A program made the translations under genes and the position numbers. From NCBI RefSeq assembly GCF_030499575.1, contig NZ_JASTLC010000001.1:10130001-10194000 (forward strand): 64,000 bases of DNA, read 5' to 3'. The notes beneath the pieces were generated by a model. The model was not told where the DNA came from. It was given only the letters and a program-made list of their open reading frames with translations, and did no database searches. Each line of letters begins with the position of its first letter. Position 1 is the first letter of the stretch. This document shows positions 1 to 64,000 of the stretch, piece after piece. The DNA is from Streptomyces sp. DG2A-72. Lineage in GTDB: Bacteria > Actinomycetota > Actinomycetes > Streptomycetales > Streptomycetaceae.

Positions 1-27
1 CTGCGCCTGGACCTACGCCGGAGACAC

Positions 28-390
28 CTACCACCTCATCTGCGCAGGGCTCGCCGGAGACGACCGCCGCGACATCCCCGCCACCGTCCGCGACCACCCT
101 CGGGTGTTCGCCACCCTCACCGCCCCGTCCTTCGGCCCGGTCCACAACCGGCCCGACCGCGGTACCTGCCGCTGCGGAGCCCGGCACACTGCCGCATCGC
201 CATACCCGCCGTCGGCAACGACGAGCGGCACATCGATGCCCCACGACCTCATCTCGTCGATCATGTCCAGGGCCGGCTGCCACTTCTCCACATGTCCGAC
301 CTCGGCGGGGATGCCGCACCGGGTGCGGCGGGCCACCTTGGCCGCATCGGCCTTCGGCGAGGCGGGATCCCAGCTCTCGGGCACGAACAA
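28..390 (-). pseudogene. IS701-type transposase fragment
   Basis: This is a fragment of a DDE transposase that resembles actinobacterial IS701-family enzymes. The N-terminal part reads LFVPESWD-like, then RRTRCGIP, then KWQPALDMIDEMRSWG, then VVADGGYGD, which is the family's second catalytic-Asp region. After GYGDAA the reading frame loses similarity, so only about 55 recognisable residues of an enzyme of roughly 400 remain. The start and the catalytic C-terminal part are missing. It lies beside other IS remnants and is probably dead. Family assignment is from motif recognition only. Confidence 0.6.
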
Positions 391-599
391 ACGCCAGGTT
401 GTGGACGAGCTGCACCAATGGCGCCCCCGCCGGGACTATTTCGAGTCGTACCTGATTGACGAGTACAACGATGGGATCACTGATCCCGAACCGGCCCATG
501 CCCGCCTGGTCAGCTGTTTCGGCGAGGGCGGCCGACAGGGAGCAAAGACGGTAGAGGCGAGCCCGTAGCCAGGGAAGGCGCGAGCGCGTAGATGGCCCG

Positions 600-745
600 T
601 CAGCGTTCGCGCAGACGCGTCCGGACCAGTTCGCGTATCTTCCGGGCGACAGCAAGGCGGGAGACGATCTCGTTCGAGTCGTGCTCTGGCAGCAGCGCTT
701 CGCAGACCTCGACGGCCTCCTGAATCGCGGTGAGTGCGGCGTTAA
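600..745 (-). pseudogene. 3' end of the NTPase/TPR gene, cut off by an IS5-family insertion
   Basis: On the minus strand this stretch is the missing tail of the NTPase/TPR gene that lies on the other side of the IS element. If the IS and one copy of the TAA target duplication are removed, the codons run on without a break: ...SELKEL joins NAALTAIQEAVEVCEALL and continues to RTRLRER and a TGA stop at 600-602. About 47 residues of helical, TPR-like C-terminus are thus separated from the rest. The join is exact at nucleotide level, so the identification is firm. Confidence 0.85.
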
Positions 746-857
746 GTGGCTGTTGTCGTTCCGAATCTGAGGTCGGTGTTTTCGCTGGTCAGGCATAGGG
801 CCGGTGATTCGGTGGGAGTGGTGGCGTGTTGTGTCGTCGCTCCCCGGGAGGTTGTGG

Positions 858-1394
858 ATGCCGTCGGTCGTCGGACTGCTGGAAGAGCACGAGCTCGCTG
901 CTCGCCGTCGGGTCGACGGGTTGCGTGAGGAAGCCGATCGCATCCAGGCCGAACTGGCCGCGGCCGAGCAGGAATGGCAGGAGTGGGTGATCGCCCGCAG
1001 GCGAGTGGGCACGGTCCTGGATCCGGACGGCGGCAGCATCGCCAATGAGGAAGCCGCCTCCGGCCCACGGGACGCGGACGCGCGCTCGGTGCCCGGCCAG
1101 GCGGCGAAGGCGAAGTCGCAGGTGCCGGTGTGGCGTGAGGCACTGGCCTGGTCGGTGCTGTCGGTGGACTATCAGCGCATCCTTCAGGCCCTCGCGGACC
1201 GGCATCGGCTCCATCAAGGGCCGCTGACCTGCCAGGAGATGGCCGTGGCGTTCGGCCTGGACGCGGTGCCGGCGAAGGTGGAGGCGCTGCGGTCGAAGGC
1301 GAAACGCCTGGTCGCGCGGGGCTGGCTGGCCGAGCGGCAGCCGGGCCGGTTCACCCTCGCCCAGGGCCCGGCCGGGCAAGGCGGCGCGTCATGA
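858..1394 (+). CDS. IS-borne accessory protein, coiled coil plus winged-helix-like C-terminus
   Basis: This 178-residue protein is of unknown function. The ATG at 858 is preceded by GGGAGG at a good distance. Residues about 10-50 are rich in Glu/Arg/Ala in heptad-like order (HELAARRRVDGLREEADRIQ), suggesting a coiled coil. The C-terminal third (GPLTCQEMAVAFGL... RLVARGWLAERQPGRFTLA) looks like a winged helix. It lies wholly inside the IS5-family element, in convergent orientation to the transposase, and the two genes overlap by 44 bp at their 3' ends. It may regulate transposition or be a passenger; neither is shown by the sequence. Confidence 0.7.
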   Translation: MPSVVGLLEEHELAARRRVDGLREEADRIQAELAAAEQEWQEWVIARRRVGTVLDPDGGSIANEEAASGPRDADARSVPGQAAKAKSQVPVWREALAWSVLSVDYQRILQALADRHRLHQGPLTCQEMAVAFGLDAVPAKVEALRSKAKRLVARGWLAERQPGRFTLAQGPAGQGGAS

Positions 1395-2268
1395 GCAGGG
1401 TCATCGACCAGCAGACCATCGCCTCGGCGCTGGTGGTGCGGCGTTCGAAGTCGCGTGCCAGGCGGCGGGTGCGCATCAGGTGGGCGAAGAACCGCTCGAC
1501 GATCCACCGCTTGGGCAGCACCACGAAGCCGCGCATGTCGTCGCTGCGCTTGACGATCGCCAGGACCAGCGCGAACGTGGCCAGGCAGTACTCGACGAGG
1601 GGGCCGGTGTAGCCGCCGTCGGCCCAGACCAGCTCCAACTGGTGGTGTGTGTCGGCGACTTGCCGCAGCAGGACCTGCGCGGCGGCGCGATCACCGGTGT
1701 CCGCGGCGGTGACCATCACACCCAGCAGCAGGCCGAGCGTGTCGACCACGACATGCCGCTTGCGCCCGTTGACCAGCTTCCCGCCGTCGAAGCCACGGCT
1801 GTCCGCACCGACGACGGCGTCCGCCTTGACCGACTGCGAGTCGATCACACCCGCACTCGGCTCCGCGTCGCGGCCCAGCTTCTCGCGGACCTTCGACCGG
1901 AGCCGGTCGTGGAACTCCCTGACCAGGGCGCGATCGCGCCAGCGGCGGAAAAACGCGTAGACCCGGTCCCATGGCGGGAAGTCCACCGGCATAGCCCGCC
2001 ACTTGATGCCATTGTCGACGAGGTAGCGGATCGCATCGAGTATCGCCCGGTGGCAGTACACCTCCGGCTGCCCTCCCCGGCCCCGCATCCAGCCCGGCAC
2101 CGGCAGCAGCGGCCGGACCACGGCCCACTCCGCGTCCGTCATGTCCGAGGGATACCGCCGAACACGTTCCGGGTGATCGGCCGCGTTTCCGAACCGGTGA
2201 GCGGCACAATCACACGTCGGTGCAGCCGAGTTGAACTCCACCGGCGCGAGCGCGTACAACTGCGGCAA
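1351..2268 (-). CDS. IS5-family DDE transposase
   Basis: This intact transposase is about 305 residues from the first ATG; a later start at MTDAEWAVVRPLLP is also possible. The N-terminal DUF4096-like region (DAEWAVVRPLLP...GGQPEVYCHRAILDAIRY) is followed by the catalytic core. The first Asp is in VIDSQSVK, the second in VWADGGYTG, and the Glu in WIVERFFAHL. It catalyses movement of the surrounding 1663-bp element. All three DDE residues are present and there is no frameshift, so the element could be active. Confidence 0.9.
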   Translation of the reverse strand: MPQLYALAPVEFNSAAPTCDCAAHRFGNAADHPERVRRYPSDMTDAEWAVVRPLLPVPGWMRGRGGQPEVYCHRAILDAIRYLVDNGIKWRAMPVDFPPWDRVYAFFRRWRDRALVREFHDRLRSKVREKLGRDAEPSAGVIDSQSVKADAVVGADSRGFDGGKLVNGRKRHVVVDTLGLLLGVMVTAADTGDRAAAQVLLRQVADTHHQLELVWADGGYTGPLVEYCLATFALVLAIVKRSDDMRGFVVLPKRWIVERFFAHLMRTRRLARDFERRTTSAEAMVCWSMTLLMTRRLARPGPGRG

Positions 2269-2408
2269 CAGGGTCTCCTGGATCTCGGTTGGCTTCGCAA
2301 CCCCGAGCTACCAAGAGGCCCTGTTCTCATGCACGCGACCGACTGCGGTCACCCGATCGAGACTCCCGTTCGACGCACACCCCTCAAGATCGGAACGACA
2401 ACAGCCAC

Positions 2409-5406
2409 TAAGCTCCTTCAGCTCGCTGCGTAGAACGCACAGCATGGTGAGGGACTGGGCCAGTTCAAGGGAGTGGGACGGGGAATCGGCCGTCGACAGT
2501 CGGCGCTGAACAGTGACCGCTTCCTCTAAGGCGCTTACGCCGCTCAGGGTCACGACCGTCGACTTACTACTGCTCCCCACCGTGCCCAAGCAGAACCCGA
2601 GACGGTACAGCGCGTCGGCCAGTCCGGCCTCGTGCGTCACGGAGTTCATGGCCACCAGCCGCCGTCTGATGCCGATCTCCTCCTCCAGGACGGCCAAGTA
2701 CTCCGTGTACGGGCGCATTTTCGATACGAACACGGCAAAATTGGACAGGAGGAGCGCGAGCCGCGGCCCATGGGATTCCGGAGCGACCTTGGCCACCTCG
2801 CGCTGGATGTTCACCGCATCCTGGACGGTGGCCAGTGCCTCGTCTCGCTGCCCGACATCCCGCAGGTGCTTGCCGTGGTTGGCCAGGGACTCGGCGAGCT
2901 CGTGCGCGTGGGCAGTGTGGTTTTCCAGGGCCAGTCGACGACGGAGCCGCAGTGGGAACTCTCCGATGGTCAGTGCCTGCGCATGCCGACCGGAATGGGC
3001 CAGAGCTGCGCACAGACTGTTGAGCGACCGCGCATACTCGGGCTCGTGCACGGCTGGTTGCTCCAGAGACAACCGATGATTGACCGTCACGGCTTCTTCG
3101 GCCGCCCGCACTGCCTCGTCCTCGTGACCCAGCTGGTCTAGACAGATGGCGAGATTGCTGAGTGCCTTGGCGAGTTCAGCTCGGCGAGCGGGGTTCAGCT
3201 CACTCAGTCGGCGCAGCAGGGCCACCGCCTGCTGCAGGGGCTCTCGTGCCTCTTTCCAGAGACCGAGATCGCTGAGGTTGCCGGCGACATTGGTCAGCGA
3301 GATCGCGAGGTCGGGTTCGTGGGCGTGTGGGTTCTCCTTGCTGAGCCGCTGCCGGATCGCCAGGGCCTGCCGCTGTGCGTCCAAGCCCTCCTTCAAGCGG
3401 CCCGTCTGCACCAAATTCTATTCCGAGATTCGCCAGCGCCGCGGCGTACCGCGGCTCGCACTTGGTGGGTTCCAATTCGGCCAGCCAGCGCCAGAGCACG
3501 ACCGCCCGCCCGGGTGCGGCGAGCGCTTCCTCGCCCCTACCCCGGGAGGATAGATGAGCACCGAGATTGACCAGTGCAAGAGCGTGGGAATCCGTTATGA
3601 CTCCCGGATTCCCTTCGGCCAGTCGTTGATGGGTATCCAGGGCCGCCCGCTGCTCTGCCAGTGCCTCTTCGCGCTCGCCTAGGGCGGCCAGGCACGCCGC
3701 CAGCTCCGTCAGCGCTGTGGCGAGGTCGTGCTCATGGGATCCGGGATTTCGCTCGGTCAGCCGCCGCCAGAGGGCCGCCGCCTCCCTGGCGGATCCCAGT
3801 GCCTGCTGGTGGAGTCCCGCCCGGGACCGGCGCTGGGAGAGAACACCGTGCAGACGGGCCTGTTCCGCCCCATCATCGGTGACCCGCAAACGATGGGCCA
3901 GCACCCGGTCGCTCACCGTCGCGATTCCTGGATCGAGATCGGCGTGCCGTTCGCTGGGGAAGTGTTCCTCGATCGCCTCCAGGACGGAGAGATCCAGGTG
4001 CTCGATGTCCGCAAGGGTGTTGAGGGCGGCACCGCCCGCGGCGAGGGCCAGTTCCGGCTTCTCGGTGAGGAGCGGAGCCAGCTGGGCGGCGGCCACATGA
4101 GGCCAACGGGCAGCCACCGCAATCAGCCGGGTCAGGGCGGCACGAGTCCACCCCGCGGCCGGATCGGGCAGCAGACGCCGAGGGGCGGAGAGGGACCAGG
4201 CGTCGGGAACGTAGGCGTCGAGGTCGTGGCCCGGAACGCTCAGGGCGACGAGGTCCTCCGCCAACTGGTCAGGGTATAGAGGCTCCAGGACGGTGAGGGG
4301 CGAGACCGGCGGATAGGAGATGGCGTGATCCTTCAACGTCCGGTCTGCGACGTCGTCGGCGGACGCGCCGACACGCACGAGGGCGGTCCGGCCCTCGTCG
4401 TACGTCAACGGCCCGGTGAGCGCAGCCGTGTATGCCGCGTGGGAGAGCGCGTCCGGGTGGGTCGACACTGTGCTGTTCTCGTACAGCATCTGCCAGTGAA
4501 GACGTTCGCGCCGCAGCAAGTACGCAGAGACGTGGGCCAGGGTGTCCAGCGAGACATCCGGTTCCTCTGGAGCCACCGGTCCACGGTGGCGAGCGCGGCC
4601 ATGTGGACTGCGAGCACCCGGCCGAAGCCGCGGTCCGCCCAGCGGCCGCCTGCGGGCATCGGCGGCGCCAAGTCGACTGCGCCGGGAACAGCGAGTGCGG
4701 CGGCGAACGTCCGCACCGCGCCGACGAAGAGGGTGCCGATGTCGAGACCGGGCTCATCGGCCAGCGGCCCCAGTGCCAGTTTCTCGGCAGGAAGGCCGAG
4801 GTTATCCAAGCGGTGCGCCAGGGACTGCCACCACATGCCTGCTGCACGGCAAATCAGCAGGACGCGGGCGCTGCGCCCGCGCTGCCGTACCGCATCCGTC
4901 AGCATCTCCAGCAGATCGGCTGTCGGCCATCGCTCCGCATAGTCGGCGATCAGCAGCGCGCCCTCCTCGTCGGCGACGGGGGCCGGTGAGGAGGCGGCGG
5001 ACGCAACCTGGGTGGAGTGGCGCGCTTCGAGGACCCGCCAGCCACGGACGTGGCTCTCGTGTGCGAATTGGGTCGCCATCCGGGTCTTGCCCTGACCGCC
5101 GGGGCCGTGCAGCAGCAGTACAGAGGCCGTGTCCGGCCCATCGCGCCAGCGTGCTAGCCGTGCCAGTTCGGCAGCACGGCCGGTGAATTCCACTGACTGG
5201 TAACGGGCTTGCAGGAGACGGACCGGCTGGGCGCGGGCCTGATCCGATGTCAGCCGGGGCCGGTCGAAGGGGAAGTTGTCCACGCGGTACACCGGGCGTT
5301 CCGGGCTCAGCGCGACCGATACGTCGCCCTCGGCCCCGCTGACCTGGACCACCGGCCCGTAGATGGTTCCAGACACCCACTGCCGGGAGCGTGTACGTCC
5401 GATCAC
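2409..5406 (-). pseudogene. P-loop NTPase with C-terminal TPR repeats, broken by two frameshifts and an IS
   Basis: This is a large STAND-like signalling protein in three frames. Residues 1-35 hold a strand module (GTIYGPVVQVSGAEGDVSV). A Walker A site, GPGGQGKT, is at residues 101-108 of the first segment and a Walker B-like ALLIADYAERW follows. The frame shifts near 4570 (…ATVDRWLQRN to EEPDVSLDTLAHVSAYLL) and again near 3415. Downstream are many 40-45-residue TPR-type helices (e.g. ALVNLGAHLSSRGRGEEAL). The 3' end is cut at 2409 by the IS5-family element. The gene overlaps the upstream membrane-protein gene by ATGA. Proteins of this design in Actinobacteria are thought to act in signalling or conflict systems. 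Confidence 0.8.
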
Positions 5407-5834
5407 GGACCCTGCTCGATCTCGACGCTTCCGGCGGCGTTCTCGACCTGGTCGACGGGGCCGGCAACGTTGCTGCCGGTCACCGACTGACGTCCAAGCT
5501 CGGCGGGGGCGCTGGCGGACGAGGGTACAGAGGGCGGCGGCCCGGCCGGCCCGCGGTGGACGATCCGCACTTTCCCGTTCGTGCCGGAGACCTGGATTAC
5601 CCCGCCTCCGACTGCGCTGCCACGTATCGACTGCCCACCACCGGTCTCAGCGCTTCGCTCACGTCGGGCGCTCACAACGGATACGCCTACTCCGGCGATG
5701 GAGGCGAACAGGCCGAGCACGCCGGACACCTGACTGGCTGTTTCCAGGTCGATCGCGGCCAGATACACTGCCAGGCTAAGGCATCCGACTCCGGCGACCA
5801 TTCCACCGGCCCACGCCGGTATGCGTCCTGCCAT
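5403..5834 (-). CDS. Small membrane protein partnered with the NTPase/TPR gene
   Basis: This 143-residue protein has two probable membrane helices near the N-terminus (about residues 8-30 and 36-55, GVLGLFASIAGVGVSVV). A soluble tail follows with two copies of a strand motif: GSAVGGGVIQVSGTNGKV at about 70-90 and GSNVAGPVDQVENAAGSV at about 118-138. The same motif opens the downstream NTPase (GTIYGPVVQVSGAEGDV). The stop overlaps the NTPase start (ATGA), so the two are one operon and probably interact through this motif. The function is unknown. Confidence 0.65.
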   Translation of the reverse strand: MAGRIPAWAGGMVAGVGCLSLAVYLAAIDLETASQVSGVLGLFASIAGVGVSVVSARRERSAETGGGQSIRGSAVGGGVIQVSGTNGKVRIVHRGPAGPPPSVPSSASAPAELGRQSVTGSNVAGPVDQVENAAGSVEIEQGP

Positions 5835-6237
5835 GGTCCGATTCTGGCATCACATGCGTGCTCGCCGCGACGGTTCTGGGCGCACGGCAAGACAACTGAA
5901 GCGCGAACCGTGTGCCGCAAGTTTCCTCGTACCGGATCCACGCCGTAGGTACCGAGCGGAGACCGGAAATTTTCCCAGAGGTTGCGATATCCATTGCTCG
6001 CCGAACCCGCGGATTTGCTCGGACAGTGCTTATGATCACGCGGAATTGCTCACGGAATCGCGGATCCTGCAGCCGTGCCTCTGGGAACGAGGCGTCAGCC
6101 CACGGCCGCCAGGATGTCCGCCATCGGGGCGTAGCTCGCGCGTACCCCCTCCTGGTTGCCGAGGCGGTGCCGCTCAAGGCGGATGGCGCCGAGGTGCCGG
6201 GCCTCGTGGAATGGGTTCTACGTCCCCGGCGGGGTAG
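5835..6237. other. Intergenic stretch, no supported gene
   Basis: About 400 bp lie between two divergently oriented genes. All open frames here are short and show no family resemblance. Promoters for both neighbours must lie here, but I see no clear operator or repeat. Confidence 0.4.
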
Positions 6238-7035
6238 TTGTACGGTGCGCAGATGCCCTTGCCACGGTCCGTCTCGCGCCCGCTGCCTCGATACGGTCCT
6301 CCGCGCCCGGGCGGCCTGCGGCGTCGGCCATGGTGGCATCGTGCATGGGGGCTGTGCGCGGTGCTTTCGGGCGCTGTCGCAATGCTGTGGGCGGTCGGTG
6401 GTTTCACTGCCCTACCTGCGGCAATGGCGGAAGAGCGGGGATTTCTCTCCGCGGTCCCGTGCGCCGAGGCCGGAACTGGTGTCAGCCGGGCGGACTGCCT
6501 GCACACCGTACGAGCCACCGTGACGGGAACGGTGATCCAGCACTCCGGGAGAGAGGATACGTACCGGCTCGGGCTGTCCGGTCCCGCTCCGGCATCCAGA
6601 TCGCTCGACATGGGCTCTGCGGGCCCTCTTCTGAAGCGGTTGCACCCGGGGGACCAGGTGAGCGTCACTGTGTGGCGACACTATGCAACTGCCGTCAGCC
6701 TGGGCGGTCTCACCCAGGAGACCAACGACAACCCCGTGGGTGACCCGGACACCGACACTGCTCTGGCGCTGGGGGCGCTGGCCTGTGGAACGTACCTGCT
6801 GTGGGCTGGTGGCTTCGCGCTGCTGGGAGCGCGCGGTGCCGCCGAGCGCGGCTTGCCCGCTTCCCTGGTCCCGTTGGGCAAGGCCGCAGTCGGTGCGGCG
6901 CTGGTGGCGTGGCTGGCCTGTCTTGTCGGCGTCGGTTGGGGAGGGCCCGTGGCGGTGGTGGTGGCCTGGCTGGTGATGCTGCCGGTGGTCGGGTGGAGCG
7001 TAGCGGTTCGAGATCGCCACGCCAGGTGCCGCTGA
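6238..7035 (+). CDS. Predicted multi-pass membrane protein, unknown function
   Basis: This protein has about 260 residues; the start may be TTG at 6238 or ATG at 6253. A basic Pro-rich N-terminus is followed by a membrane helix (GLCAVLSGAVAMLWAVGGF). An extracytoplasmic domain of about 110 residues carries two Cys (PCAEAGTG…ADCLHTV) that could form a disulfide. Three further helices follow (LALGALACGTYLLWAGGFAL, AAVGAALVAWLACLVGVGW, VAVVVAWLVMLPVVGWSV). I do not recognise a named family. It is not obviously in an operon with the preceding NTPase system, which is on the other strand. Confidence 0.6.
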   Translation: MYGAQMPLPRSVSRPLPRYGPPRPGGLRRRPWWHRAWGLCAVLSGAVAMLWAVGGFTALPAAMAEERGFLSAVPCAEAGTGVSRADCLHTVRATVTGTVIQHSGREDTYRLGLSGPAPASRSLDMGSAGPLLKRLHPGDQVSVTVWRHYATAVSLGGLTQETNDNPVGDPDTDTALALGALACGTYLLWAGGFALLGARGAAERGLPASLVPLGKAAVGAALVAWLACLVGVGWGGPVAVVVAWLVMLPVVGWSVAVRDRHARCR

Positions 7036-7151
7036 GTAACTTGGGCCGGGCCGTGAAGGCCGCCACGACCGTCGCCTCGCAGCAATGCGCGGTCCACGTG
7101 TGGGGGAGTCGTCCTGGCATTGAGCAGCGGAGTCGCAGGAGGGGACTGCCC

Positions 7152-7463
7152 GTGCCCGACGAGGGGCTCGGACGCCGGCTGCTCGTCGCCGTCCCGCCGA
7201 CGCTGGCCGCGCTGCTGCTGGCACTGGGCACGATGATCGCGTACCCCTTCGAGATGGACACGATCGTCCGGCTCTCCGGTGACCGTCTCGTCGCCACGCA
7301 TGAGGGCTCTATAACACCATCTGCGGCGTCGGTATCACACTGGGCAACCTCGCTCACCGGAGCGGCCCTCGATGCCGCCCAGGCGGTCGGCATGTCCGCG
7401 CTGCCGTGGCTGGCGCTGCTCGTCCTCGGCCTGGCCTGTGCCGGGTACCGACGTCCTGTGTAA
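7152..7463 (+). CDS. Small membrane protein, unknown function
   Basis: This 103-residue protein starts at GTG 7152, with AGGAGGGG 8 bp upstream. It has a hydrophobic helix at about residues 14-36 (AVPPTLAALLLALGTMIAYPF) and a second at about 80-96 (ALPWLALLVLGLACAGY), with a polar loop between. It lies 116 bp after the preceding membrane-protein gene on the same strand and could be co-transcribed. There is no recognisable domain. Confidence 0.5.
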   Translation: MPDEGLGRRLLVAVPPTLAALLLALGTMIAYPFEMDTIVRLSGDRLVATHEGSITPSAASVSHWATSLTGAALDAAQAVGMSALPWLALLVLGLACAGYRRPV

Positions 7464-7509
7464 TCGGTGGCCCGGATGCCGGGCTCGTCCTGGTAGCAGA
7501 CCTGCGGCG

Positions 7510-7878
7510 ATGCGTCTGCCGGAGGCGGTTCGTGACGGGGCTGAGGGCGACGACATCTTCGTCACCGACCCGGCCGTCATCAGCGAGGCGATCGCCCAGC
7601 AGATCGGCAACTCCGCCCTGATCAAGGGCAACCAGATCGGTACGGTCGCCGAGACCCTCGACGCCATGCGGATCTGCCGGGAGGCCGACTACACGCAGAT
7701 GGTCTCCCACCGCTCCGGTGAGACCGAGGACGCCTTCATGGCCGATCTCGTCGTCGGCACCGGAAGCGGCCGGCTCAAGTCCGGTGCCCCGGCGCGCGGC
7801 GAGCGCGTCGCCAAGTACAACCGGCTTCTCGAGATCACCGCGGTCGACCCCTCCCTGCCGTACGGGCTGAGCCGCTGA
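7510..7878 (+). pseudogene. C-terminal fragment of an enolase
   Basis: From about residue 12 the frame matches the enolase C-terminal barrel: DDIFVTDPAVISEAI, then IGNSALIKGNQIGTVAETL with the catalytic Lys region, then MVSHRSGETEDAFMADL with the substrate-binding His, then GAPARGERVAKYNRLLEI. About 115 of about 425 residues remain; the N-terminal domain and the metal-binding Asp/Glu residues are absent. The conserved Val/Leu of the K-V-N-Q-I-G motif is Gly here. This is a remnant of a second enolase gene, not a working enzyme. Confidence 0.85.
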
Positions 7879-8304
7879 CGAGCGCCTCGGGTAAAGACGT
7901 GGCATAGAGCGGCGATTCAGAAAGCCGGCCACCTTGACCGCCGATCCGCGGAGTTGTTCACTCGCTTCTGGCGATGGATCCCGCCGGGACCGTTCTGGTC
8001 CGAACCGCCTGCCCGGGCTGATGGTTCCTGGTAGGTCAGAGCCGCGCCGATCAGCACCGTCCTCGCGGCCCGTGCATGGTCCGGATGCTGGCCTAGCCAT
8101 GGGCATGCCGGACGGTCCTCAACGGCGACGCCTGCCTGATGCGCTTCCGGCGCGACTCCTGCCGCCGCCACCGGCGCCTGCACCGATCCGCGCTGCGCCC
8201 GTTGCCGCAGGAGTTCAGCCCTCACTGGTTATCCACAGGGGGTTGCTGGAATCTGTGGATAACCGGCTCGCCCCGCTGTGCAACGCCACTTACCTTTGTC
8301 CGCC
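7879..8304. other. Intergenic stretch with a DnaA-box-like inverted repeat
   Basis: No coding frame here has support. The only structured element seen is the inverted pair of TTATCCACA sequences at 8227-8264 just before the next small gene. Confidence 0.4.
8227..8264. repeat. Inverted pair of TTATCCACA (DnaA-box-like) sequences
   Basis: The 12-bp arm GGTTATCCACAG (8227-8238) is repeated exactly in inverted form at 8253-8264, with a 14-base loop. Each arm contains TTATCCACA, which equals the strong E. coli DnaA box. It lies 41 bp before the start of a small membrane-protein gene. It could be a DnaA-binding site or simply a hairpin; a lone pair does not make an origin. Confidence 0.6.
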
Positions 8305-8469
8305 ATGACGACGTACACCGCAGCTGTCGTGGGCTTCATCCTGCTGCCAGTCCTGATCGCTGCACTCGTGGCGTGCTTGAGTTCGGACGCCGACCGTTGC
8401 CGGGACGCCTATCGAGTGCTGTCGCGGATATGCAGTGCCGCAGAGAAGATCCTTCGACGCCGAGCGTAG
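8305..8469 (+). CDS. 54-residue single-pass membrane protein
   Basis: The ATG at 8305 starts MTTYTAAVVGFILLP. Residues about 4-25 form one hydrophobic helix ending at LVACLSS, followed by a short basic cytoplasmic tail with two more Cys (DRCRDAYRVLSRICSAAEKILRRRA). No family is recognised and no operon partner is evident. Its short length lowers confidence, but codon use and the helix are typical of a real small Streptomyces gene. Confidence 0.45.
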   Translation: MTTYTAAVVGFILLPVLIAALVACLSSDADRCRDAYRVLSRICSAAEKILRRRA

Positions 8470-8739
8470 GGACGATCGCAACCGGGTCGTGCCATCTGCC
8501 GACGTCGACTTACGAAAGGCACCGGCGTGATGATGGCCGCGTTGGTGTTCCTTCTCGACGGCTGCGCCGACGGGTGGCCGGGCAGGGGCGGTGGCGTGAC
8601 GTTCTGGCTCACGGTCCCCCACGAATGGTGTTGTTGACGAGCAGATCATCCCTCACGTGGATGGATCATGGAGAGCATGAGTCTGAACTGTGCCCTTCAT
8701 GGGTGAAGTTGGCGCCCTGATCGCCCGCCTAGTGCCGCA

Positions 8740-9873
8740 TCAGGCAACGTTGGCCTTGTTCACGACCTCGCGGAGGCGTTCGTCGGTGGCGTGCTTGTTC
8801 CGCCAGATGATGTAGCGGCGGATCATGCTTCCCTGCTCCTTGTGGCTGGTGTGGTCGGTGCCGTTGAGTGCGAAGTAGCGCAGGGCGGTGAACTGAGCCT
8901 CGATCCGGTTGAGCCAGGAGCTGTTGGTCGGGGTGTAGGCCATCTCCACGTTGTTCGCCGCAGCCCACGTCGCGACCCGCTGGCACCGCTTCGTTGTCAG
9001 GTGTGGGGAGTAGTTGTCGCAGACGATCGCAATGCGTATGTCCATCGGGTGCAGGGAGCGCAGGTAGCGGCAGAACTCGAGGAACTTCGAGCGGTTCTTG
9101 GTCTTCTTGACGTGCCCGTAGAGCTGGTCCTTGGCGAGGTCGTAGGCGGCGAACAGGTGGCGGACACCGTGCGGCCGGGTGTAGGTCGCCCGGCGGCGGG
9201 GCCGGGGCTCACGATCGGGATCCTTGTGCCGGCCGCCACGTTCGGCCCATTGCCGGCCGGGGTGGGGCTGGAGGTTGAGCGGCCCGAACTCGCCCAGGCA
9301 CAAGATGACTTCGGGCTCGCCTTCCTCGGGTATGACCTCGCCGTCGGCGATCGCGTAGAGATGCTCGACCCGGGCCTTCTTGGTCGCGTAGTCCGGGTCG
9401 CGTGAGGTCTTCCAGGTCTTCACACATTGAAACGAGACGCCCTCCTCGCGGAGCAGGACCCGAAGGCCCTCGTGGCTGATGTCGTCGACCACCCCCTCGG
9501 CGACCAGGAAGTCGGCCAGCTTGGCCAGGCTCCAGGTCGAGAACGGCAGGCCGTGCTCGGCCGGCTTGGACTTGGCGATCTTCTTGATCTCCCGGCGTTC
9601 CGGGAGGGTGAAGGTCTTCGGGCGGCCGCCCTTGTACTTCGGGTAGAGCGAGTCGAAGCCGTCGGTGTTGAAGTTGTGGAGCACGTCCCGGACCCGGTCC
9701 GGGCTGGTGAACGTCACCTCGGCGATCTTGACCACGGGCATGGCTTGCGCGGATAACAGCACCATCTGGGCCCGCCGCCAGGTCACCACCGACCCGGTGC
9801 CTCTGCGGATGATCCGCAGCAACCGCCTGCCCTCGTCGTCATCAATCTCCCGGACCTGCACACGTTCAGCCAC
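8740..9873 (-). CDS. IS630-family transposase with a mutated first catalytic Asp
   Basis: This is a 377-residue transposase from GTG 9873 (VAERVQVREIDDDEGRRLL). The N-terminal helix-turn-helix (VVKIAEVTFTSPDRVRDVLH) is followed by the DDE core. The second Asp (IVCDNYSPHLT) and the Glu (WLNRIEAQFTAL) are present. The first Asp, normally in LDEFGPLNLQP, is Gly here (CLGEFGPLNLQP, codon GGC, one base from GAC). The reading frame is open throughout, so the mutation alone should inactivate the enzyme. Confidence 0.9.
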   Translation of the reverse strand: MAERVQVREIDDDEGRRLLRIIRRGTGSVVTWRRAQMVLLSAQAMPVVKIAEVTFTSPDRVRDVLHNFNTDGFDSLYPKYKGGRPKTFTLPERREIKKIAKSKPAEHGLPFSTWSLAKLADFLVAEGVVDDISHEGLRVLLREEGVSFQCVKTWKTSRDPDYATKKARVEHLYAIADGEVIPEEGEPEVILCLGEFGPLNLQPHPGRQWAERGGRHKDPDREPRPRRRATYTRPHGVRHLFAAYDLAKDQLYGHVKKTKNRSKFLEFCRYLRSLHPMDIRIAIVCDNYSPHLTTKRCQRVATWAAANNVEMAYTPTNSSWLNRIEAQFTALRYFALNGTDHTSHKEQGSMIRRYIIWRNKHATDERLREVVNKANVA

Positions 9874-9937
9874 GTGATCATTCTGGCCGTCCTTTACCGG
9901 ACTACGGCTCAAGGCTCTCGACCATGCGCCACAGTGG

Positions 9938-10432
9938 GTGGTCATGGGCATCTGGGTGAACATCATCACGGCCGCCAGCGGACTACTCGGTGCCGGAATC
10001 GGCATCACCGGCACCCTTCTCAGTGAGCGGTGGCGCGCACGATCATCAGAACAGCAAGATCAGCACGCGGCCGTTCTCCGTCTTCGAGACGAACGCAAAG
10101 ACGTCCTGATCCGGTTCTTCGCACTCGTACGAGAACTCGAACGAGCTGCGGAGCGGCGTTCCGCTGGCGAGGAGGTGACCGCGCAGGAGGCCGCAGACCT
10201 GACCAGCCGTCTCTGGCTGCTTCACGTCGAGGTGCACATCCTTTGCACTCAACCGGTGGCCGACGCCGTCTATGCCCTCACCGAGCGACTTACCGAGGCT
10301 GTGCGGCAGCCCGTTGGCGAGGCCATTCACCTGTACCTTTCCGCAGCCCGACTCGCCGCCATCTCAGCCGCACGCACCGAACTCGGTGTTCCGACTATGC
10401 ACGTCGTAGCCAGCTCTACCGCAGGTGCGTGA
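9938..10432 (+). CDS. Passenger ORF of the IS630-family element, membrane-anchored
   Basis: This 164-residue protein starts at GTG 9938 or ATG 9944. It begins with one hydrophobic helix (IITAASGLLGAGIGITGTLL), followed by a basic, highly helical region (RDERKDVLIRFFALVRELERAAERR). The C-terminus is also helical. It lies between the transposase start and the right inverted repeat, divergent from the transposase, so it is inside the element. This fold type is common among small Streptomyces proteins of unknown role. It is likely cargo. Confidence 0.6.
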   Translation: MVMGIWVNIITAASGLLGAGIGITGTLLSERWRARSSEQQDQHAAVLRLRDERKDVLIRFFALVRELERAAERRSAGEEVTAQEAADLTSRLWLLHVEVHILCTQPVADAVYALTERLTEAVRQPVGEAIHLYLSAARLAAISAARTELGVPTMHVVASSTAGA

Positions 10433-10522
10433 CTTCCATCGACGCAACACATCGGTGCCGCCAGGCACAGCAACCAAGCGATGCGTCGCGAACAGGGCGA
10501 ACGCTGCCTGATGCGGCACTAG

Positions 10523-11619
10523 GTCGCATATTTGGTTGCGATCAAGGAGTGGCTGGCGTGAGGTCCTTGATCCACATCATCGAAGCGCGGAGGTGGAGGC
10601 CAGCGAGGTAGCTTCCCGGGGTTTTGTCGTAGCGGGTGGCGATGCCTCGCCATGCCTTCATCCTGTTGATGGCGCGTTCGACAGTGTTCCGTTCCCTGTA
10701 GAGCTCGGCGTCGTGACTGATGGGCCTGCCGCCCCTGCTGCCCTTCTTCCTCCGATTGGCGGCCTGGTCATTCTTCTCCGGGATGACCGCCTTGATGCAG
10801 CGTTTGCGCAGGTAGGCGCGGTTGCCGCGGGACGAGTACGCCTTGTCCCCGGCGACCGCGTCCCCCCGGGTGCGGGGACGGCCGACAGGTCCGCGCACCC
10901 GAACCTTCTTCAGGACGGGGATGAATTGCGGGCTGTCCGCCGCCTGGCCCGTAGTCAGGACGAACGCCAGCGGGCGGCACTTCCGGTCGGCGGCGAGGTG
11001 GACCTTGCTGGTCTGCCCACCTCTGGAGCGCCCGAGGAGGGCAGCCTTCAGCCGGAGTTTGTGCCGACGCCGGACACGCCGTCGCTCTTCCCGCCCGGGA
11101 TCCGCTTCGGCGTCCTGCCCGTTTCGTTCTTCGGCACTGCCCCCTTTGACCTCGCTTTCTCCTCCTCGGCGGCAGCCTTCTCCAGCGCGGTGATGACGTC
11201 CTCGCCCAGGTGCATCCCGGCAGCGTCGTGGTGGGCCCGCGCGGTGGTGGAGTCCACGCTGACCAGGGACAAGTTCACCTCACCTCGCTTCGCGGCCTCA
11301 GCGATCAGTCCCTCCAGCAGGGGCTTCGAAGACACCGGCGTCCCACCACTGCCGGAATCGGTTGTGGACGGTCGACCAGGCGCCGAACTCCTGCGGCATC
11401 TCCCGCCACTGCCCGCCCGTCTTGAACCGCCAGAGTACTCCTTCGAACTGCTGCCGCAGCCGCTCGGGATACGGGCCGTACTCGCCGATCGGCAGGTACG
11501 GCTCGATCAACTTCCACTCTTCGTCCGTCAGTTGCACTCGCGTCACGCAAGAACGTCTACCGGTCCCGGCCCCGCCACGAGAGCAAATCCCCCAGACTGA
11601 TCACGACTCGATACGCGAC
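10523..11619. mobile_element. IS5-family element bounded by CTAG
   Basis: The element is 1097 bp. Its ends share GTCGC[A/G]TAT as short inverted repeats, and each end abuts CTAG (10519-10522 and 11620-11623), a YTAR-type target duplication of IS5 relatives. The left CTAG includes the final base of the adjacent IS630-family element, so this element inserted after that one. Its transposase is in three frames. Confidence 0.75.
10542..11546 (-). pseudogene. IS5-family transposase, two frameshifts
   Basis: The N-terminal segment (11546-11320) reads MTRVQLTDEEWKLIEPYLP…GGQWREMPQEFG. The middle (to about 11055) holds VSVDSTTARAHHDAAG with the first catalytic Asp. The last segment (to 10542) has GRSRGGQTSKVHLAAD, VAGDKAYSSRGNR with the second Asp, and RNTVERAINRMKAW with the Glu. 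Frames change near 11320 and near 11055. Many relatives use one programmed frameshift; two make decay or indel errors more likely. Confidence 0.8.
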
Positions 11620-11623
11620 CTAG

Positions 11624-12536
11624 GGTCCGTCTTCAAAGATCATCGGGTGGTGGATCATGGTGGGGTGATACGTCGTCATGAACTCACCGATCAGGAGTGG
11701 GAGTTACTCGCTCCGCTGATACCGCGGGCTGTGACGGGCCGGCCGCGGGTGTCGGACCGGCAGGTCATCAACGGGATGGTCTACAAGATCCGGACCGGGA
11801 TATCCTGGCGTGACCTGCCGGAACGCTACGGTCCATGGCAGACCGTCTGCACCCGCTTCCGCCGCTACGCCCTGGACGGCGTGTTCACCCGGGCTCTTCA
11901 GCAGATCCAAGCTGGTGCGGACGCGGCCGGCGACATCGACTGGCTCGTCCAGATCGACTCCACCATCGTCCGCGTCCACCAGCACGCGGCCGCCACCGGC
12001 CGAAAAGGGGGCACCATCGGCCGGACGAACCGGACGATCACGCCCTCGGTCGATCCCGAGGCGGACTGACCACCAAAATCCATCTCGCCTGCGACGGCAA
12101 GGGGCGCCCGCTCGCAGTCCTGGTGACGCCAGGGCAACGTCACGACAGCATCTGCGCGCGCCCTCTTCTGGAGCGCATCCGTGTCCCTCGCACCGGACCG
12201 GGCCGACCCCGTTGCAGGCCTGATCAGGTCATCGCAGACAAGGCCTACAGCTCCCGCGGCTTCCGCGCCTACCTGCGTAAACGCGGCATCGGGCACACTA
12301 TCCCGGAGAAGACCGACCAGCAGCGACACCGGCACAACCGTGGCGGTCGCGGCGGGCGGCCACCGGTGTTCGACCGGCAGGTCTACCGTCAACGCAACGT
12401 CGTCGAACGCTGCTTCAACCGGCTCAAAGGCTTCCGTGGAATCGCCACCCGATACGAGAAGACCGCCGCCTCCTACGAAGCAGCGGTCACACTCGCGTCA
12501 TTCCTGCTCTGGGCAAGATCCGTTTGAAGACGGACC
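11624..12536. mobile_element. IS5-family (IS427-like) element bounded by CTAG
   Basis: The element is 913 bp with a 14-bp perfect inverted repeat GGTCCGTCTTCAAA at its ends. CTAG lies at 11620-11623 and 12537-12540. The left CTAG is shared with the end of the neighbouring IS5-family element, so the two stand directly side by side. Its size and two-frame transposase are typical of the IS427 group. Confidence 0.85.
11665..12527 (+). CDS. IS427-like transposase in two overlapping frames
   Basis: The first frame starts at GTG 11665 (VIRRHELTDQEWELLAPLIP) and runs to a stop at 12069, including the first catalytic Asp in VQIDSTIVRVHQHAA. The second frame takes over before the stop (GRSRGGLTTKIHLACDG) and ends at 12527. 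It holds VIADKAYSSRGFR with the second Asp and VVERCFNRLKGFRG with the Glu. IS427-group transposases are usually made as a fusion by programmed ribosomal frameshifting, so this can be an intact gene; all catalytic residues are present. Confidence 0.8.
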
Positions 12537-12552
12537 CTAGGACGCTGACGGC

Positions 12553-12813
12553 GTGTCGGTTGCGGTGCGGGACCGAAGCGTTGACGGTGCCGATGTGGCA
12601 CACGCGACGACGACGGGCCGCCAGGCAGCCGTTGGGCTGGGGCTGAGCCCGCTGATGCTGGACAAGTTGGCGGAGCTGGCCGACGAGCGGGTGCGCGACG
12701 GCGGGCTGCGGCTGATGGGCGACGGCGGGCTGCTGCCGGAGATCACCCGCCATCTGATGCAGGCCGCGCTGGAGGCGGAGATGGACCTGCACCTGGCCTC
12801 TCCCGCCCAGTGA
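12553..12813 (+). pseudogene. N-terminal fragment of an IS256 (mutator)-type transposase
   Basis: The 86-residue frame has LMGDGGLLPEITRHLMQAAL followed by EAEMDLHL, the pattern seen near the start of mutator transposases (…GENGLL..LTK.LLE.AL.AELTEHLGY). It ends abruptly after LASPAQ, so the catalytic domain is gone. It adjoins the right end of the stacked IS elements. Confidence 0.5.
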
Positions 12814-12980
12814 GAACAGGCCCGGTCAAGTTTCCGCAGGCCCCTCTCCTGACCGCCCTGGCGTCGTCCGCGCGACGGGGAGACGCACAGCAGGTGCCGT
12901 CGGGAACTCGACGGCGAAATGGGACGACTACTTGATCACGAGCGCTCCGCCAGGGCGCCTTTCGGGACAGGGAGTCGGAC

Positions 12981-13790
12981 ATGACAGAGATCGGCCGTGA
13001 CCGCCGTCAGTTACTCCAGGCAGCCGTGGCAGGCGGGTTGGGTGCGGGACTGGTGATGGCCAGCGGGGCCACACCGGCGCACTCCGCCCCGGCGGGGCAG
13101 GAAGTCGGGGAGGCCGGCGCGGCGACGCGGGAGCCCGACGCGGGCGCGATGCTGGTCGCGGTGCTGTTGTACGACGGGTTCACCGGGCTCGATGCGGTCG
13201 GGCCGTACGAAGTGCTGTGCCGGGTGCCCGGGGTAACGGTGACGACTGTGGCCGAGAGGGCCGGGCGGATCCGTACCGACACCGGCGAGCTCGGGCTGGT
13301 GGCGGAGCGTTCCCTCGACAGCGTGCCCAAGGCGGACGTGCTGCTGGTGCCCGGCGGGGGCGAGCGCGGGACCACGACGACGATGGCCAACCGCGTGGTT
13401 CTCGACTGGATACGCCACATCCACCGGCGGTCGGTGTGGACCACCTCGGTGTGCACGGGGTCGCTGATCCTGGGCGCGGCCGGACTGCTGCGGGGTCTGC
13501 CTGCCACAACGTACTGGGCATCGCGCTCGTATCTGGCGGAGGTCGGTGCCGTCTACACCCCGGGGCGGTTCGTGGAAGCCGGGAAGATCATGACGGCTGC
13601 CGGCGTGTCGGCGGGGATCGACATGGGGTTGAGTCTCGCCGCGCGGTTGGCCGGCGAGCGGGTGGGCCAGGCTATGCAACTCGCTGTCGAGTACGACCCC
13701 GATCCGCCGTTCGACACCGGCAGCCCCGAGAAGGCAAGCCCGGAACTTCGGCGACTGGCACTACAACTGCTCGCCGACGCCGCCGTGTGA
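12981..13790 (+). CDS. Secreted DJ-1/PfpI-family protein with a Tat-type signal
   Basis: This is a 269-residue protein. The N-terminus RDRRQLLQAAVAGGLGAGL has a twin-arginine pattern and a hydrophobic stretch ending at ATPAHSAPA, so export by Tat is likely. The DJ-1/PfpI domain runs from about residue 58: VAVLLYDGFTGLDAVGPYEVL, then VLLVPGGGERG, then the nucleophile elbow TSVCTGSLILGAAGLL with the reactive Cys. The closest known types are isonitrile-hydratase-like and GATase1-like proteins without a DNA-binding domain. The substrate is unknown. It stands alone. Confidence 0.8.
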   Translation: MTEIGRDRRQLLQAAVAGGLGAGLVMASGATPAHSAPAGQEVGEAGAATREPDAGAMLVAVLLYDGFTGLDAVGPYEVLCRVPGVTVTTVAERAGRIRTDTGELGLVAERSLDSVPKADVLLVPGGGERGTTTTMANRVVLDWIRHIHRRSVWTTSVCTGSLILGAAGLLRGLPATTYWASRSYLAEVGAVYTPGRFVEAGKIMTAAGVSAGIDMGLSLAARLAGERVGQAMQLAVEYDPDPPFDTGSPEKASPELRRLALQLLADAAV

Positions 13791-13822
13791 CGGCTGTAGC
13801 CGTATGACAGCGCGTCGCCGGT

Positions 13823-14038
13823 TCAGGGCAGGGCGATGCCGTCCAGCTTGCCGTTCTTGGCGCCGTCCATCAGTGAGGAAAACTGGTTGGCGCTCCTCTG
13901 GATACGCTGGCCGAAGTCGTCGGTCAGGACGAGCCGCTGCTCGGCGGGAGCGTTGGGGTCGACGAAGAGCTGGGGGCAGCCGCAGTCGCAGTTCCCGCAG
14001 AACGTCGCGACGGGCTCCAGTTCGTTGATGTTGGTCAT
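13823..14038 (-). CDS. 71-residue Cys-rich protein of unknown function
   Basis: The ATG at 14038 begins MTNINELEPVATFCGNCDCG. Four Cys are packed as C-x2-C-x-C-x-C (FCGNCDCGCPQLFVD), which suggests metal binding or a modified-peptide core. The rest is polar (LTDDFGQRIQRSANQFSSLMDG). Upstream bases AAGG give a modest ribosome site. No modification enzyme is next to it. It could be a small metal-binding protein or a ribosomally made peptide precursor; I cannot decide. Confidence 0.55.
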   Translation of the reverse strand: MTNINELEPVATFCGNCDCGCPQLFVDPNAPAEQRLVLTDDFGQRIQRSANQFSSLMDGAKNGKLDGIALP

Positions 14039-14764
14039 GTTGTGCCGCCTTCGGTGGGGTGCGGCGCGCCCGTGTGTGGGTCGGCGGCGAGTGTGCGCCC
14101 GTGCTCCTGCCGCGCATCCGCTGCTTCGGTTGTACGAGGGCAGCTGGGAACCAGACGCGTCCTCCCGCCGACCGGTGGAGGGCGGACAGGTGTGACCGGG
14201 CGGTTCTCCGGCGCTGGTGTGGATGCGTAGGTGCGGACCCAACCCTCTGTACCGGGCGCGACCCGACTAGCCCCGTCCGGTCGTGGTCCACCGGCCGGTG
14301 CCGGGGTCCGCGAACAGCGTGAAGCGGTCGCCGATGTCGGTTCGGGTGGCGGCCACTTGGCCGAGGACGGACTCCAGCGTGGGGCAGGCCCAGTGGGGAT
14401 GCCCGGGGTTGTATCGATGCGGCCTTCGGACGCACGCGCTGCACTCATCGCGGTACGCCCGATCGCCGCTCGCGCACCGCCCACACCGGGCCACCACGCA
14501 TGCCCACACGACCAGCGGCCAGCCTGTCTTGTACTGCCCGGCTGCGGCGGTAGTTCGAACAGCGGCGGGCCGATCGCGAAGCCGGTGAAGAAGCCGACCG
14601 AGAGCAGAGCCGAGTTCTGCCCGGCCAAGAGTCGGCCGGAACGACCAGTGAATTCCCCTCGGTTGCTATGGCATGTATCACAACTACTGGATTGAGTGGG
14701 GCACCAGGGAAATTTACGTACCCGTCAGTGACATGTGAGGCCTGGATGCGAAGATGAGGCCGCC
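14039..14764. other. Gene-poor stretch with a possible Cys-containing remnant
   Basis: About 725 bp have no convincing gene. A short minus-strand frame at 14267-14509 contains VARCGRCASG, ECSACVRRPHRY and HWACPTLESVLGQV, with Cys spacing that may be a remnant of a small Streptomyces hypothetical protein. It lacks a clear start and I do not call it a gene. Confidence 0.35.
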
Positions 14765-15502
14765 ATGACTGCTGGGTGGTGTTCTCGCACAGTACGGGCC
14801 GCGGTGTTCGCGGCCGTCAGTGTGCTGCTCGCCTCCCTGGGCCACGTCATGATGTCGGGGACCACGGTGCCCTGGTGGGCCATGGCCGCGGGTGCGGCGG
14901 CGACGGGCGGCACGGCCTGGCTGCTGACCGGCGGGGAGCGCGGGCCGGTCCTCGTCGGCTCCTTCGCGGTGGCCGCCCAAGCCGTACTCCACTCGTCGTT
15001 TTCGCTCGCCCAGGCGGTCGTACACCCCGAACCGTCCGGCAACAGGTCGCTCGTCCAGCAGTGGCTGGGCTACCTGCTGTGCGGTTCGCCATCGGGACCC
15101 GGCGCGGAGCATGACGCCATGGCGACGTCCATGGCCTCCATGGACCACGGAGTGGGCGCCATGCACTCCATGGGGTCGATGGGCCACAACATGGGGGCCC
15201 CGACTTCCCTGGACTCCGGCATGGCCAGTATGTCCTCGACCGGCATGCTCGCCGCCCACCTGCTGGCCGCGCTGATGTGCGGCATGTGGCTCGCACACGG
15301 CGAACGCGCCGCGTTCCGCATCCTGCGGGCCCTCGCCGGCTGGCTCGTCGCACCACTGCGCTTGCTCCTCCGGTTGCCTGCGCCGCCGCACCGACCACGT
15401 GTCCGAGCCCGCCGAGCGGGCTCCGAACGGGCGCTGCGCCAGCTCCTCCTCACCCATGCGATCACTTCTCGGGGTCCGCCCGCCGGGGTCGCTGTCGCCT
15501 GA
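14765..15502 (+). CDS. Membrane protein with a Met/His-rich loop, probable copper-related
   Basis: This protein has 245 residues from ATG 14765. Three N-terminal helices (VFAAVSVLLASLGHVMMSG, WWAMAAGAAATGGTAWLLTG, LVGSFAVAAQAVLHSSF) are followed by an extracytoplasmic loop of about 50 residues. The loop is very rich in Met and His (SMASMDHGVGAMHSMGSMGH), a composition typical of Cu(I) binding. Another helix (LLAALMCGMWLAH) and a basic tail follow. It lies upstream of an ECF sigma gene and a ycnI-like gene, an arrangement that supports a role in copper trafficking. Confidence 0.7.
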   Translation: MTAGWCSRTVRAAVFAAVSVLLASLGHVMMSGTTVPWWAMAAGAAATGGTAWLLTGGERGPVLVGSFAVAAQAVLHSSFSLAQAVVHPEPSGNRSLVQQWLGYLLCGSPSGPGAEHDAMATSMASMDHGVGAMHSMGSMGHNMGAPTSLDSGMASMSSTGMLAAHLLAALMCGMWLAHGERAAFRILRALAGWLVAPLRLLLRLPAPPHRPRVRARRAGSERALRQLLLTHAITSRGPPAGVAVA

Positions 15503-15689
15503 CGGCAGCTGGTTCCCCGAGGTCGTCCGCAGAGCCGCCGTTGAGCCCGTCGGCTCCCCGCCTCGGGTCGGCCGTGCACTCCCATGCCCGGCCGTTCACC
15601 CCATGACTGGTACCGACGTCCCGCCTGCCGCCCTGTGCGTGCCGGCCCGGGATGACGGCTCCCGGATTCCCGAGAAGGACAGACACCAG

Positions 15690-16298
15690 GTGATCACTCA
15701 TGCCCCGCGTCCATCGCGCGAACAGTCGAGAGACGAGTCGATAACCGCCTGGGCACTCGCCGCCCGCAGCGGCGACCCCGACGCCGTCGAACACTTCGTA
15801 CGCGCCCTGCACCGAGACGTCCGCCACTACGTGACGTTCCTCGGCGCCGACCCCCAGAGCGCCGACGACCTGACCCAGGACACCTTCCTGCGGGCCCTGG
15901 TCAGCTTGCACCGGTTCGAAGGCCGCTCCTCGGCCCGTACCTGGCTGCTCTCCATCGCCCGCCGCGCGGTGATCGACAGCATCCGCTACAGCTCCTCCCG
16001 CCCCCGCCTGTCGGACACGGACGACTGGGAGGCGGCCGCCGAACGCACCCAGCCGCGCGGCCTGCCCGGCTTCGACGACGGCATCGCCCTCGCCGAGCTG
16101 CTGGACACGCTCCCGGACGACCGCCGCGAGGCGTTCATCCTCACCCAATTGGTGGGACTGCCCTACGCGGAGGCGGCCCAAGTCAGCGACTGCCCCATCG
16201 GCACGGTGCGCTCACGCGTCGCCCGCGCCCGCAGCTCGCTGATCGAATGGCTGAACGACGCCGAAAGCCCCCCGCTGGTGGCCGCGGCAGCTGCCTGA
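15690..16298 (+). CDS. ECF-type RNA polymerase sigma factor
   Basis: This sigma factor has 202 residues from GTG 15690, chosen because GAGAAGGA lies upstream and residues before it have no homology. Region 2 spans about residues 25-95 (ALHRDVRHYVTFLGADPQSADDL… DTFLRALVSLHRF… RTWLLSIARRAVID). Region 4 spans about 135-190 (LLDTLPDDRREAFILTQLVG, YAEAAQVSDCPIGTVRSRVA). No anti-sigma gene is adjacent. The next gene is a YcnI-type copper protein 125 bp downstream, so the sigma factor may control the flanking membrane genes. Confidence 0.9.
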   Translation: MITHAPRPSREQSRDESITAWALAARSGDPDAVEHFVRALHRDVRHYVTFLGADPQSADDLTQDTFLRALVSLHRFEGRSSARTWLLSIARRAVIDSIRYSSSRPRLSDTDDWEAAAERTQPRGLPGFDDGIALAELLDTLPDDRREAFILTQLVGLPYAEAAQVSDCPIGTVRSRVARARSSLIEWLNDAESPPLVAAAAA

Positions 16299-16423
16299 CC
16301 AACCGTAGGTTGCCGCCCCCAGTTCGTACTCCGGGCGGCAGCAGCCCGGTTCCGTCCACCTCACCGCGGACGCACCGGACCTGCACACAGCCCACCAGAA
16401 AACAGAGAACAGGAGCACCCACC

Positions 16424-17269
16424 ATGGCTGAGAACACCTACACCGTGACCGACGTCCCGGCAGGTCTGGTGACCGTACGCGGGGAGTCGGTCGCCGACGA
16501 TGCCATACGGGCAGCCGTGCATCGCCCGACCTTGGTACGCAGTCTGTGCCGTTCCGGCGCCCTCATCGCGGCCGCGTTCGTGGTCGCCGTCGCCACCGCG
16601 GGGCCGGCCGCGGCCCATGCGGAGGTCGAGGCGGAGGGCGCCCGGGCCCTCGACCAGAACGTCGGGCTGACCTTTTCTGCGGCCTCGGAGTCGAGCTCCG
16701 CCGGCATCACCAAGCTGGAGGTGATCCTGCCCAAGGGCATCACACCCGGCGACATCACCTACAAGGAAGGCCCAGACGGCTGGAAGCTCGCCCCCACAAG
16801 CCGGGGCTACACCGTCTCCGGACCGAAGCTCGCCGTGGGGGAGGACGCCGGGTACGTCGTCGACGTGCGGCAGCTGCCCGACGCCAAGTCGCTGGTCTTC
16901 AAGACCCTGCAGAGCTACAGCGACGGCCGTGTGGACCGCTGGATCGAACTGGAAGACACCGGCGGGGACGACAACGGTCACGGCCATGGCCATCCCGCGC
17001 CCCGCCTGGACCTGAAGCCCGCAGCACCCGGCGCGAAGCTCGTGAGCCCCAGCCCCACGGAGGAGCCCACGACAGCCGCGCCCTCGCCCGACACCTCTTC
17101 CGGCGAGCCCACGACCGGGACGTCGACGCCGCCGGCGGAGCCCGCGGCGGACAGCACGGAAGGCAACGACGGCACGCCAGTCGCCGTCCCCCTCGGCATT
17201 GGAGCAGCCGTCCTCCTGCTCGGCGGCGGCGCATGGTGGTTCAGGAGCCGTCGTAGCGGGTCTGCTTGA
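16424..17269 (+). CDS. YcnI-like DUF1775 protein, membrane-anchored
   Basis: This 281-residue protein starts at ATG 16424, after AGGAGC. A cytoplasmic N-terminal extension of about 40 residues is unusual. The export signal follows (GALIAAAFVVAVATAGPAAA), after which the mature protein would begin HAEVEAEG; in YcnI the N-terminal His is the copper ligand. The DUF1775 domain covers about 65-190 (…GITKLEVILPKGITPGDI… DVRQLPDAKSLVFKTLQSY). Then come a His cluster (NGHGHGHP), a Pro/Thr-rich spacer, a C-terminal helix (PLGIGAAVLLLGGGAWWF) and a basic tail. It is probably an extracellular copper-binding protein. Confidence 0.85.
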   Translation: MAENTYTVTDVPAGLVTVRGESVADDAIRAAVHRPTLVRSLCRSGALIAAAFVVAVATAGPAAAHAEVEAEGARALDQNVGLTFSAASESSSAGITKLEVILPKGITPGDITYKEGPDGWKLAPTSRGYTVSGPKLAVGEDAGYVVDVRQLPDAKSLVFKTLQSYSDGRVDRWIELEDTGGDDNGHGHGHPAPRLDLKPAAPGAKLVSPSPTEEPTTAAPSPDTSSGEPTTGTSTPPAEPAADSTEGNDGTPVAVPLGIGAAVLLLGGGAWWFRSRRSGSA

Positions 17270-17774
17270 GTTCCTCTGGAAGGGCCTTCTAGTCGTCCGG
17301 CCTGCTGGCCGCCGCGCGTCGTCGGCCCGCATTCGTGGGAGCGTCGGCATACGTCGTCGACGAGGCCGACGCCGTCGTCGTCACGGGCGACAACGGGAAG
17401 GCGCTCGGGCACGTGGACATTGGCAAACGAGATCGGTGTCGTCATCACAACCCTCCGGGTCACCGCGCCTGTCCTCCTCGCCGACCGCGGCTATCACCCT
17501 GTCCGCAGGGCGTGGGCTGTGGTGGACATGCTCGACCGCGATGCTCTGTGGCGTACGTCACTCAGAGCGCCGGGAACTCATCCGTTCCCCCGGCCGACTT
17601 CTGGACCGGCTCGGCGTCGGCCTGGCCTGCACCACCCCGCGATCCAGGAGAGCACCCATGTCCGCTGAACCAGTAGTCCCCGCCTGTGGGACCGCTGTGG
17701 ATGACGGCGGGAGGTCGCGACCGTTGCGTGGACGATTCGCGCTCAGCTGCCTGCGAGTCCGGAGGCTAGCTTGG
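17270..17774. other. Decayed stretch before the zinc cluster
   Basis: Short conserved-looking pieces appear in different frames on the plus strand (GASAYVVDEADAVVVTGDNG at about 17338; ANEIGVVITTLRVTAPVLLA at about 17423). They suggest a broken coding region, but none has a start and a stop in one frame and I recognise no family. Confidence 0.3.
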
Positions 17775-17789
17775 TGAAAATGGTTGTCG
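17775..17789. promoter_or_regulatory. Putative Zur box upstream of the first ABC importer
   Basis: The sequence TGAAAAT-G-GTTGTCG has one perfect left half and a 4/7 right half of the 7-1-7 palindrome TGAAAAT-N-ATTTTCA typical of Zur sites in Streptomyces. It is 75 bp upstream of the binding-protein start. It is the weakest of the six sites seen. Confidence 0.55.
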
Positions 17790-17863
17790 CTAGATTGCTT
17801 GTCGGCTCGCCTGCACTTATCGGGCTGCGCACCGACATCCGTACATTCCAGACCGGAGGATCC

Positions 17864-18874
17864 ATGCGCCACCCCGCCCGCCTCGGCGTCGCCCTGGCCC
17901 TCGCTTTCTCGGCTGTGGGCTGCGCGGCCTCCGAGGATGATGCGCCCTCAACGGACAAGGCCGGGGCGCAGGCGACGACCGTCACGAGTTGCGGTGAGAA
18001 GCTGTCTTTCGCCGATCAGCCCGAGCGGGCCGTCACGCTGGACCAGTCCTCCACCGAGACCCTGCTGGAGCTCGGACTCGCCGACCGGATGGCAGGCACG
18101 TCCAACCTGAAGACGAAAGTCGGCCAGGAGTACCAGGACGCTTACACGAAGGTCCCGGTGCTCAGCCCCGAGATCCTCACCGGTGAGCAATTGCGTGCAG
18201 CCACTCCGGACCTGGTTGTGTCGTCCTTCACCGACCTGTACTCAAAGGACAGGGTCGGCACGCGCGAGGAGCTGAGCGAGCTCGACCTGCCCTCCTACGT
18301 CAGCGCGGTCGACTGCCCGAAGCAGAATGGCCCCGGCAAAACCCCCTTCGACCTCCTCTTCGACGACTACAAGAACCTCGGGAAAGTGTTCGGTGTAGAG
18401 GGTCGCGCCACCAAGCTCATCGAGGAGCAGCGGGCCGTGGTCGAGAAGGCGGCCGAGGCCGGCGACGAGGTCAAGGGTGAGCCGACCGTCGTATGGCTGT
18501 ACTCCGTCTACAACGGACTGCCCTACGTCGCCGGTAAGGGCGGCATGCCCAGCGAGATGAGCAAGCTCGTGGGAGCGAAAAACGCCTTCGACGACGTCGA
18601 CGAGGACTGGCCCGAGGTCTCCTGGGAGGAGATCGCCGACCGTGACCCAGACTTCATCGTCATCGGTGATCTGCCCGAGCGAGGAGCACCGGGTGACAGT
18701 GCCGAGGAGAAGCGCGCGATGATGCGGAAGGACCCGGTGATGTCCAAACTGACGGCGGTCCGGAAGGACCGCGTCATCGAGGTGCCCGGCATCGAGATGG
18801 ACCCCTCGGTGCGCACCGTGAATACCCTGCGGCTGCTGACGGAGGGCATGAAGGACATTGGGTATGTCCGCTAG
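17864..18874 (+). CDS. ABC transporter metal/metallophore-binding lipoprotein
   Basis: This protein has 336 residues from ATG 17864, preceded by GGAGGATCC. It has a lipoprotein signal with lipobox AVGC (Cys at about residue 20). The body is a helical-backbone binding protein of the FepB/BtuF class: SFADQPERAVTLDQSSTETLLELGL style N-lobe, long linking helix (LIEEQRAVVEKAAEAG), then a C-lobe (DPDFIVIGDLPE…). It delivers a metal or metal chelate to the permease whose start overlaps its last codons. A Zur-type site precedes it, so zinc or a zincophore is the likely cargo. Confidence 0.85.
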   Translation: MRHPARLGVALALAFSAVGCAASEDDAPSTDKAGAQATTVTSCGEKLSFADQPERAVTLDQSSTETLLELGLADRMAGTSNLKTKVGQEYQDAYTKVPVLSPEILTGEQLRAATPDLVVSSFTDLYSKDRVGTREELSELDLPSYVSAVDCPKQNGPGKTPFDLLFDDYKNLGKVFGVEGRATKLIEEQRAVVEKAAEAGDEVKGEPTVVWLYSVYNGLPYVAGKGGMPSEMSKLVGAKNAFDDVDEDWPEVSWEEIADRDPDFIVIGDLPERGAPGDSAEEKRAMMRKDPVMSKLTAVRKDRVIEVPGIEMDPSVRTVNTLRLLTEGMKDIGYVR

Positions 18875-19991
18875 TCCGGCAGCCGCTCCGGGCCCGGTGG
18901 ATCTGCTGCACCCCACGGCCCGCCGGGACGGGCAGGCCGCGCCCGCCCGCACGTCGGCCGCCTCACCGAAGCCCGGCCCCTCCACGCTGTCCCAGGCGAC
19001 GCTGCTTCTCCTCGGAGTGGCGGCCCTGGTCGCCTCGGTGGCGGTGTCGGTACGGATCGGCACTGCCGACGTCGGTTACGCCGACCTGGCCAGGACGCTG
19101 GGCTCCCGTCTGGGCCTGGACGTCGAGCCGCTGCCACGGTTGCTCGACTCGCTCATCTGGGACCTGCGCCTCCCGCGCGTCCTGATGGCGGCGCTGGTCG
19201 GCGCCTCGCTCGCGGTGTGCGGCGCAGTGCTGCAGGCCGTGACACGCAACGCGCTGGCCGACCCCTACCTGCTGGGCGTCTCCTCGGGGGCGTCGACCGG
19301 CGCCGTGGCGGTGGTCGTTCTCGGCGTCGGCGCAGGCGCGATCGGGGTGACCGGCGGGGCGTTCGTCGGCGCGATGCTCTCCTTCGGTCTGCTGCTGCTC
19401 CTGCTGCGGCGCACTGCACTGGACTCGGTACGGATCGTGCTGACGGGGGTGGTCGTGTGGCAGCTGTTCACGGCGCTGACCTCGCTGATCCTCATGGCAT
19501 CCGGCGACGCCGACGCCACCCGCGCGATCACCCACTGGCTGCTCGGCTCGATGGCCCCGGCCCGCTGGGAATCGGTCGTCGTCTGCGCGGCCGTCACCCT
19601 GGCCGGCCTGGTGGTGGTCTGGCTGCACTCCACCGCCCTCGACGGATTCTCCTTCGGCGCCGACACCGCCTCATCGCTGGGCATCGACGTCCGCACGACG
19701 CGGAGGGTGCTGCTCGTGGTGACGGCAATCCTGACCTCGGTCGCCGTCGCCACCGTGGGCGCCATCGGATTCGTTGGACTGATCGTGCCGCACGGCGTCC
19801 GGTTCCTCGTCGGACCGCTGCACCGGGCGCTGCTCCCCTTCTCCGCACTGGCAGGCGCGATCTTCCTGGTGTGGACCGACGCCCTCGCCCGGATCGCCTT
19901 CGCCCCTCAGGAAGTCCCGGTTGGCGTCTTCACCGCCCTGCTCGGCGTGCCCCTGTTCTTGCTCATCCTGCGCAAACGAGGTGAGCTGTGA
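18864..19991 (+). CDS. FecCD-family ABC permease
   Basis: This permease has 375 residues from ATG 18864, overlapping the end of the binding-protein gene. It has a hydrophilic N-terminal extension of about 45 residues. About ten membrane helices follow with the FecCD signatures LRLPRVLMAALVGASLAVCG, LADPYLLGVSSGAS and GFVGLIVPHGVR. It forms the transmembrane channel of the importer with the next ATPase. The stop overlaps the ATPase start (GTGA). Confidence 0.9.
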   Translation: MSASPAAAPGPVDLLHPTARRDGQAAPARTSAASPKPGPSTLSQATLLLLGVAALVASVAVSVRIGTADVGYADLARTLGSRLGLDVEPLPRLLDSLIWDLRLPRVLMAALVGASLAVCGAVLQAVTRNALADPYLLGVSSGASTGAVAVVVLGVGAGAIGVTGGAFVGAMLSFGLLLLLLRRTALDSVRIVLTGVVVWQLFTALTSLILMASGDADATRAITHWLLGSMAPARWESVVVCAAVTLAGLVVVWLHSTALDGFSFGADTASSLGIDVRTTRRVLLVVTAILTSVAVATVGAIGFVGLIVPHGVRFLVGPLHRALLPFSALAGAIFLVWTDALARIAFAPQEVPVGVFTALLGVPLFLLILRKRGEL

Positions 19992-20791
19992 GGATCACCG
20001 TTGAACGACTGACCTGGTCGGTGTCGGACAAGACCATCGTCCATGACGTCAGCCTGGACATCGCCCCGGGCGAGACGGTCGGGCTGATCGGCCCCAACGG
20101 CTCCGGCAAGTCCTCACTGCTGCGCTGCCTCGCAGGCTTGCGTTCCCCGGCGTCCGGCACGGTCCGGTACGACGGTGAGCCGATCACGGGCTGGAGCGCC
20201 CGACGGATCGCCCAGCATGTCGCCTTCGTCGAGCAGGCCACCGACACCGACAGCGACCTGCGGATCGCCGACGTCGTCGGCCTCGGCCGCACTCCCTTCC
20301 GGGACCGATGGCGCGGCCCGGACGACACCGACCGCGCCGTCATCGCGGCCGCGCTCACCCGCGTCGGACTGACCGACCTGTCCGACCGGGCCTGGAAATC
20401 GCTCTCCGGCGGCGAGCGGCAACGCGCCCACATCGCCCGCGCCCTGGCCCAGCAGCCCTGGTCCATCCTGCTCGACGAGCCGACCAACCACCTCGACGTG
20501 AAGCATCAGTTGGAGCTCATGGAGCTGCTGGCCGGCACAGATCAGACGGTGCTGGTGGCCCTGCACGACCTGTCGCTGGCCGCACGGTACTGCGACCGGC
20601 TGCTGCTCATGGACCACGGGCGCCTGGTCGCCGCGGGGCCGCCCAAGGATGTACTGAGCCCGGACCGGCTGGCGGGAGTCTTCGAGGTCAACGCGGAGAT
20701 CGGCCTCGACAGCATGGGCAACCTCGCGGTCTCCTGCCGCGGTGTCGCGCCGCGAGCCGGCCATGGGCGGGCGGCGGCCGAGCCCGCGTAG
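19988..20791 (+). CDS. ABC importer ATPase (FepC-type)
   Basis: This is a 267-residue ATPase. Walker A is GPNGSGKSS (about residues 36-44), the signature is LSGGERQRAHIARAL (about 139-153), Walker B is ILLDEPTNHLD, and the switch His is in VALHDLSLAARY. It energises the FecCD permease encoded just upstream. It is the third gene of a binding protein-permease-ATPase operon under a Zur-type site. Confidence 0.92.
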   Translation: MRITVERLTWSVSDKTIVHDVSLDIAPGETVGLIGPNGSGKSSLLRCLAGLRSPASGTVRYDGEPITGWSARRIAQHVAFVEQATDTDSDLRIADVVGLGRTPFRDRWRGPDDTDRAVIAAALTRVGLTDLSDRAWKSLSGGERQRAHIARALAQQPWSILLDEPTNHLDVKHQLELMELLAGTDQTVLVALHDLSLAARYCDRLLLMDHGRLVAAGPPKDVLSPDRLAGVFEVNAEIGLDSMGNLAVSCRGVAPRAGHGRAAAEPA

Positions 20792-21136
20792 CGCACCGGC
20801 CCGTCGGCACGCTGACGGTGGGCCCCAAGGCTCAAGAGGAACGCGAAAAATGCGGCCTACGAGACGGCGTGCGCGAGGGGATCGGCTGCGTCGCCCCCGA
20901 CGGTCGTCCCTGCTGCTGACTGCTCCCGCAGCCTTGCCCGGCCAGCATGCCCGCCGGAGTGACGGCAAGTCTTTCTCGACCAGCAGCCGTTCGGGGGGCT
21001 TGCGTGGGCACCAAGCGGTGGGGGCGAGACGCGTGGCGAGGGCATCGGCCTCGAGGCATGCAGTGATTGGGTGTGAGCTCCTCCGCCCGGCCGACGGGGG
21101 CGTCCCAATGCAGTGGCTCCGCGCCGGGCCGGCCCG
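20792..21136. other. Convergent intergenic region, nothing recognised
   Basis: This is the gap between the importer operon and a convergent dioxygenase gene. No open frame resembles a known family, and I see no clear strong terminator hairpin or operator. Confidence 0.4.
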
Positions 21137-21904
21137 TTAGCGAGCATCGCTGCTGCGCAGAGTGAGAATGCGGACGATGCGGTCGCCGGTGTGCGCTTCG
21201 CGGCCGTGCCAGCAGCGGTAGTTGTCCAGGATGAGGATTTCTCCCTGGGCGAGCCGAAAACGCGGAAGGGTTCCTTCCATGTCGCGCACCGTTTCCTGGA
21301 AGCGGGCCAGCATGGTCTGAATGTGTTCGGCGTCCGGGTCTCGGTGCAGGGGGGCCGCGCCATCGGTGCGGCGGACGATGCGTCGGCCGGTGCGGGTGTA
21401 CTCCACATGCCTGCCGACGCGAGGTGTCGCGGGAAGCCCGCGCAGCCCGCCCCAGGCCCCGTAGAGGTCGACGTCGGCTTGGGTGAGGAATTCCCACAGA
21501 TCCGGGTCCGTGGCCGTGCAGTCGTCCACGAATCGGTACGCGTCGGCCAAGAAGGAGTCCCCGCCTGAACCCGGCGGCTGGACGCACTGAATGAGGACGT
21601 AGTCCTCGTCGGGGTCACGTCGCCGGTGCGGGACACCTCCCATGTCGACGACGATGTCGAAGCTGTCGGCGTGCAGGTGGACAGGGTTCCCGTCCTGTGA
21701 CTGCCGTTGGCGAAGGGGGAACACCTGCCGGAGCCGCTGGCCGAGAACGGCGGCAGCGGCGACGACGGGCGCGTCGGCGGTGGCTTCGAGCCCGGTCAGG
21801 ACGACGGCACCGTCGTGAGCGAGTTTGCGGCGGGCTTCTTGACCGTGCCCAATGTCGATGCGGGCAGGGACGACACCGAGGGATGGGCGCCGGGACGTGA
21901 GCAT
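21137..21904 (-). CDS. TauD/TfdA-family Fe(II)/2-oxoglutarate dioxygenase
   Basis: This is a 255-residue protein. The iron-binding H-x-D is in VHLHADSFDIV (about residues 96-106), the distal His in DNYRCWHGRE (about 228-237), and the 2-oxoglutarate-binding Arg in DRIVRILTLRS. It is most like clavaminate-synthase or gamma-butyrobetaine-type hydroxylases of small amino acids. It follows the MFS gene by 96 bp on the same strand and is probably co-transcribed with it. In this context it may hydroxylate an amino-acid unit of the metallophore; the substrate is not known. Confidence 0.8.
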   Translation of the reverse strand: MLTSRRPSLGVVPARIDIGHGQEARRKLAHDGAVVLTGLEATADAPVVAAAAVLGQRLRQVFPLRQRQSQDGNPVHLHADSFDIVVDMGGVPHRRRDPDEDYVLIQCVQPPGSGGDSFLADAYRFVDDCTATDPDLWEFLTQADVDLYGAWGGLRGLPATPRVGRHVEYTRTGRRIVRRTDGAAPLHRDPDAEHIQTMLARFQETVRDMEGTLPRFRLAQGEILILDNYRCWHGREAHTGDRIVRILTLRSSDAR

Positions 21905-22000
21905 CGGTCGCGTGTTCCTTTCGCGCGGGGGCGGGGCATGAGTCGGTTGTTGTGCGGTTGGCCGGTGAGCCGAGCGGGCCCATTGCGGTGCCGTTGACGA

Positions 22001-23266
22001 TCACTGCTGCTTCGCAGGCCCCGGTGTTTCGGCCTTGCGGGAGAAGGTGCGGGAACCGGGGGCCAACGCGGCCGCGGCCGGGGCGAGGAAGCAGATCAGT
22101 GCGCAGGTGCCGAGGACAGCCTGGGCACCGAAGGTGTCGATCGCCGGGGCGATGAGTGCGAGTCCGATCGGGGCCAGGCCATAGGAGAGCAGGAAGTCGA
22201 GGGAGGACACACGGGCCAGCTTGTCCGGCTCGACCTCACGCTGGGTGGCGGTGAACCAGGGCACGTTGAACAGTTCGAGGCCCAGGCCGGCGATGACGTA
22301 GGCGGCGACCACCACCGCGGGGTGTACGGGGAGCAGCAGGCTGAGCGGTGCGAAGCCGTAGCAGGCCAGGCTGGCGAGTGCGGTCCAGCCCTGGGCGCGG
22401 GGACGCCAGCGGGCGATGATCAGGGCTCCGGCGAGGGCGCCCGCGACGTAACCGGTGGTTGCCGACGCCAGGACCGCCTCGGTGTCGTAGCGGTCCCGGC
22501 TGACCAGCGGCAGCACAACGCTGGTCGCGGAATAGCCGGTTGCTATGACCGCGGTCAGCGCGGCAAGGCCGGCTAGGAACCAGGGGTGTCTGCGGGCCTC
22601 CCGGACACCCTCGGCGAACTCGGTGATGAACGACGTACGTTCGCGGGCGACAGCAGCGGTAGCGGTGCCTGCCGGAGGGATCAGCGCCGCGGCGAGCCAG
22701 AGCAGTCCCGTGCCCAGCAACAGTGCGCCCGCGTCGAGGACGGCCGCGAGCACGGCTATGAGGCCCGGTGCGACCAGGGTGGTGATCCGTACTGCCAGGG
22801 TCATCGCCGCGTTGGCCTGCTGCCGCCGCGGTGCGTCGACGACCTCGGCGGCGAGTGCCTGAAACGCCGGCCGGCAGGCGCCCTGCCCGGCTCCGACCAC
22901 GGTGGCCGCGACGGCCATGAGCACTGCCGACCGCCCGAGTCCTACGGCGATCAGGGGAGTTGCGACTGCGGCGGCCAGGCCGGCCCAGAGGACGACGCTC
23001 CTGCGGGAGTAGCGGTCGGCCAGGACTCCACTGATGGGAACCGCAGCGAGAAATCCGCCCGTGCGCGCGGCCAGGACGAGTCCGAGGCCCCCGGGTGTGA
23101 TCGAGCGGTCGAGCACCGCGAGCCCGAGGACGAACGGCAGTGCCCAGGTTGCCAGTCCCGAGGCGGTGGTGCCCGACCACAGCCGCAGGAAGGCCGCTTC
23201 CCGCAGGACGGACCGCCGGCGGCGCGGATCGGTTTCGGACACGGTCGCCTCGGGCGAGCTCGTCAC
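22001..23266 (-). CDS. MFS exporter of the zinc cluster
   Basis: This exporter has 421 residues from GTG 23266, chosen because GAGGAG lies upstream; an upstream ATG at 23338 is too near the putative Zur box. About twelve membrane helices are seen, with the MFS loop GVLADRYSRRSVVLWAGL between helices 2 and 3. It is similar in type to EntS-like siderophore exporters. A Zur-type site lies about 100 bp upstream of the start. It likely exports the metallophore. Confidence 0.82.
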   Translation of the reverse strand: MTSSPEATVSETDPRRRRSVLREAAFLRLWSGTTASGLATWALPFVLGLAVLDRSITPGGLGLVLAARTGGFLAAVPISGVLADRYSRRSVVLWAGLAAAVATPLIAVGLGRSAVLMAVAATVVGAGQGACRPAFQALAAEVVDAPRRQQANAAMTLAVRITTLVAPGLIAVLAAVLDAGALLLGTGLLWLAAALIPPAGTATAAVARERTSFITEFAEGVREARRHPWFLAGLAALTAVIATGYSATSVVLPLVSRDRYDTEAVLASATTGYVAGALAGALIIARWRPRAQGWTALASLACYGFAPLSLLLPVHPAVVVAAYVIAGLGLELFNVPWFTATQREVEPDKLARVSSLDFLLSYGLAPIGLALIAPAIDTFGAQAVLGTCALICFLAPAAAALAPGSRTFSRKAETPGPAKQQ

Positions 23267-23362
23267 TGGGCGATGCTCCTCTGGCTGTCCCGGGCGAAGC
23301 CGCCCTCGGCGCGGACCCGGGATCCTTATTGCGATCAACTTGCAATTACTCAGACACTCTAT

Positions 23363-23377
23363 TGAAAATCGTTGCCA
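23363..23377. promoter_or_regulatory. Putative Zur box of the MFS/dioxygenase operon
   Basis: TGAAAAT-C-GTTGCCA has a perfect left half and a partial right half (TT..CA kept). It is about 97 bp upstream of the chosen MFS start, between that gene and the regulator gene. Confidence 0.55.
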
Positions 23378-23547
23378 GTGGTCTACCGGAGTCCAACTTC
23401 CACCTCAGTCGCTCGCCGGCCCTCAGGACCGTGAAGGCGGCAAGCTGCGGGCAGCAGGGAGCGTGCACGCGGCCGGTAAGCCCATACAGGGCGCTGACTT
23501 GATGTTGGGCAACCTGCGGGATCGGACGGAAGTCGGTGCGATCCGGC

Positions 23548-24024
23548 TCAATCGGCCGCTCGCCGGTAGCCACAGGTGCGGCACAGACCGACAAGATCGA
23601 GCGTGTGCTGTACCTCGACGAATCCGTGAGCCTGCTGGACGGTCGCCAGCCAGGTCTCGAACGATTCGGAGGAGATCGGCACGCTGTGGCCGCACTGGCG
23701 GCAGAGCAGGTAGTGCTGGTGCTCGGCGGCATCCCGACGCCGGTAGGACCGCTCTCCTCTGTCGTCCCGCACGGCGTCGACCAGATCGAGGCGTTCCAGG
23801 GTGGCGAGGGTCCGGTACACGGTGCTCAGGCTGACTCGATTGCCCCGGCCGTGTAGGAACCGGTGAAGCTCCTGGGCGCTGGCAAACACGTCTAATTCTT
23901 CGAGCGCCTTGAGCACGGCTTCCCGCTGCCGAGTGATGCGAGGGGGGTTTCCGCCATCAAGGCGGTCAGTGCTTTGCCCCGCATGGAGTTGACGTGACCG
24001 GGTGGCGACCTGCTCCTTGAGCAT
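23548..24024 (-). CDS. Fur/Zur-family metalloregulator
   Basis: This is a 158-residue regulator. The winged-helix domain covers about residues 25-100 (RITRQREAVLKALEEL, ASAQELHRFLHGRGNRVSLS, TVYRTLATLERLDLVD). The dimer/metal domain has HQHYLLCRQCGHSVPI and LVGLCRTCGYRRA, giving the two C-x2-C pairs of a structural Zn site. The length and Cys pattern fit Zur. A site like the other Zur boxes lies 125 bp upstream, so autoregulation is likely. It may be a second Zur, specific to this cluster. Confidence 0.85.
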   Translation of the reverse strand: MLKEQVATRSRQLHAGQSTDRLDGGNPPRITRQREAVLKALEELDVFASAQELHRFLHGRGNRVSLSTVYRTLATLERLDLVDAVRDDRGERSYRRRDAAEHQHYLLCRQCGHSVPISSESFETWLATVQQAHGFVEVQHTLDLVGLCRTCGYRRAAD

Positions 24025-24148
24025 CTTCTCCCCTTCCAGCAGCCGCTACCGGTTTGAATGCCGCGCTGGCGACAGAAGCGCCGCTTCCGGTGCGCTCATG
24101 ACGGTTCCGGCGATGCGGCGCGGCGGCGATCGCCCGGTGCGACGCTAC

Positions 24149-24163
24149 TAGTTTTCATTTTCA
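24149..24163. promoter_or_regulatory. Putative Zur box upstream of the regulator gene
   Basis: TAGTTTT-C-ATTTTCA has a perfect right half and a poor left half. It lies 125 bp upstream of the Fur/Zur start. The core TTTTCATTTTCATA also occurs at the site near 24690. Confidence 0.5.
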
Positions 24164-24165
24164 TA

Positions 24166-24688
24166 AGCGCAAGGGTGTCTCATCGGCCCGTGAGGCGGTA
24201 GAGGTTGAAGCAGTAGGCGTCGATCTGCCGGCCTGTGCGGCAGCGCTTGGTACGCGAGCGACAGTCGGCGCACAAGCGCGGACGCCTCGCTCGGTGCGGC
24301 ATGGTGCACCTTCAGCTCGTACATGGTCTCGGCGGCGAGCAGGGTACCGGGGAGGCGCTCAGTGATGAGGTCGGAGGCCGAGCGCACTTCGGGGTAGAGG
24401 AGGACGGTCCCGGCGCGGCCAGGACCTCCTGCCTCCACGGTGTTTCGGCGATCGAGGCGGCAGGGGTGTGCCTGTGTTCGGTGTCCGGGAGGTGCCATAC
24501 CCAGGTGTCGGACAGGGCTGTGCGCAGGTTAGGGCCGAGAAGGCTCAGGGCACCTCGAAGCGGGCAATGCCGTGGTCGATCGCCTCGGCCATCGCGACCC
24601 CACGCGGATCGTTGAGCATGCCGCGGTGCTTGTAGCTGCCTGCATGCGACGAAGGCCGTGGTGGCGAGTTCCTGACGACAGTGATGAA
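24166..24688. other. Remnant stretch between two Zur-type sites
   Basis: About 520 bp have broken minus-strand coding character (LSDTWVWHLPDTEHRHTP, then VRSASDLITERLPGTLLAAE in another frame, and a tail RPSSHAGSYKHRGMLNDPRG ending at 24547). It looks like a decayed gene that once read leftward from the site near 24690, but I do not recognise it. Confidence 0.35.
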
Positions 24689-24689
24689 T

Positions 24690-24704
24690 TGATTTTCATT
24701 TTCA
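24690..24704. promoter_or_regulatory. Putative Zur box of the methyltransferase-metK-mtn operon
   Basis: TGATTTT-C-ATTTTCA has a perfect right half and an AT-rich left half; a further TTTTCA precedes it. It is 41 bp upstream of the ATG of the first gene of the operon, a good place for repression. Confidence 0.6.
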
Positions 24705-24745
24705 TATACGCTTGGCTCCGCTGTCACCCTCGGACAGGAGTTTGC

Positions 24746-25639
24746 ATGGAGCCGTGCGAGCTGGCCGCCGGATTAGCAGACGGGGCCGAGAGCTTCGACC
24801 GATTGTTCAGCGCGTTGTGGTCGTCGATTGGTGCCGCGACCGTCAAGGCTGCACGACTGCGCCCCGGTGTGCACGTGTTCGACGCATGCTGCGGCTCGGG
24901 GGCGTCCGCGATCCTGGCCGCGGAGGAGATCGGCCCGCACGGCGTGATTGACGCAGTAGACCTCGCGGAGCCCTTGCTTGAGCGTGGCCGGGCCCAGGCC
25001 ACGGTCCGCGGTCTCGGCAACGTGCGGTTCGTGCACGGCGACGTCCTCGACTGGCCTGCACCGCACGGTGGTTACGACGCCGTGGTGTGTTCGCTCGGGA
25101 TCTTCTCCTTCCCCGACATGGCGGCAGGAACAGAGCGACTGCTGAGGCTCCTGCGGCCTGGCGGCCGGCTGGCCGCGACCATCTGGGCCCGGGGCGCGCT
25201 CGAACCGCTGCCTGAGCTGATCCATCGGGCCGTCCTACCAGAACGGCCGTACCTTGCCGACGCCCCACGGCCGGTCAACCCGCTCGAACCCATCGGCACG
25301 CCTGAGTCATTCCGGGACTGGCTCGCTGCCCGCTCGCTGTCATCCGTCGGCGTGCAGTGCCTCCCGCTCGCTCTGCCCGGCGACCCGGACCTGCTGTGGT
25401 CTCTGGTGCTCGGCACCGGGTTCAGGGGCCTGCTCGGCGGCTTGCCCGTCGCCGCGGTGGAACGCGTCCGCCGGCGGTTCACGGCGGGCCTGCTCGCCGA
25501 GGGCCGGGACGCGATCGACTTCTCCGCGCTCGTAGGCACGGGGACTCTCCGCCGCGTCGCTCTGCCCCGCCGCCCCGGAGGCGCCCGCCCCTTGCTGACC
25601 ACCGGCGAGCCCATCAGATCGGCACCACAAATCGGTTGA
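24746..25639 (+). CDS. Class I SAM-dependent methyltransferase-fold enzyme
   Basis: This protein has 297 residues from ATG 24746, preceded by CAGGAG. The SAM-binding motif I is [18 protein letters not shown] (about residues 44-61), motif II is [18 protein letters not shown], and motif IV/V regions are [16 protein letters not shown] and [16 protein letters not shown]. It resembles UbiE-type small-molecule methyltransferases. It heads an operon that continues with SAM synthetase and MTA-salvage genes. That suggests it may use SAM as an aminocarboxypropyl donor (releasing MTA) rather than as a methyl donor; this is inference from context. Confidence 0.8.
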
Positions 25640-25652
25640 CGTCAGGAGATTC

Positions 25653-26876
25653 ATGTCTCGCCGGCTGTTCACCTCGGAGTCCGTGACCGAGGGCCACTCC
25701 GACAAGATCGCTGACCAGGTCAGCGACACGATTCTCGACGCGCTGCTCCAGGAGGACCCAAGGTCCCGGGTCGCCGTGGAGACCTTGATCACCACGGGCC
25801 TGGTGCACGTGGCCGGCGAGGTGACGACCAAGGCGTATGCGCCGATCGCCACGCTCGTTCGGAACAAGATCCTTGAGATCGGCTACGACTCCTCGACGAA
25901 GGGCTTCGATGGCGCCTCCTGTGGGGTGTCGGTGTCCATTGGTGCCCAGTCCGCTGACATCGCGCAGGGTGTTGACACCGCGTACGAGCGTCGGGTCGGC
26001 GGTGCCGCCCAGAGTGCGGAGGCTGATGATCTGGACACGCAGGGCGCGGGCGACCAGGGCTTGATGTTCGGCTACGCGTGCGACGAGACGCCCGAGTTGA
26101 TGCCGCTGCCGATCCACTTGGCGCACCGGCTCTCGCGCCGCCTGTCCGAAGTGCGGAAGAACGGCACCCTCCCCTACCTGCGTCCGGACGGCAAGACCCA
26201 GGTCACCATCGAGTACGACGGCGACAAGGCCGTCCGCCTCGACACGGTGGTGGTCTCCTCACAGCACGCGAGCGACATCGACCTGGAGTCCCTGCTTGCC
26301 CCCGACATCCGCGAGTTCGTCGTGGAGGCGGAGCTGAAGGCGCTCCTGGACGAGGGCATCAAGCTCGACACCGAGGGCTACCGGCTCCTGGTCAACCCCA
26401 CCGGCCGGTTCGAGACCGGTGGCCCGATGGGCGACGCGGGCCTGACAGGCCGGAAGATCATCATCGACACCTACGGCGGCATGGCCAGGCACGGCGGTGG
26501 CGCCTTCTCCGGCAAGGACCCGTCCAAGGTGGACCGTTCGGCCGCCTACGCAATGCGCTGGGTGGCGAAGAACGTGGTGGCGGCCGGTCTCGCCTCGCGC
26601 TGCGAGGTGCAGGTCGCGTACGCGATCGGCAAGGCCGAGCCGGTCGGCCTGTTCGTGGAGACCTTCGGCACGGCCACGGTGGACGCCGAGAAGATCGAGA
26701 AGGGTATCAGCGAGGTCTTCGACCTCCGCCCCGCCGCGATCATCCGAGACCTGGACCTGCTGCGCCCGATCTACGCCCAGACCGCGGCATACGGCCACTT
26801 CGGCCGTGAGATCCCCGACTTCACCTGGGAGCGCACCGACCGTGTGGACGCGCTGCCGGCGGCCGCAGGCATATGA
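25653..26876 (+). CDS. metK: S-adenosylmethionine synthetase
   Basis: This is a 407-residue enzyme making SAM from methionine and ATP. Signature regions are [20 protein letters not shown] (usual GHPDK, here GHSDK), [20 protein letters not shown], and [19 protein letters not shown]. It is full length. It starts 13 bp after the methyltransferase gene and overlaps mtnA by ATGA. It is probably a cluster-specific second copy, supplying SAM to the enzymes encoded around it under the same Zur-type control. Confidence 0.95.
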
Positions 26877-27940
26877 AGGGGGACAACGAGACGGTGATAT
26901 CGCCACGCCTGCTCTCGTCGCTCTCGTGGGACGACGGTCGCGTCGTCGCGGTCGATCAGCGGGCATTGCCGCATGAATACCGCCTGCTACGACTCGAGAC
27001 GGTGGACCAACTGATCGAGGCCATCACGTCACTCGCCATTCGCGGAGCGCCCGCCATCGGTCTGGCCGGTGCCCTGGGGGTGGCGCTCTCCGCCCACCGG
27101 CACAGCTCGGACGGCAGGGCCGATGAGGCATCCGTAAAGGCCGATGCCGCGCGGCTGTCCGCCGCCCGGCCCACCGCCGTCAACCTGGCGTGGGCCGTCC
27201 GCCGGGCCGTCGCGCGGCTCGCCGACGGGCCCGAGGCCGTCCTCGCCGAAGCCATGGCCATGCTGGAGGAGGACGCCACGGTCAACCGGGTCGCCGTCGT
27301 ACGGGCCGCCGACCTGGTGGAGTCGCTGGTCCCGGACCGGCCCGTGCGCATCCTCACCCACTGCAACACAGGTCGCCTGGCAACCGCCGCTGTCGGCACC
27401 GCACTTGGCGCGATCCTTGAGTTGCGCGAGCGCGGCCGGGTCGCCGAGGTGCTCGTGGACGAGACCCGGCCGCTGCTCCAGGGCGCTCGGCTCACCGCAT
27501 GGGAGTTGGGTGAGGCACGCGTGCCGTACCGGCTGTGCGTGGATTCCGCCGCTGCCGCTGCCATGGCCCGGGGGATGGTGGACTGCGTGCTGGCGGGGGC
27601 CGATCGCATCGCCGCGAACGGGGATGTGGCGAACAAGATCGGCACGTATGGTCTCGCGGTCGCCGCCGCGCGGCACGGCATTCCCTTCGTGATCGTCGCT
27701 CCGGAGTCCTCCTGGGACCGCGAGCTGGCCGACGGTTCGGGGATCGTGGTCGAGGAGCGCGACTCGAGCGAAGTGACGGGATTCGCGGGAATTGAGGCCG
27801 CCCCCGCTGGTGCCGCCGTGTTCAACCCCGCTTTCGATGTCACCCCGGCCGAGTTGGTCACCGCGATTGTCTCCGAGGACCGGGTGTTCCGGCCCCACGG
27901 TTCGCACCGCACGAGTTGTCCGAGCGAGGTGTCGGAATGA
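26873..27940 (+). CDS. mtnA: Methylthioribose-1-phosphate isomerase
   Basis: This is a 355-residue enzyme of the eIF2B-like fold that isomerises MTR-1-P to MTRu-1-P. It has [16 protein letters not shown] near residue 55, the catalytic Cys in [20 protein letters not shown] (about 160) and the catalytic Asp in [20 protein letters not shown] (about 240). ATGA overlaps with metK before and mtnB after show translational coupling. It is the second step of MTA salvage after MtnP. Confidence 0.95.
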
Positions 27941-28602
27941 CTCATACCGCCGTCGACGATGGCGAACGAGTACGCGTCGGAGGTGAACTCGCGGCGGTCT
28001 CAAGGGCCCTGTACGAGCGCGGCTGGATGCCGGGCACCGCCGGTAACCTCTCGGTGCGCCTGCCCGGCGGGGCCGCCCTGATCACCGCCAGCGGCCGGGA
28101 CAAGGGGGACATGACTGCCGAGGACATGGTCGTCGTGCGGGCGGACACGGGAGAGGAGGCGGCCCCGGGGCTGCTGCGGGCGTCGGCCGAGACGACGATC
28201 CACTCCGCGATCTACCGGACCACGGACGCGAGTGCGGTCATCCACGTCCACTCCCCATACGCCACGGCCGTCGCGTGCCGCACCGGCCACCGTACGCGCC
28301 TGACCTCGCTGCGCATCGAGCGGCTCGAGCTGCTCAAGGGCCTGGGCCTGGCCGACCCGACGCGCACTGAGGTTCCCGTCTTCCCCAACTGGCCCGAGGT
28401 TCCGCGGATCGCCGCGGACGTGGCCGACCATCTGGCTGCCACGCCACATGCACCTCCTGCCCTGCTCATCACCGACCACGGCATCACCACATGGGGACGC
28501 GACCTCGCCCAGGCCCGCAACCGGCTGGAATGCCTGGAATCGATCTGCCAGCTGCTGCTACTCGCCGGATCCGCGCTACCTGCGGAAGGAAAGGAAGGCT
28601 GA
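27937..28602 (+). CDS. mtnB: Methylthioribulose-1-phosphate dehydratase
   Basis: This is a 221-residue class II aldolase/adducin-fold enzyme. The Zn ligands are in SAVIHVHSPYATAVAC (HVH) and TDHGITTWGRD; the acidic residue is in ASAETTIHSAIY. The N-terminus GWMPGTAGNLSVRLPGG is typical. It dehydrates MTRu-1-P to the diketone phosphate that MtnC uses. It starts within the mtnA stop (ATGA) and ends 4 bp before mtnD. Confidence 0.93.
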   Translation: MTHTAVDDGERVRVGGELAAVSRALYERGWMPGTAGNLSVRLPGGAALITASGRDKGDMTAEDMVVVRADTGEEAAPGLLRASAETTIHSAIYRTTDASAVIHVHSPYATAVACRTGHRTRLTSLRIERLELLKGLGLADPTRTEVPVFPNWPEVPRIAADVADHLAATPHAPPALLITDHGITTWGRDLAQARNRLECLESICQLLLLAGSALPAEGKEG

Positions 28603-28606
28603 TCTC

Positions 28607-29191
28607 ATGACGCTGCTTCAGGTCATGCCGGAGGACGACCCCGAGAGCGTGCTGCTGCGCACCCGGGACCACGAGCGCATCGCGGAGGCCCTGCGCGGCT
28701 GCTCGGTGGGGTTCGGCCGCTGGCCGCTGCGCGGCACCATCGCACCGGACACCAGCCAGGAGGACGTGCTGTCCCGCTACCGCACCGAAATTGACGAACT
28801 GTGCGCGCGGGAAGGGCTGCAACTGGTGGACGTCGCTCAACTCCACCCGGAAGAGAGCCCGGAGTGGGAGGAACGGGCGGCCAAGGCGCGCTCCACCTTC
28901 CTCGAAGAGCACCGGCACGCCGAGGATGAGGTGCGCTTCTTCGCCCACGGCACCGGGTGCTTCTACCTTCACCTCGACGGCCGGGTCCACGCGGTGGTGT
29001 GCGAGGCGGGCGACCTGCTTTCCGTACCGGCGGGCACCCGCCACTGGTTCGACATGGGTCCGCGCCCGGAGTTCGCCGCGATCCGCTTCTTCGAGAAGGA
29101 GGACGGCTGGGTGGGCGACTTCACCGGCGACCCCATCGCCCAGCGCTTTCCCCGACTCGACGCGCTCTTGGCGCCGGAAGCGGCGACGTGA
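28607..29191 (+). CDS. mtnD: Acireductone dioxygenase
   Basis: This cupin has 194 residues from ATG 28607. The metal site is HRHAEDEVRFFAHGTG (H-x-H-x(n)-E) at about residues 104-120, with a further His in GTRHWFDMG. It oxidises the acireductone to the methionine precursor KMTB. AAGGAAAGGAAGG upstream is a strong ribosome site. Its end overlaps mtnC (GTGA). Confidence 0.93.
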   Translation: MTLLQVMPEDDPESVLLRTRDHERIAEALRGCSVGFGRWPLRGTIAPDTSQEDVLSRYRTEIDELCAREGLQLVDVAQLHPEESPEWEERAAKARSTFLEEHRHAEDEVRFFAHGTGCFYLHLDGRVHAVVCEAGDLLSVPAGTRHWFDMGPRPEFAAIRFFEKEDGWVGDFTGDPIAQRFPRLDALLAPEAAT

Positions 29192-29922
29192 TCCTGTCGG
29201 CGGTGCGGGCGGTGGTCCTCGACATCGAGGGGACGACCGGCTCCGCCTCCCACGTGCACGACGTGCTCTTCCCATACGCGCGGGAGCGCTTCGCCAGCTG
29301 GTTTGCGGCCCACCGGGGCGAGCCTGCGTGGGCAGAGCTGATGGAAGAGCTACGGATCCACACCGGTGATCCCCAACTGGACGAGGGCGGGGCCGTCGAG
29401 GCGCTGACGTCCTGGTCCGACCAGGACGTCAAGGCACCCCCGCTGAAGAGGATCCAGGGGCTCATCTGGGCTGAGGGCTACGCCCGCGCCACACTCACCG
29501 GCCACGTCTACGACGACGTGCCCGCGGCCCTGGCCCGATGGCGGCAGTCGGGTATCGCTCGTCACATCTACTCCTCGGGGTCGGAGGCGGCTCAGCGCGA
29601 CTGGTTCGCGCACAGCAACCACGGCGACCTCAGCGTCCTCCTGAACGGCTACTTCGACCTGTCCAGCGCGGGCGGCAAACGGGACCCGGAGTCCTACCGG
29701 GCCATCACGCGTGCCATCGGCGTCCCCGCACACGAAACGGTCTTCTTCAGCGACGTCGGAGAGGAACTGGACGCGGCCACCGCCGTGGGGTGGAGGGCTG
29801 TGGCCGTACGGCGCCCCGGAGACCCGCGCGGCCCGGAGGTGGCCGGGCACCCGACCGTCCCGGCGCTGGACGACATACGGCTGCACCAACGGACAAGACG
29901 GGGAAAGGAAGCACGGGCATGA
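29188..29922 (+). CDS. mtnC: Enolase-phosphatase E1 (acireductone synthase)
   Basis: This is a 244-residue HAD-superfamily enzyme from GTG 29188. HAD motif I is VVLDIEGTTGSASHVHDVLF, motif II is the Ser in IYSSGSEAAQ, the Lys is in SAGGKRDPESY, and the acidic motif is FFSDVGEELDAA. It enolises and dephosphorylates the MtnB product. It overlaps both neighbours by four bases. Confidence 0.93.
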   Translation: MILSAVRAVVLDIEGTTGSASHVHDVLFPYARERFASWFAAHRGEPAWAELMEELRIHTGDPQLDEGGAVEALTSWSDQDVKAPPLKRIQGLIWAEGYARATLTGHVYDDVPAALARWRQSGIARHIYSSGSEAAQRDWFAHSNHGDLSVLLNGYFDLSSAGGKRDPESYRAITRAIGVPAHETVFFSDVGEELDAATAVGWRAVAVRRPGDPRGPEVAGHPTVPALDDIRLHQRTRRGKEARA

Positions 29923-30737
29923 GCGTCAGCGGCAATACCCCTGTGGCCGAGATCGGCGTGATCGGAGGCAGTGGCTTCTACGAACTGCTGGCCGACGCGG
30001 AAGAGGTCCGGATCGGCACGCCGTACGGTCCACCATCCGATGCCCTGATGGTGGGCACGGTCGCGGGACGGCGGGTGGCGTTTTTGCCCCGGCACGGCCG
30101 TGGTCACCGCCTCCCGCCACACAAGATCAACTACCGGGCGAACCTCTGGGCGATGCGGTCCGTCGGCGTGCGCCAGATCCTGGCCCCCTGCGCGGTCGGC
30201 TCCCTCCGGCGCGAGCTGGGCCCGGGCACCATCGTGGTTCCCGACCAGCTGGTGGACCGGACCAGCGGCCGGATCCAGACCTTCTACGACGAGGGCGCCG
30301 TCCACGTCTCGTTCGCCGATCCCTACTGCGAGCACGGCCGCGAGGCGCTCCTCAAAGCAGCCGCCGCAGCCGGGATCGAGGCGGTCGACGGCGGCACGAT
30401 GGTCGTGGTCGAGGGGCCCCGGTTCTCCACTCGCGCCGAGTCGCGGTGGTTCGCGGCGGCCGGCTGGTCGCTGGTGAACATGACCGGGCACCCCGAGGCG
30501 GTCCTGGCTCGTGAACTCGCCCTCGGCTACGCAGCCGTGGCCCTCGTGACCGATCTGGATGCGGGCATCGACGCGGTGGAGAGCGTCTCCCAGGAAGAGG
30601 TCTTCAAGGTCTTCGCCGAGAACACCCAGCGCCTGCGCCGCATCGTCCTTGACGCGACCGGAATGCTCCCCGAGAGCGACGACTTCCCGTCCGCCCGCGC
30701 ACTCGACGGCATGACCTTGCCCTTCGACCTGCCCTGA
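29919..30737 (+). CDS. mtnP: 5'-Methylthioadenosine phosphorylase
   Basis: This protein has 272 residues from ATG 29919. It has IGVIGGSGFYELL, LPRHGRGHRLPPHKINYRAN, VVVEGPRFSTRAESRWF and VNMTGHPEAVLARELALGYA, all typical of the MTAP branch of purine nucleoside phosphorylases. It splits MTA to adenine and MTR-1-P, the entry step of the salvage pathway whose other genes precede it. It ends the operon. Confidence 0.92.
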   Translation: MSVSGNTPVAEIGVIGGSGFYELLADAEEVRIGTPYGPPSDALMVGTVAGRRVAFLPRHGRGHRLPPHKINYRANLWAMRSVGVRQILAPCAVGSLRRELGPGTIVVPDQLVDRTSGRIQTFYDEGAVHVSFADPYCEHGREALLKAAAAAGIEAVDGGTMVVVEGPRFSTRAESRWFAAAGWSLVNMTGHPEAVLARELALGYAAVALVTDLDAGIDAVESVSQEEVFKVFAENTQRLRRIVLDATGMLPESDDFPSARALDGMTLPFDLP

Positions 30738-30743
30738 GCCGGT

Positions 30744-31703
30744 TCACACCGGAACGGGAAGGGCGGGCTCGGTACAGAGGGTGTTCGGGAAGCTGAGGGT
30801 CCGGTAGACCGCGACGTTTCCCGCCAGCTCCGTGCACGCCTGCGCAGCCGCGGTGGCGCGGTGTGTGTACGCGGGGTCCGCGGTGTCCAGCAGCACGCCC
30901 AGAGTCGTGCCACTGTGGCCCACCGCGACGCCCAGGCCGCCGACCTCGCGGCAGATGTCGCGCATGGGCTCCAGAGACCGCTTGTACCGGAGCGCCTGGT
31001 TCATCAGTGCACTCCGGGTGGCGACCCTGCCCACCTCGGCGAGGTCACGGGAGCGTATGGCGACGGTGAGCCGGTCCAGCAGGCGCGCGTACTGCTGCCG
31101 GTCGGCGGCCGTGAACGGCTTGGGGATGCGGTTGAAGTCGACCGTGTCGACGGCTCCGCCCTCGTCGATTCCGATCACGGCCATGGCCGGCAGGGATCCG
31201 AGGACCGCGCGCAGGCGCACGGTGCGGTGGTGGAAGGCGACGATGCCCCGGTAGAGCACGCCATCGGTCGGCTCGATCCGCGCCAGCAACCGCTCGATCC
31301 GGGAGGCGGGCATCCTGAGGTGCAGAGCCTGCCCCACCGCCCGAGCGGTCGCGACCAGATCGGCCGAGGAACTGGCCAGCCCCTTGCCTTCCGGGATCAC
31401 GCTGTTGACGGTCAGCAAGCCTCCCGTCGTCTGCTCCGCCTCCTCAACGATCATTCGAGCCAGTCGCAGTGCCTTCTGCTTCTGGGCCGGCCGGACCACC
31501 AGATCGGTCGAGCCGGGATCCGGCCGGAAGGTCGCCCTCGTCCATCGGGCGACGGGCAACGTGACCAGGAAGTCCCCGTCCCTCTCGGGAAGTACCCCCT
31601 GAAGCAGTTCGCCGAATGTCCCGAAGGCGGTCCCCACTCCCGTTCCGGACGGCCCCTGTCGCAGCGGACGATGTCGCGGTCCGACCTTCTGGGTCAGCTT
31701 CAC
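30744..31703 (-). CDS. GHMP-family kinase, PduX-like
   Basis: This protein has 319 residues from GTG 31703, chosen because GAGAGGAG lies 5 bp upstream and longer forms would run into the Zur-type site. The N-terminal GTAFGTFGELLQGVLP resembles the nucleotide loop of PduX (L-threonine kinase). The GHMP motif is PEGKGLASSSADLVA. The C-terminal GVAVGHSGTTLGVLLD is the third motif. It likely phosphorylates a hydroxy amino acid such as Thr, Ser or homoserine. That would activate it for the PLP enzyme encoded nearby. It is convergent with the mtn operon and divergent from the second biosynthetic operon. Confidence 0.75.
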   Translation of the reverse strand: MKLTQKVGPRHRPLRQGPSGTGVGTAFGTFGELLQGVLPERDGDFLVTLPVARWTRATFRPDPGSTDLVVRPAQKQKALRLARMIVEEAEQTTGGLLTVNSVIPEGKGLASSSADLVATARAVGQALHLRMPASRIERLLARIEPTDGVLYRGIVAFHHRTVRLRAVLGSLPAMAVIGIDEGGAVDTVDFNRIPKPFTAADRQQYARLLDRLTVAIRSRDLAEVGRVATRSALMNQALRYKRSLEPMRDICREVGGLGVAVGHSGTTLGVLLDTADPAYTHRATAAAQACTELAGNVAVYRTLSFPNTLCTEPALPVPV

Positions 31704-31772
31704 GGAACTCCTCTCATGGCTTCCGGCCCGTCGACTGGACCGCGAATGTGTCGGCAGGGCAGCAGATGAAAG

Positions 31773-31787
31773 TGACAATCGTTTTTA
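31773..31787. promoter_or_regulatory. Putative Zur box of the GHMP-kinase gene
   Basis: TGACAAT-C-GTTTTTA matches the 7-1-7 pattern with 6/7 and 5/7. It lies 70 bp upstream of the kinase start on the minus strand. Confidence 0.6.
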
Positions 31788-31906
31788 CATAATCTTGGTG
31801 CCGTGGGCAAGGGGGTATCCCTGCCGGGTCGCGCGTCGTCTGACAGTTGCCCCTGATGGGGCCAGGAGTGGCGCGATGTTGCCCAAGGGGCGGCTGTAAT
31901 CGGTCT

Positions 31907-31921
31907 TGACAATCATTTTCA
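31907..31921. promoter_or_regulatory. Strong putative Zur box over a -35 element
   Basis: TGACAAT-C-ATTTTCA is the best site in the window: one mismatch in the left half and a perfect right half. It overlaps TTGACA (31906-31911), a consensus -35 hexamer, 70 bp upstream of the second biosynthetic operon. This is a natural repressor position. Confidence 0.7.
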
Positions 31922-31979
31922 CTAGCTGTGATGCTCTCGGCTTGGGTCCCCCAGTCCACGTCCAGTACGAGGAGCCAGC

Positions 31980-32762
31980 ATGGGTGAGCAGAACCACGGC
32001 CGTACCACGACCATTTCGGGCATTCCCATCAGCACGGACCTCTGGGCGCTCCACGAGAGCCTTCCGCACACGCTTCCGGCGGACGAGATCCTCGCCGTGA
32101 ACAAGCCCAAGCCGGAGCTGCACACGCACCGGATGTACACGTACAACGGCTGGTCGTTCGAGCTGCCGCCCGGTGTCTTCATGCCGGGTGAGACGAGTCG
32201 GATGGTCCATGACCGGCTGCTCGACGGCACCATCCCGGTGGCCGGCAGGTCGTACGCGGCGATGGGCGTCGGTCTCGGCGTCGAGGCAGTGGCCGCCGGC
32301 ATCAGGGAAGCCCGTGAGATCTACGCGATCGACGTTGACCCGGACAGTGTGAAGGCGGTTGCCGATCACTACGCCCGTATCGTCGGTGAGCGTCCGGGCA
32401 CAGCCTTCCACCCGCTCGTGTCCGACCTGTTCGACGAACTCCCGGATTCCGCCAAGGTCGACGTCATCACCTTCAATCCACCGGCCGTTCGCGAGACGGT
32501 CAGCGACGACCCGACCGTGGTGCGGAACGTCTGCGTGGGGAAAGACATCGCGGTGCGGTTCTTCGACCAGATCGTGCAGCGCGATCTGCTCGCGGACGAC
32601 GGCGAGGTCTACCTGATCGTCTCCAACACCGCGGACATCCGGGACATCATCAAGTACGCCATCGAGTCCGGATTCGCTCCCGAGGTGATCCACCGGCAGA
32701 CCTGGGATACGGACAACGTGCAGACGTACCTGTTCAGGATGCGCCGGAACATGGCCGCCTGA
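31980..32762 (+). CDS. SAM-dependent enzyme with an NPPA motif
   Basis: This protein has 260 residues from ATG 31980, after GAGGAG. The SAM-binding region is AAMGVGLGVEAVAAGIREAR then IYAIDVDPDSVKAVADHY (about residues 85-125). The catalytic-site motif is DVITFNPPAVRE (about 160-171), like the NPP[Y/F] of N-methyltransferases such as PrmC. It could N-methylate, or use SAM to add an aminocarboxypropyl group. It is the first gene of a run of seven co-directional genes under the best Zur-type site. Confidence 0.8.
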   Translation: MGEQNHGRTTTISGIPISTDLWALHESLPHTLPADEILAVNKPKPELHTHRMYTYNGWSFELPPGVFMPGETSRMVHDRLLDGTIPVAGRSYAAMGVGLGVEAVAAGIREAREIYAIDVDPDSVKAVADHYARIVGERPGTAFHPLVSDLFDELPDSAKVDVITFNPPAVRETVSDDPTVVRNVCVGKDIAVRFFDQIVQRDLLADDGEVYLIVSNTADIRDIIKYAIESGFAPEVIHRQTWDTDNVQTYLFRMRRNMAA

Positions 32763-32775
32763 CGTGGGGACGGTA

Positions 32776-33810
32776 ATGCAGGAGCACATAGCGGAAGCGG
32801 TCAAGAGGCCCGATCTCATATCCCTGCAGCCGGACTTGGTCTGCCTGCGGTTCGAGACGATGAAGATCTATTCGGCTCTGGGGGCCGTTCGCCACCTCCT
32901 GGAGTCCGGTGCCGTCAAACCCGGCGACACCCTCATCGACAGCTCAAGCGGAATCTACGCACAGGCGCTGGCGCTCGCCTGCCACCGCTATGGCATGAAG
33001 TGCCACATCGTGGGATCCACCACGGTGGACCGGACCCTTCGCGTGCAACTGGAAATTCTCGGCGTCACCCTGGAGCAGGTTCAGCCCTCGAAGAACCTGC
33101 GCCTCGACCAGGAACTGAGAGTCCGCCGAATCGCCGAGATCCTCGAGGCAAACCCGTCGTACCACTGGATGCAGCAATACCACGACAGCATCCACTACTA
33201 CGGCTACCGCGACGTGGCCGAAGTGATCGACCAAGAGGTGCCTGCCGGACCGCTGGCCCTGGTGGGCGGGGTGGGTTCGGGTGCTTCGACCGGCGCGATC
33301 GGCACGTATCTGCGCGAGGCGGGCCGGGAGGTGTCCCTGGTCGGCGTGCAGCCTTTCGGCAGCGTCACCTTCGGCTCCGAGCACGTATCGGACCCGGACA
33401 TGATCATTGCCGGGATCGGCAGCGCCATTGAATTCAAGAACGTCCGGCACGAGCTGTACGACAGGATTCACTGGGTCAACTTCGACTGCGCGCTCTCGGG
33501 CGCAGTCGAACTCCTTCGGGCCAGCGGCATATTCGCCGGCCTGTCGACCGGTGCGGCTTACCTGACCACCCAGTGGGAGCGCCGCAGGGACGACTCCCGC
33601 ACCTACGTTTTCATCGCCGCCGACACAGGCCACCGCTATGTCGAAAGCGCCTACGCCAGGCACGCGGAAGCCCAGGACATCGACAGCCTCAAGCCGCATG
33701 AGATCACCTCTCTCGAAGAGCTGAGACATCCCTGGTCCACGACCTCCTGGCCCGATCTCCGTGCCTCGGGTGACAGCTGGCAGCCTCCGGTAACTCAGCT
33801 GCGGCGGTGA
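32776..33810 (+). CDS. PLP-dependent enzyme of the cysteine-synthase fold
   Basis: This protein has 344 residues from ATG 32776 (a GTG at 32764 is possible). The PLP Lys is probably K30 in VCLRFETMKIYSALGA. The substrate loop, TSGNTG in cysteine synthases, reads DSSSGIYAQALALA, so the usual Asn is missing. The phosphate-binding loop is GGVGSGASTGAIGTYL. Such variants (e.g. SbnA) do beta-replacement on O-phosphoserine with an amino nucleophile. With the GHMP kinase nearby it may join a phosphorylated amino acid to an amine, making a diamino acid unit. The substrate is not shown. Confidence 0.8.
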   Translation: MQEHIAEAVKRPDLISLQPDLVCLRFETMKIYSALGAVRHLLESGAVKPGDTLIDSSSGIYAQALALACHRYGMKCHIVGSTTVDRTLRVQLEILGVTLEQVQPSKNLRLDQELRVRRIAEILEANPSYHWMQQYHDSIHYYGYRDVAEVIDQEVPAGPLALVGGVGSGASTGAIGTYLREAGREVSLVGVQPFGSVTFGSEHVSDPDMIIAGIGSAIEFKNVRHELYDRIHWVNFDCALSGAVELLRASGIFAGLSTGAAYLTTQWERRRDDSRTYVFIAADTGHRYVESAYARHAEAQDIDSLKPHEITSLEELRHPWSTTSWPDLRASGDSWQPPVTQLRR

Positions 33811-33864
33811 GACGTTGGCCGAACTTTCATGACAGCACCGACAACTCCGACGAGAGAACTGGAA

Positions 33865-34710
33865 ATGTCACACCCCAAGCCCCAGACAGTCGCCGAACTG
33901 ACCGACGCCGTGCTGTCGGGAGCCTACGGCCCCGATCCCAAGGATCTGTCCGTCACCAGTGCGTTCTGGCTTTACCACACCACCCGGCTGGCCGGGAGTC
34001 AGGTCACCTACCACAATCACTACCTCGTGCTCCGCGTCGGCCAGTCCTTCGGTGCCTGTTCCTTCGAGGCCGGTGAACTCGCCCCGGACTTCTGCGAGAA
34101 CGCCTCCGGCTACCCGCTGGACACGCTGTTGCGCAACGAGTCGGACCCGGTCCGTATCGCCGCCCTCGACGCCTACCTCGCCCAGGTGCGGCCGCACCGG
34201 GAGGCCGCGGACGCCGAGCCGGTCACGCTGCCCGACGGCACTCCGGAGGTACGTGCACGGGCCCGTGACGCCGCCATCGCCGGGCTTCTCGACATCGAGC
34301 CGGGCGCCAAGGTGGCGCTGATCGGAGTGGTGAATCCGCTGGTCGCGGCGATACGCGACCGGGGCGGCGTCTGCCTGCCCTGCGATCTGAACCTGCGCAC
34401 CACCCAGTGGGGTGAGCAGGTCACCGACGACATGACCGAGGTGCTCAAGGAGGCCGATGCCGTCGTGGCCACCGGCATGACCCTGAGCAACGGCACGTTC
34501 GACCTCATCCTCGAGCACTGCCGGGAACAGGGCGTGCCGCTGGTCGTCTACGCGCAGACCGGCAGCGCCGTCGCCCGCGCGTTCCTGCCCGCCGGGGTCA
34601 CCGCTCTGAACGCTGAGCCCTTCCCCTTCTCGCAGTTCAGCGCCGACCCGACGCTCATGTACCGCTACCGGGCCGACAAGCCGGTGCTCGCGGATGAGGA
34701 GGGTGCGTGA
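33865..34710 (+). CDS. DUF364-type Rossmann protein (putative metal-chelate enzyme)
   Basis: This protein has 281 residues from ATG 33865; ATG 33829 would add 12 residues. The N-terminal half (DLSVTSAFWLYHTTRLAG… YLVLRVGQSFGACSFEAGEL) and the C-terminal Rossmann half (VALIGVVNPLVAAIRDRGG, ADAVVATGMTLSNGTFDLIL, VVYAQTGSAVARAFLPAGV) match the DUF4213/DUF364 family. That family is annotated as a possible heavy-metal chelation domain. Its reaction is not known. It is sandwiched between the PLP enzyme and an MFS gene, overlapping the latter by GTGA. Confidence 0.7.
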   Translation: MSHPKPQTVAELTDAVLSGAYGPDPKDLSVTSAFWLYHTTRLAGSQVTYHNHYLVLRVGQSFGACSFEAGELAPDFCENASGYPLDTLLRNESDPVRIAALDAYLAQVRPHREAADAEPVTLPDGTPEVRARARDAAIAGLLDIEPGAKVALIGVVNPLVAAIRDRGGVCLPCDLNLRTTQWGEQVTDDMTEVLKEADAVVATGMTLSNGTFDLILEHCREQGVPLVVYAQTGSAVARAFLPAGVTALNAEPFPFSQFSADPTLMYRYRADKPVLADEEGA

Positions 34711-35990
34711 GCATCGACGCCAAGGACTCCGCGACGGACCGCGAGAGCGCCGAGGCGGAGGAGCCGCTGCCGAGCGATCTGCGGATGGCCCGTACCCTGT
34801 GGCCGGTCCTGCTGGCCTCCGCGGTCGGCCTGCTGCCGTTCACCATCTTCAGCACGTACCTGGTGCCGATCTCCGACGAGGCCGGCAGCAGCGTCGCCGC
34901 GATGGGCGGACTGCGTGGACTGGGTGGCCTGGCGGCCCTGTTGGTGGGCACCGCCCTCGCTCCCTTCATCGACCGGGTGCGCAAGGAATGGGCCGCTGCG
35001 GGCGGGCTCGCCGCTCTGGGCGTATCGGCGGCGCTGGGCGCGAGCGGCGACTTCATCCTGCTGGCGGTGTTCTGCCTGCTGGTCGGCGCCAGTACGTCCG
35101 TACTGAACCCGGCCCTCACCGCGGCGGCCGCTGACCGCTTCGGCACCGGCAAGGCGGCCGGCCGGGCGGCGACCCTGGTCACCGCGACGCAGTCGATGAC
35201 CGCGATGCTCGCGGCACCGGTCGTGGCCCTGCCCGCCCTGCTCTGGGGCTGGGAGGGAGACCTCGTCGCCGTGACCGCGGCCTCACTCCTGCTCGCCGTG
35301 GTGTTCTACGTGCGGGGCAGGAACAAGGCCGCCGAGGACACCGCGAAAGAGGAGCGCCTGAGCTACCTCGCGTCGTTCAAGGCCCTGGGAGCCATGCCCG
35401 CAGTGGTGCCCCTGCTCCTCATCTCACTGCTCCGCACCGCGGTGTTCATGGGCTACCTCGCCTACCTGGCGGCCTACTACGACGAGCGCTTCGAACTCGA
35501 CCCCGCGCTCTTCGCGTTCGTCTGGACCTTGAGCGGCGCGTCATTCTTCGTGAGCAACCTCCTCACGGGGCGGATCACGAACGCCGCCGAGCCCCGGATC
35601 AGCACCGAGCGCATGCTGGTCATCGGTCTGGTCGCGGCACTGGCTTCCGTTGTGGGCTTCTACTTCACGCACTGGCTTCCGCTCGCCCTCGTGCTGACGT
35701 CGCTGCACGCGGCCAGTCACGCGGTGGTGGCCGCGTGCGCCGTCAGCCTCCTCGTCCGGCGGTGCGGCTCGCTGCGTGGCTCGGCCTTGAGCCTCAACGC
35801 CGCGGGGCAGAGCCTCGGAGTGTTCGTGGGTGCGGCCCTGGGAGGCGCCGGCCTCGGTCTGGCCGGCTACCCGGGCGTCGCCATCGTCTTCGGTGCCCTC
35901 GTCGTCCTGGCGCTGGGGGCCGCCGTCCTGGTGCATCGCGCGGGCCAGGCGGACGAGGAAGAGACAAGCGGCGCGCCTGCTTCCGCGTAG
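34707..35990 (+). CDS. MFS transporter of the zinc cluster
   Basis: This is a 427-residue protein with twelve probable membrane helices and the MFS loop pattern GTALAPFIDRVRKEWAAAGG. The cytoplasmic N-terminus is acidic (about 28 residues). Starting inside the stop of the DUF364 gene, it is translationally coupled to it. It is likely the exporter of the metallophore made by the operon, or of an intermediate. It is distinct from the other MFS protein at 22-23 kb. Confidence 0.82.
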   Translation: MSIDAKDSATDRESAEAEEPLPSDLRMARTLWPVLLASAVGLLPFTIFSTYLVPISDEAGSSVAAMGGLRGLGGLAALLVGTALAPFIDRVRKEWAAAGGLAALGVSAALGASGDFILLAVFCLLVGASTSVLNPALTAAAADRFGTGKAAGRAATLVTATQSMTAMLAAPVVALPALLWGWEGDLVAVTAASLLLAVVFYVRGRNKAAEDTAKEERLSYLASFKALGAMPAVVPLLLISLLRTAVFMGYLAYLAAYYDERFELDPALFAFVWTLSGASFFVSNLLTGRITNAAEPRISTERMLVIGLVAALASVVGFYFTHWLPLALVLTSLHAASHAVVAACAVSLLVRRCGSLRGSALSLNAAGQSLGVFVGAALGGAGLGLAGYPGVAIVFGALVVLALGAAVLVHRAGQADEEETSGAPASA

Positions 35991-36079
35991 CCGGCGCAGT
36001 ACTGGCGTCCGCCCGGGGTGACGGGCGGACGCCACACGCCTGATGAGTACGTTCCGTTCAACCTGGAAGGCCGAGTTCT

Positions 36080-37219
36080 ATGTCACCGCCCGCGACTTCC
36101 GCGCCATCGGCGAGCAGCGGCGCCGATACATCAGCCGACGCGGCACCCCTCGAACCCGCAACGGGCGCGAAGGGCCGGCTCGCCTCCCGTAAGGGCCTGG
36201 TGCTGGCCTGCGCCGTTCTGCTCGTCGTCCTCCTCGCCTCGGTTGTGGTGGCCATCGGTCTGGGGGCCGCCGTGATCACGCCGGGGGAGACCGCACGGTA
36301 TTTGTGGGCGGCTGTCAGCGGCGGCCGCATCGCGGCGGACGAGGTGACCACGTACCAGATCATCTGGCAGATCCGTACGCCACGGGTGCTGCTCGCGGCG
36401 CTCGTGGGGGCCGGGCTGAGCGCGATCGGCGTGGCCATCCAGGCCATGGTGCGCAACGCGCTCGCCGACCCCTTCGTGCTGGGCGTCTCCTCGGGTGCGT
36501 CCGTCGGAGCTGTCGGCGTCACGGTCACCGGGGGACTGGCGGCGCTGGGCATCTACGCGGTGTCGGCCGGTGCCTTCATCGGGGCCCTGATCGCGTCGCT
36601 CCTGGTGTACGTCGCCTCCTCCAGCCGGGGCGCGCTCTCCCCGCTGCGTCTCGTCCTGACGGGCGTGGCCATGTCGCTCGGCTTCCAAGCGGTGATGAGC
36701 CTGATCATCTACTTCGCGCCGGACAGCGAGGCGACCAGCATGGTCCTGTACTGGACGATGGGCAGCTTCGGCGCCGCGACCTGGGGTGCCCTTCCGGTCG
36801 TATCCGTGGTCGTCATTCTCGGCCTGGTGGTGCTGTACCGGTACGGCCGGGCGCTGGACGTCTTGGCGCTCGGAGACGAGACCGCCGCGAGCCTGGGCAT
36901 CAGCCCCGATCGGCACCGCAAGGCCCTGCTTGTCCTGGCCTCGCTCGTGACGGGGGTGATGGTCGCCGTCAGCGGCGCCATCGCCTTCGTCGGACTGGTC
37001 ATGCCCCACCTGGTGCGCATGGTCGTCGGCGCCACCCATGCCCGCGTGCTGGCCGTGGCGCCACTGGCCGGAGCGATCTTCATGGTGTGGGTCGACCTGG
37101 TGTCCAGGACGCTGGTGGCACCGCGCGAGCTGCCCCTGGGCGTCATCACCGCACTCGTCGGGGTGCCGGTGTTCATCACCTTGATGCGCCGCAAGGGCTA
37201 CATGTTCGGAGGCCGCTGA
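36080..37219 (+). CDS. FecCD-family ABC permease (second importer)
   Basis: This permease has 379 residues from ATG 36080. A polar Ala/Pro-rich N-terminal tail of about 40 residues is followed by about ten helices with IRTPRVLLAALVGAGLSAIG, LADPFVLGVSSGAS and AIAFVGLVMPHLVRMVVG. It ends one base before the ATPase gene. It is a paralogue of the permease at 18.9-20.0 kb. Confidence 0.9.
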   Translation: MSPPATSAPSASSGADTSADAAPLEPATGAKGRLASRKGLVLACAVLLVVLLASVVVAIGLGAAVITPGETARYLWAAVSGGRIAADEVTTYQIIWQIRTPRVLLAALVGAGLSAIGVAIQAMVRNALADPFVLGVSSGASVGAVGVTVTGGLAALGIYAVSAGAFIGALIASLLVYVASSSRGALSPLRLVLTGVAMSLGFQAVMSLIIYFAPDSEATSMVLYWTMGSFGAATWGALPVVSVVVILGLVVLYRYGRALDVLALGDETAASLGISPDRHRKALLVLASLVTGVMVAVSGAIAFVGLVMPHLVRMVVGATHARVLAVAPLAGAIFMVWVDLVSRTLVAPRELPLGVITALVGVPVFITLMRRKGYMFGGR

Positions 37220-37220
37220 G

Positions 37221-37994
37221 ATGGACCTCAGACTTGACGGGCTCTCGGTGGTGACCGACGGCAAGAGCCTGGTGCGTGACCTGTCCCTGGACGTGAAGAG
37301 CGGCCAGGTCGTGGGCCTGGTCGGTCCGAACGGCAGCGGCAAGTCCACCGCCCTCAGGTGCGTGTACCGCGCACTGCGCCCCAGCTCCGGCACCGTCTGG
37401 GTGGGCGAGGGCGAACTCTCCCGCCTGACGATGCGCCGCTCCGCGCAGGTCATCGCGGCCATGACCCAGGACGGCGCCGTCGACCTCGACTTCACGGTCG
37501 AAGAGGTCATCGCACTCGGACGCGCCCCCCACCTTCAGGGCAACCAGGCGCTCAGCCGCCGGGAGTGGGAGCTGTGCGAACGGGCGATGGACCAACTCGA
37601 CATCCGCCACCTCGCCCGACGCGGAGTCCTGACACTCTCGGGCGGGGAACGCCAGCGTGTCCTGCTGGCCCGGGCACTCGTCCAGGAGCCGAAAATCCTG
37701 GTACTCGACGAGCCGACCAACCACCTCGACGTACGCCACCAGGTCGAACTGCTCTCGCTCCTGCGCGGCTCGGGACTCACCGTCCTCGTCGTGCTGCACG
37801 ACCTCAACCTCGCCGCGGCCGCCTGCGACCGCCTCGGCGTGCTCTGCGAAGGCCGCCTCGTCACCACCGGCACGCCCGAGGACGTACTCACCACGGAACT
37901 CGTCGACGAGGTGTTCGGGGTCAAGGCCAGCATCGTGTCCCACCCGCTGACGGGTGACCCGCAGTTGTTGTATTCGCTCACCTCCTCCCTGTGA
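37221..37994 (+). CDS. ABC importer ATPase (second importer)
   Basis: This is a 257-residue ATPase. Walker A is GPNGSGKSTALRCV, the signature LSGGERQRVLLARALVQ, Walker B KILVLDEPTNHLD, and the switch His is in VVLHDLNLAAA. It pairs with the FecCD permease before it and the binding protein after it. The substrate is probably the zinc metallophore complex. Confidence 0.92.
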   Translation: MDLRLDGLSVVTDGKSLVRDLSLDVKSGQVVGLVGPNGSGKSTALRCVYRALRPSSGTVWVGEGELSRLTMRRSAQVIAAMTQDGAVDLDFTVEEVIALGRAPHLQGNQALSRREWELCERAMDQLDIRHLARRGVLTLSGGERQRVLLARALVQEPKILVLDEPTNHLDVRHQVELLSLLRGSGLTVLVVLHDLNLAAAACDRLGVLCEGRLVTTGTPEDVLTTELVDEVFGVKASIVSHPLTGDPQLLYSLTSSL

Positions 37995-38010
37995 AAGGCA
38001 CCACCACGTC

Positions 38011-39020
38011 ATGACCATGACTCGATCTCCCGGCTCGGTGCGGCAGCACACCATCCTCGGCTCCGCGCTCGCGGCTGCGCTGCTGCTCAGCGGCTGCGGC
38101 GCCGAGGTGGAATCGGATGCCAAGGCGTCCGAGAAGGTCACCGTCAACAGGTGCGGTGAGCCGGTCGAATACACGATCCCGAAGCGCGCCGTGGCGTACG
38201 AAGGCGGAAGCGCCGACAAGCTGTTCAGCCTCGGCCTGGCCGACCATGTGTATGGCTACGTGATGCCCCCGGCGAACCCGTCGGTGGAGGAGTCGCCGTG
38301 GGCGAGCGACTACGCCAAGGTGAAGATGCTCAGCGACGATCTCCTCAACAAGGAACTCGTCGTCGAGGCCAAGTCCGATTTCGTCGTGGCCGGTTGGAAT
38401 TCCGGCTTCAAGGATGAGCGGGGCATCACCCCGGAGATCCTGGACAAGCTTGGGATCCAGAGCTTCATGCACAGCGAGAGCTGCTTCAACTATCCCAAGT
38501 ACCCGGAGAAGCACACGCCGTTCGAGGCCCTTTACACCGACCTCGATCGACTCGGCAAGATCTTCCAGGTCGAGGACAAGGCGGATGAGGTCGTCGGTGG
38601 GCTGAAGAAGCGGGTGGAGGCCGTCAAGGCGAAGGCGCCCAAGGGCGATCCGGTCCCGGTCTTCCTCTACGACTCGGGCACCGACCAGCCCTTCACCGCG
38701 GGCAACCAGGTCCCGCCCAACGACATCATCAAAACCGCCGGCGGCAAGAACATCTTCGACGGCCTCGAGGAGCGATGGACCCAGGTGAACTGGGAGGCAA
38801 TCGCCAAAGCAGAGCCGGAAGTCATCATCATCCTCGACTACGGCGACCTGCCCGCCAAGAAGAAGATCGACTTCCTGAAGAAGTCCCCCACACGAAGGAG
38901 TTGCCCGCCGTCAGGAAGAACAACTTCTTCATCCTCAACTACAACGAGGGCATCAGCGGGCCGCGCAACATCGACGGCCTGGAGAAGTTCGCGAAGTACC
39001 TACGCGAGCTCCAGAGCTGA
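38011..39020 (+). pseudogene. Metallophore-binding lipoprotein with one frameshift near its C-terminus
   Basis: The ATG at 38011 starts a lipoprotein signal with lipobox LSGC (Cys at about residue 30). The binding-protein body follows (RAVAYEGGSADKLFSLGL, FEALYTDLDRLGKIFQV, NDIIKTAGGKNIFDGLEERW). At about 38890 the frame breaks after KKKIDFLKKSP, in a run of five C. One more C would restore HTKELPAVRKNNFFILNYNE to the stop at 39020. The gene is otherwise complete, so a sequencing indel is as likely as a real mutation. It completes the second importer. Confidence 0.85.
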
Positions 39021-39803
39021 ACGCGTCGCACCGCGCCAGGGCCGTGTCCGATCCGCACGAGCCTGGCGCTCTGCGCCGCAAATGCTGAGCCTGGACGGCT
39101 GCTACGTAGTGGAAAGCGCCGCCTGCAAACCCCGCCTCGCGGCCGCAGCCACCGTCAGTGGCCCGGATTGCCTGCTGGGCGGGCAGCGGAGCAGACGGCT
39201 CGACGAGAGTAGCCGATCTCCTGATCATTGGGTGTGGCGGTGGTCCCACAGCAGCAAGGCGACTGATCGTAGGCGAAGTCGGCTGGTCTCCACGCCGTTG
39301 CCGCAGGGCAGGTCCTGTGCTCGACCTGGGCCGTCCGGAGCTGGGCATACGGCATGCCACCGAGCGGCAACGGTCGGTGTCTGAGGTGCAGTGGTATTCC
39401 GGCTTCGGTGAATCTGCACATCGCATGCGCAACTGCGGCGCAGCACGCGATGGATCTGCACAAGCGCCTGCCGCGTGATGCTCTGTTGGTGCGGAGTGTC
39501 CCGTTCGAGGACGTGGTGGCAATACCGGGCGGGGTGCCGGTGTCGCGTGCCATGTGGAGAGGCTGCCCCCAAGCCGTGTGTGTGCCTGCACGGATGCGTC
39601 GCCTGTTCGTTCAACTTCCCGGGTGCGTGTGTCGGTTGGTTGGATGCCCGACGCGCTCCGTGCTTTGATCCGTTGCGCTGCGGGGCCTGCACGAAAGTCT
39701 CCGGAAACGGGGGCCGCACGCCCCTCCGCGGCAGAGGCCCGCATATCTGTCCCCAGCGGGGCCACCCCCCTTGTGGATCATCCATACGAAGGGAAGTTTC
39801 CTC
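39021..39803. other. Gene-poor stretch, no supported gene
   Basis: About 780 bp lie between the zinc cluster and a small peptide gene. A minus-strand open frame at 39155-39553 exists but has unusual composition (many Cys, Thr, Arg) and no recognisable family. No operator or large repeat was seen. Confidence 0.35.
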
Positions 39804-40013
39804 ATGAACTCCGCTCCCCAGGTTGAGACCGTTGAGATCTCCGACGTCGAGCTCGACAACGTCTCCGGCGGCCTGAACCCGCACGCTAGCCTCGTCGTCG
39901 GCCCCACGGCGGTCAGTGACGCCGATGTCCTGGCCCAGCTCGACGCCGTCAAGAACGAGGTCCTGGGCTCCGCCGGCCAGTACAACCACGTCAGCTTCCA
40001 CGCCTCCCTCTGA
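39804..40013 (+). CDS. Double-glycine-leader peptide precursor without cysteine
   Basis: This is a 69-residue peptide from ATG 39804, with GAAGGGAAG 8 bp upstream. The leader is acidic and ends ISDVELDNVSGG, the classic GG cleavage motif of class II lanthipeptide and bacteriocin leaders. The core of about 45 residues has no Cys but several Ser, Thr, Asn and His. It begins LNPHASL and ends SFHASL, a short internal repeat. No LanM, cyclodehydratase, rSAM or peptidase-transporter gene is nearby. It may be modified by enzymes elsewhere, or act as an unmodified bacteriocin. Confidence 0.65.
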   Translation: MNSAPQVETVEISDVELDNVSGGLNPHASLVVGPTAVSDADVLAQLDAVKNEVLGSAGQYNHVSFHASL

Positions 40014-40099
40014 TCCACAGCCGTAACTCCCGCCGGTGAGCCCTCTCCAACCTGATGGTGTGGTTGGGCTGTTGGCGGATTCAGGTGTATGAAAAGGCA

Positions 40100-40154
40100 A
40101 AGCTCCTGGCAGTAACGGGTTCTGACCAAGGTCGCCCGTCTCTGCCAGGAGCTT
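40100..40154. repeat. Perfect 13-bp inverted repeat hairpin
   Basis: AAGCTCCTGGCAG (40100-40112) pairs with its exact reverse complement at 40142-40154. Inside it, ACGGG and CCCGT can add five more pairs. It could end the peptide gene's transcript (86 bp after the stop) or be the end of a lost IS; the flanking sequence after it is not a recognisable transposase. Confidence 0.6.
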
Positions 40155-40277
40155 CGCGTGCCTATCGACCCGTGGTCGATCTGTCGAGGCAGCCCGTGGT
40201 GCGTGAGGCGTACTCCGCATCGGACTGCACGAGAACGCGACGCGGACGACAGGGGTACCAGCTCAGGTGCCGGTGAG

Positions 40278-40560
40278 TTCCAGCTGGAGCTGGTCGCTAT
40301 GGCGGTCGGGATCCTGCCGCTCCTTGTGCTGCTGTTCCACCGCCGCTGGCCGGAGGCCGTCTACGTCGGGATCGGTCTCTGGGCCCTGGGGGCCTCGTAC
40401 TGGTACCTGTCCATCCCGCGCGCGAGCTTGCTCTGGTGGCCGCTGTGGGCCGGCCTGGAGCCTGCGGCGCGGGTGGGTGAAGGAGGCGTATGTCGGCGCG
40501 GTGGCTCCGCTGATGGTGGTGCTCGCGGTGGCGTTCACATCGGGCCATTGGACCGGCTGA
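40278..40560 (+). pseudogene. C-terminal fragment of a membrane glycosyltransferase-like protein
   Basis: One frame reads VAMAVGILPLLVLLFHRRWP, then AVYVGIGLWALGASYWYLSI and SLLWWPLWAGL. The other frame then reads WVKEAYVGAVAPLMVVLAVA and ends FTSGHWTG before a TGA at 40558-40560. The end resembles C-termini of actinobacterial mannosyltransferases of the PIG-V type. The N-terminal part is missing and there is a frameshift near 40465. Confidence 0.45.
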
Positions 40561-40673
40561 CCCCCCATCGGGTGGCGGATGGCACATCTGTCTGGTGAAC
40601 TCACGCACCCATCTGGCTCATTCGTTCGAGTCAAATCCCTCGAACGAGGTGCGAGCAGTCAATTGTCCGATAT

Positions 40674-41351
40674 GTGATCAATAACATCAGGCGAGCCGCG
40701 ATCGCGGCCGCACTCGTCCTCGCGTCCTTCGCGACACCCACTCCGGCCCAAGCGCAGGATCGTTCCGTCGAGATCTACACGCTTCCGATGGCGACCTCGG
40801 TCCGCCTCCTCCCGTCCGCCGCGGAGGTGCGGGACGGCTATCAGCGCACGAGTTTCAAGCACTGGAACGCTGGCCAGAACCCCACCGACGGCTGCAACAC
40901 CCGAGCGGAGGTGCTGCTCGCCGAGGCGGTCGACCGGCCTCAGATCCTCCCCGGCTGCAAGCTCTCGGGCGGGCGCTGGTGGTCGTACTACGACTCCAAG
41001 TGGCTCACCTCGGCGTCCGCCCTGGACGTCGACCACATGGTGCCGCTCGCCGAGGCCTGGGACTCCGGAGCGTCCCAGTGGACCGCCGAGCGGCGTGAGA
41101 CGTACGCCAACGATCTGGCCGTCCATCCCTCCCTGGTCGCCGTCTCGGCGGCCTCGAACCGCAGCAAGTCCGACCAGGACCCGGCCGAGTGGCTGCCGCC
41201 GACCGTCGAGGTCACGTGCCGGTACGCCTCGGAGTGGATCGCGACCAAACTCCGCTGGGGCCTGACCGCCGACGCCGCCGAACTCGAAGCACTCACCCAA
41301 CTCGCTGAAGCGTGCCCCGGCACGACCGTGACCTACGAACCCGCGCCATAG
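40674..41351 (+). CDS. Secreted HNH-family endonuclease
   Basis: This is a 225-residue protein with a Sec signal (IRRAAIAAALVLASFATPTPAQA). The nuclease domain (DUF1524/GmrSD C-type) has TSASALDVDHMVPLAEAW with the catalytic D-H, then NDLAVHPSLVAVSAASNRSK and SDQDPAEWLPP. Two Cys pairs (GCNTR…PGCKL and VTCRY…EACPG) fit an exported protein. It probably degrades extracellular DNA. Family members are common in Streptomyces. Confidence 0.88.
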   Translation: MINNIRRAAIAAALVLASFATPTPAQAQDRSVEIYTLPMATSVRLLPSAAEVRDGYQRTSFKHWNAGQNPTDGCNTRAEVLLAEAVDRPQILPGCKLSGGRWWSYYDSKWLTSASALDVDHMVPLAEAWDSGASQWTAERRETYANDLAVHPSLVAVSAASNRSKSDQDPAEWLPPTVEVTCRYASEWIATKLRWGLTADAAELEALTQLAEACPGTTVTYEPAP

Positions 41352-41820
41352 GGCCGCGGCCCCCGCCCCGTCCTGCCCAGTCAACGTGCAGGGCGGGGCG
41401 CGCTGCGTTGACGCGGCGGCGTCACCATCGGTCTGACGGGCACTCCTCCTGGCCAGGGGTTCATTCCGGGTGGGGGCGTGAAGGGGTGCGTCCGGCGGGA
41501 ATCCGGGCCTCACGCGCCGTTCCATTCCGTCACTAAAAGTAATTGTTTGCTGCTAATTGTTTACGGAACGTGACGTCGAGTGTGTGTCGTCACGTCGACC
41601 ACTCATGGCCGATGGTGATGGACGCCTTTCGTGTCCAGGCCCGAGAGGTCGTCGAAGCGCTCCTGCCGGAGCCCGAGGCGCTGGACATCGGTGATACCCG
41701 GCGTGGTCGGCCCTGCTGGGAGCAGGGCCCCGAAACGGGCAAGTGGGGTCTCCTCGGTTCCGAAGGGAGGGGAGGAGCTGATGCTTTCTTATTCCGTAAC
41801 TTCGGAGTATCGTATTTCGA
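41352..41820. other. Intergenic stretch, nothing firm
   Basis: About 470 bp. An open frame at 41543-41824 lacks a ribosome site and any family resemblance. There is an AT-rich patch at 41530-41570 (AAAAGTAATTGTTTGCTGCT) that could include a promoter for the downstream regulator. Confidence 0.35.
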
Positions 41821-42318
41821 ATGATGGGTGAGGATCTGGCTCGGCTGGTGGCTGAACTGGCTCAACGCGTCGAGCGGCTGGAGGGGAAGAGACCCGTTCC
41901 GGCTGTCGCGGTTGACGATGAGCCACATGTCACCTACTCCGGATCTGGGCCGGGGGACAACGGCACGGTGGCCTGGCAGATCATTCGCGGTTGGCCGGAC
42001 ATTCTCGACGGCACCGGCGAAAGGTCCGCCGCCCTCTTCAGCGCGCTCGCGAGCCCTCTGCGGTTGCGGATCGTCGCTGAGTTGATCGGCGGCGAGGTCG
42101 CGACCGCGGAGCTGGCACGCCGGCTCGACCAGCCGTCAACCGGCCAGCTTTTTCATCACCTCAAGGAGCTGCTCGCGGCAGGTGTGATCTACCAGCCGGT
42201 GCGGGCCACCTACGCGATCCGCAGCGAGAACGTCGTTCCGTTGCTGGCGATGCTATGTGCCGCCATCGACATCAGAGAGTCCCCACAGGAGGCCCGTCAT
42301 GACAGCGAACCCCCATGA
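41821..42318 (+). CDS. ArsR-like winged-helix regulator
   Basis: This is a 165-residue regulator. The N-terminal 25 residues form a probable coiled coil (LARLVAELAQRVERLEGK). The winged helix covers about 75-150: FSALASPLRLRIVAELIGG, EVATAELARRLDQPSTGQLFHHLKEL, AAGVIYQP. Its last 20 bases overlap the start of a serine hydrolase gene, so the pair is an operon and the regulator probably controls it. The signal is unknown. Confidence 0.8.
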   Translation: MMGEDLARLVAELAQRVERLEGKRPVPAVAVDDEPHVTYSGSGPGDNGTVAWQIIRGWPDILDGTGERSAALFSALASPLRLRIVAELIGGEVATAELARRLDQPSTGQLFHHLKELLAAGVIYQPVRATYAIRSENVVPLLAMLCAAIDIRESPQEARHDSEPP

Positions 42319-43348
42319 TCTGACGGCGCGGTTACGGTCGTTCCACAAGCAACACGGGCTGCCCGGCATCGCGGCAGCGGTGGTGACCGCGGACAGTGTC
42401 CTGATGGCTGCGACCGGAACGCGGGTTCGCGGTGGCAGCGATCCTGTCGGCGAGGCTGACACATGGCATATCGGCTCCTGCGGCAAATCCATGACCGCGG
42501 CACTGTGGGCGAGGCTGGTCCAGCGAGGCCAGGCGACATGGGAAGACACCGTTTCCGAACTGTTCTGCGACCTTGACCCGAAGCCGCATCCAGCCTGGCA
42601 GACAGTCACCATCACCGACCTGCTCAGCCACTTCGCCGGCCTGGCCGGCAATCTGACTCAGGCCGACTTGAAAGCGGCCTACTCCAAAGAGGAGTCGCCG
42701 GCAGATCAGCGCACCGAGGTGGCCGCTCGCGCATTGGCCGCGCCCCCGGTGCGATACGGGAGATTTTTGTACTCCAACCTTGGCTACACCATCGCGGGAG
42801 CGGCCATCGAGCGGGTCACGGGGGAGCCATTTGACAGCGCGATGGGCCGCGAGATTCTGCACCCGCTGGGCATGTCCAGTGCCGGGTTCGGGCCGCCGTC
42901 CGGTGACCAGCCGTGGGGGCATCGGCCCCGATGGGTGATGCTTGGCCGCGGAGAGGCCATTGCCCCGAACGAGATGAGCCTGCCGCATCCGGCGGACAAC
43001 CCACCGGTGATGACGCCGGCCGGTCGGCTTCATGTCTCGCTGGCCGACTGGGCCCGATTCGTGCGGCTCTTCCTGACCGACGGGCCCGACTTCCTCACCG
43101 CCGAGTCGGTCGGGCTGCTCACCACGTCACCACCCGGCCGGAAGTCGAGCCAGGGGCTGGGCTGGGCAATACCCGCCGGCGGCTCGCCACCGATCGCCCA
43201 TGCCCAACAGGGGTCGAACATGCGTTGGATAGCCACGGCGTTGGTCCATCGAGACCGTCACCACGCCGTCCTCATCGTGTGCAACGACGGACGCCAACGC
43301 CTGCTGCGCGCGTGTGCCAGGCTTGGGCTGGCACTGGTCGCGACCTGA
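42299..43348 (+). CDS. Serine hydrolase, beta-lactamase/PBP4* family
   Basis: This protein has 349 residues from ATG 42299, with AGGAGG 7 bp upstream. The S-x-x-K motif is SCGKS (about residue 62), the Y-x-N is FLYSNLGYTIAG, and the C-terminal region GLGWAIPAGG, SNMRW replaces the usual H-x-G box. No export signal is seen, so it should be cytoplasmic. It is like esterase/D-aminopeptidase-type beta-lactamase relatives. It is translationally coupled to the ArsR-like regulator. Confidence 0.85.
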   Translation: MTANPHDLTARLRSFHKQHGLPGIAAAVVTADSVLMAATGTRVRGGSDPVGEADTWHIGSCGKSMTAALWARLVQRGQATWEDTVSELFCDLDPKPHPAWQTVTITDLLSHFAGLAGNLTQADLKAAYSKEESPADQRTEVAARALAAPPVRYGRFLYSNLGYTIAGAAIERVTGEPFDSAMGREILHPLGMSSAGFGPPSGDQPWGHRPRWVMLGRGEAIAPNEMSLPHPADNPPVMTPAGRLHVSLADWARFVRLFLTDGPDFLTAESVGLLTTSPPGRKSSQGLGWAIPAGGSPPIAHAQQGSNMRWIATALVHRDRHHAVLIVCNDGRQRLLRACARLGLALVAT

Positions 43349-43502
43349 CCCCCGGACGCAAGAGATCACTGTTGTCGCGGGGCTTCAGAGTTGAGCGGTG
43401 CGGAGGTGCCCACGGGCTCGGCGAGTCGTGACACAGCGAGTGCGTAGTCGCTGGTTCGTAGCGCTGCGGAACCCGAAAGCCGTCAAGCAACTACCGACGA
43501 CA

Positions 43503-43894
43503 AACGGTCAAGGAAGTTCTGAGCCGTTACATAGCCAACCTGCGGAGCCCGCGGGGCCTCGAGAGCCTCCGCGCCTTCTGTCTCGAGTCGACCGTGTGGT
43601 CGGCCCGCTACGCCCACGGCGGGCTCGGCGCCTTCTTCCGCGACGGCTTCGACTGCCACCTGCTGCTCCAGATCGCCGAGGAACCCGCCGACGCGCTGCC
43701 CCAGGGCAGCGGCGACTGCTACTCCCCTATGGCACTTGCGGGCCTTCAAGAACGGTCCCGACCTGCCCAGGTCCGGTCAAACACAGGCGGACTTCGCGGC
43801 CGTCAACGTCAACTTCTGGATCTCCCCGACCGAGGCGAACCTCGCCCCCGACAGCGGCGGCCTGGTGAAACCGCACACGCATCCCGGCGATTGA
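43503..43894 (+). pseudogene. Frameshifted gene fragment, possibly dioxygenase-like
   Basis: The first frame reads VKEVLSRYIANLRSPRGLES, RAFCLESTVWSARYAHGGLG, FFRDGFDCHLLLQIAEE. After about 43730 the second frame continues WHLRAFKNGPDLPRSGQ, ADFAAVNVNFWISPTEANL, APDSGGLV to a stop at 43892. The region ADFAAVNVNFWISPTEANL..DSGG resembles Fe/2OG or phytanoyl-CoA dioxygenase-type proteins. There is no start codon and an internal frameshift. Confidence 0.4.
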
Positions 43895-44149
43895 GTCGGC
43901 CTCAGCCCCCTGTCGTGCACGTCGATTCGAAACGTGGCACTTTCGGGTATGGCGGTAATCCTCGCCGTCGCGTCAGTTGACAAGGCATTGCGGAACCGGG
44001 CCAGCCGGTATCACCCGTATCTGGTCGAGTCTCGATCCGAACGGTGCTCTGGGAGTCATTTGCGTTCGCTGTCCTGGAGAAGTCGAAGAATGATGCTCTG
44101 GAGCATAGAGGCGAATTCTCCGCAAGTTGCATGGGCTGTGATAGAGCAG

Positions 44150-44191
44150 GCGCTTAGAAGGCACGTGCTCTATCCACTGAGCTACGGGGGC
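44150..44191 (-). pseudogene. 5' half of a tRNA-Arg (anticodon TCT)
   Basis: Read on the minus strand from 44191, GCCCCCGTAGCTCAGTGGAT followed by AGAGCACGTGCCTTCTAAGC gives a 7-nt acceptor half, a full D-arm (GCTC…GAGC) and an anticodon arm with loop CTTCTAA. The T-arm and 3' acceptor strand are absent; the next bases do not form GGTTCGAATCC. A tRNA broken in the anticodon stem is a typical scar of an integrative element or rearrangement. Confidence 0.75.
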
Positions 44192-44401
44192 TGACCTGCA
44201 TAAACGCAGCTTCCTTGCGCTGTCCCCCGAGGCCCGGGGGATACATGGGGGAATCGTAGATTCCCGGTGGCCGGGGGACGCGTGCTTTCTCCGGCCGGGC
44301 CGTACGTACGATCTCACACTACCTTCACGCCTCCGAAGCCCCTCGCGGAAACAAACCCGTACCTGATCGGCGTTGGTGATCACCGAGCCGAGGAGGGGAA
44401 G

Positions 44402-45292
44402 GTGTCGGGCCTGAAGCTGTTCCACACGACGAATAGCGGCGTGACCGAGGTCCCGCCGCGCCTTGCTGAGGTAGAGGCGGACGTGCAGGACCTCATCGAG
44501 GCGCACATGGAGACGATGCTGGGTGTGCGGTTCCTGGCGAGCGAGTACGTCATCGACTGTGTCGATGGCGGGCGGATCGACTCGCTGGGAGTCGACGAGA
44601 ATTTTGCACCCGTCGTCGTGGAGTACAAGCGCGGTACGGATGCCGGTGTGATCAACCAGGGCCTGTACTACATGGCGTGGCTCATGGCCGATAAGGACGC
44701 CTTCCGGAACCTGGTCCGCGACCGATTCGGGGCGTCGGCCGCGTCCCAGATCCTGTGGAGCGCACCCCGGCTGATCTGTGTCGCTGGCGACTTCACCCGC
44801 TACGACGCGCACGCCGTGAGTGAGCACCGGCGCTCGATCGACCTGGTCCGCTACCGGTACTTCGGCAACGACCTCATCGGCCTTGAGACCGTGGCTTCCG
44901 TCAACGGGCATTCGGCCACGGGCAGGCGGATTCGCCGGCGCGGGGCCGGGGCGAGGTCTGCCTGTGTACAGGGCGGAGCCCTGGCGGAGTTGGCAGAGGC
45001 GGTCGACGAGGTCTTGCTCGGCCTTGGGGAGGGGATCACCCGGGTCCAGCGCAAGCAGTACGCGGCCTATCAGCGGCTGCGGAACTTCGCCTGCGTCTGT
45101 CCGCCGCAGCAGACCAAGCTCCTCGTCTACCTCAAGGCCGACCCGAAGGCGGTCGACATCGTCCCCGGTCTCACCCGGGACGTGACGGGGCTCGGTCACC
45201 ACGGCACAGGCGACCTGGAGGTGCAGCTGCGTACGGAGCGGGACCTGGAGCGTGCCCAGGACCTGTTCCGCCTCAGCTACGCCGCGGCGTAG
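44402..45292 (+). CDS. PD-(D/E)XK nuclease-like protein with DUF5655-type C-terminus
   Basis: This protein has 296 residues from GTG 44402, with GAGGAGGGG upstream. The nuclease-like core has DCVDGGRIDSLGVDEN, then VVVEYKRGTDAGVINQGLYY with an E-x-K pair (about residues 73-90). The C-terminal about 120 residues (VDEVLLGLGEGITRVQRKQY, YLKADPKAVDIVPGLT) fit DUF5655, a putative DNA-associated domain. Related proteins are found as standalone enzymes and near defence genes. It lies just before the CRISPR array, on the opposite strand to cas. Confidence 0.75.
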   Translation: MSGLKLFHTTNSGVTEVPPRLAEVEADVQDLIEAHMETMLGVRFLASEYVIDCVDGGRIDSLGVDENFAPVVVEYKRGTDAGVINQGLYYMAWLMADKDAFRNLVRDRFGASAASQILWSAPRLICVAGDFTRYDAHAVSEHRRSIDLVRYRYFGNDLIGLETVASVNGHSATGRRIRRRGAGARSACVQGGALAELAEAVDEVLLGLGEGITRVQRKQYAAYQRLRNFACVCPPQQTKLLVYLKADPKAVDIVPGLTRDVTGLGHHGTGDLEVQLRTERDLERAQDLFRLSYAAA

Positions 45293-45404
45293 GGATCGCT
45301 CGCCGACACGCTGACCCAATCGGAGTGTGGAGCTGTGGGTTGTCGTCGTGATGGTGCCTTTCGACGCGACGAGCAGGGAATGGCGGTGGACCACCAATAG
45401 TGCG

Positions 45405-45437
45405 GAGGATCCCCGGTTTCGCTAACCGGGGATCCTC
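45405..45437. terminator. Hairpin beyond the CRISPR array, homologous to one at 52405
   Basis: A perfect 14-bp stem GAGGATCCCCGGTT (45405-45418) with AACCGGGGATCCTC (45424-45437) has a 5-base loop. The bases around it (GCGGAGGA, GGTTTCGCTAACCGG, CTATGT) recur at 52400 with compensating changes in the stem. It lies 28 bp beyond the last repeat in the direction the array would be transcribed, so a terminator role is possible. Confidence 0.6.
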
Positions 45438-45465
45438 TGCTATGTATCGCCCTGCCCGTGGTGCG

Positions 45466-46333
45466 GTTGCGGAATCTCCTGGGCTGATGACGAGACGAGG
45501 CGGCGCTCGGTCACCCACGCCTTCCTCAGGTTTCGAATGCACGTGGGCTAATAACGACCCACTGGAACGGCGATCCCGACCGTCTACGGCTCAGGTTTCG
45601 AACCCTCCTGAGCTTATGGCGAGGGAAAGTCCTGGAGCCGGCCGACATCCGCATGATCCCGTTTCAAACCCTCTTGGGCTGATGACGACGGTGGTGACCT
45701 CCAGCAGGCGGCCGTCGTATTGGTTTCGAACCCTCCTGGGCTAATGACGGCGACCCCGATGATCCCTCAGGGCCGTCCCGTGCGGACGTTTCGAACCCTC
45801 CTGGGCTGATAACGACGGGCATAGCGTGGACATCCAGCCGTACACCAGTACGTTTCGAACCCTGCTGGGCTGATGACGACCACGGCGATTCGGTGGGAAG
45901 AACTGCCCACCTGGATGTTTCGAACCCTCCTGGGGCTGATGACGACGATGGACGGGCTGAGCGATCACGACATCGTTGTGGTGTTTCGAACCCTCCGGGC
46001 TGATGACGACCGCCCGCAGTGACCACCCGGTCACGCGGCTGATGCGATTTCGAACCCTCCGGGGCTGATGACGACCAGGCGGTAATGCGCGGCGATCCGG
46101 TCGACGTCATGTTTCGATCCCTCTTGGGCTGATGACGACACGGCGCACCGCCTTCCACCGCCGCCATGTGCTGGCGTTGCGAACCCTCCTGGGCTGATGA
46201 CGACGGAACTCCTCGGCCTTGAGCCCGGCACCTCCGCCACTTTTCGAACCCTCCTGGGCGACGACTACGGCGTGAGTACCGTCGCATCTGGCTGCGCTGA
46301 TCAGGTTGCGATCCCTCCTCGCCGATCAAGCCA
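45466..46333 (-). CRISPR. CRISPR array, 14 degenerate 29-bp repeats
   Basis: Repeats begin at 45466, 45530, 45595, 45661, 45723, 45788, 45852, 45917, 45983, 46047, 46111, 46176, 46241 and 46305, spaced 62-66 bp, with 13 different spacers of about 33-40 bp. The plus-strand consensus is GTTTCGAACCCTCCTGGGCT followed by GATGACGAC. In the cas direction it ends in TTCGAAAC, as expected for a type I handle. No repeat matches the consensus exactly; three have internal 1-4 base indels. The last copy overlaps the cas3 stop, so there is no room for a leader. Confidence 0.93.
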
Positions 46334-48735
46334 GCTCTTCCTTCCGGTACGTGGCACCCGGATCTCGTACGGCGGTGAGCCCGTGCTCGCTGCTGTAGGC
46401 GCCGTCGATGACGTACACCTTCAACTCCGTGTCGTAGCGCGCTCGGGGAACGGCGCTGGCGGGCAGTGGGATGAGGTAGTCGTCGGCGAGGAGTCGGCCG
46501 GCGCGGCCTCGTGCTTGGTCGAGTGCGGCGGCGTAGCTGCTGCGGTCTTCGGTGAGGATGGCTTCGGTGCCGTCGAAGAGTTCATCGAACCGCTCTGCGA
46601 GGTCGTCGCGGCTGTCGAAGGGATAGGTGAAGTCCAGGAATGTGGCGGCGAATTGGTCTCGGTGGAAGAGCACGTCCTTTCGCCATGCTGTGCCCCAGTC
46701 GGTGGCGTAGATCTGGTTGAGCCATCCGGTGATGTCGTTCTCGTCGACGGGCTGTCCGTCGTGTGCGGTGAGGATGCGCCAGGCCGCCTGGGTGGGGGCC
46801 TGCGGGTAAATGCCGTCGGCGAACCATTTGCCCGGTGCATTCTGGCGCGGGGTGTAGCGGGCGGCGTGCACGATGACGTCGGTCGGGGGCCGGGCGGCGA
46901 TCCGGTTGGCCCGGCCGAATCTCTGGGCCAGGGCTTCGAGGTCGGCGGCGGCGGTGAACAGCACGTCGAAGTCGACGTCCATGGAGACTCCGAGAACCTG
47001 CGTGGAGACGACCAGGCCCGGCAGCCGGTCACCCCTCCGGGTGCGGTCGACGCTGTGGCGTTCGGTGATGTGCTGTTCCAGCGGTTGCGGTCGCGGCGCT
47101 TGAAACGGGAGTGCAGCATGGCCGCGGCCTCCGGTCCGAACAGCCTGCGTGCGATGGGGCCGAGTTGGTCGTAGAGCTGCTGGGCCTGGCGGATGTTGTT
47201 TGCGACGACGAGGACGGATTCACCGTTGTGTAGGCGTTCGGTGATCTCGGCGATCGCGGCCGGGTCGGTGAGGTGGTGGGGGCGGGTGCGGATGCGGTGC
47301 CGGGCTGGCTGGTGGCTGTCGGAGTCGTCGGTGCGGGTCACGGTGCCGGCGAGGGTGTCTTCGATGAGCTCGGCGAGGGCGTCGGGCAGGGTGGCGGACA
47401 GGACGGCGAAACGTCCGCCGAGCCGTTCCAGCAGGCTCATCATGGCCAGGATGTAGCCGAGCCGTTTGGTGTCGTAGGCGTGCAACTCGTCCATGATGAA
47501 CACCGAGTTCGCTCCGTCCACGAGCAGGGAGGAGTGGGCCGCTCCGACCAGCGCGGCGCGCAGCAGCTGGTAGGGGTGGTGATCCTGACCGTCTCCTTGA
47601 ACAGCCGGGTGGCTGCCTGCCGGGCCACTGCTTTGCGCGCGGCGGTCACCCGTTCGGCGTCCCCGTCCTCCGGGCACACCGCGTTGGTCAGGTGGTAGGC
47701 GGCTGCTCGCCCGTGTGCCACGCCGACCTGGTCTGCCGAGCCCAGTTCCCGAGTGGTGCGGTCCGCGTTGGCGTTGATCGACGCGAGGTAGGGGAGCGTG
47801 TAAAAGACGCGGGCCACGCCCTGTCCCGCGGCGTGCATGGTGGCGGTCTGGCGGCAGGCCCACAGCCAGGCGGCCTCGGTCTTGCCGCTGCCGGTCCTGG
47901 ACCTGAGCAGCAGGTGGTTTTCGACCGCCGCTGCGCGCCGCTGGTGCGGTCGCAGGCTGTAGCCCTTGGCGGTGATGGCCGCCTCCAGCCGGGCAGCGAA
48001 GGCTGGGCCCATGGGCTGGGTGAGGTGCAGCTTTCCGTGGGCGGAGGAGAGGTGGTCGGCCATGGTCACAGCGCCCTGGAGCAGTACCGCTACCAGTCCC
48101 TCCCCCGGGTCGGCCCCGTACTCCCAGCGGTCCAGCAGCCTATTCAGCTCTGTGTGGGCCTGGGAGACCCAGTCCGCGCCGGCGGACAGCGGCTTGACCG
48201 GTAGTCCCGCTGCGGACGCGGTCTCGTAGAGCCATGCGGCCAACTCGTCCGCAGCGGCCTGGTCGAGGGAAGAAAACCGTGCCCGCCACTCCCCGACCGG
48301 CGCTGCCCCGTACAGCGCGGCAAGCGATCTGGGGGAGTTCGTCAACGACCGGTGGTGGGTGGCGACGGCGGCCGCCACCCATGCCCGCAGCTCGTCGTCC
48401 GCAACCAGCTCGACGAATCCCAGGGAGAGCACCTCGTGGCGCTCTCCCCATACAGGCCCCCCGGCGAGCATGGCCTGGCAGCCGTCGGGGATCTTCCCCG
48501 CATCGTGCAGCAGATCGGCCAGGGCAACCGTGTCCCAGAAGCGAGCTAGAACCCCGGCGACGACTGTGATCTGGCCGGTGCGCTCGGCCACGAGCCGGGC
48601 CGCGTCCAGGGCCGCGCTCAGGTGAACCGTCAACGGTTCGGCCGGCCAGTAGCCTCTGGCGCTCTTGGCCAGCACCCGGGACAGCACCGTGGCCCTCTCA
48701 AGTCCTCGTGACCCTGGTGGGGTTGATGACTGCAT
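46326..48735 (-). pseudogene. cas3: Cas3 HD-nuclease/helicase, two frameshifts
   Basis: The first segment holds the HD domain: HLSAALDAARLVAER, LADLLHDAGKIPDG, ATHHRS. It then has Walker A RSRTGSGKTEAAWLWA (about residue 285). The frame changes near 47590, and the second segment has FIMDELHAYDTKRLGYILAM (motif II, DELH) and FAVLSATLPDAL (motif III). It changes again near 47085, and the last segment has AQRFGRANRIAARP (motif VI) and runs to 46326. All motifs are kept, so the gene decayed recently or the breaks are sequencing indels. It is the target-degrading enzyme of the type I system. Confidence 0.88.
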
Positions 48736-48741
48736 GCGTCT

Positions 48742-49401
48742 CTATGCCTCTGCGGTCGCGGGGTGGGCGGGTGGAAGCAGGGTGACGGCCTGCCCGGTGG
48801 GGGTGCTGTAGCTGTCGGGAACGGTGGCGGTGGTGGTGCCGGTGGCGTCGTAGCGGTAGGTGCCCCACACGGTGCGGGCTCTGTCCATGCGGATCGCCGT
48901 GGGTAGACGCAATGCTGTGCCGGCGGTGCCGGGCCGGTCCTCGACCAGGGCACCGCCCTGTTCGCCCGGGTTTCGCGCCAGATCGATGGTGTTGAGGTAG
49001 AGACCGACGAGGTCTTGGTTGCGGCCGAGGCGTAGCGGCCAGAGCGGGCGGCGCAGGATGCTGTGCCACCGCTCGGGCTGGTCGGTGATCCAGACCGTCA
49101 GGGTGGTGAAGGCCAGGAACTCGCGGTCCTTGGGGTTGGACTTGGTGGGACGGCCTTCGGCGTCGAGGGGGTGGTAGGTCTCCAGGTCGACGCCCTGGCC
49201 TCGGGCGTGGAAGGCCATGGCGAACTGGAAGGTCTCGGCGATGTGCTGCCAGCCGCCGGCCGCGGCGGCGAGCATGCCGCCGACCGTGGAGGGCGGCGGG
49301 CAGGGCAGACCGACCTGGACCCCGGAGTACAGCGGATTGCGGAAGCTGGCGGCCGGGGCGGTGAACGTGGCCTGAAGTGCCGTGATGGGTCCGGTGGTCA
49401 T
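48742..49401 (-). CDS. cas5: Cas5 Cascade subunit
   Basis: This is a 219-residue RAMP protein. The N-terminus PITALQATFTAPAASFRNPL and PPSTVGGMLAAAAGGWQHIA is the Cas5 signature (strand, then R-x-P-x(n)-P-P-x-[ST]-x-x-G). It would bind the 5' handle of crRNA. The frame is intact. It overlaps cas7 by ATGA and ends 6 bp before cas3. Confidence 0.85.
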   Translation of the reverse strand: MTTGPITALQATFTAPAASFRNPLYSGVQVGLPCPPPSTVGGMLAAAAGGWQHIAETFQFAMAFHARGQGVDLETYHPLDAEGRPTKSNPKDREFLAFTTLTVWITDQPERWHSILRRPLWPLRLGRNQDLVGLYLNTIDLARNPGEQGGALVEDRPGTAGTALRLPTAIRMDRARTVWGTYRYDATGTTTATVPDSYSTPTGQAVTLLPPAHPATAEA

Positions 49402-50440
49402 GCTTTGGCGTCCTCGAACCAGGCGTCGTGGGTGCCGTCTTCGATCTCCTGGGCGAGGCCGTTGAGGATGGTGCGCGGGTGGTCGATCACCACGGCGTTC
49501 GCGGTGATGAGGTCGGCGAGGTCGGCGAGGTCGCGGCGGGCGCGGTCGCGCTGGTCACCGAGGAATCCGGGCGCCCACCCGATGCGTACCGGGCCGTCGA
49601 GCTCGTCACGCCACGCGGCAATCTCCTCGGTGAGGGTGTCGGCGGCGAAGACGGGCTTGCCGTCCTTGTTGGCCAGGACGCGGGTGAAGGGGTTGACGCC
49701 GCCCTTCATCGGAGCGAGGAGGATGAGGGCCGGAGTGCGGTCGCCGTAGTGGGCGGCGGGCTTGGCGCCTCCGCGCAGGGCAGCGAGGGTGCGCAGCACG
49801 AGCGCGGCGCGGCGGGGCGGCGTTCGGCGATGTCGAGGACGAGTGCCGACACTCCGCGGAACGTGGCCTCGGTGGCGCCCGCCGCTACCGCTTCCTCTGC
49901 GGCTTGGGGGAACAGGGCGATGCGGATGCCCTGGCCGTCGGTCTCGAAGGTGCCGACGCGGGGCAGGTCGAGGTTGATGTCGCCGGCGCACACGGCGGTG
50001 TAGAACTCGTGCTCGTGGATGACGGGGCTGTCGTCGGCAGCGAATCCGCGCGTCATGGTGCCGAAGTCCGAGGCGGGTCGCTGGGGGGTGACGCTGACGA
50101 AGGTGCCGGTGGCAAGCACGGTGTCCCGCTGGCACGAGCTGTCCGATCCCTTGACGGCGACCATGTAGCCGAACAGGTCGTCGTCGGCGAACAGGTCGGG
50201 CCGGCCGTTGGTGTACGCCTGCTGCTTTTTGCCCTTGCCCTCGCGGATGACGGGGGAGATGGGCTCGTCGGCGGGGAGGCTGTCGCGCAGCCAGCGGCGC
50301 ACGGCCTGGGGGGAGATGTAGGGGTAGGTGTCGCGGCCGACCTGCATTTTCTTGACGGTGCCGACGTTGTCCTGGCCGCGTCCGTTGTTGGGGGCGCCGG
50401 CCTGGATGTCGAGTGCGAGCTTTCCGGCGAGGTGCGTCAC
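49398..50440 (-). pseudogene. cas7: Cas7 (DevR/Cst2 type) backbone subunit, one frameshift
   Basis: The N-terminal segment from 50440 reads GKLALDIQAGAPNNGRGQDN, VKKMQVGRDTYPYISPQAVR and GYMVAVKGSDSSCQRDTV, typical of the Cst2/DevR family. The frame breaks near 49815. The second segment (ALVLRTLAALRGGAKPAAHY, MKGGVNPFTRVLANKDGKP) runs to 49398. As the crRNA-binding backbone of Cascade, an unrepaired break here would stop interference. Confidence 0.85.
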
Positions 50441-51906
50441 GGGGTGATTCCTTCCTCAAGGGCTTCGGTGTCGGTGGGGTCGATGGCATCGGGGTCGAAG
50501 TCCTCGACGATGGTTTTGGCGTCCTTGGGCTGCCAGCCGCGCCTGTGCAGGTCGGCGAGGACGGAGGTCAGCAGGTATTGGCGGAAGAACCAGGCGTTGT
50601 TGTCCTGGCTGGGGGAGAACAGCAGCTCGAAGCCGTTCTCGGTGATCAGCGGTGCGTTGTCGTCGGGCCGAGTCAGGACCCATTCGACGGAGTGGCGCTG
50701 CAGCCAATTGCGCAGCTCTGTGCCGCGGCCGGCGCGGAACAGGGCGTGGAAGCCAGTGAGTTTGCCCCCGGTGTCGTCGGGCTTGAACAGCGCGGCGACG
50801 CTCTGTGCGGTCTGGCGGATTTCGGCGCGATCCTTTTCGTCCATGTGCATCACCTCGTGCAGGTAGGAGCTGATCAGTTCGGCGACGGCCGGGGACTCGG
50901 GTACCGGCAGGCCGCAGGTCTGGGTGCGGGCGGTCAGGTAGGCAGCGAGAACGGCGGGGATGCTCTCGGGGCGGTTGAACACCCGCCAGGCGAGGTTCTG
51001 TGCGCCGCTGCCTTTGTCGGTGCGGCAGGCACGCAGGAGGCATCGGAATCCGGTGCGCCGGGAGGGCAGACGCGTCGTGGTGCGCAGCCACTCGGCAAGC
51101 GGCTGATCCACTGCATGTGCGTCGAACGCCTGGTCCTGGTTGTTGTTCTTGAAGACCAGGAGCTCGACCCCGGCCGTGACCCGGTGCTCGTAGTGGCGTA
51201 GCGCCGCCAGCGCGGCGACCTCCGGCTTCGGGGCGGTTGGCTTCTGCCCGGTCGTGAGCAGCAGCTCGTTGCGCCTGACCTGCTGGCGGGTTGTGTGCGC
51301 GGTCAGACGCTCGTCCCATGTGTGCAGGGCGGTGAACGAGCCGCCGGTCAGGTGGCATCCGAACGGCAGGGCGTAAAAGGAACACAGGCAGGGCCAGCAC
51401 AACGCAAGCCCGGCGTGACCGCGCGGAGTCGTGTTGCGGTGAATGATCGCCTCGGCGAGGACGACGTCCTTCTTGCCGTAGAAACCCACCGCCGCCGCGC
51501 CGCACAGCACGCATTCTGTCTGCGGCCAGGTCTCCGGTGCGGGGATGGTGCGCCACCGCTGGATGAACTCGCCCAGTGTGGAGCCGTTCTTCGCCTTGAA
51601 CGTCTCAGTCAGCTCGCTTGCGGGCTTCTTCTTGTAGACCTGCGCCGTGTTGTTGTGGATCGGGCTGTTGGGCCACAGGCTGTACGAGCAGGCGAGGAGG
51701 AAGCCGTCTTCAGTATTCTTGTCGCGCGCGTGGGCAGCTGTCACAGCGGCCGCAGTCAGCTTGGCGGTGGCATCGGTGAACCTGGTGCCGACCACCTCGT
51801 CCGGATGCCGTACTCCGGCCAATGCAGCCAAGGTGAAAGCCCCGACTCGCTGCAGGGGATGCGGCGAGAACCGTAACGCGCTCTGTTCGGAGGGCAGTTC
51901 ACTCAC
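50437..51906 (-). CDS. cas8: Cas8 large subunit, type I-B-like
   Basis: This protein has 489 residues from GTG 51906, overlapping the cas6 remnant's stop by GTGA. The N-terminus LRFSPHPLQRVGAFTLAALA is followed at about 145 by TECVLCGAAAVGFYGKKD and then ALCWPCLCSFYALPFGCHL, giving two C-x2-C pairs, a zinc-finger-like feature seen in Cst1-type Cas8. The rest is helical. It is intact and would recognise the PAM. Subtype is inferred from gene order and the DevR-type Cas7. Confidence 0.75.
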   Translation of the reverse strand: MSELPSEQSALRFSPHPLQRVGAFTLAALAGVRHPDEVVGTRFTDATAKLTAAAVTAAHARDKNTEDGFLLACSYSLWPNSPIHNNTAQVYKKKPASELTETFKAKNGSTLGEFIQRWRTIPAPETWPQTECVLCGAAAVGFYGKKDVVLAEAIIHRNTTPRGHAGLALCWPCLCSFYALPFGCHLTGGSFTALHTWDERLTAHTTRQQVRRNELLLTTGQKPTAPKPEVAALAALRHYEHRVTAGVELLVFKNNNQDQAFDAHAVDQPLAEWLRTTTRLPSRRTGFRCLLRACRTDKGSGAQNLAWRVFNRPESIPAVLAAYLTARTQTCGLPVPESPAVAELISSYLHEVMHMDEKDRAEIRQTAQSVAALFKPDDTGGKLTGFHALFRAGRGTELRNWLQRHSVEWVLTRPDDNAPLITENGFELLFSPSQDNNAWFFRQYLLTSVLADLHRRGWQPKDAKTIVEDFDPDAIDPTDTEALEEGITP

Positions 51907-52175
51907 GCGACCACCCATCCGAACCCGGCCGCGGTCTGCTGGCCCAGCCCCGCCGACCACAGCGCGGCCAGTGCGGCGGCACCGCCGCTGACCTCGACCT
52001 CCACCGGTACACCGGTCCGCTGCCCGGAATGGCCCCGGCCGGTCACCCTGTACGGGCGGCGCGGCCCGATCCACGTGACCGCCTCAAGCCGAATATCCGG
52101 CTCATGCCCGAAGGTCTCCGCACGGCGGTTGAGGTTGCGCTCCAGCGCCACCGGGTACCCGGGATCCTCAGGCAT
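51903..52175 (-). pseudogene. cas6: Cas6 C-terminal remnant
   Basis: Ninety residues start at ATG 52175 (MPEDPGYPVALERNLNRRAE). The end LAALWSAGLGQQTAAGFGWV is the glycine-rich Cas6 signature. Full Cas6 is about 230-260 residues, so the first RAMP domain with the catalytic His region is missing. The ATG overlaps the stop of the upstream small gene (TGATG). Without it the repeats would not be processed. Confidence 0.7.
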
Positions 52176-52351
52176 CAGCGCACGGACGGGGCGACGACGC
52201 GCATCGCGTCGCCCCACAGTTCCCCGCCGGCCACCCCCTTCAGGACGACGACGGTGTCGCTGGCCTGGAAGTGCTGGTGCGTGATGTCCCGGTCGGGAGT
52301 GAGCGGGTCGGGCGTCGGCGCGAAGGCCGAAGTGGGCGGGGGCTGGGACAT
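52175..52351 (-). CDS. 58-residue protein upstream of the cas6 remnant
   Basis: ATG 52351 is preceded by GGAAGGAA. The peptide MSQPPPTSAFAPTPDPLTPD… continues DTVVVLKGVAGGELWGDAMR. It is Pro-rich and then polar, and I do not recognise it. Its stop overlaps the ATG of the cas6 remnant, so it is the first gene of the cas operon as it now stands. It may be an unrelated small gene fused by deletion to the cas locus. Confidence 0.45.
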   Translation of the reverse strand: MSQPPPTSAFAPTPDPLTPDRDITHQHFQASDTVVVLKGVAGGELWGDAMRVVAPSVR

Positions 52352-52404
52352 GCGGTTCCTTCCACGCAATCGGTGGCGGGGTGGGAGGAACAATGGTCCG
52401 GAGG

Positions 52405-52429
52405 AACGCCGGTTTGGCTAACCGGCGTT
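52405..52429. terminator. Hairpin upstream of the cas operon, homologous to one at 45405
   Basis: AACGCCGGTT (52405-52414) and AACCGGCGTT (52420-52429) form a perfect 10-bp stem with a 5-base loop. Flanks CGGAGGA and CCGGCTATGT match those of the hairpin at 45405-45437. The stems differ in sequence but both stay paired. Confidence 0.55.
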
Positions 52430-52451
52430 TCCCGGCTATGTTCCCCAGCCG

Positions 52452-52898
52452 TCAGCGGAACGGGTTCTGCGTACCGCGGTCGTTCTCGCCTGCAGCGTCG
52501 AGGAGTTCGAGCAGGTCACTGCCTTCGGCGTCGCGCTGGTCAATCCACCATCCGGCGAGGGTGATGGCGCGGGCCTTCTCCTCCAGCTCCGCCCAGTCCG
52601 CCTCGTCCCAGGTCCCTTCCACGACCAGCGCGGTGTGCGCGGCCGTCATCAGCTGGTGGCGGGAGCGCTCGCCCAACTCCAGGGCTTTGGCCGGGCCTTC
52701 CCACTGCGGCATGTCGAACTGCTTCGCCCACTCGACGGCAGCCTCCTGCTCAGGGGCGGGCTTGGCCGCGAGCCACTCCACCTTGGACTCGGTGTCGGCG
52801 TCGCGCGCCGCCTTCCAGCAGCCGGTGCTTCTCTGCGCTTCACTCGTAGCCGTGTCGGTGAAGGTCGAGCACGGCGTGGCGGGTACGGCGGACGTCAT
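52452..52898 (-). CDS. Conserved Streptomyces hypothetical protein, helical
   Basis: This protein has up to 148 residues; the true start is uncertain because the first 35 residues look unrelated. The body is charged and helical (APEQEAAVEWAKQFDMPQWE, ADWAELEEKARAITLAGWWI) and ends LLDAAGENDRGTQNPFR. A second copy of its C-terminal third lies at 54221-54391. Such proteins are common in Streptomyces accessory DNA. The role is unknown. Confidence 0.5.
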   Translation of the reverse strand: MTSAVPATPCSTFTDTATSEAQRSTGCWKAARDADTESKVEWLAAKPAPEQEAAVEWAKQFDMPQWEGPAKALELGERSRHQLMTAAHTALVVEGTWDEADWAELEEKARAITLAGWWIDQRDAEGSDLLELLDAAGENDRGTQNPFR

Positions 52899-53281
52899 CT
52901 TGCTCGTGCTGGTGGACCTAGTACAGGCAGGAACTCGCGGACCGGGTCGAACTGTTCACGGATCAGGAACCAGTCGGCCAAGTGTGCGGCGTAGCGGCGA
53001 CCACAAAGTCGTGGTCGAGATCGGCATCGAAGCGGAAGTGGTCGGACAGAGACGATTCCTTATCCGCGCGATCAGCGTTGCGCCGCCGCGGCCCGGGGCG
53101 TGGGCGGCGGTGCGGGGCGGGTGGTGAGCAGCCGCCGAGCGGGTACGGACAGAGCCGCCCGCCCGGTACGGCGCGGGCTTGACTGGCTTGACTACTCGAA
53201 CGCTTCGCTGTCGGGGAGCCAGGGCATCGTTCTACGGTCTCCAGCGGGCATTGTCAGTGGCAGGGGTTAGCGTTCTGCAGC
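52899..53281. other. Intergenic stretch, nothing firm
   Basis: About 380 bp between divergent genes. No open frame shows a family, and no strong repeat was noticed. Confidence 0.35.
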
Positions 53282-54157
53282 ATGACCACCGATGCTTCCC
53301 CCGCGCTTGACTGGACCATGCTGGGCCAGTCCTTCGCGGACGCCCACGCCGAGCTTGACTCCAGTGACTATCTTCTCCCGACTGAGGCAGAGGCCGAGCA
53401 AACAACTCCTGTAAAACCAGCGGTAGTTGATGCTGCCGAACCGGAGGGAACCGACGAGAGACGTGCTCAGTGGCTCCGTACCGTCGAAAACATACGAACC
53501 TACTTCGGGCACGAGGCGTCTGACTTTACCCCTTGGCTCGCCCGGCGGCTGGGGATCGTGAAGCGCGCGGCTTGGTTCGAAAACCCACTCACGCTCGTGG
53601 GCACAGAGCAGAAGGTTGCCGGCTATCGCATCGACATTCTTGCCAAGACTCAAGTAGGTGATCGCGAACGCTTTGTGGTCATCGAGAACCAGTTGGAACG
53701 TACGGACGCGGACCATCTCGGACGCCTGATCACCTGTGCCGCAGAAGTGGAAGCCAGTCACGCTGTATGGATCAGCACGGAATTCAGGGATGACCACCTG
53801 AAAGTAATGGAAGCCCTTCAACAACACCACAGAGCCTGCTCATTCATCCCGCTGATAATCAATGGGGCGCTGACAGAGGGTAATCGCGCCGTTTTCGATC
53901 TTGTGCCGCCGCCCACATACCCGAGCCCTGAAGATCACCTGCGCGAGAAGCTCCACCTTGCGCTACGTCAAGCGCGCGAGGTTCATCTGACATTGAAGCG
54001 CGTTGAGGGCCTGATCTCGGCGAACCCCGAAGCTGACTTCACTCGATATCGTCGTCTGATCACGGAGGCTGGTTTGTGGAGCTACTATGCCGACGATGTG
54101 GCTGACTGCCTCTTGGAAACTATTCCCGAGGAGCGTCGCAAGCAGCAGGTGGGCTAG
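53282..54157 (+). CDS. PD-(D/E)XK nuclease-like protein
   Basis: This is a 291-residue protein. From about residue 85 it has DFTPWLARRLGIVKRAAWFE, then GYRIDILAKTQVGD, then FVVIENQLERTDADHLGRL. This is the D…E-x-Q pattern of a PD-(D/E)XK-like family in which Lys is replaced by Gln (VDILA…VVIENQLE.TDHDHLGQL). The C-terminus resembles DUF4268 proteins. Codon use is less GC-biased than that of its neighbours (several AAC/GAA/ATA codons and lower third-position GC), consistent with transfer. It lies between two copies of a gene fragment near a CRISPR locus. A role in defence is possible. Confidence 0.7.
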   Translation: MTTDASPALDWTMLGQSFADAHAELDSSDYLLPTEAEAEQTTPVKPAVVDAAEPEGTDERRAQWLRTVENIRTYFGHEASDFTPWLARRLGIVKRAAWFENPLTLVGTEQKVAGYRIDILAKTQVGDRERFVVIENQLERTDADHLGRLITCAAEVEASHAVWISTEFRDDHLKVMEALQQHHRACSFIPLIINGALTEGNRAVFDLVPPPTYPSPEDHLREKLHLALRQAREVHLTLKRVEGLISANPEADFTRYRRLITEAGLWSYYADDVADCLLETIPEERRKQQVG

Positions 54158-54220
54158 ACAGGTTGCCGTATAGGCATTGAGCGTTCTGTGCTGGAGGAGG
54201 CTTCTCTTCAGCGGGAGGGA

Positions 54221-54391
54221 TCAGCGGAACGGGTTCTCCGTCCCCGTGTCCGCCTCGGTGGCGGCCTTCAGGAGTTCGAGCAGGTCAGCGCCGTCGGCGT
54301 CGCGCTGGTCGATCCACCATCCGGTCCGGGTGATGGCGCGGGCCCTCTCCTCCAGCCCCGCCCAGTCCGCCTCGTCCCGCCACTGCCCGAG
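54221..54391 (-). pseudogene. Second copy of the C-terminal part of the gene at 52452
   Basis: The bases from 54221 match 52452-52620 at roughly four in five positions. The encoded ends are alike: EEKARAITLAGWWIDQRDAE versus EERARAITRTGWWIDQRDAD, both finishing NPFR. Upstream the sequence diverges, so only the tail of the gene is kept here. Confidence 0.65.
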
Positions 54392-54509
54392 GCCGTCAGG
54401 TGGACGGTCGGTGCGTAGGCGGGCCTCGGCCGAAAGGATCCGCCCCCTGTCCGAACACTTCCACTTCGCCGTCCACCGAGCACGGCTTCGTCGCGGGTGC
54501 AAGAGGACC

Positions 54510-55169
54510 TCATCGGACCGCTGTGGGACAGCGGAGAGCTCCTGAAGGCTCTGCTTCACGACCACGTCTGCTGGGGTCAGCGGTGCGCTGCGGTAGTCCG
54601 GGGCGCGGAGGGCGGCGTCGGGCGGGCGGTGAGCAGGCGCGGGCCCGCAACAGGGCGGCGGTGGAGGCGTACACCACCCACCTCGCCCCGCACGGGTCCC
54701 AGCGGGCCTCGGCCACCCGCAGCCGCAGCTGTGCCTCCGGCCAGTCCTGCCAGGTCAGCAGCGTCGTGCCGGAGCGCCGCAGGCGGGCCGCAATGCGACG
54801 GCTGGTACGCAGGGCCACCTGCCCCATGGGGCCGAGCAAGACCACCGGCGTCGCCTCGCACACCGTCGCCAACACCTCGGGCCACCGCCGTCCCGGCTCG
54901 GGTACAGCTAGCCCGCACGCCAGGTCCAGACCGGCATCCGCCGCCGCGAGCCCGCCGAGCTGGGGCAGACCGACCGCTGCCCAGGCGCCGCCGTCGGTGG
55001 CGGCCTCCGCGGCCAACGCGATCAGCAGGGGCAGGTCGCCCCCGGCGCTCACTACCGCGCCGTGGGGCAGCTTCCCGCCTGGGAGCAGGCTGGAGAGCGT
55101 GCCCGGACTTGGCTCCGGTCGCCTCCGGAGTCCCTCGCTCACCAGGCGAAACGACGTGCATGAACACAT
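54510..55169 (-). CDS. ImuA-like RecA-fold protein
   Basis: This protein has 219 residues from ATG 55169. It reads LLPGGKLPHGAVVSAGGDLP, WAAVGLPQLGGLAAADAGLD, EPGRRWPEVLATVCEATPVV and RRIAARLRRSGTTLLTWQDW. This order is typical of the RecA-like ImuA' proteins of Actinobacteria, which partner ImuB and DnaE2 in mutagenic repair. The Walker A Lys is not obvious, as is normal for this group. No imuB or dnaE2 gene is adjacent. The C-terminal 40 residues are low complexity and may be out of family. Confidence 0.55.
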   Translation of the reverse strand: MCSCTSFRLVSEGLRRRPEPSPGTLSSLLPGGKLPHGAVVSAGGDLPLLIALAAEAATDGGAWAAVGLPQLGGLAAADAGLDLACGLAVPEPGRRWPEVLATVCEATPVVLLGPMGQVALRTSRRIAARLRRSGTTLLTWQDWPEAQLRLRVAEARWDPCGARWVVYASTAALLRARACSPPARRRPPRPGLPQRTADPSRRGREAEPSGALRCPTAVR

Positions 55170-55298
55170 GCTCGATTCCTTGTGCGAGAAATGCAAGCGG
55201 GCAAACACCACACCTGTGACTGGTCGCGATAGATGACACCTGGTCGCGACGACCGACACCCGAAGCGCTACCTGGCCCCGCCGCTGGACTCCGGCATC

Positions 55299-55781
55299 AT
55301 GACGGCCGCGGCTCCCGTATCGCCCATCCTGGTCGCGCCTGCCGCAATCGCGGAGATCGACCGGGCCGCGGCCTTTCAGGACCGCTGGGGTGGTCTGGCG
55401 CTGCCGCCTGCCCCGTTCTACGGGAGCGGTCCGCGCATCCTGGACGCCGACGGTCCCGAGGGCTCGGCCGCTGAGGGCCGGTTGTCAGCGGCGGGAAGCT
55501 GCCGGGTGTCCATGGCCTACGGATTCATGATCGGCCCCGACGGCGCATTCGGGATCGATGCCTATCGCCGGACTCCGCTGCATGCCGGCCCAGACGGATG
55601 GGTGGAGTCCTTGGCGCCGGCCGCGCATGCCGGTCGCCGGGCCAAGACCGTGACAAAGATCAAAGGGAAGGCGTCGAGCCTTGGGACCTCGTCTTTACGC
55701 ATCAAGTCCTGGAACCCTGCCATGACCTCGCGAGCTGTTACCTCCAGAGCGGCCGGCTCGGCCTTGAGACGCTCGAGCTGA
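55299..55781 (+). CDS. Possible SUKH/immunity-like protein with altered C-terminus
   Basis: From ATG 55299, residues 1-108 have FQDRWGGLALPPAPFYGSGP, VSMAYGFMIGPDGAFGIDAY and GPDGWVESLAPAAHA. This pattern resembles SUKH-type immunity or SMI1-like proteins. After about 55620 the frame becomes basic and low in similarity (RRAKTVTKIKGKASS), probably from fusion to unrelated DNA. The function is uncertain. Confidence 0.35.
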   Translation: MTAAAPVSPILVAPAAIAEIDRAAAFQDRWGGLALPPAPFYGSGPRILDADGPEGSAAEGRLSAAGSCRVSMAYGFMIGPDGAFGIDAYRRTPLHAGPDGWVESLAPAAHAGRRAKTVTKIKGKASSLGTSSLRIKSWNPAMTSRAVTSRAAGSALRRSS

Positions 55782-55919
55782 AACTCGCGATGGTGTGCGC
55801 GTCCGCCGTGCTCATCACAAGGAGCGTACGAGGATCGCGTCGGGCCGGGAGGATTCCGGAGCAAACCCGCTCGTGGGCGGGCTCCGTTCGGCAGCCAGGG
55901 CCGGCGAACGGAGCCCGGG

Positions 55920-57455
55920 TCAGTCGCCGATGGTGCAGGCGTGTCCGTTGAGGGCGTATCTCTCAGGGGCCGAGGTGTCGCCCGTGTGGTTGGCCAGGTA
56001 GCCGATCTCGACGCTGTCGCCCGGCGCGATCGTCCCGTTGTACGCGGCGTTGGCCGCGGTGACCATGTCGCCGTTCTGGACGAGGTCGGTGTTCCAGTCC
56101 GAGATGATCGTCTGGCCCAGGGCGAGGGGGAAGACGAGCTTCCAGCCGGAGACGGGTGTGGTGCCGGTGTTGGTGAGGGTGAGGTTCGCGGTCAGGCCGC
56201 CGCCCCAGGCGTACGCGGTCTGGGTGATCCGGCAGGTCGGCGCGACCCTCTCGAACGACACCCGGTGCAGTCCACCGGGCAGGTCGTTGACGACGTAGAG
56301 TTCCCCCTGCGGCGTGGCGCCGAACGCCGTGACCTGGGTCGGCGTCCGCCCGATCTCGGCCTGGAGGTAGCCGCCCGCGCCGTCGTCGCGCAGCGCCCAG
56401 ACGGTGGACGAGCAGTAGTCGGTGGCGATGTACGTGCCCCCGACCAGGTCCGCGAACTGCTTGCCGCGGTACACCTGCCCGCCGATGACCGCGCAGCTGC
56501 CGGTGCGCGGTGAGTAGGTGAAGACCGGATCGGTGAGCTCGGCGCCGCCCCCGCACTGGGCCTCGTCGAACACCACCAGCCCTTCGCGGCAGGACCAGCC
56601 GAGGTTCGCCCCGGGCTGCTCCGCGGGGCGCAGCCGGTCGATCTCCTCCCACCTGCCCTGACCGACGTCGCCGATCCACAGCGAGCCGTCCGCGGGGTCG
56701 AAGGAGAACCGCCAGGGGTTGCGCAGCCCGTAGGTCCAGATCTCCGGGCGGGCTCCCGCGACGCCGGCGAACGGATTGTCCCCGGGCACGCAGTACGCGA
56801 GGTCCCCGCAGCTCCGGCTCACGTCGATGCGCAGGATCTTGCCCAGCAGGGTGTCCACCCGCTGCCCGGAGTCGAAGGGGTCTCCGGAACCGCCGCCGTC
56901 GCCGATGCTCCAGTACAGGTGGCCGTCGGGGCCGAAGGCGAGCTGGCCGCCGTTGTGGTTGCTGTACGTGGCGTGCTCCTGGGACAGCAGCACCTTAAGG
57001 CTCGCGTCGTCGAGGTCGTAGCGGCCCAGGGTCACCGCTCCATCCGGCAGGGCGGTGTACGCCAGATACACCTCCCTGCTGTCCAGGAAGTCGGGCGCCG
57101 TCGCGATGCCGAGCAGCCCGCGCTCGTTGCCCGACTCGTCCACTGCGGACGTGATGTCGATGAGCGGGGTCTGCGCGAGGCCGGTGTCCGGGTGGTACAC
57201 CCGCACGGTGCCGCGCTTCTCGGTGATGAACAGCCGGCCCGAGCCGTCGTCGGGCGCGGTGATGGCGGTGGGGCGCTTCAGGCCGGAGGCGACCTGGGTG
57301 GTGTGCGCGGCGATCTCCGGCAGCGGTACGGACGACTCCGCGCCGGCGTCGGCGGGTCTCGGGGGCTCCGGCGGGGAGGCGGAGGCTGCCGGAAGGGTCG
57401 ACAGGGACAGCAGTGAGGCGATCAGCAGGGGTATTGCCCAGCGTCGTTTCAGCAT
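55920..57455 (-). CDS. Secreted PQQ-type sugar dehydrogenase with C-terminal CBM2
   Basis: This protein has 511 residues from ATG 57455. A Sec signal (MLKRRWAIPLLIASLLSLST) ends near AASA. The six-bladed glucose/sorbosone dehydrogenase domain covers about 45-395: VASGLKRPTAITAPDDG, ERGLLGIATAPDFL, YSNHNGGQLAFGPDGHLYWS, WTYGLRNPWRFSFDP. A family 2 carbohydrate-binding module follows (CRITQTAYAWGGGLTANLTL, WKLVFPLALGQTIISDWN, ending HACTIGD). It probably oxidises cellulose- or chitin-derived sugars and passes electrons to the LPMO encoded upstream on the same strand. Confidence 0.88.
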   Translation of the reverse strand: MLKRRWAIPLLIASLLSLSTLPAASASPPEPPRPADAGAESSVPLPEIAAHTTQVASGLKRPTAITAPDDGSGRLFITEKRGTVRVYHPDTGLAQTPLIDITSAVDESGNERGLLGIATAPDFLDSREVYLAYTALPDGAVTLGRYDLDDASLKVLLSQEHATYSNHNGGQLAFGPDGHLYWSIGDGGGSGDPFDSGQRVDTLLGKILRIDVSRSCGDLAYCVPGDNPFAGVAGARPEIWTYGLRNPWRFSFDPADGSLWIGDVGQGRWEEIDRLRPAEQPGANLGWSCREGLVVFDEAQCGGGAELTDPVFTYSPRTGSCAVIGGQVYRGKQFADLVGGTYIATDYCSSTVWALRDDGAGGYLQAEIGRTPTQVTAFGATPQGELYVVNDLPGGLHRVSFERVAPTCRITQTAYAWGGGLTANLTLTNTGTTPVSGWKLVFPLALGQTIISDWNTDLVQNGDMVTAANAAYNGTIAPGDSVEIGYLANHTGDTSAPERYALNGHACTIGD

Positions 57456-57573
57456 GTCGGCTCCACGGGCGAGGGAGAGCCGCCCCACGGGCGGGAAGGA
57501 GTCGGCTCCACGGTCGAGTGAGTGCGGGCTTCATCCGGCGGGTGCGCGAGCGCACCCGCCGACCGTCGCTGTG

Positions 57574-57616
57574 GCGCGGCCTCGAGGCGGCGACGTTCGC
57601 CGCCTCGAGACCGCGC
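57574..57616. terminator. Long perfect-looking hairpin between the LPMO and dehydrogenase genes
   Basis: Twenty-base arms starting GCGCGGCCTCGAGGCGGCGA (57574-57593) and their reverse complement (57597-57616) pair with one mismatch and a 3-base loop. It sits between two genes on the minus strand and could end transcription of the LPMO gene. Confidence 0.6.
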
Positions 57617-57625
57617 CTGGTGTCA

Positions 57626-57728
57626 GGGCCTGTCCGGCGGATCATGCCGCGGTAAGCGACGGCCCCTTGCGGGACCGCACCGGCGGGTACTGCACCCGGT
57701 GCTGCGACACGATCCACCGGACAGGCCC
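57626..57728. mobile_element. 103-bp MITE-like element or IS remnant
   Basis: The ends are 18-bp inverted repeats GGGCCTGTCCGGCGGATC (57626-57643) and its reverse complement with one mismatch (57711-57728). The middle has no gene. Ends of this kind occur on Streptomyces IS5-type elements, so this is probably a non-autonomous derivative. No clear target duplication was seen. Confidence 0.55.
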
Positions 57729-57742
57729 AAAGGGGATGGGGA

Positions 57743-58738
57743 TCACGGTCGGGCGTCGGCCTGCCGGCGGCGCCGTCCGCGGTGGAACGCCGCACCCGCG
57801 ACGCAGGCCACCAGGACCGCGGCTCCCGCCAGCGAGCCGGCCAGCGCGGTGAGCGGCGAGCCGCTCGTTGCCTCGCCGGCGGCGTTCACCGCGTCCACGT
57901 CCGGCGCCGCGGCGGCATGCGCCCCGTGCCCGGTGTGAGCCGCCGCTGCCTGGATGCCGGTGGACCCCGCCGCCTTCGCGGCGATCGCGTCGGCCGTCGT
58001 CCGGCCACCGCCCAGACCCGTGACCTCGCCCTGACCGCCATCGAAGACGACGTCGGAGCAGGAGAAGAAGTTCTCCTGGCTGTCCGAACGGATCCACTGG
58101 ACGAAGAGCATGTGCGGACCGGACCGCGCCGGCAGCCGCAGGTCCCAGTAGTAGTGGCCGCCCACGCTACCCGGGCCACTCGTCTGCGGCGGGTCGGTGA
58201 CGGTCTGCAGATGCGTCAGGTCACCCCATGCCAGGGGAGTGGTGGGCGACCAGCCGTTGTTGGTGATGTACACCTCGAACCTGCCCGGGTGGTGTGCCCA
58301 GTTGCTGTAGTTGATCTGGATGCTCGAGCCCGAGGTGAGGTGCGTCGTCGGCCAGTCTGTGCGGGCCGCGTTGTAGGGGGAGAAGTTGTACGGGCTCCTG
58401 TCGCCGGCGCTGCAGAGCTTCCCGTCAGGGACGTAGCCCACACTCCTGCCACCGGCGTTGGAGTCCAGCACGGCGAACCAGTTGTACAGCGGCGTGGTGC
58501 CGGCCTGCTGGACGGCGGCGCGACAGGCCGGGTTGGAGGGCATCTGGGTCGATTCGTTCTGGAGCAGGTCCAGGTAGCAGAGATACGTGCGCGAGCCGGG
58601 CCCCATGGCGACGCCGTGCGCCGCCGCCGGGGACGGCAGCGAGGCCACGGCGAGGGCCAGTAACACGGCTCCCAGCAGGGCGAGTAAGCGGTGGAAGCGG
58701 AGCCGCTTCCGGCTCCGGCCGACGTGTCCGATGATCAT
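57743..58738 (-). CDS. AA10 lytic polysaccharide monooxygenase, membrane-anchored
   Basis: This protein has 331 residues from ATG 58738. The export signal ends at SPAAA, leaving H41 as the first mature residue (HGVAMGPGSRTYLCYLDLL), one of the two copper ligands. The second is in NYSNWAHHPGRFEVYITN. A conserved core follows (YYWDLRLPARSGPHMLFVQW, NFFSCSDVVFDGG). The C-terminus has an Ala/His linker, a membrane helix (GSLAGAAVLVACVAGAAF) and basic residues, so it is held at the cell surface rather than released. It lacks a CBM. A CebR-type site lies 172 bp upstream. Confidence 0.9.
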   Translation of the reverse strand: MIIGHVGRSRKRLRFHRLLALLGAVLLALAVASLPSPAAAHGVAMGPGSRTYLCYLDLLQNESTQMPSNPACRAAVQQAGTTPLYNWFAVLDSNAGGRSVGYVPDGKLCSAGDRSPYNFSPYNAARTDWPTTHLTSGSSIQINYSNWAHHPGRFEVYITNNGWSPTTPLAWGDLTHLQTVTDPPQTSGPGSVGGHYYWDLRLPARSGPHMLFVQWIRSDSQENFFSCSDVVFDGGQGEVTGLGGGRTTADAIAAKAAGSTGIQAAAAHTGHGAHAAAAPDVDAVNAAGEATSGSPLTALAGSLAGAAVLVACVAGAAFHRGRRRRQADARP

Positions 58739-58909
58739 GTGGGGGATCTCCTCTGCGGTGATGCGGCACGGCGGGCAGCCGACCGGCATCGGCGCGCAGA
58801 CGTCAGGTCGGCCGAGCGGCGACTCGCCCGCCGAACCGCCCGACTGTAGAAGTGCCGCGCACCCACCAAGGCGCCCGGCCGGTCCGGGACCGGATCGCCG
58901 TAAGGCGAA

Positions 58910-58923
58910 TGGGAGCGCTCCCA
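58910..58923. promoter_or_regulatory. CebR-type operator
   Basis: TGGGAGCGCTCCCA is a perfect 14-bp palindrome identical to the CebR box that controls cellulose use in Streptomyces. It lies 172 bp upstream of the LPMO start. It implies induction by cellobiose or cellotriose. Confidence 0.85.
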
Positions 58924-59581
58924 TACCATAGTGGCCAGCGGGACATCCGTGAATGCCCCCGTCGCATCCTCTTCTCCCCTGCCGAAGGCGGCCGGCTCGT
59001 ACGCTTCCTGTCTCCTGGGAGCGCACAGTACGAGTGGGTCCAGACCAGGGCGAGGAAGCCGCCGTAGACGGCCGAGGCGAGGGTGGCGGGTATGAAGGCC
59101 CCGTACACGGTGGCTTGCGGGCCCTTGCCGCTAGCCGTCGACCGCGATCAGGACGAGTACGGCGGTGTAGATCCACACCACGGCGGGAGTCGGTGTCGGG
59201 TGCACAGGATCAGCCGCACCACCCCGGCCACCAGCGTGGCGGCGACCACGACGTGCCAGGTCAGCCGACCAACCCGAGCAGGTGCCAACAACGATGACCA
59301 AACGGCGCCAACTATCGAGACCAGAGTGGAGCATCGAGCCTGCTCGGCGGACCCCGCTGGTGTCATCTACCTCGACCAGTCACAACACCACTCGCACGAG
59401 CCTCGCGACCGACTGCGGTCGACGGCTCCGGTGAAGGGAGTGGCGGTCGTGAACGGCCATGCCGCGTACGCCCGTTCGCCTCGCCCCGTCCGCAGTCGCC
59501 CGGCGCATGCCCGCCGGCGGCGGCATCCTGCGGTCTCGCCGAGAGGCAGGCGTGCCGCACGTGCCTCGCTACGCTGCCGCA
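58924..59581. other. Remnants of a broken membrane-protein gene
   Basis: On the minus strand between about 59366 and 58980 there are hydrophobic pieces in three frames (WHVVVAATLVAGVVRLIL, VVWIYTAVLVLIAVDG, VYGAFIPATLASAVYGGFLA). They suggest one frameshifted membrane protein. I see no complete gene. Confidence 0.35.
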
Positions 59582-60313
59582 GTGATCGAGTCCTCCGCGC
59601 TGCCCGGTGATCCCACCGAGCTGCACCTACGGATCTCCTTCGATGACGAACTGTGGGGCACCCCGCAGGCCGACACGCTGGAGCGGTGGAACGTCGCCAT
59701 CCTGCACCGTCGACGTACACATGACGGAGCCCAAGGCCCGGCGGCGGGCAGCGCCTGCGACGCCGCGGACTGTCCGTCGTGCACGACGGAGGATGTCGCC
59801 ATAGGAGAGATGACCTTCTACCGGGTGCATCTCGACCGCGGCCGGAATGCCTACTGGGCCATGGCAGAGGAATCTGAGGAGCTGTACGAGACCGCCCAGT
59901 TCCTCCTCGATGCCGATACGGGCTCGTTCACGAGCGAGGCCAGCGAGCGGCCGGAGTACGTCGGCTCCGCCCTGCTCGTCATGGACCGGGTGACCCTTGA
60001 GCCACAGTGGCGCGGTCACGGGCTGGCTCCCGTACTCGCTATTGAGACGATCCACCGGCTCATGGCCGGCTGCCGGGCCATTGCCTGTTCGCCCGGCGTT
60101 ACCGACCTCAGCAGCAAACCTCTGACGGACAGGTCGGAGTGGGACCGCGTGAACGCCAAGATCACCCACGGGTGGGAGTGCATCGGGTTCTGCCTGTACC
60201 GCGACAACGTCTATCTCCTGTCGCCGGCCTCGCAGGACCTGGAGGAGCAGCGCGGCGTACTTCGTGGGCAGCTCGCGGATCTAGGCGCGTCCTGGCGGAC
60301 CACGATCTCCTGA
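59582..60313 (+). CDS. Hypothetical protein with GNAT-like C-terminal motif
   Basis: This protein has 243 residues from GTG 59582 (VIESSALPGDPTELHLRISF). The middle has GEMTFYRVHLDRGRNAYWAM and acidic stretches. A segment LLVMDRVTLEPQWRGHGLAP followed by VLAIETIHRL resembles the acetyl-CoA-binding turn of GNAT acetyltransferases (R-x-x-G-x-[GA]). Two Cys pairs (SACDAADCPSC) lie before it. I do not know a named family. Confidence 0.6.
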   Translation: MIESSALPGDPTELHLRISFDDELWGTPQADTLERWNVAILHRRRTHDGAQGPAAGSACDAADCPSCTTEDVAIGEMTFYRVHLDRGRNAYWAMAEESEELYETAQFLLDADTGSFTSEASERPEYVGSALLVMDRVTLEPQWRGHGLAPVLAIETIHRLMAGCRAIACSPGVTDLSSKPLTDRSEWDRVNAKITHGWECIGFCLYRDNVYLLSPASQDLEEQRGVLRGQLADLGASWRTTIS

Positions 60314-60424
60314 TGGACTCCGCTGTCGACGTACGGACCGTGCACCCGGACAAGGCCCTGCCGCCAATCCGCTGACCGGGCGACACTGCCCCCGTCGCCA
60401 GCTCACGGTGGAACACCTTCGACC

Positions 60425-61401
60425 ATGTCCTCGACCTGGTCCCTGCCGGAGCCGATGCTCGCCACCCCCACATCGGACCCCGTGCTCCACCCGGAACACG
60501 CGGCCGAACCGAAATGGGACGGCTAGCGGGCGCTGCTGGGACGGTGGCCCGGCGACCGGGTCCTGATCCGTTCCCGCCGAGGCGGGAACCTGACGCCTTT
60601 CCCGAGATCGTCGCTGCGGCCTCGCAGTTGCCCGACGACACGGCGCTCGACGGGGAACTGGTGGTGTGGGAGAGCGACCGGCTGTCCTTCGAGCGTCTTC
60701 AGCAGCGTGCGCACCGCAGGGCGGCGACCGCTGTCCGTGCGGCCGAGCAGTGGCCGGCCCACTTTGTCGCCTTCGACCTGCTGCGGGCGGGCGCCGACCT
60801 GACCGCGCAGCCCTACCAGGCTCGCCGCGCGGCACTGGAACAGCTCTTCGCCGACCACCGCCTAAATGCTCCCTGGACCCTGTGTCCCTCCACCACTGAC
60901 CCGAAGCAGGCCACCGACTGGCTGGAGTGGTCGACGGTCGCACTGGAGGGGCTCGTCTTCAAGCGCCTGGACCAGCGGTACGTGCCCGCGTTCAGGGCGT
61001 GGCGCAAATACCGGTCCCGGCACACGACCGAGGCCGTGATCGGCGCGGTCACCGGTGCCCCGGCCGCTCTCACCACGGCCCTGCTCGGCCGCCTCGACGC
61101 CGACGGCCGGCTCCAGTACGCCGGACGCACCACCGTCCTGAACCTGGCCGTCCGCCAAGCCCTGGCCGCCGAACTCCTACAGGGCGGACCCGCGCACCCG
61201 TGGACCGGGTGGACCTTCAGCGCGAGCTGGGGGTCGCGGGAGCAGCTCGCCGTACGGCTGGTCGAGCCGGTTGTCGTCGCAGAGGTCGCGGTCGACGTGT
61301 CCCTGGACGCGGCTGGCCGCTGGCGCCACCCTGTGCGGCTGGAGCGTGTCAGGAGCGATCTGACTCCCAGTGATGTGCCGCTGTTCGGGCAAGAACTCTG
61401 A
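60425..61401 (+). pseudogene. ATP-dependent DNA ligase (LigC-like), nonsense and frameshift
   Basis: The start is ATG 60425 (MSSTWSLPEPMLATPTSDPV). The adenylation motif AEPKWDG is present, but the next codon is TAG at 60524-60526, where Tyr or Phe is expected (KWDGYRAL). The frame then shifts near 60590. The rest is well kept: DTALDGELVVWESDRLSF, VAFDLLRAGADLTAQPY, TVALEGLVFKRLDQRYVP, AWRKYRSRHTTEAVIGAVTG and an OB-fold end to 61401. Two independent lesions make a pseudogene likely. Confidence 0.85.
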
Positions 61402-61466
61402 CCTCGGACAGCTCCCTGCCGGACGCTCCCACTCCTCAGCGCGCAACGGGTACGTCCTGCGCGGGC

Positions 61467-61483
61467 GGGGGGGGGGGGGGGGG
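61467..61483 (+). repeat. Run of 17 consecutive G
   Basis: Seventeen G follow GCGCGGGC in an intergenic gap between the ligase remnant and the DHFR-like gene. Runs of this length are very rare in bacterial DNA. Confidence 0.95.
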
Positions 61484-61621
61484 ACCGTCGTCGGTTGAGG
61501 ACGGGGATACGGCGCTCTATTGCTGGGTGTCCTGACGTTGGCCGTTCGCCCCCTATTAGGTCTTGCTCCGCGCCCGCCGGCGCCGGCCTGGCGGCCGTCC
61601 AGACCGGCGGACGGGGCGACG

Positions 61622-62227
61622 TCACGCAGGGGCGCCGAGCGGCGGGTGCTCGAGCACGCGGGGCTTGTACTCGACCAGCTGGATGCGGCCGTCGAAGGTG
61701 CGGTGCTCGATCATCTCGAGGGCAACGTCCGGATAGCCGTCGTAGATGCGTTCTTCGCCCGTGGCCCCGGTGATCACCGGGAACATCACGACCCGGAAGC
61801 GGTCGACGAGTCCGGCTCGTAGCAGGGACCGGCACAGGCTGAGGCTGCCGATTGTGCTGAGGAGCCCCGAGCCGCTCGACTTCATGGCGCGGACCGCCTC
61901 GACGGCGTCGTCGCGGACGAGCGTGGAGTTGGCCCACGTCAGTGGCTCCTCGAGTGAGGAGGAGAACACCACCTTGGAGGCTTGCGTGAGCTCGTCGACG
62001 GACGCCTCTTCTTCGGGCCTGAACTCGTCTTGGCCCTCCGGGACCTCGCCTGCGGCGAAGCCCGACATCAGGCGGTAGGTGTTCGCTCCCATCAGGTAGG
62101 TGGCCTCGGGCTGCTCGCCGAGCCATGCGAGGTACTCCGGGCCCTCGAGGCCCCAGAACCCGGGCCATCCCTGTCCCGATGCGTGGCCATCGAGGGAGGT
62201 GATGAAGTCGACGAGAAGCTCCGACAT
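61622..62227 (-). CDS. Dihydrofolate-reductase/RibD-C-family protein
   Basis: This is a 201-residue protein. The N-terminus ELLVDFITSLDGHASGQGWP is the usual opening of the RibD C-terminal domain family. Then come YLMGANTYRLMSGFAAG, KVVFSSSLEEPLTWANSTLV and SGLLSTIGSLSLCRSLLRAG, then FRVVMFPVITGATGEERIYD. It is probably an NADPH-dependent reductase of unknown substrate, common in Streptomyces. It is an orphan gene. Confidence 0.85.
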   Translation of the reverse strand: MSELLVDFITSLDGHASGQGWPGFWGLEGPEYLAWLGEQPEATYLMGANTYRLMSGFAAGEVPEGQDEFRPEEEASVDELTQASKVVFSSSLEEPLTWANSTLVRDDAVEAVRAMKSSGSGLLSTIGSLSLCRSLLRAGLVDRFRVVMFPVITGATGEERIYDGYPDVALEMIEHRTFDGRIQLVEYKPRVLEHPPLGAPA

Positions 62228-62453
62228 GGCGGTGTCCTTTGCTAGGTGTCATGAGCTTGGACCGGCCGGGAGCCACTAACTCATCGGCCGCGCTGTGGAG
62301 TAACGAGAAAACTCATGACGCTGCAGCCGATCAGGTCGGCGGAGCGGCACTGCTTCGGAGGGCCCGGAGGGCCGGTTCAAAGATGGGTTCTGAGGCGGGA
62401 CACACCCGGTACATTCGGCCGGACACACCAGGAGGAATACAACGGGGGGTTCC

Positions 62454-63119
62454 ATGATTCGGTCGCTCCTACGACGTCGCCGGGCGGCCTCGGGCCTCCC
62501 GGTCCCGGACGTGTGCACGCCCGGCCGGCACGCCCTGGCCACCCGGCACCTGCTGTTCTACACCCCGGTGACCCAGCTCGACGCGTTGGCGGCCATCGCC
62601 GCGGGCGCGGACCCCGAGGCCCAGCGCTGGCAGGGGAACCAGGCCGGCCAGGTCGTACCGGACGCCGACACCAGACGGGCCCTGCTGCGCCTGGGCCACT
62701 CCGGCGCCTCCCTCCGTTGGTTCATCAGGTCCAACCCCGAGCTGGCCGAGCCCTTCGAACCCAGCGCCGAGTTGCCCGAGTTCATGGTCTGTGTACGCCG
62801 CGACACCGGGCGCTACGCCGGGTACCTCGAACTCGACCACGACAGGGGTGAGATCGGCGGCATTCTCGCCCCCGACCATCGAGGCCAGGGCCTCGGCGCT
62901 GAACTGTTCCTGGCGGGTGCGGAGTTCGCCCATGGCCACGCCGGTCTGCCGACGGTACGGGCGGGCACGGCGACGGCGAACCTTGTGTGCCGCCGCGCCC
63001 TGGAACGCGCCGGCTTCGTCCCGGCCCCCGGCCCGGCCCGCCACACCCTGCCGGACGGCCGTGAGCTGGACAGCGTCTGGTACCGGCACGAGGGCGCCGC
63101 GTCGGCGTGTGCGATGTGA
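62454..63119 (+). CDS. GNAT-family N-acetyltransferase
   Basis: This protein has 221 residues from ATG 62454. The acetyl-CoA site is GGILAPDHRGQGLGAELFLA (about residues 135-154), followed by TATANLVCRRALERAGF. The N-terminal half is unusual for GNATs and may bind the substrate (RHLLFYTPVTQLDALAAIAA). The ribosome site is AGGAGG about 20 bp upstream, with a G-rich stretch nearer. The substrate is unknown. Confidence 0.82.
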   Translation: MIRSLLRRRRAASGLPVPDVCTPGRHALATRHLLFYTPVTQLDALAAIAAGADPEAQRWQGNQAGQVVPDADTRRALLRLGHSGASLRWFIRSNPELAEPFEPSAELPEFMVCVRRDTGRYAGYLELDHDRGEIGGILAPDHRGQGLGAELFLAGAEFAHGHAGLPTVRAGTATANLVCRRALERAGFVPAPGPARHTLPDGRELDSVWYRHEGAASACAM

Positions 63120-63475
63120 GGCAGGAGCGGAGGGGCGGAGGGGCGGAGGAGCGAGTCCACCGCCTCGGAACTCCGCCGTGTCCAGCTCGAACCCGAGAGG
63201 AGCGGGCAGGGACACGGTCAGCCCGAGCTTGTGCCGGGCACTCTTGGCGTAGGCGTCGTCGTACGCGATTCGGGGAACCTTGTCCGCCTGCGGGGCGTGG
63301 GTGCTGGTCCGCGGGGATTCCGGCGCTGCGTTGCCGCCTCGCCAGGGATCCTACCTGCCGTACCGGGCCGGCCGAATGCCCTACGGGTGCCCGGAGTTAT
63401 CCACAGGCCGTCACACGTTGTGCCGTCTCGTCGTACGGTGCTGCCCCTAGTTGATCACGAGCACGGGGGTGCGCG
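63120..63475. other. Intergenic stretch with one DnaA-box-like sequence
   Basis: No supported gene. TTATCCACA at 63397-63405 repeats the sequence seen twice near 8227-8264. The rest shows nothing I can interpret. Confidence 0.4.
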
Positions 63476-63706
63476 ATGTCGTACAGGGTGGATCTGGTGT
63501 TCCGGGTCGACGAGGCGCTTGCCGACCTCCCGGAGGACGGCCGTCAGGAGGTCATGGAGACGATCGCCAAGGTGCTGGTTCGCCGGGACGCCTGGCCGTC
63601 GTTCGGCGGCTGGGAAGGGGTGCTCTGGTTCGGGTCTCGGTGCTGGGTGGCGTTCACCGCGTACCCGGATGGGATCGATGTGTACGACGTCGGCGGGGCA
63701 GGCTGA
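63476..63706 (+). CDS. Small RelE-like protein
   Basis: This protein has 76 residues from ATG 63476. MSYRVDLVFRVDEALADLPE, then TIAKVLVRRDAWPSFGG and WVAFTAYPDGIDVYDV, fits the short helix-strand layout of RelE/ParE-like toxins found singly in Streptomyces. Typical RelE catalytic residues are not clear. A peptide-like open stretch after it (FARVHRAHGVTTTQPMADLG) could be a remnant of a partner but has no start. Confidence 0.5.
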   Translation: MSYRVDLVFRVDEALADLPEDGRQEVMETIAKVLVRRDAWPSFGGWEGVLWFGSRCWVAFTAYPDGIDVYDVGGAG

Positions 63707-63895
63707 GTGAGACCGAGCCGCCTGCCTCATTTGCCCGCGTTCACCGCGCCCACGGCGTAACCACCACCCAGCCCATGGCGGACCTCGGGCTGGCCCGCAA
63801 CGAGCTGTAACTACTGGTCTGCGGTCGTGCTACTGGAGGGCGGCGACGTCGGAAATCCAAGGCGTACCAGCGGGCCGCGCTGGCAGGATCACCGC

Positions 63896-64000
63896 ATGCT
63901 CATCACACCGCGCCCCGGCGCAGACCGGAAGAACATCCGGCAGGCCCTCAGCGGCGTCCACACCACGGCGATGAACCTGCAGCGGCCGTACGGCAGCGCC
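63896..64000 (+). CDS. Partial gene running off the window edge
   Basis: ATG 63896 begins MLITPRPGADRKNIRQALSG and stays open for 35 codons to the edge. Too little is present to name it. Confidence 0.4.
   Translation, partial: MLITPRPGADRKNIRQALSGVHTTAMNLQRPYGSA

Follow-up and report, generated by a model that had tools for sequence, protein, structure and literature searches.

A putative zinc-controlled, NRPS-independent metallophore gene cluster in a Streptomyces-type bacterium

Results

Gene content of the locus

The window (the whole stretch of 64,000 nucleotides) carries genes for a Zur-family regulator, two FecCD importers, two MFS proteins, two SAM-dependent enzymes (MT1 and MT2), an SbnA-like PLP enzyme (PALP), a GHMP kinase, a DUF364 protein and a TauD oxygenase, together with metK-mtnABDCP (Table 1). 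This cluster, in a Streptomyces-type bacterium, appears to provide for the zinc-controlled synthesis, export and re-import of a small metal-binding molecule, and its enzyme set appears to be little studied. The gene types that an earlier note on this DNA had named were all located by Pfam and NCBIfam profiles where it had placed them, and its pairing of exporter with importer and its description of the gene set as NRPS-free both hold at the level of sequence: a Pfam scan of 30 selected ORFs between 12.9 and 45.3 kb gave no match for NRPS, IucA/IucC, nicotianamine-synthase or opine-dehydrogenase. The PBP2 gene has a frameshift near 38.88 kb in the present assembly. A tRNA-Thr call at 25185-25272 lies inside MT1 and was taken as spurious.

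Table 1. Features of the cluster, with window positions, strand and supporting evidence
Feature	Position	Strand	Evidence
Zur-type palindrome before PBP1	17775..17789	+	3 mismatches
Substrate-binding protein PBP1	17864..18874 (start by eye; ORF from 17771)	+	PF01497 109 bits
FecCD-type permease 1	18858..19991	+	PF01032 295 bits
ABC ATPase 1	19988..20791	+	PF00005 125 bits
TauD-type 2OG dioxygenase	21137..21904	-	PF02668 67 bits
MFS transporter 1 (MFS1)	22001..23338	-	PF07690 105 bits
Zur-type palindrome before MFS1	23363..23377	-	3 mismatches
Zur-family regulator	23548..24024	-	Pfam; similarity to solved Zur proteins
Zur-type palindrome 49 nt before MT1	24690..24704	+	3 mismatches
MT1, class I SAM-dependent enzyme	24746..25639	+	PF13649, UbiE-type profiles
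metK	25653..26876	+	TIGR01034
mtnA	26873..27940	+	TIGR00512
mtnB	27916..28602	+	TIGR03328
mtnD	28604..29191 (start estimated; ORF from 28448)	+	PF03079
mtnC	29188..29922 (start estimated; ORF from 28957)	+	TIGR01691
mtnP	29913..30737 (start estimated; ORF from 29538)	+	NF005876
GHMP-family kinase	30744..31778 (start uncertain, probably nearer 31.70 kb)	-	PF00288, PF08544
Zur-type palindrome by kinase start	31773..31787	-	3 mismatches
Zur-type palindrome before MT2	31907..31921	+	1 mismatch
MT2, HemK2/PrmC-fold SAM-dependent enzyme	31980..32762	+	Profile and fold matches
SbnA-like PLP enzyme (PALP)	32764..33810	+	PF00291; TIGR03945 129 bits, below cut-off 350
DUF364 protein	33829..34710	+	
MFS transporter 2	34707..35990	+	PF07690
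FecCD-type permease 2 (FecCD2)	36080..37219	+	PF01032 296 bits
ABC ATPase 2	37221..37994	+	PF00005
Substrate-binding protein PBP2	37954..39020	+	PF01497

A core conserved among actinomycetes

In a gene-neighbourhood comparison, a check that the earlier note had proposed, a core gene set of MT2, DUF364, PALP, MFS and FecCD, often with the kinase, proved conserved at 64 actinomycete loci, ranging from Streptomyces to Nocardiopsis and Pseudonocardiaceae. The loci were collected by a scan with two peptide patterns that used MT2 as query and flanks of at most 10 kb, and 18 of the 64 are cut by contig ends. MT2, being the query, is present at every one of the 64; DUF364 accompanies it at 64, PALP at 62, MFS at 60, FecCD at 46 and the kinase at 37, no kinase being detected at the other 27 of the 64. 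Three related clusters (L161, L201 and L214) lack MT2. Among the titles and opening lines of abstracts in the open-licence literature, we recognised no description of this gene set.

Zur-type sites

The solved Zur proteins nearest to the regulator are 3MWM and 7VO0 (about 113 bits) and FurB 2O03 (110 bits), followed by a Fur at 55.5 bits and by 3EYY at 45.5; which of these chains are Zur and which Nur is in part our assumption. Five palindromes in the window lie within three mismatches of TGAAAATSATTTTCA. The earlier note had claimed six, and a first listing also held six matches because the site at 31907 was counted on both strands; for that listing 0.09 were expected by chance, and six were reached in 0 of 100 shuffles. 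Reading by eye also showed a half-site-like stretch near 24152, on the upstream side of the regulator gene.

Across the 64 loci there are 92 Zur-type sites in 1.22 Mb, against none in each of three block shuffles. At least one is found in 58 loci, and 53 of the 64 have one between -40 and 400 nt upstream of a cluster gene, the range into which 72 of the 92 sites fall; in the remaining 11 the site is absent or none is near a cluster gene. Counted by locus, such a site precedes MT2 at 31 of 64, MFS1 at 30 of 43, FecCD2 at 26 of 43 and the MT1 homologues at 4 of 4 (three close and one of 42%), and the internal genes PALP (0 of 62) and DUF364 (0 of 64) have none upstream. Three of four control patterns gave 1, 2 and 1 sites. 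The fourth, a rotated pattern, matched at 37 sites spread over 31 loci, many of them preceding the same genes; it is taken to fall on the Zur-type sites because both share an ATGAT/ATCAT register, and was left out as an independent control. Zur-type boxes and a Zur-family regulator, as expected of a Zur regulon, are thus found together, and the Zur-type control proposed earlier stands as far as sequence can carry it.

An accessory operon for SAM supply and MTA salvage

All the genes downstream of MT1 in its operon score over their profile cut-offs, in NCBIfam for metK (542.7 bits), mtnA (382.7), mtnB (171.7), mtnC (217.5) and mtnP (437.9), and in Pfam ARD for mtnD (97.2 against 27). The MTA salvage set (mtnP, mtnA, mtnB, mtnC and mtnD) is complete in the window, which bears out the SAM-supply and MTA-salvage operon that the earlier note had added to the cluster, with a Zur-type site of its own. 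The claim that this operon recycles MTA from one of the cluster's SAM enzymes needs a change in one respect: MT1-metK-mtnABDCP is accessory and outside the core, being complete in the window, at 2 of the 64 loci (some mtn operons could lie outside view, given the contig ends at 18 loci and the short flanks) and in one further genome. Wherever the operon is complete with MT1 (the window, L047, L051 and L152) it adjoins a core-type cluster, and L052 keeps MT1 and lacks metK and the mtn set. MTA recycling would therefore be non-essential.

MT1 is preceded by a Zur-type site at a distance of 49 nt in the window and of 48 nt in L047, L051 and L052; no such site turned up at the other two metK loci and the other mtnA locus of the genome, nor at five mtnABDCP loci of other genomes. 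The genome has three copies of metK, two of mtnA and two of mtnP over cut-off, and the further copies make the operon look dedicated; because it holds the single mtnD, no other full route from MTA to methionine was seen in the genome. MT1 matches UbiE/ArsM-type methyltransferase profiles and is rare in the genus, with one close homologue among 391 other genomes. Because the operon is accessory and MT1 is its first gene, MTA release is better tied to MT1, the likeliest source, than to MT2, whose candidacy as sole source is weakened by the missing mtn operon at most MT2 loci.

Enzymes of the core

SbnA is second and third among the best solved matches of PALP, and SbnA R132 and Y152 (5D84) correspond in the alignment to R119 and Y139 of PALP, each in 32 of 32 sequences, with Gly at the place of S185. 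The best NCBIfam model, TIGR03945, stays far below the SbnA equivalog cut-off (Table 1). Kinase-PALP neighbours also occur in Cupriavidus, Streptomyces sp. ITFR-16, S. clavifer and Tsukamurella plasmids, and PALP relatives are also found together with ATP-grasp and MFS genes in clusters whose viewed stretch shows no FecCD importer. In a tree of 37 rows, from which L164 and L062 (a 51-residue fragment with a huge branch in the 39-row tree) were left out, the 24 PALPs of the window type are separated from the other 13 (100/100). For the core, SbnA-like O-phosphoamino-acid chemistry with DUF364 is the better reading.

The nearest folds of MT2 are methyltransferases of the HemK2/PrmC/RsmC type and include N-methyltransferases, among them the carbamoyl N-methyltransferase 9L4Q, so plain methylation by MT2 is quite possible. 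Compared with what we take to be the usual motifs, MT2 has no acid in motif I, where 45 of 46 sequences carry Ala, and no aromatic residue in NPPY/F: its motif IV is TFNPPAV, with T164-P167 (including F165-N166-P167) and A169 in 46 of 46. An excerpt of PMC11794875 gives FY, PFNxxGN and RxxYYxxC as motifs of azetidine-2-carboxylate synthase (AzeJ/VioH). On reading, PFNxxGN and RxxYYxxC were found in neither the MT2 nor the MT1 translation, and this assignment of MT2 was ruled out on motifs. AzeJ, VioH and nicotianamine synthase are absent among the fold matches listed for MT2 (50 to a list), which excludes nothing.

Discussion

A proposed route and its alternatives

On balance we favour a Zur-repressed, NRPS-independent metallophore, probably a zincophore, made by an O-phosphoamino-acid/PALP route with an MT1-borne SAM group in a few strains. 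This reading builds on observed gene content, linkage, site conservation and copy number; we infer the metal, every chemical step, the in vivo regulation and the role of MT1 as the MTA source. At low zinc, Zur would come off the palindromes, which would turn on the units that begin with PBP1, MFS1, MT1, the kinase and MT2. The kinase may make an O-phospho amino acid (of the serine, threonine or homoserine type), and PALP would then exchange its phosphate for the amine of a second amino acid. The result would be a chelator backbone of the N-(2-amino-2-carboxyethyl) type, left whole in the absence of an SbnB-like enzyme and finished by MT2 and DUF364. The MFS proteins would export the chelator, and PBP-FecCD-ATPase would import its metal complex. 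The MT1 of the window and of a few relatives may add a SAM group, most likely aminocarboxypropyl, with release of MTA, while metK would remake SAM and mtnABDCP recycle MTA.

More tentative is the stronger form, a new class of zincophore that combines O-phosphoamino-acid/SbnA-like condensation with aminocarboxypropyl transfer by methyltransferase-fold MT1 (possibly MT2) and a Zur-controlled metK-mtnABDCP. The proposed donor enzyme, MT1 or possibly the motif-altered MT2, is not recognisably related to nicotianamine synthase. We give about the same limited credence to MT1 and MT2 as ordinary methyltransferases that yield a methylated chelator, with mtn/metK as general sulfur salvage under a captured Zur promoter, perhaps saving methionine in zinc stress, for which there is a zinc-sparing logic. 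The folds nearest to MT2, the profiles matched by MT1 and an mtnD found nowhere else in the genome are consistent with this; the constant adjacency of the complete operon to the cluster, its start with so rare a gene as MT1 and the altered motifs of MT2 argue against it, and enzymes that produce S-adenosylhomocysteine need no mtn genes. A zinc-regulated antimetabolite or signal as the product, with no re-uptake as a chelator, we hold to be quite improbable: PALP relatives in the ATP-grasp clusters would suit it, but the core is repeatedly accompanied by an exporter and a FecCD-type importer with Zur-type sites.

Somewhat less improbable, though still unlikely, is an aminopolycarboxylate (EDDS/EDHA-like) cluster as in Amycolatopsis japonicum and Streptomyces scabiei. 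EDDS has O-phosphoserine as its precursor. Excerpts of PMC9252823 and PMC6103462 describe its production as Zur-controlled, and an SbnA-like PALP is common to the window and to L211, a locus taken to be of the aminopolycarboxylate type because its MATE fits a Nocardia cluster of that type, for which an excerpt of PMC10920908 lists a MATE. L211 encodes PALP, an SbnB-like ornithine-cyclodeaminase (OCD), a PLP decarboxylase and MATE, all below NCBIfam equivalog cut-offs. Of the features deduced from this locus, the window has the SbnA-like PALP and neither of the other two enzymes: in tblastn the OCD matched neither the window nor any of the 64 loci, and the decarboxylase did not match the window and gave a single weak hit among the 64 (27%, L098). 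The two PALPs are only 28% identical, and the window-type clade stands apart from L211 in the 37-row tree (100/100). Amycolatopsis, S. scabiei and Corynebacterium are not among the 64 loci of the two-pattern scan, whose set may omit those genomes. Gene content and PALP tree set the core apart from the presumed aminopolycarboxylate type, and an EDDS/EDHA identity is disfavoured, as judged through L211.

Few NRPS-independent zincophores are known to us. The core at 64 loci could give a biodegradable chelator, and an MTA-salvage operon under Zur control would give a direct lead to the SAM chemistry of the pathway. If the new class is real, zinc starvation would induce the making of the chelator and the recycling of the by-product at once.

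Comparison with known systems

Coelibactin of S. coelicolor is made by an NRPS, whereas no NRPS was found among the 30 scanned ORFs of the window (12.9-45.3 kb), which speaks against a coelibactin-type cluster. What the two share is a Zur-controlled metallophore cluster in Streptomyces, as an excerpt of PMC6103462 describes for coelibactin. With staphylopine, pseudopaline and nicotianamine the window would share aminocarboxypropyl transfer from SAM, with MTA as by-product, as well as export and import; unlike in those systems, MT1 and MT2 have no Pfam nicotianamine-synthase match and no opine dehydrogenase was seen among the 30 selected ORFs, so the cluster does not group with them by Pfam.

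Another, presumed, aminocarboxypropyl donor pathway is that of arsinothricin-type ArsL loci. An ArsL-like protein adjoins mtnABDCP in two of five similar operons from other genomes, L156 (NF040542, 490.8 bits against a cut-off of 450) and L157 (counterpart 90% identical). Their mtnABDCP operons are 58-78% identical to that of the window, but they carry radical SAM and arsenic-type genes, with no PALP/DUF364 core detected and no Zur-type site.

The SbnA/SbnB diaminopropionate route of staphyloferrin B shares with the window an SbnA-related PALP with the R132 and Y152 places kept; the window differs in that no SbnB-like gene was seen, in Gly at the S185 place, in a PALP score of 129 against the 350-bit cut-off, and in a GHMP kinase near by. 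EDDS/EDHA metallophores resemble the window in Zur control (for EDDS), in the lack of an NRPS and, if L211 is of their type, in an SbnA-like PALP. Compared through L211 only, they differ in an SbnB-like OCD, a PLP decarboxylase and MATE, whereas the window has MT2, DUF364, a GHMP kinase, MFS and FecCD.

Organisation and predicted regulation of the cluster

The cluster is best read as a Zur-type, NRPS-free metallophore cluster, for which gene content and site placement predict a zinc response and a chelator. The gene set described in the earlier note (regulator, importers, MFS transporters, 2OG dioxygenase TauD, SAM-dependent enzymes, kinase, DUF364 protein and metK-mtn genes) is indeed present. 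Of five Zur-type palindromes, four lie upstream of the substrate-binding protein gene PBP1, MFS1 and the SAM-dependent enzyme genes MT1 and MT2; the fifth marks the beginning of the GHMP kinase ORF, whose true start is uncertain. The earlier count of six palindromes holds for pattern matches, of which the window has six against 0.09 expected, but these occupy only five places.

Features of the window and of the loci compared with it
Feature	Location	Strand	Remarks
Window	G000:C1:10130001-10194000		host genome of 10.58 Mb
Cluster	window, 17.8-39.0 kb
PBP1-FecCD1-ATPase1	window, within 17.8-39.0 kb		first unit
TauD, MFS1		minus
Fur-family regulator		minus	Zur family from best solved-structure matches
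MT1-metK-mtnA-mtnB-mtnD-mtnC-mtnP			gene order of MTA operon
GHMP kinase		minus
MT2-PALP-DUF364-MFS2-FecCD2-ATPase2-PBP2			last unit
PBP2	window, 37954-39020		frameshift near 38.88 kb in present assembly; genuine loss or sequencing error
tRNA-Thr (ARAGORN)	window, 25185-25272	minus	within MT1; probably spurious
PhyH-type 2OG oxygenase	L051:11664-12620		between PALP and DUF364; 111 bits
Second Zur-site cluster	G000:C1:8648200-8668199 (L208:6930-18600)		same host genome
mtnABDCP with ArsL-like gene	L156:856-11735; L157:8420-19615		adjoining arsinothricin-type ArsL-like, PHO4 and ATP-grasp genes; ArsM-like gene scored at L156

Conservation among actinomycetes

An earlier survey covered 396 genomes of the phylum, the host included; a strong match was found in one other genome (G334, 61%) and weak matches, none stronger, in 76 more. 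A two-row MT2 alignment then retrieved 64 related loci from Streptomyces, Kitasatospora, Nocardiopsis, Pseudonocardia, Prauserella, Saccharopolyspora, Actinosynnema and others, a strain of S. altiplanensis contributing two. DUF364 is found at all 64, the SbnA-like PLP enzyme PALP at 62 and MFS at 60. FecCD follows with 46 loci and the kinase with 37; contig ends truncate 18 of the 64. Two orders are common: MT2-PALP-DUF364-MFS2, which is that of the window, and MT2-DUF364-kinase-PALP, with MFS1 standing apart. Some loci of the first order have additional sequence separating PALP from DUF364; the stretch matching the PhyH-type gene of L051 looks, by eye, partly decayed in L047, L048 and L054. 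Zur-type sites number 92 across the 64 loci (zero in each of three block shuffles), with at least one at 58 loci and one upstream of a cluster gene at 53.

Elsewhere in the host genome, at L208, there is another cluster that has a Zur-type site (two mismatches) and comprises ATP-grasp, DUF364, SbnA-like PALP, MFS, a class I methyltransferase, an oligopeptide/nickel-type importer and a 313-aa protein with no match in Pfam or NCBIfam; its DUF364-PALP pair recurs at L207, L209 and L213.

The MTA operon

MT1-metK-mtnABDCP is entire in the window, L047 and L051, and also in L152, whose identities equal those of L051 for most genes, so that the two may be one strain. L048 retains remains of mtnD-mtnC-mtnP and an MT1 match of low coverage; at L052, MT1 is accompanied by a fragment of mtnP, and at L053 there is a fragment of mtnA. 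When 391 further genomes of the genus were searched with MT1, only that of L152 contained a close homologue (77%), and ten more exceeded the threshold at 39-45% identity. At L112 and L121, which come from other genomes of the genus Streptomyces, MT1 homologues of about 45% adjoin a Fur-family gene 52-53% identical to the window regulator.

In the window and at L047, L051 and L052, MT1 is preceded at 48-49 nt by a Zur-type site; none was found at the host's other metK and mtnA loci or at five other mtnABDCP loci. Elsewhere the host has two further metK copies, one mtnA (44% identical) and one mtnP above the cut-off; its mtnD is found in this operon only, and 48 of 246 genus genomes have mtnD above the cut-off.

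Relative to L047 and L051, identity is 84-96% for FecCD2, ATPase2, PBP2, metK and the mtn proteins but 61-78% for MT2, PALP, DUF364 and MFS2; thus the genes of this importer may have moved jointly with the MTA operon. MT1 stands at 73-77%.

Comparison with known pathways

L211 has PALP, an SbnB-like ornithine-cyclodeaminase-type protein (OCD), a PLP decarboxylase and a MATE transporter; since PMC10920908 gives a MATE for an aminopolycarboxylate cluster of Nocardia, we infer that L211 is of this type. The OCD of L211 gave no match, either in the window or at the 64 loci; for its decarboxylase the window gave none and the loci a single weak match, L098. A 37-row tree separates 24 window-type PALPs from the other 13 with support 100/100. 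The window cluster thus appears distinct from the EDDS/EDHA type. This separation is provisional and is based on L211, as passages on EDDS and EDHA in PMC9252823, PMC6103462, PMC10702961, PMC8914351, PMC11888242 and PMC10486106 do not say to which enzyme families the aes products belong.

MTA formation by the cluster is putative; whether a methyl or an aminocarboxypropyl group is transferred can be argued from linkage and motifs only. In the ArsL reaction, arsenic receives the aminocarboxypropyl group from SAM and MTA is released. Two of the five other mtnABDCP loci (L156, L157) adjoin an ArsL-like radical SAM gene; there is therefore at least one parallel for an mtn operon next to such a pathway.
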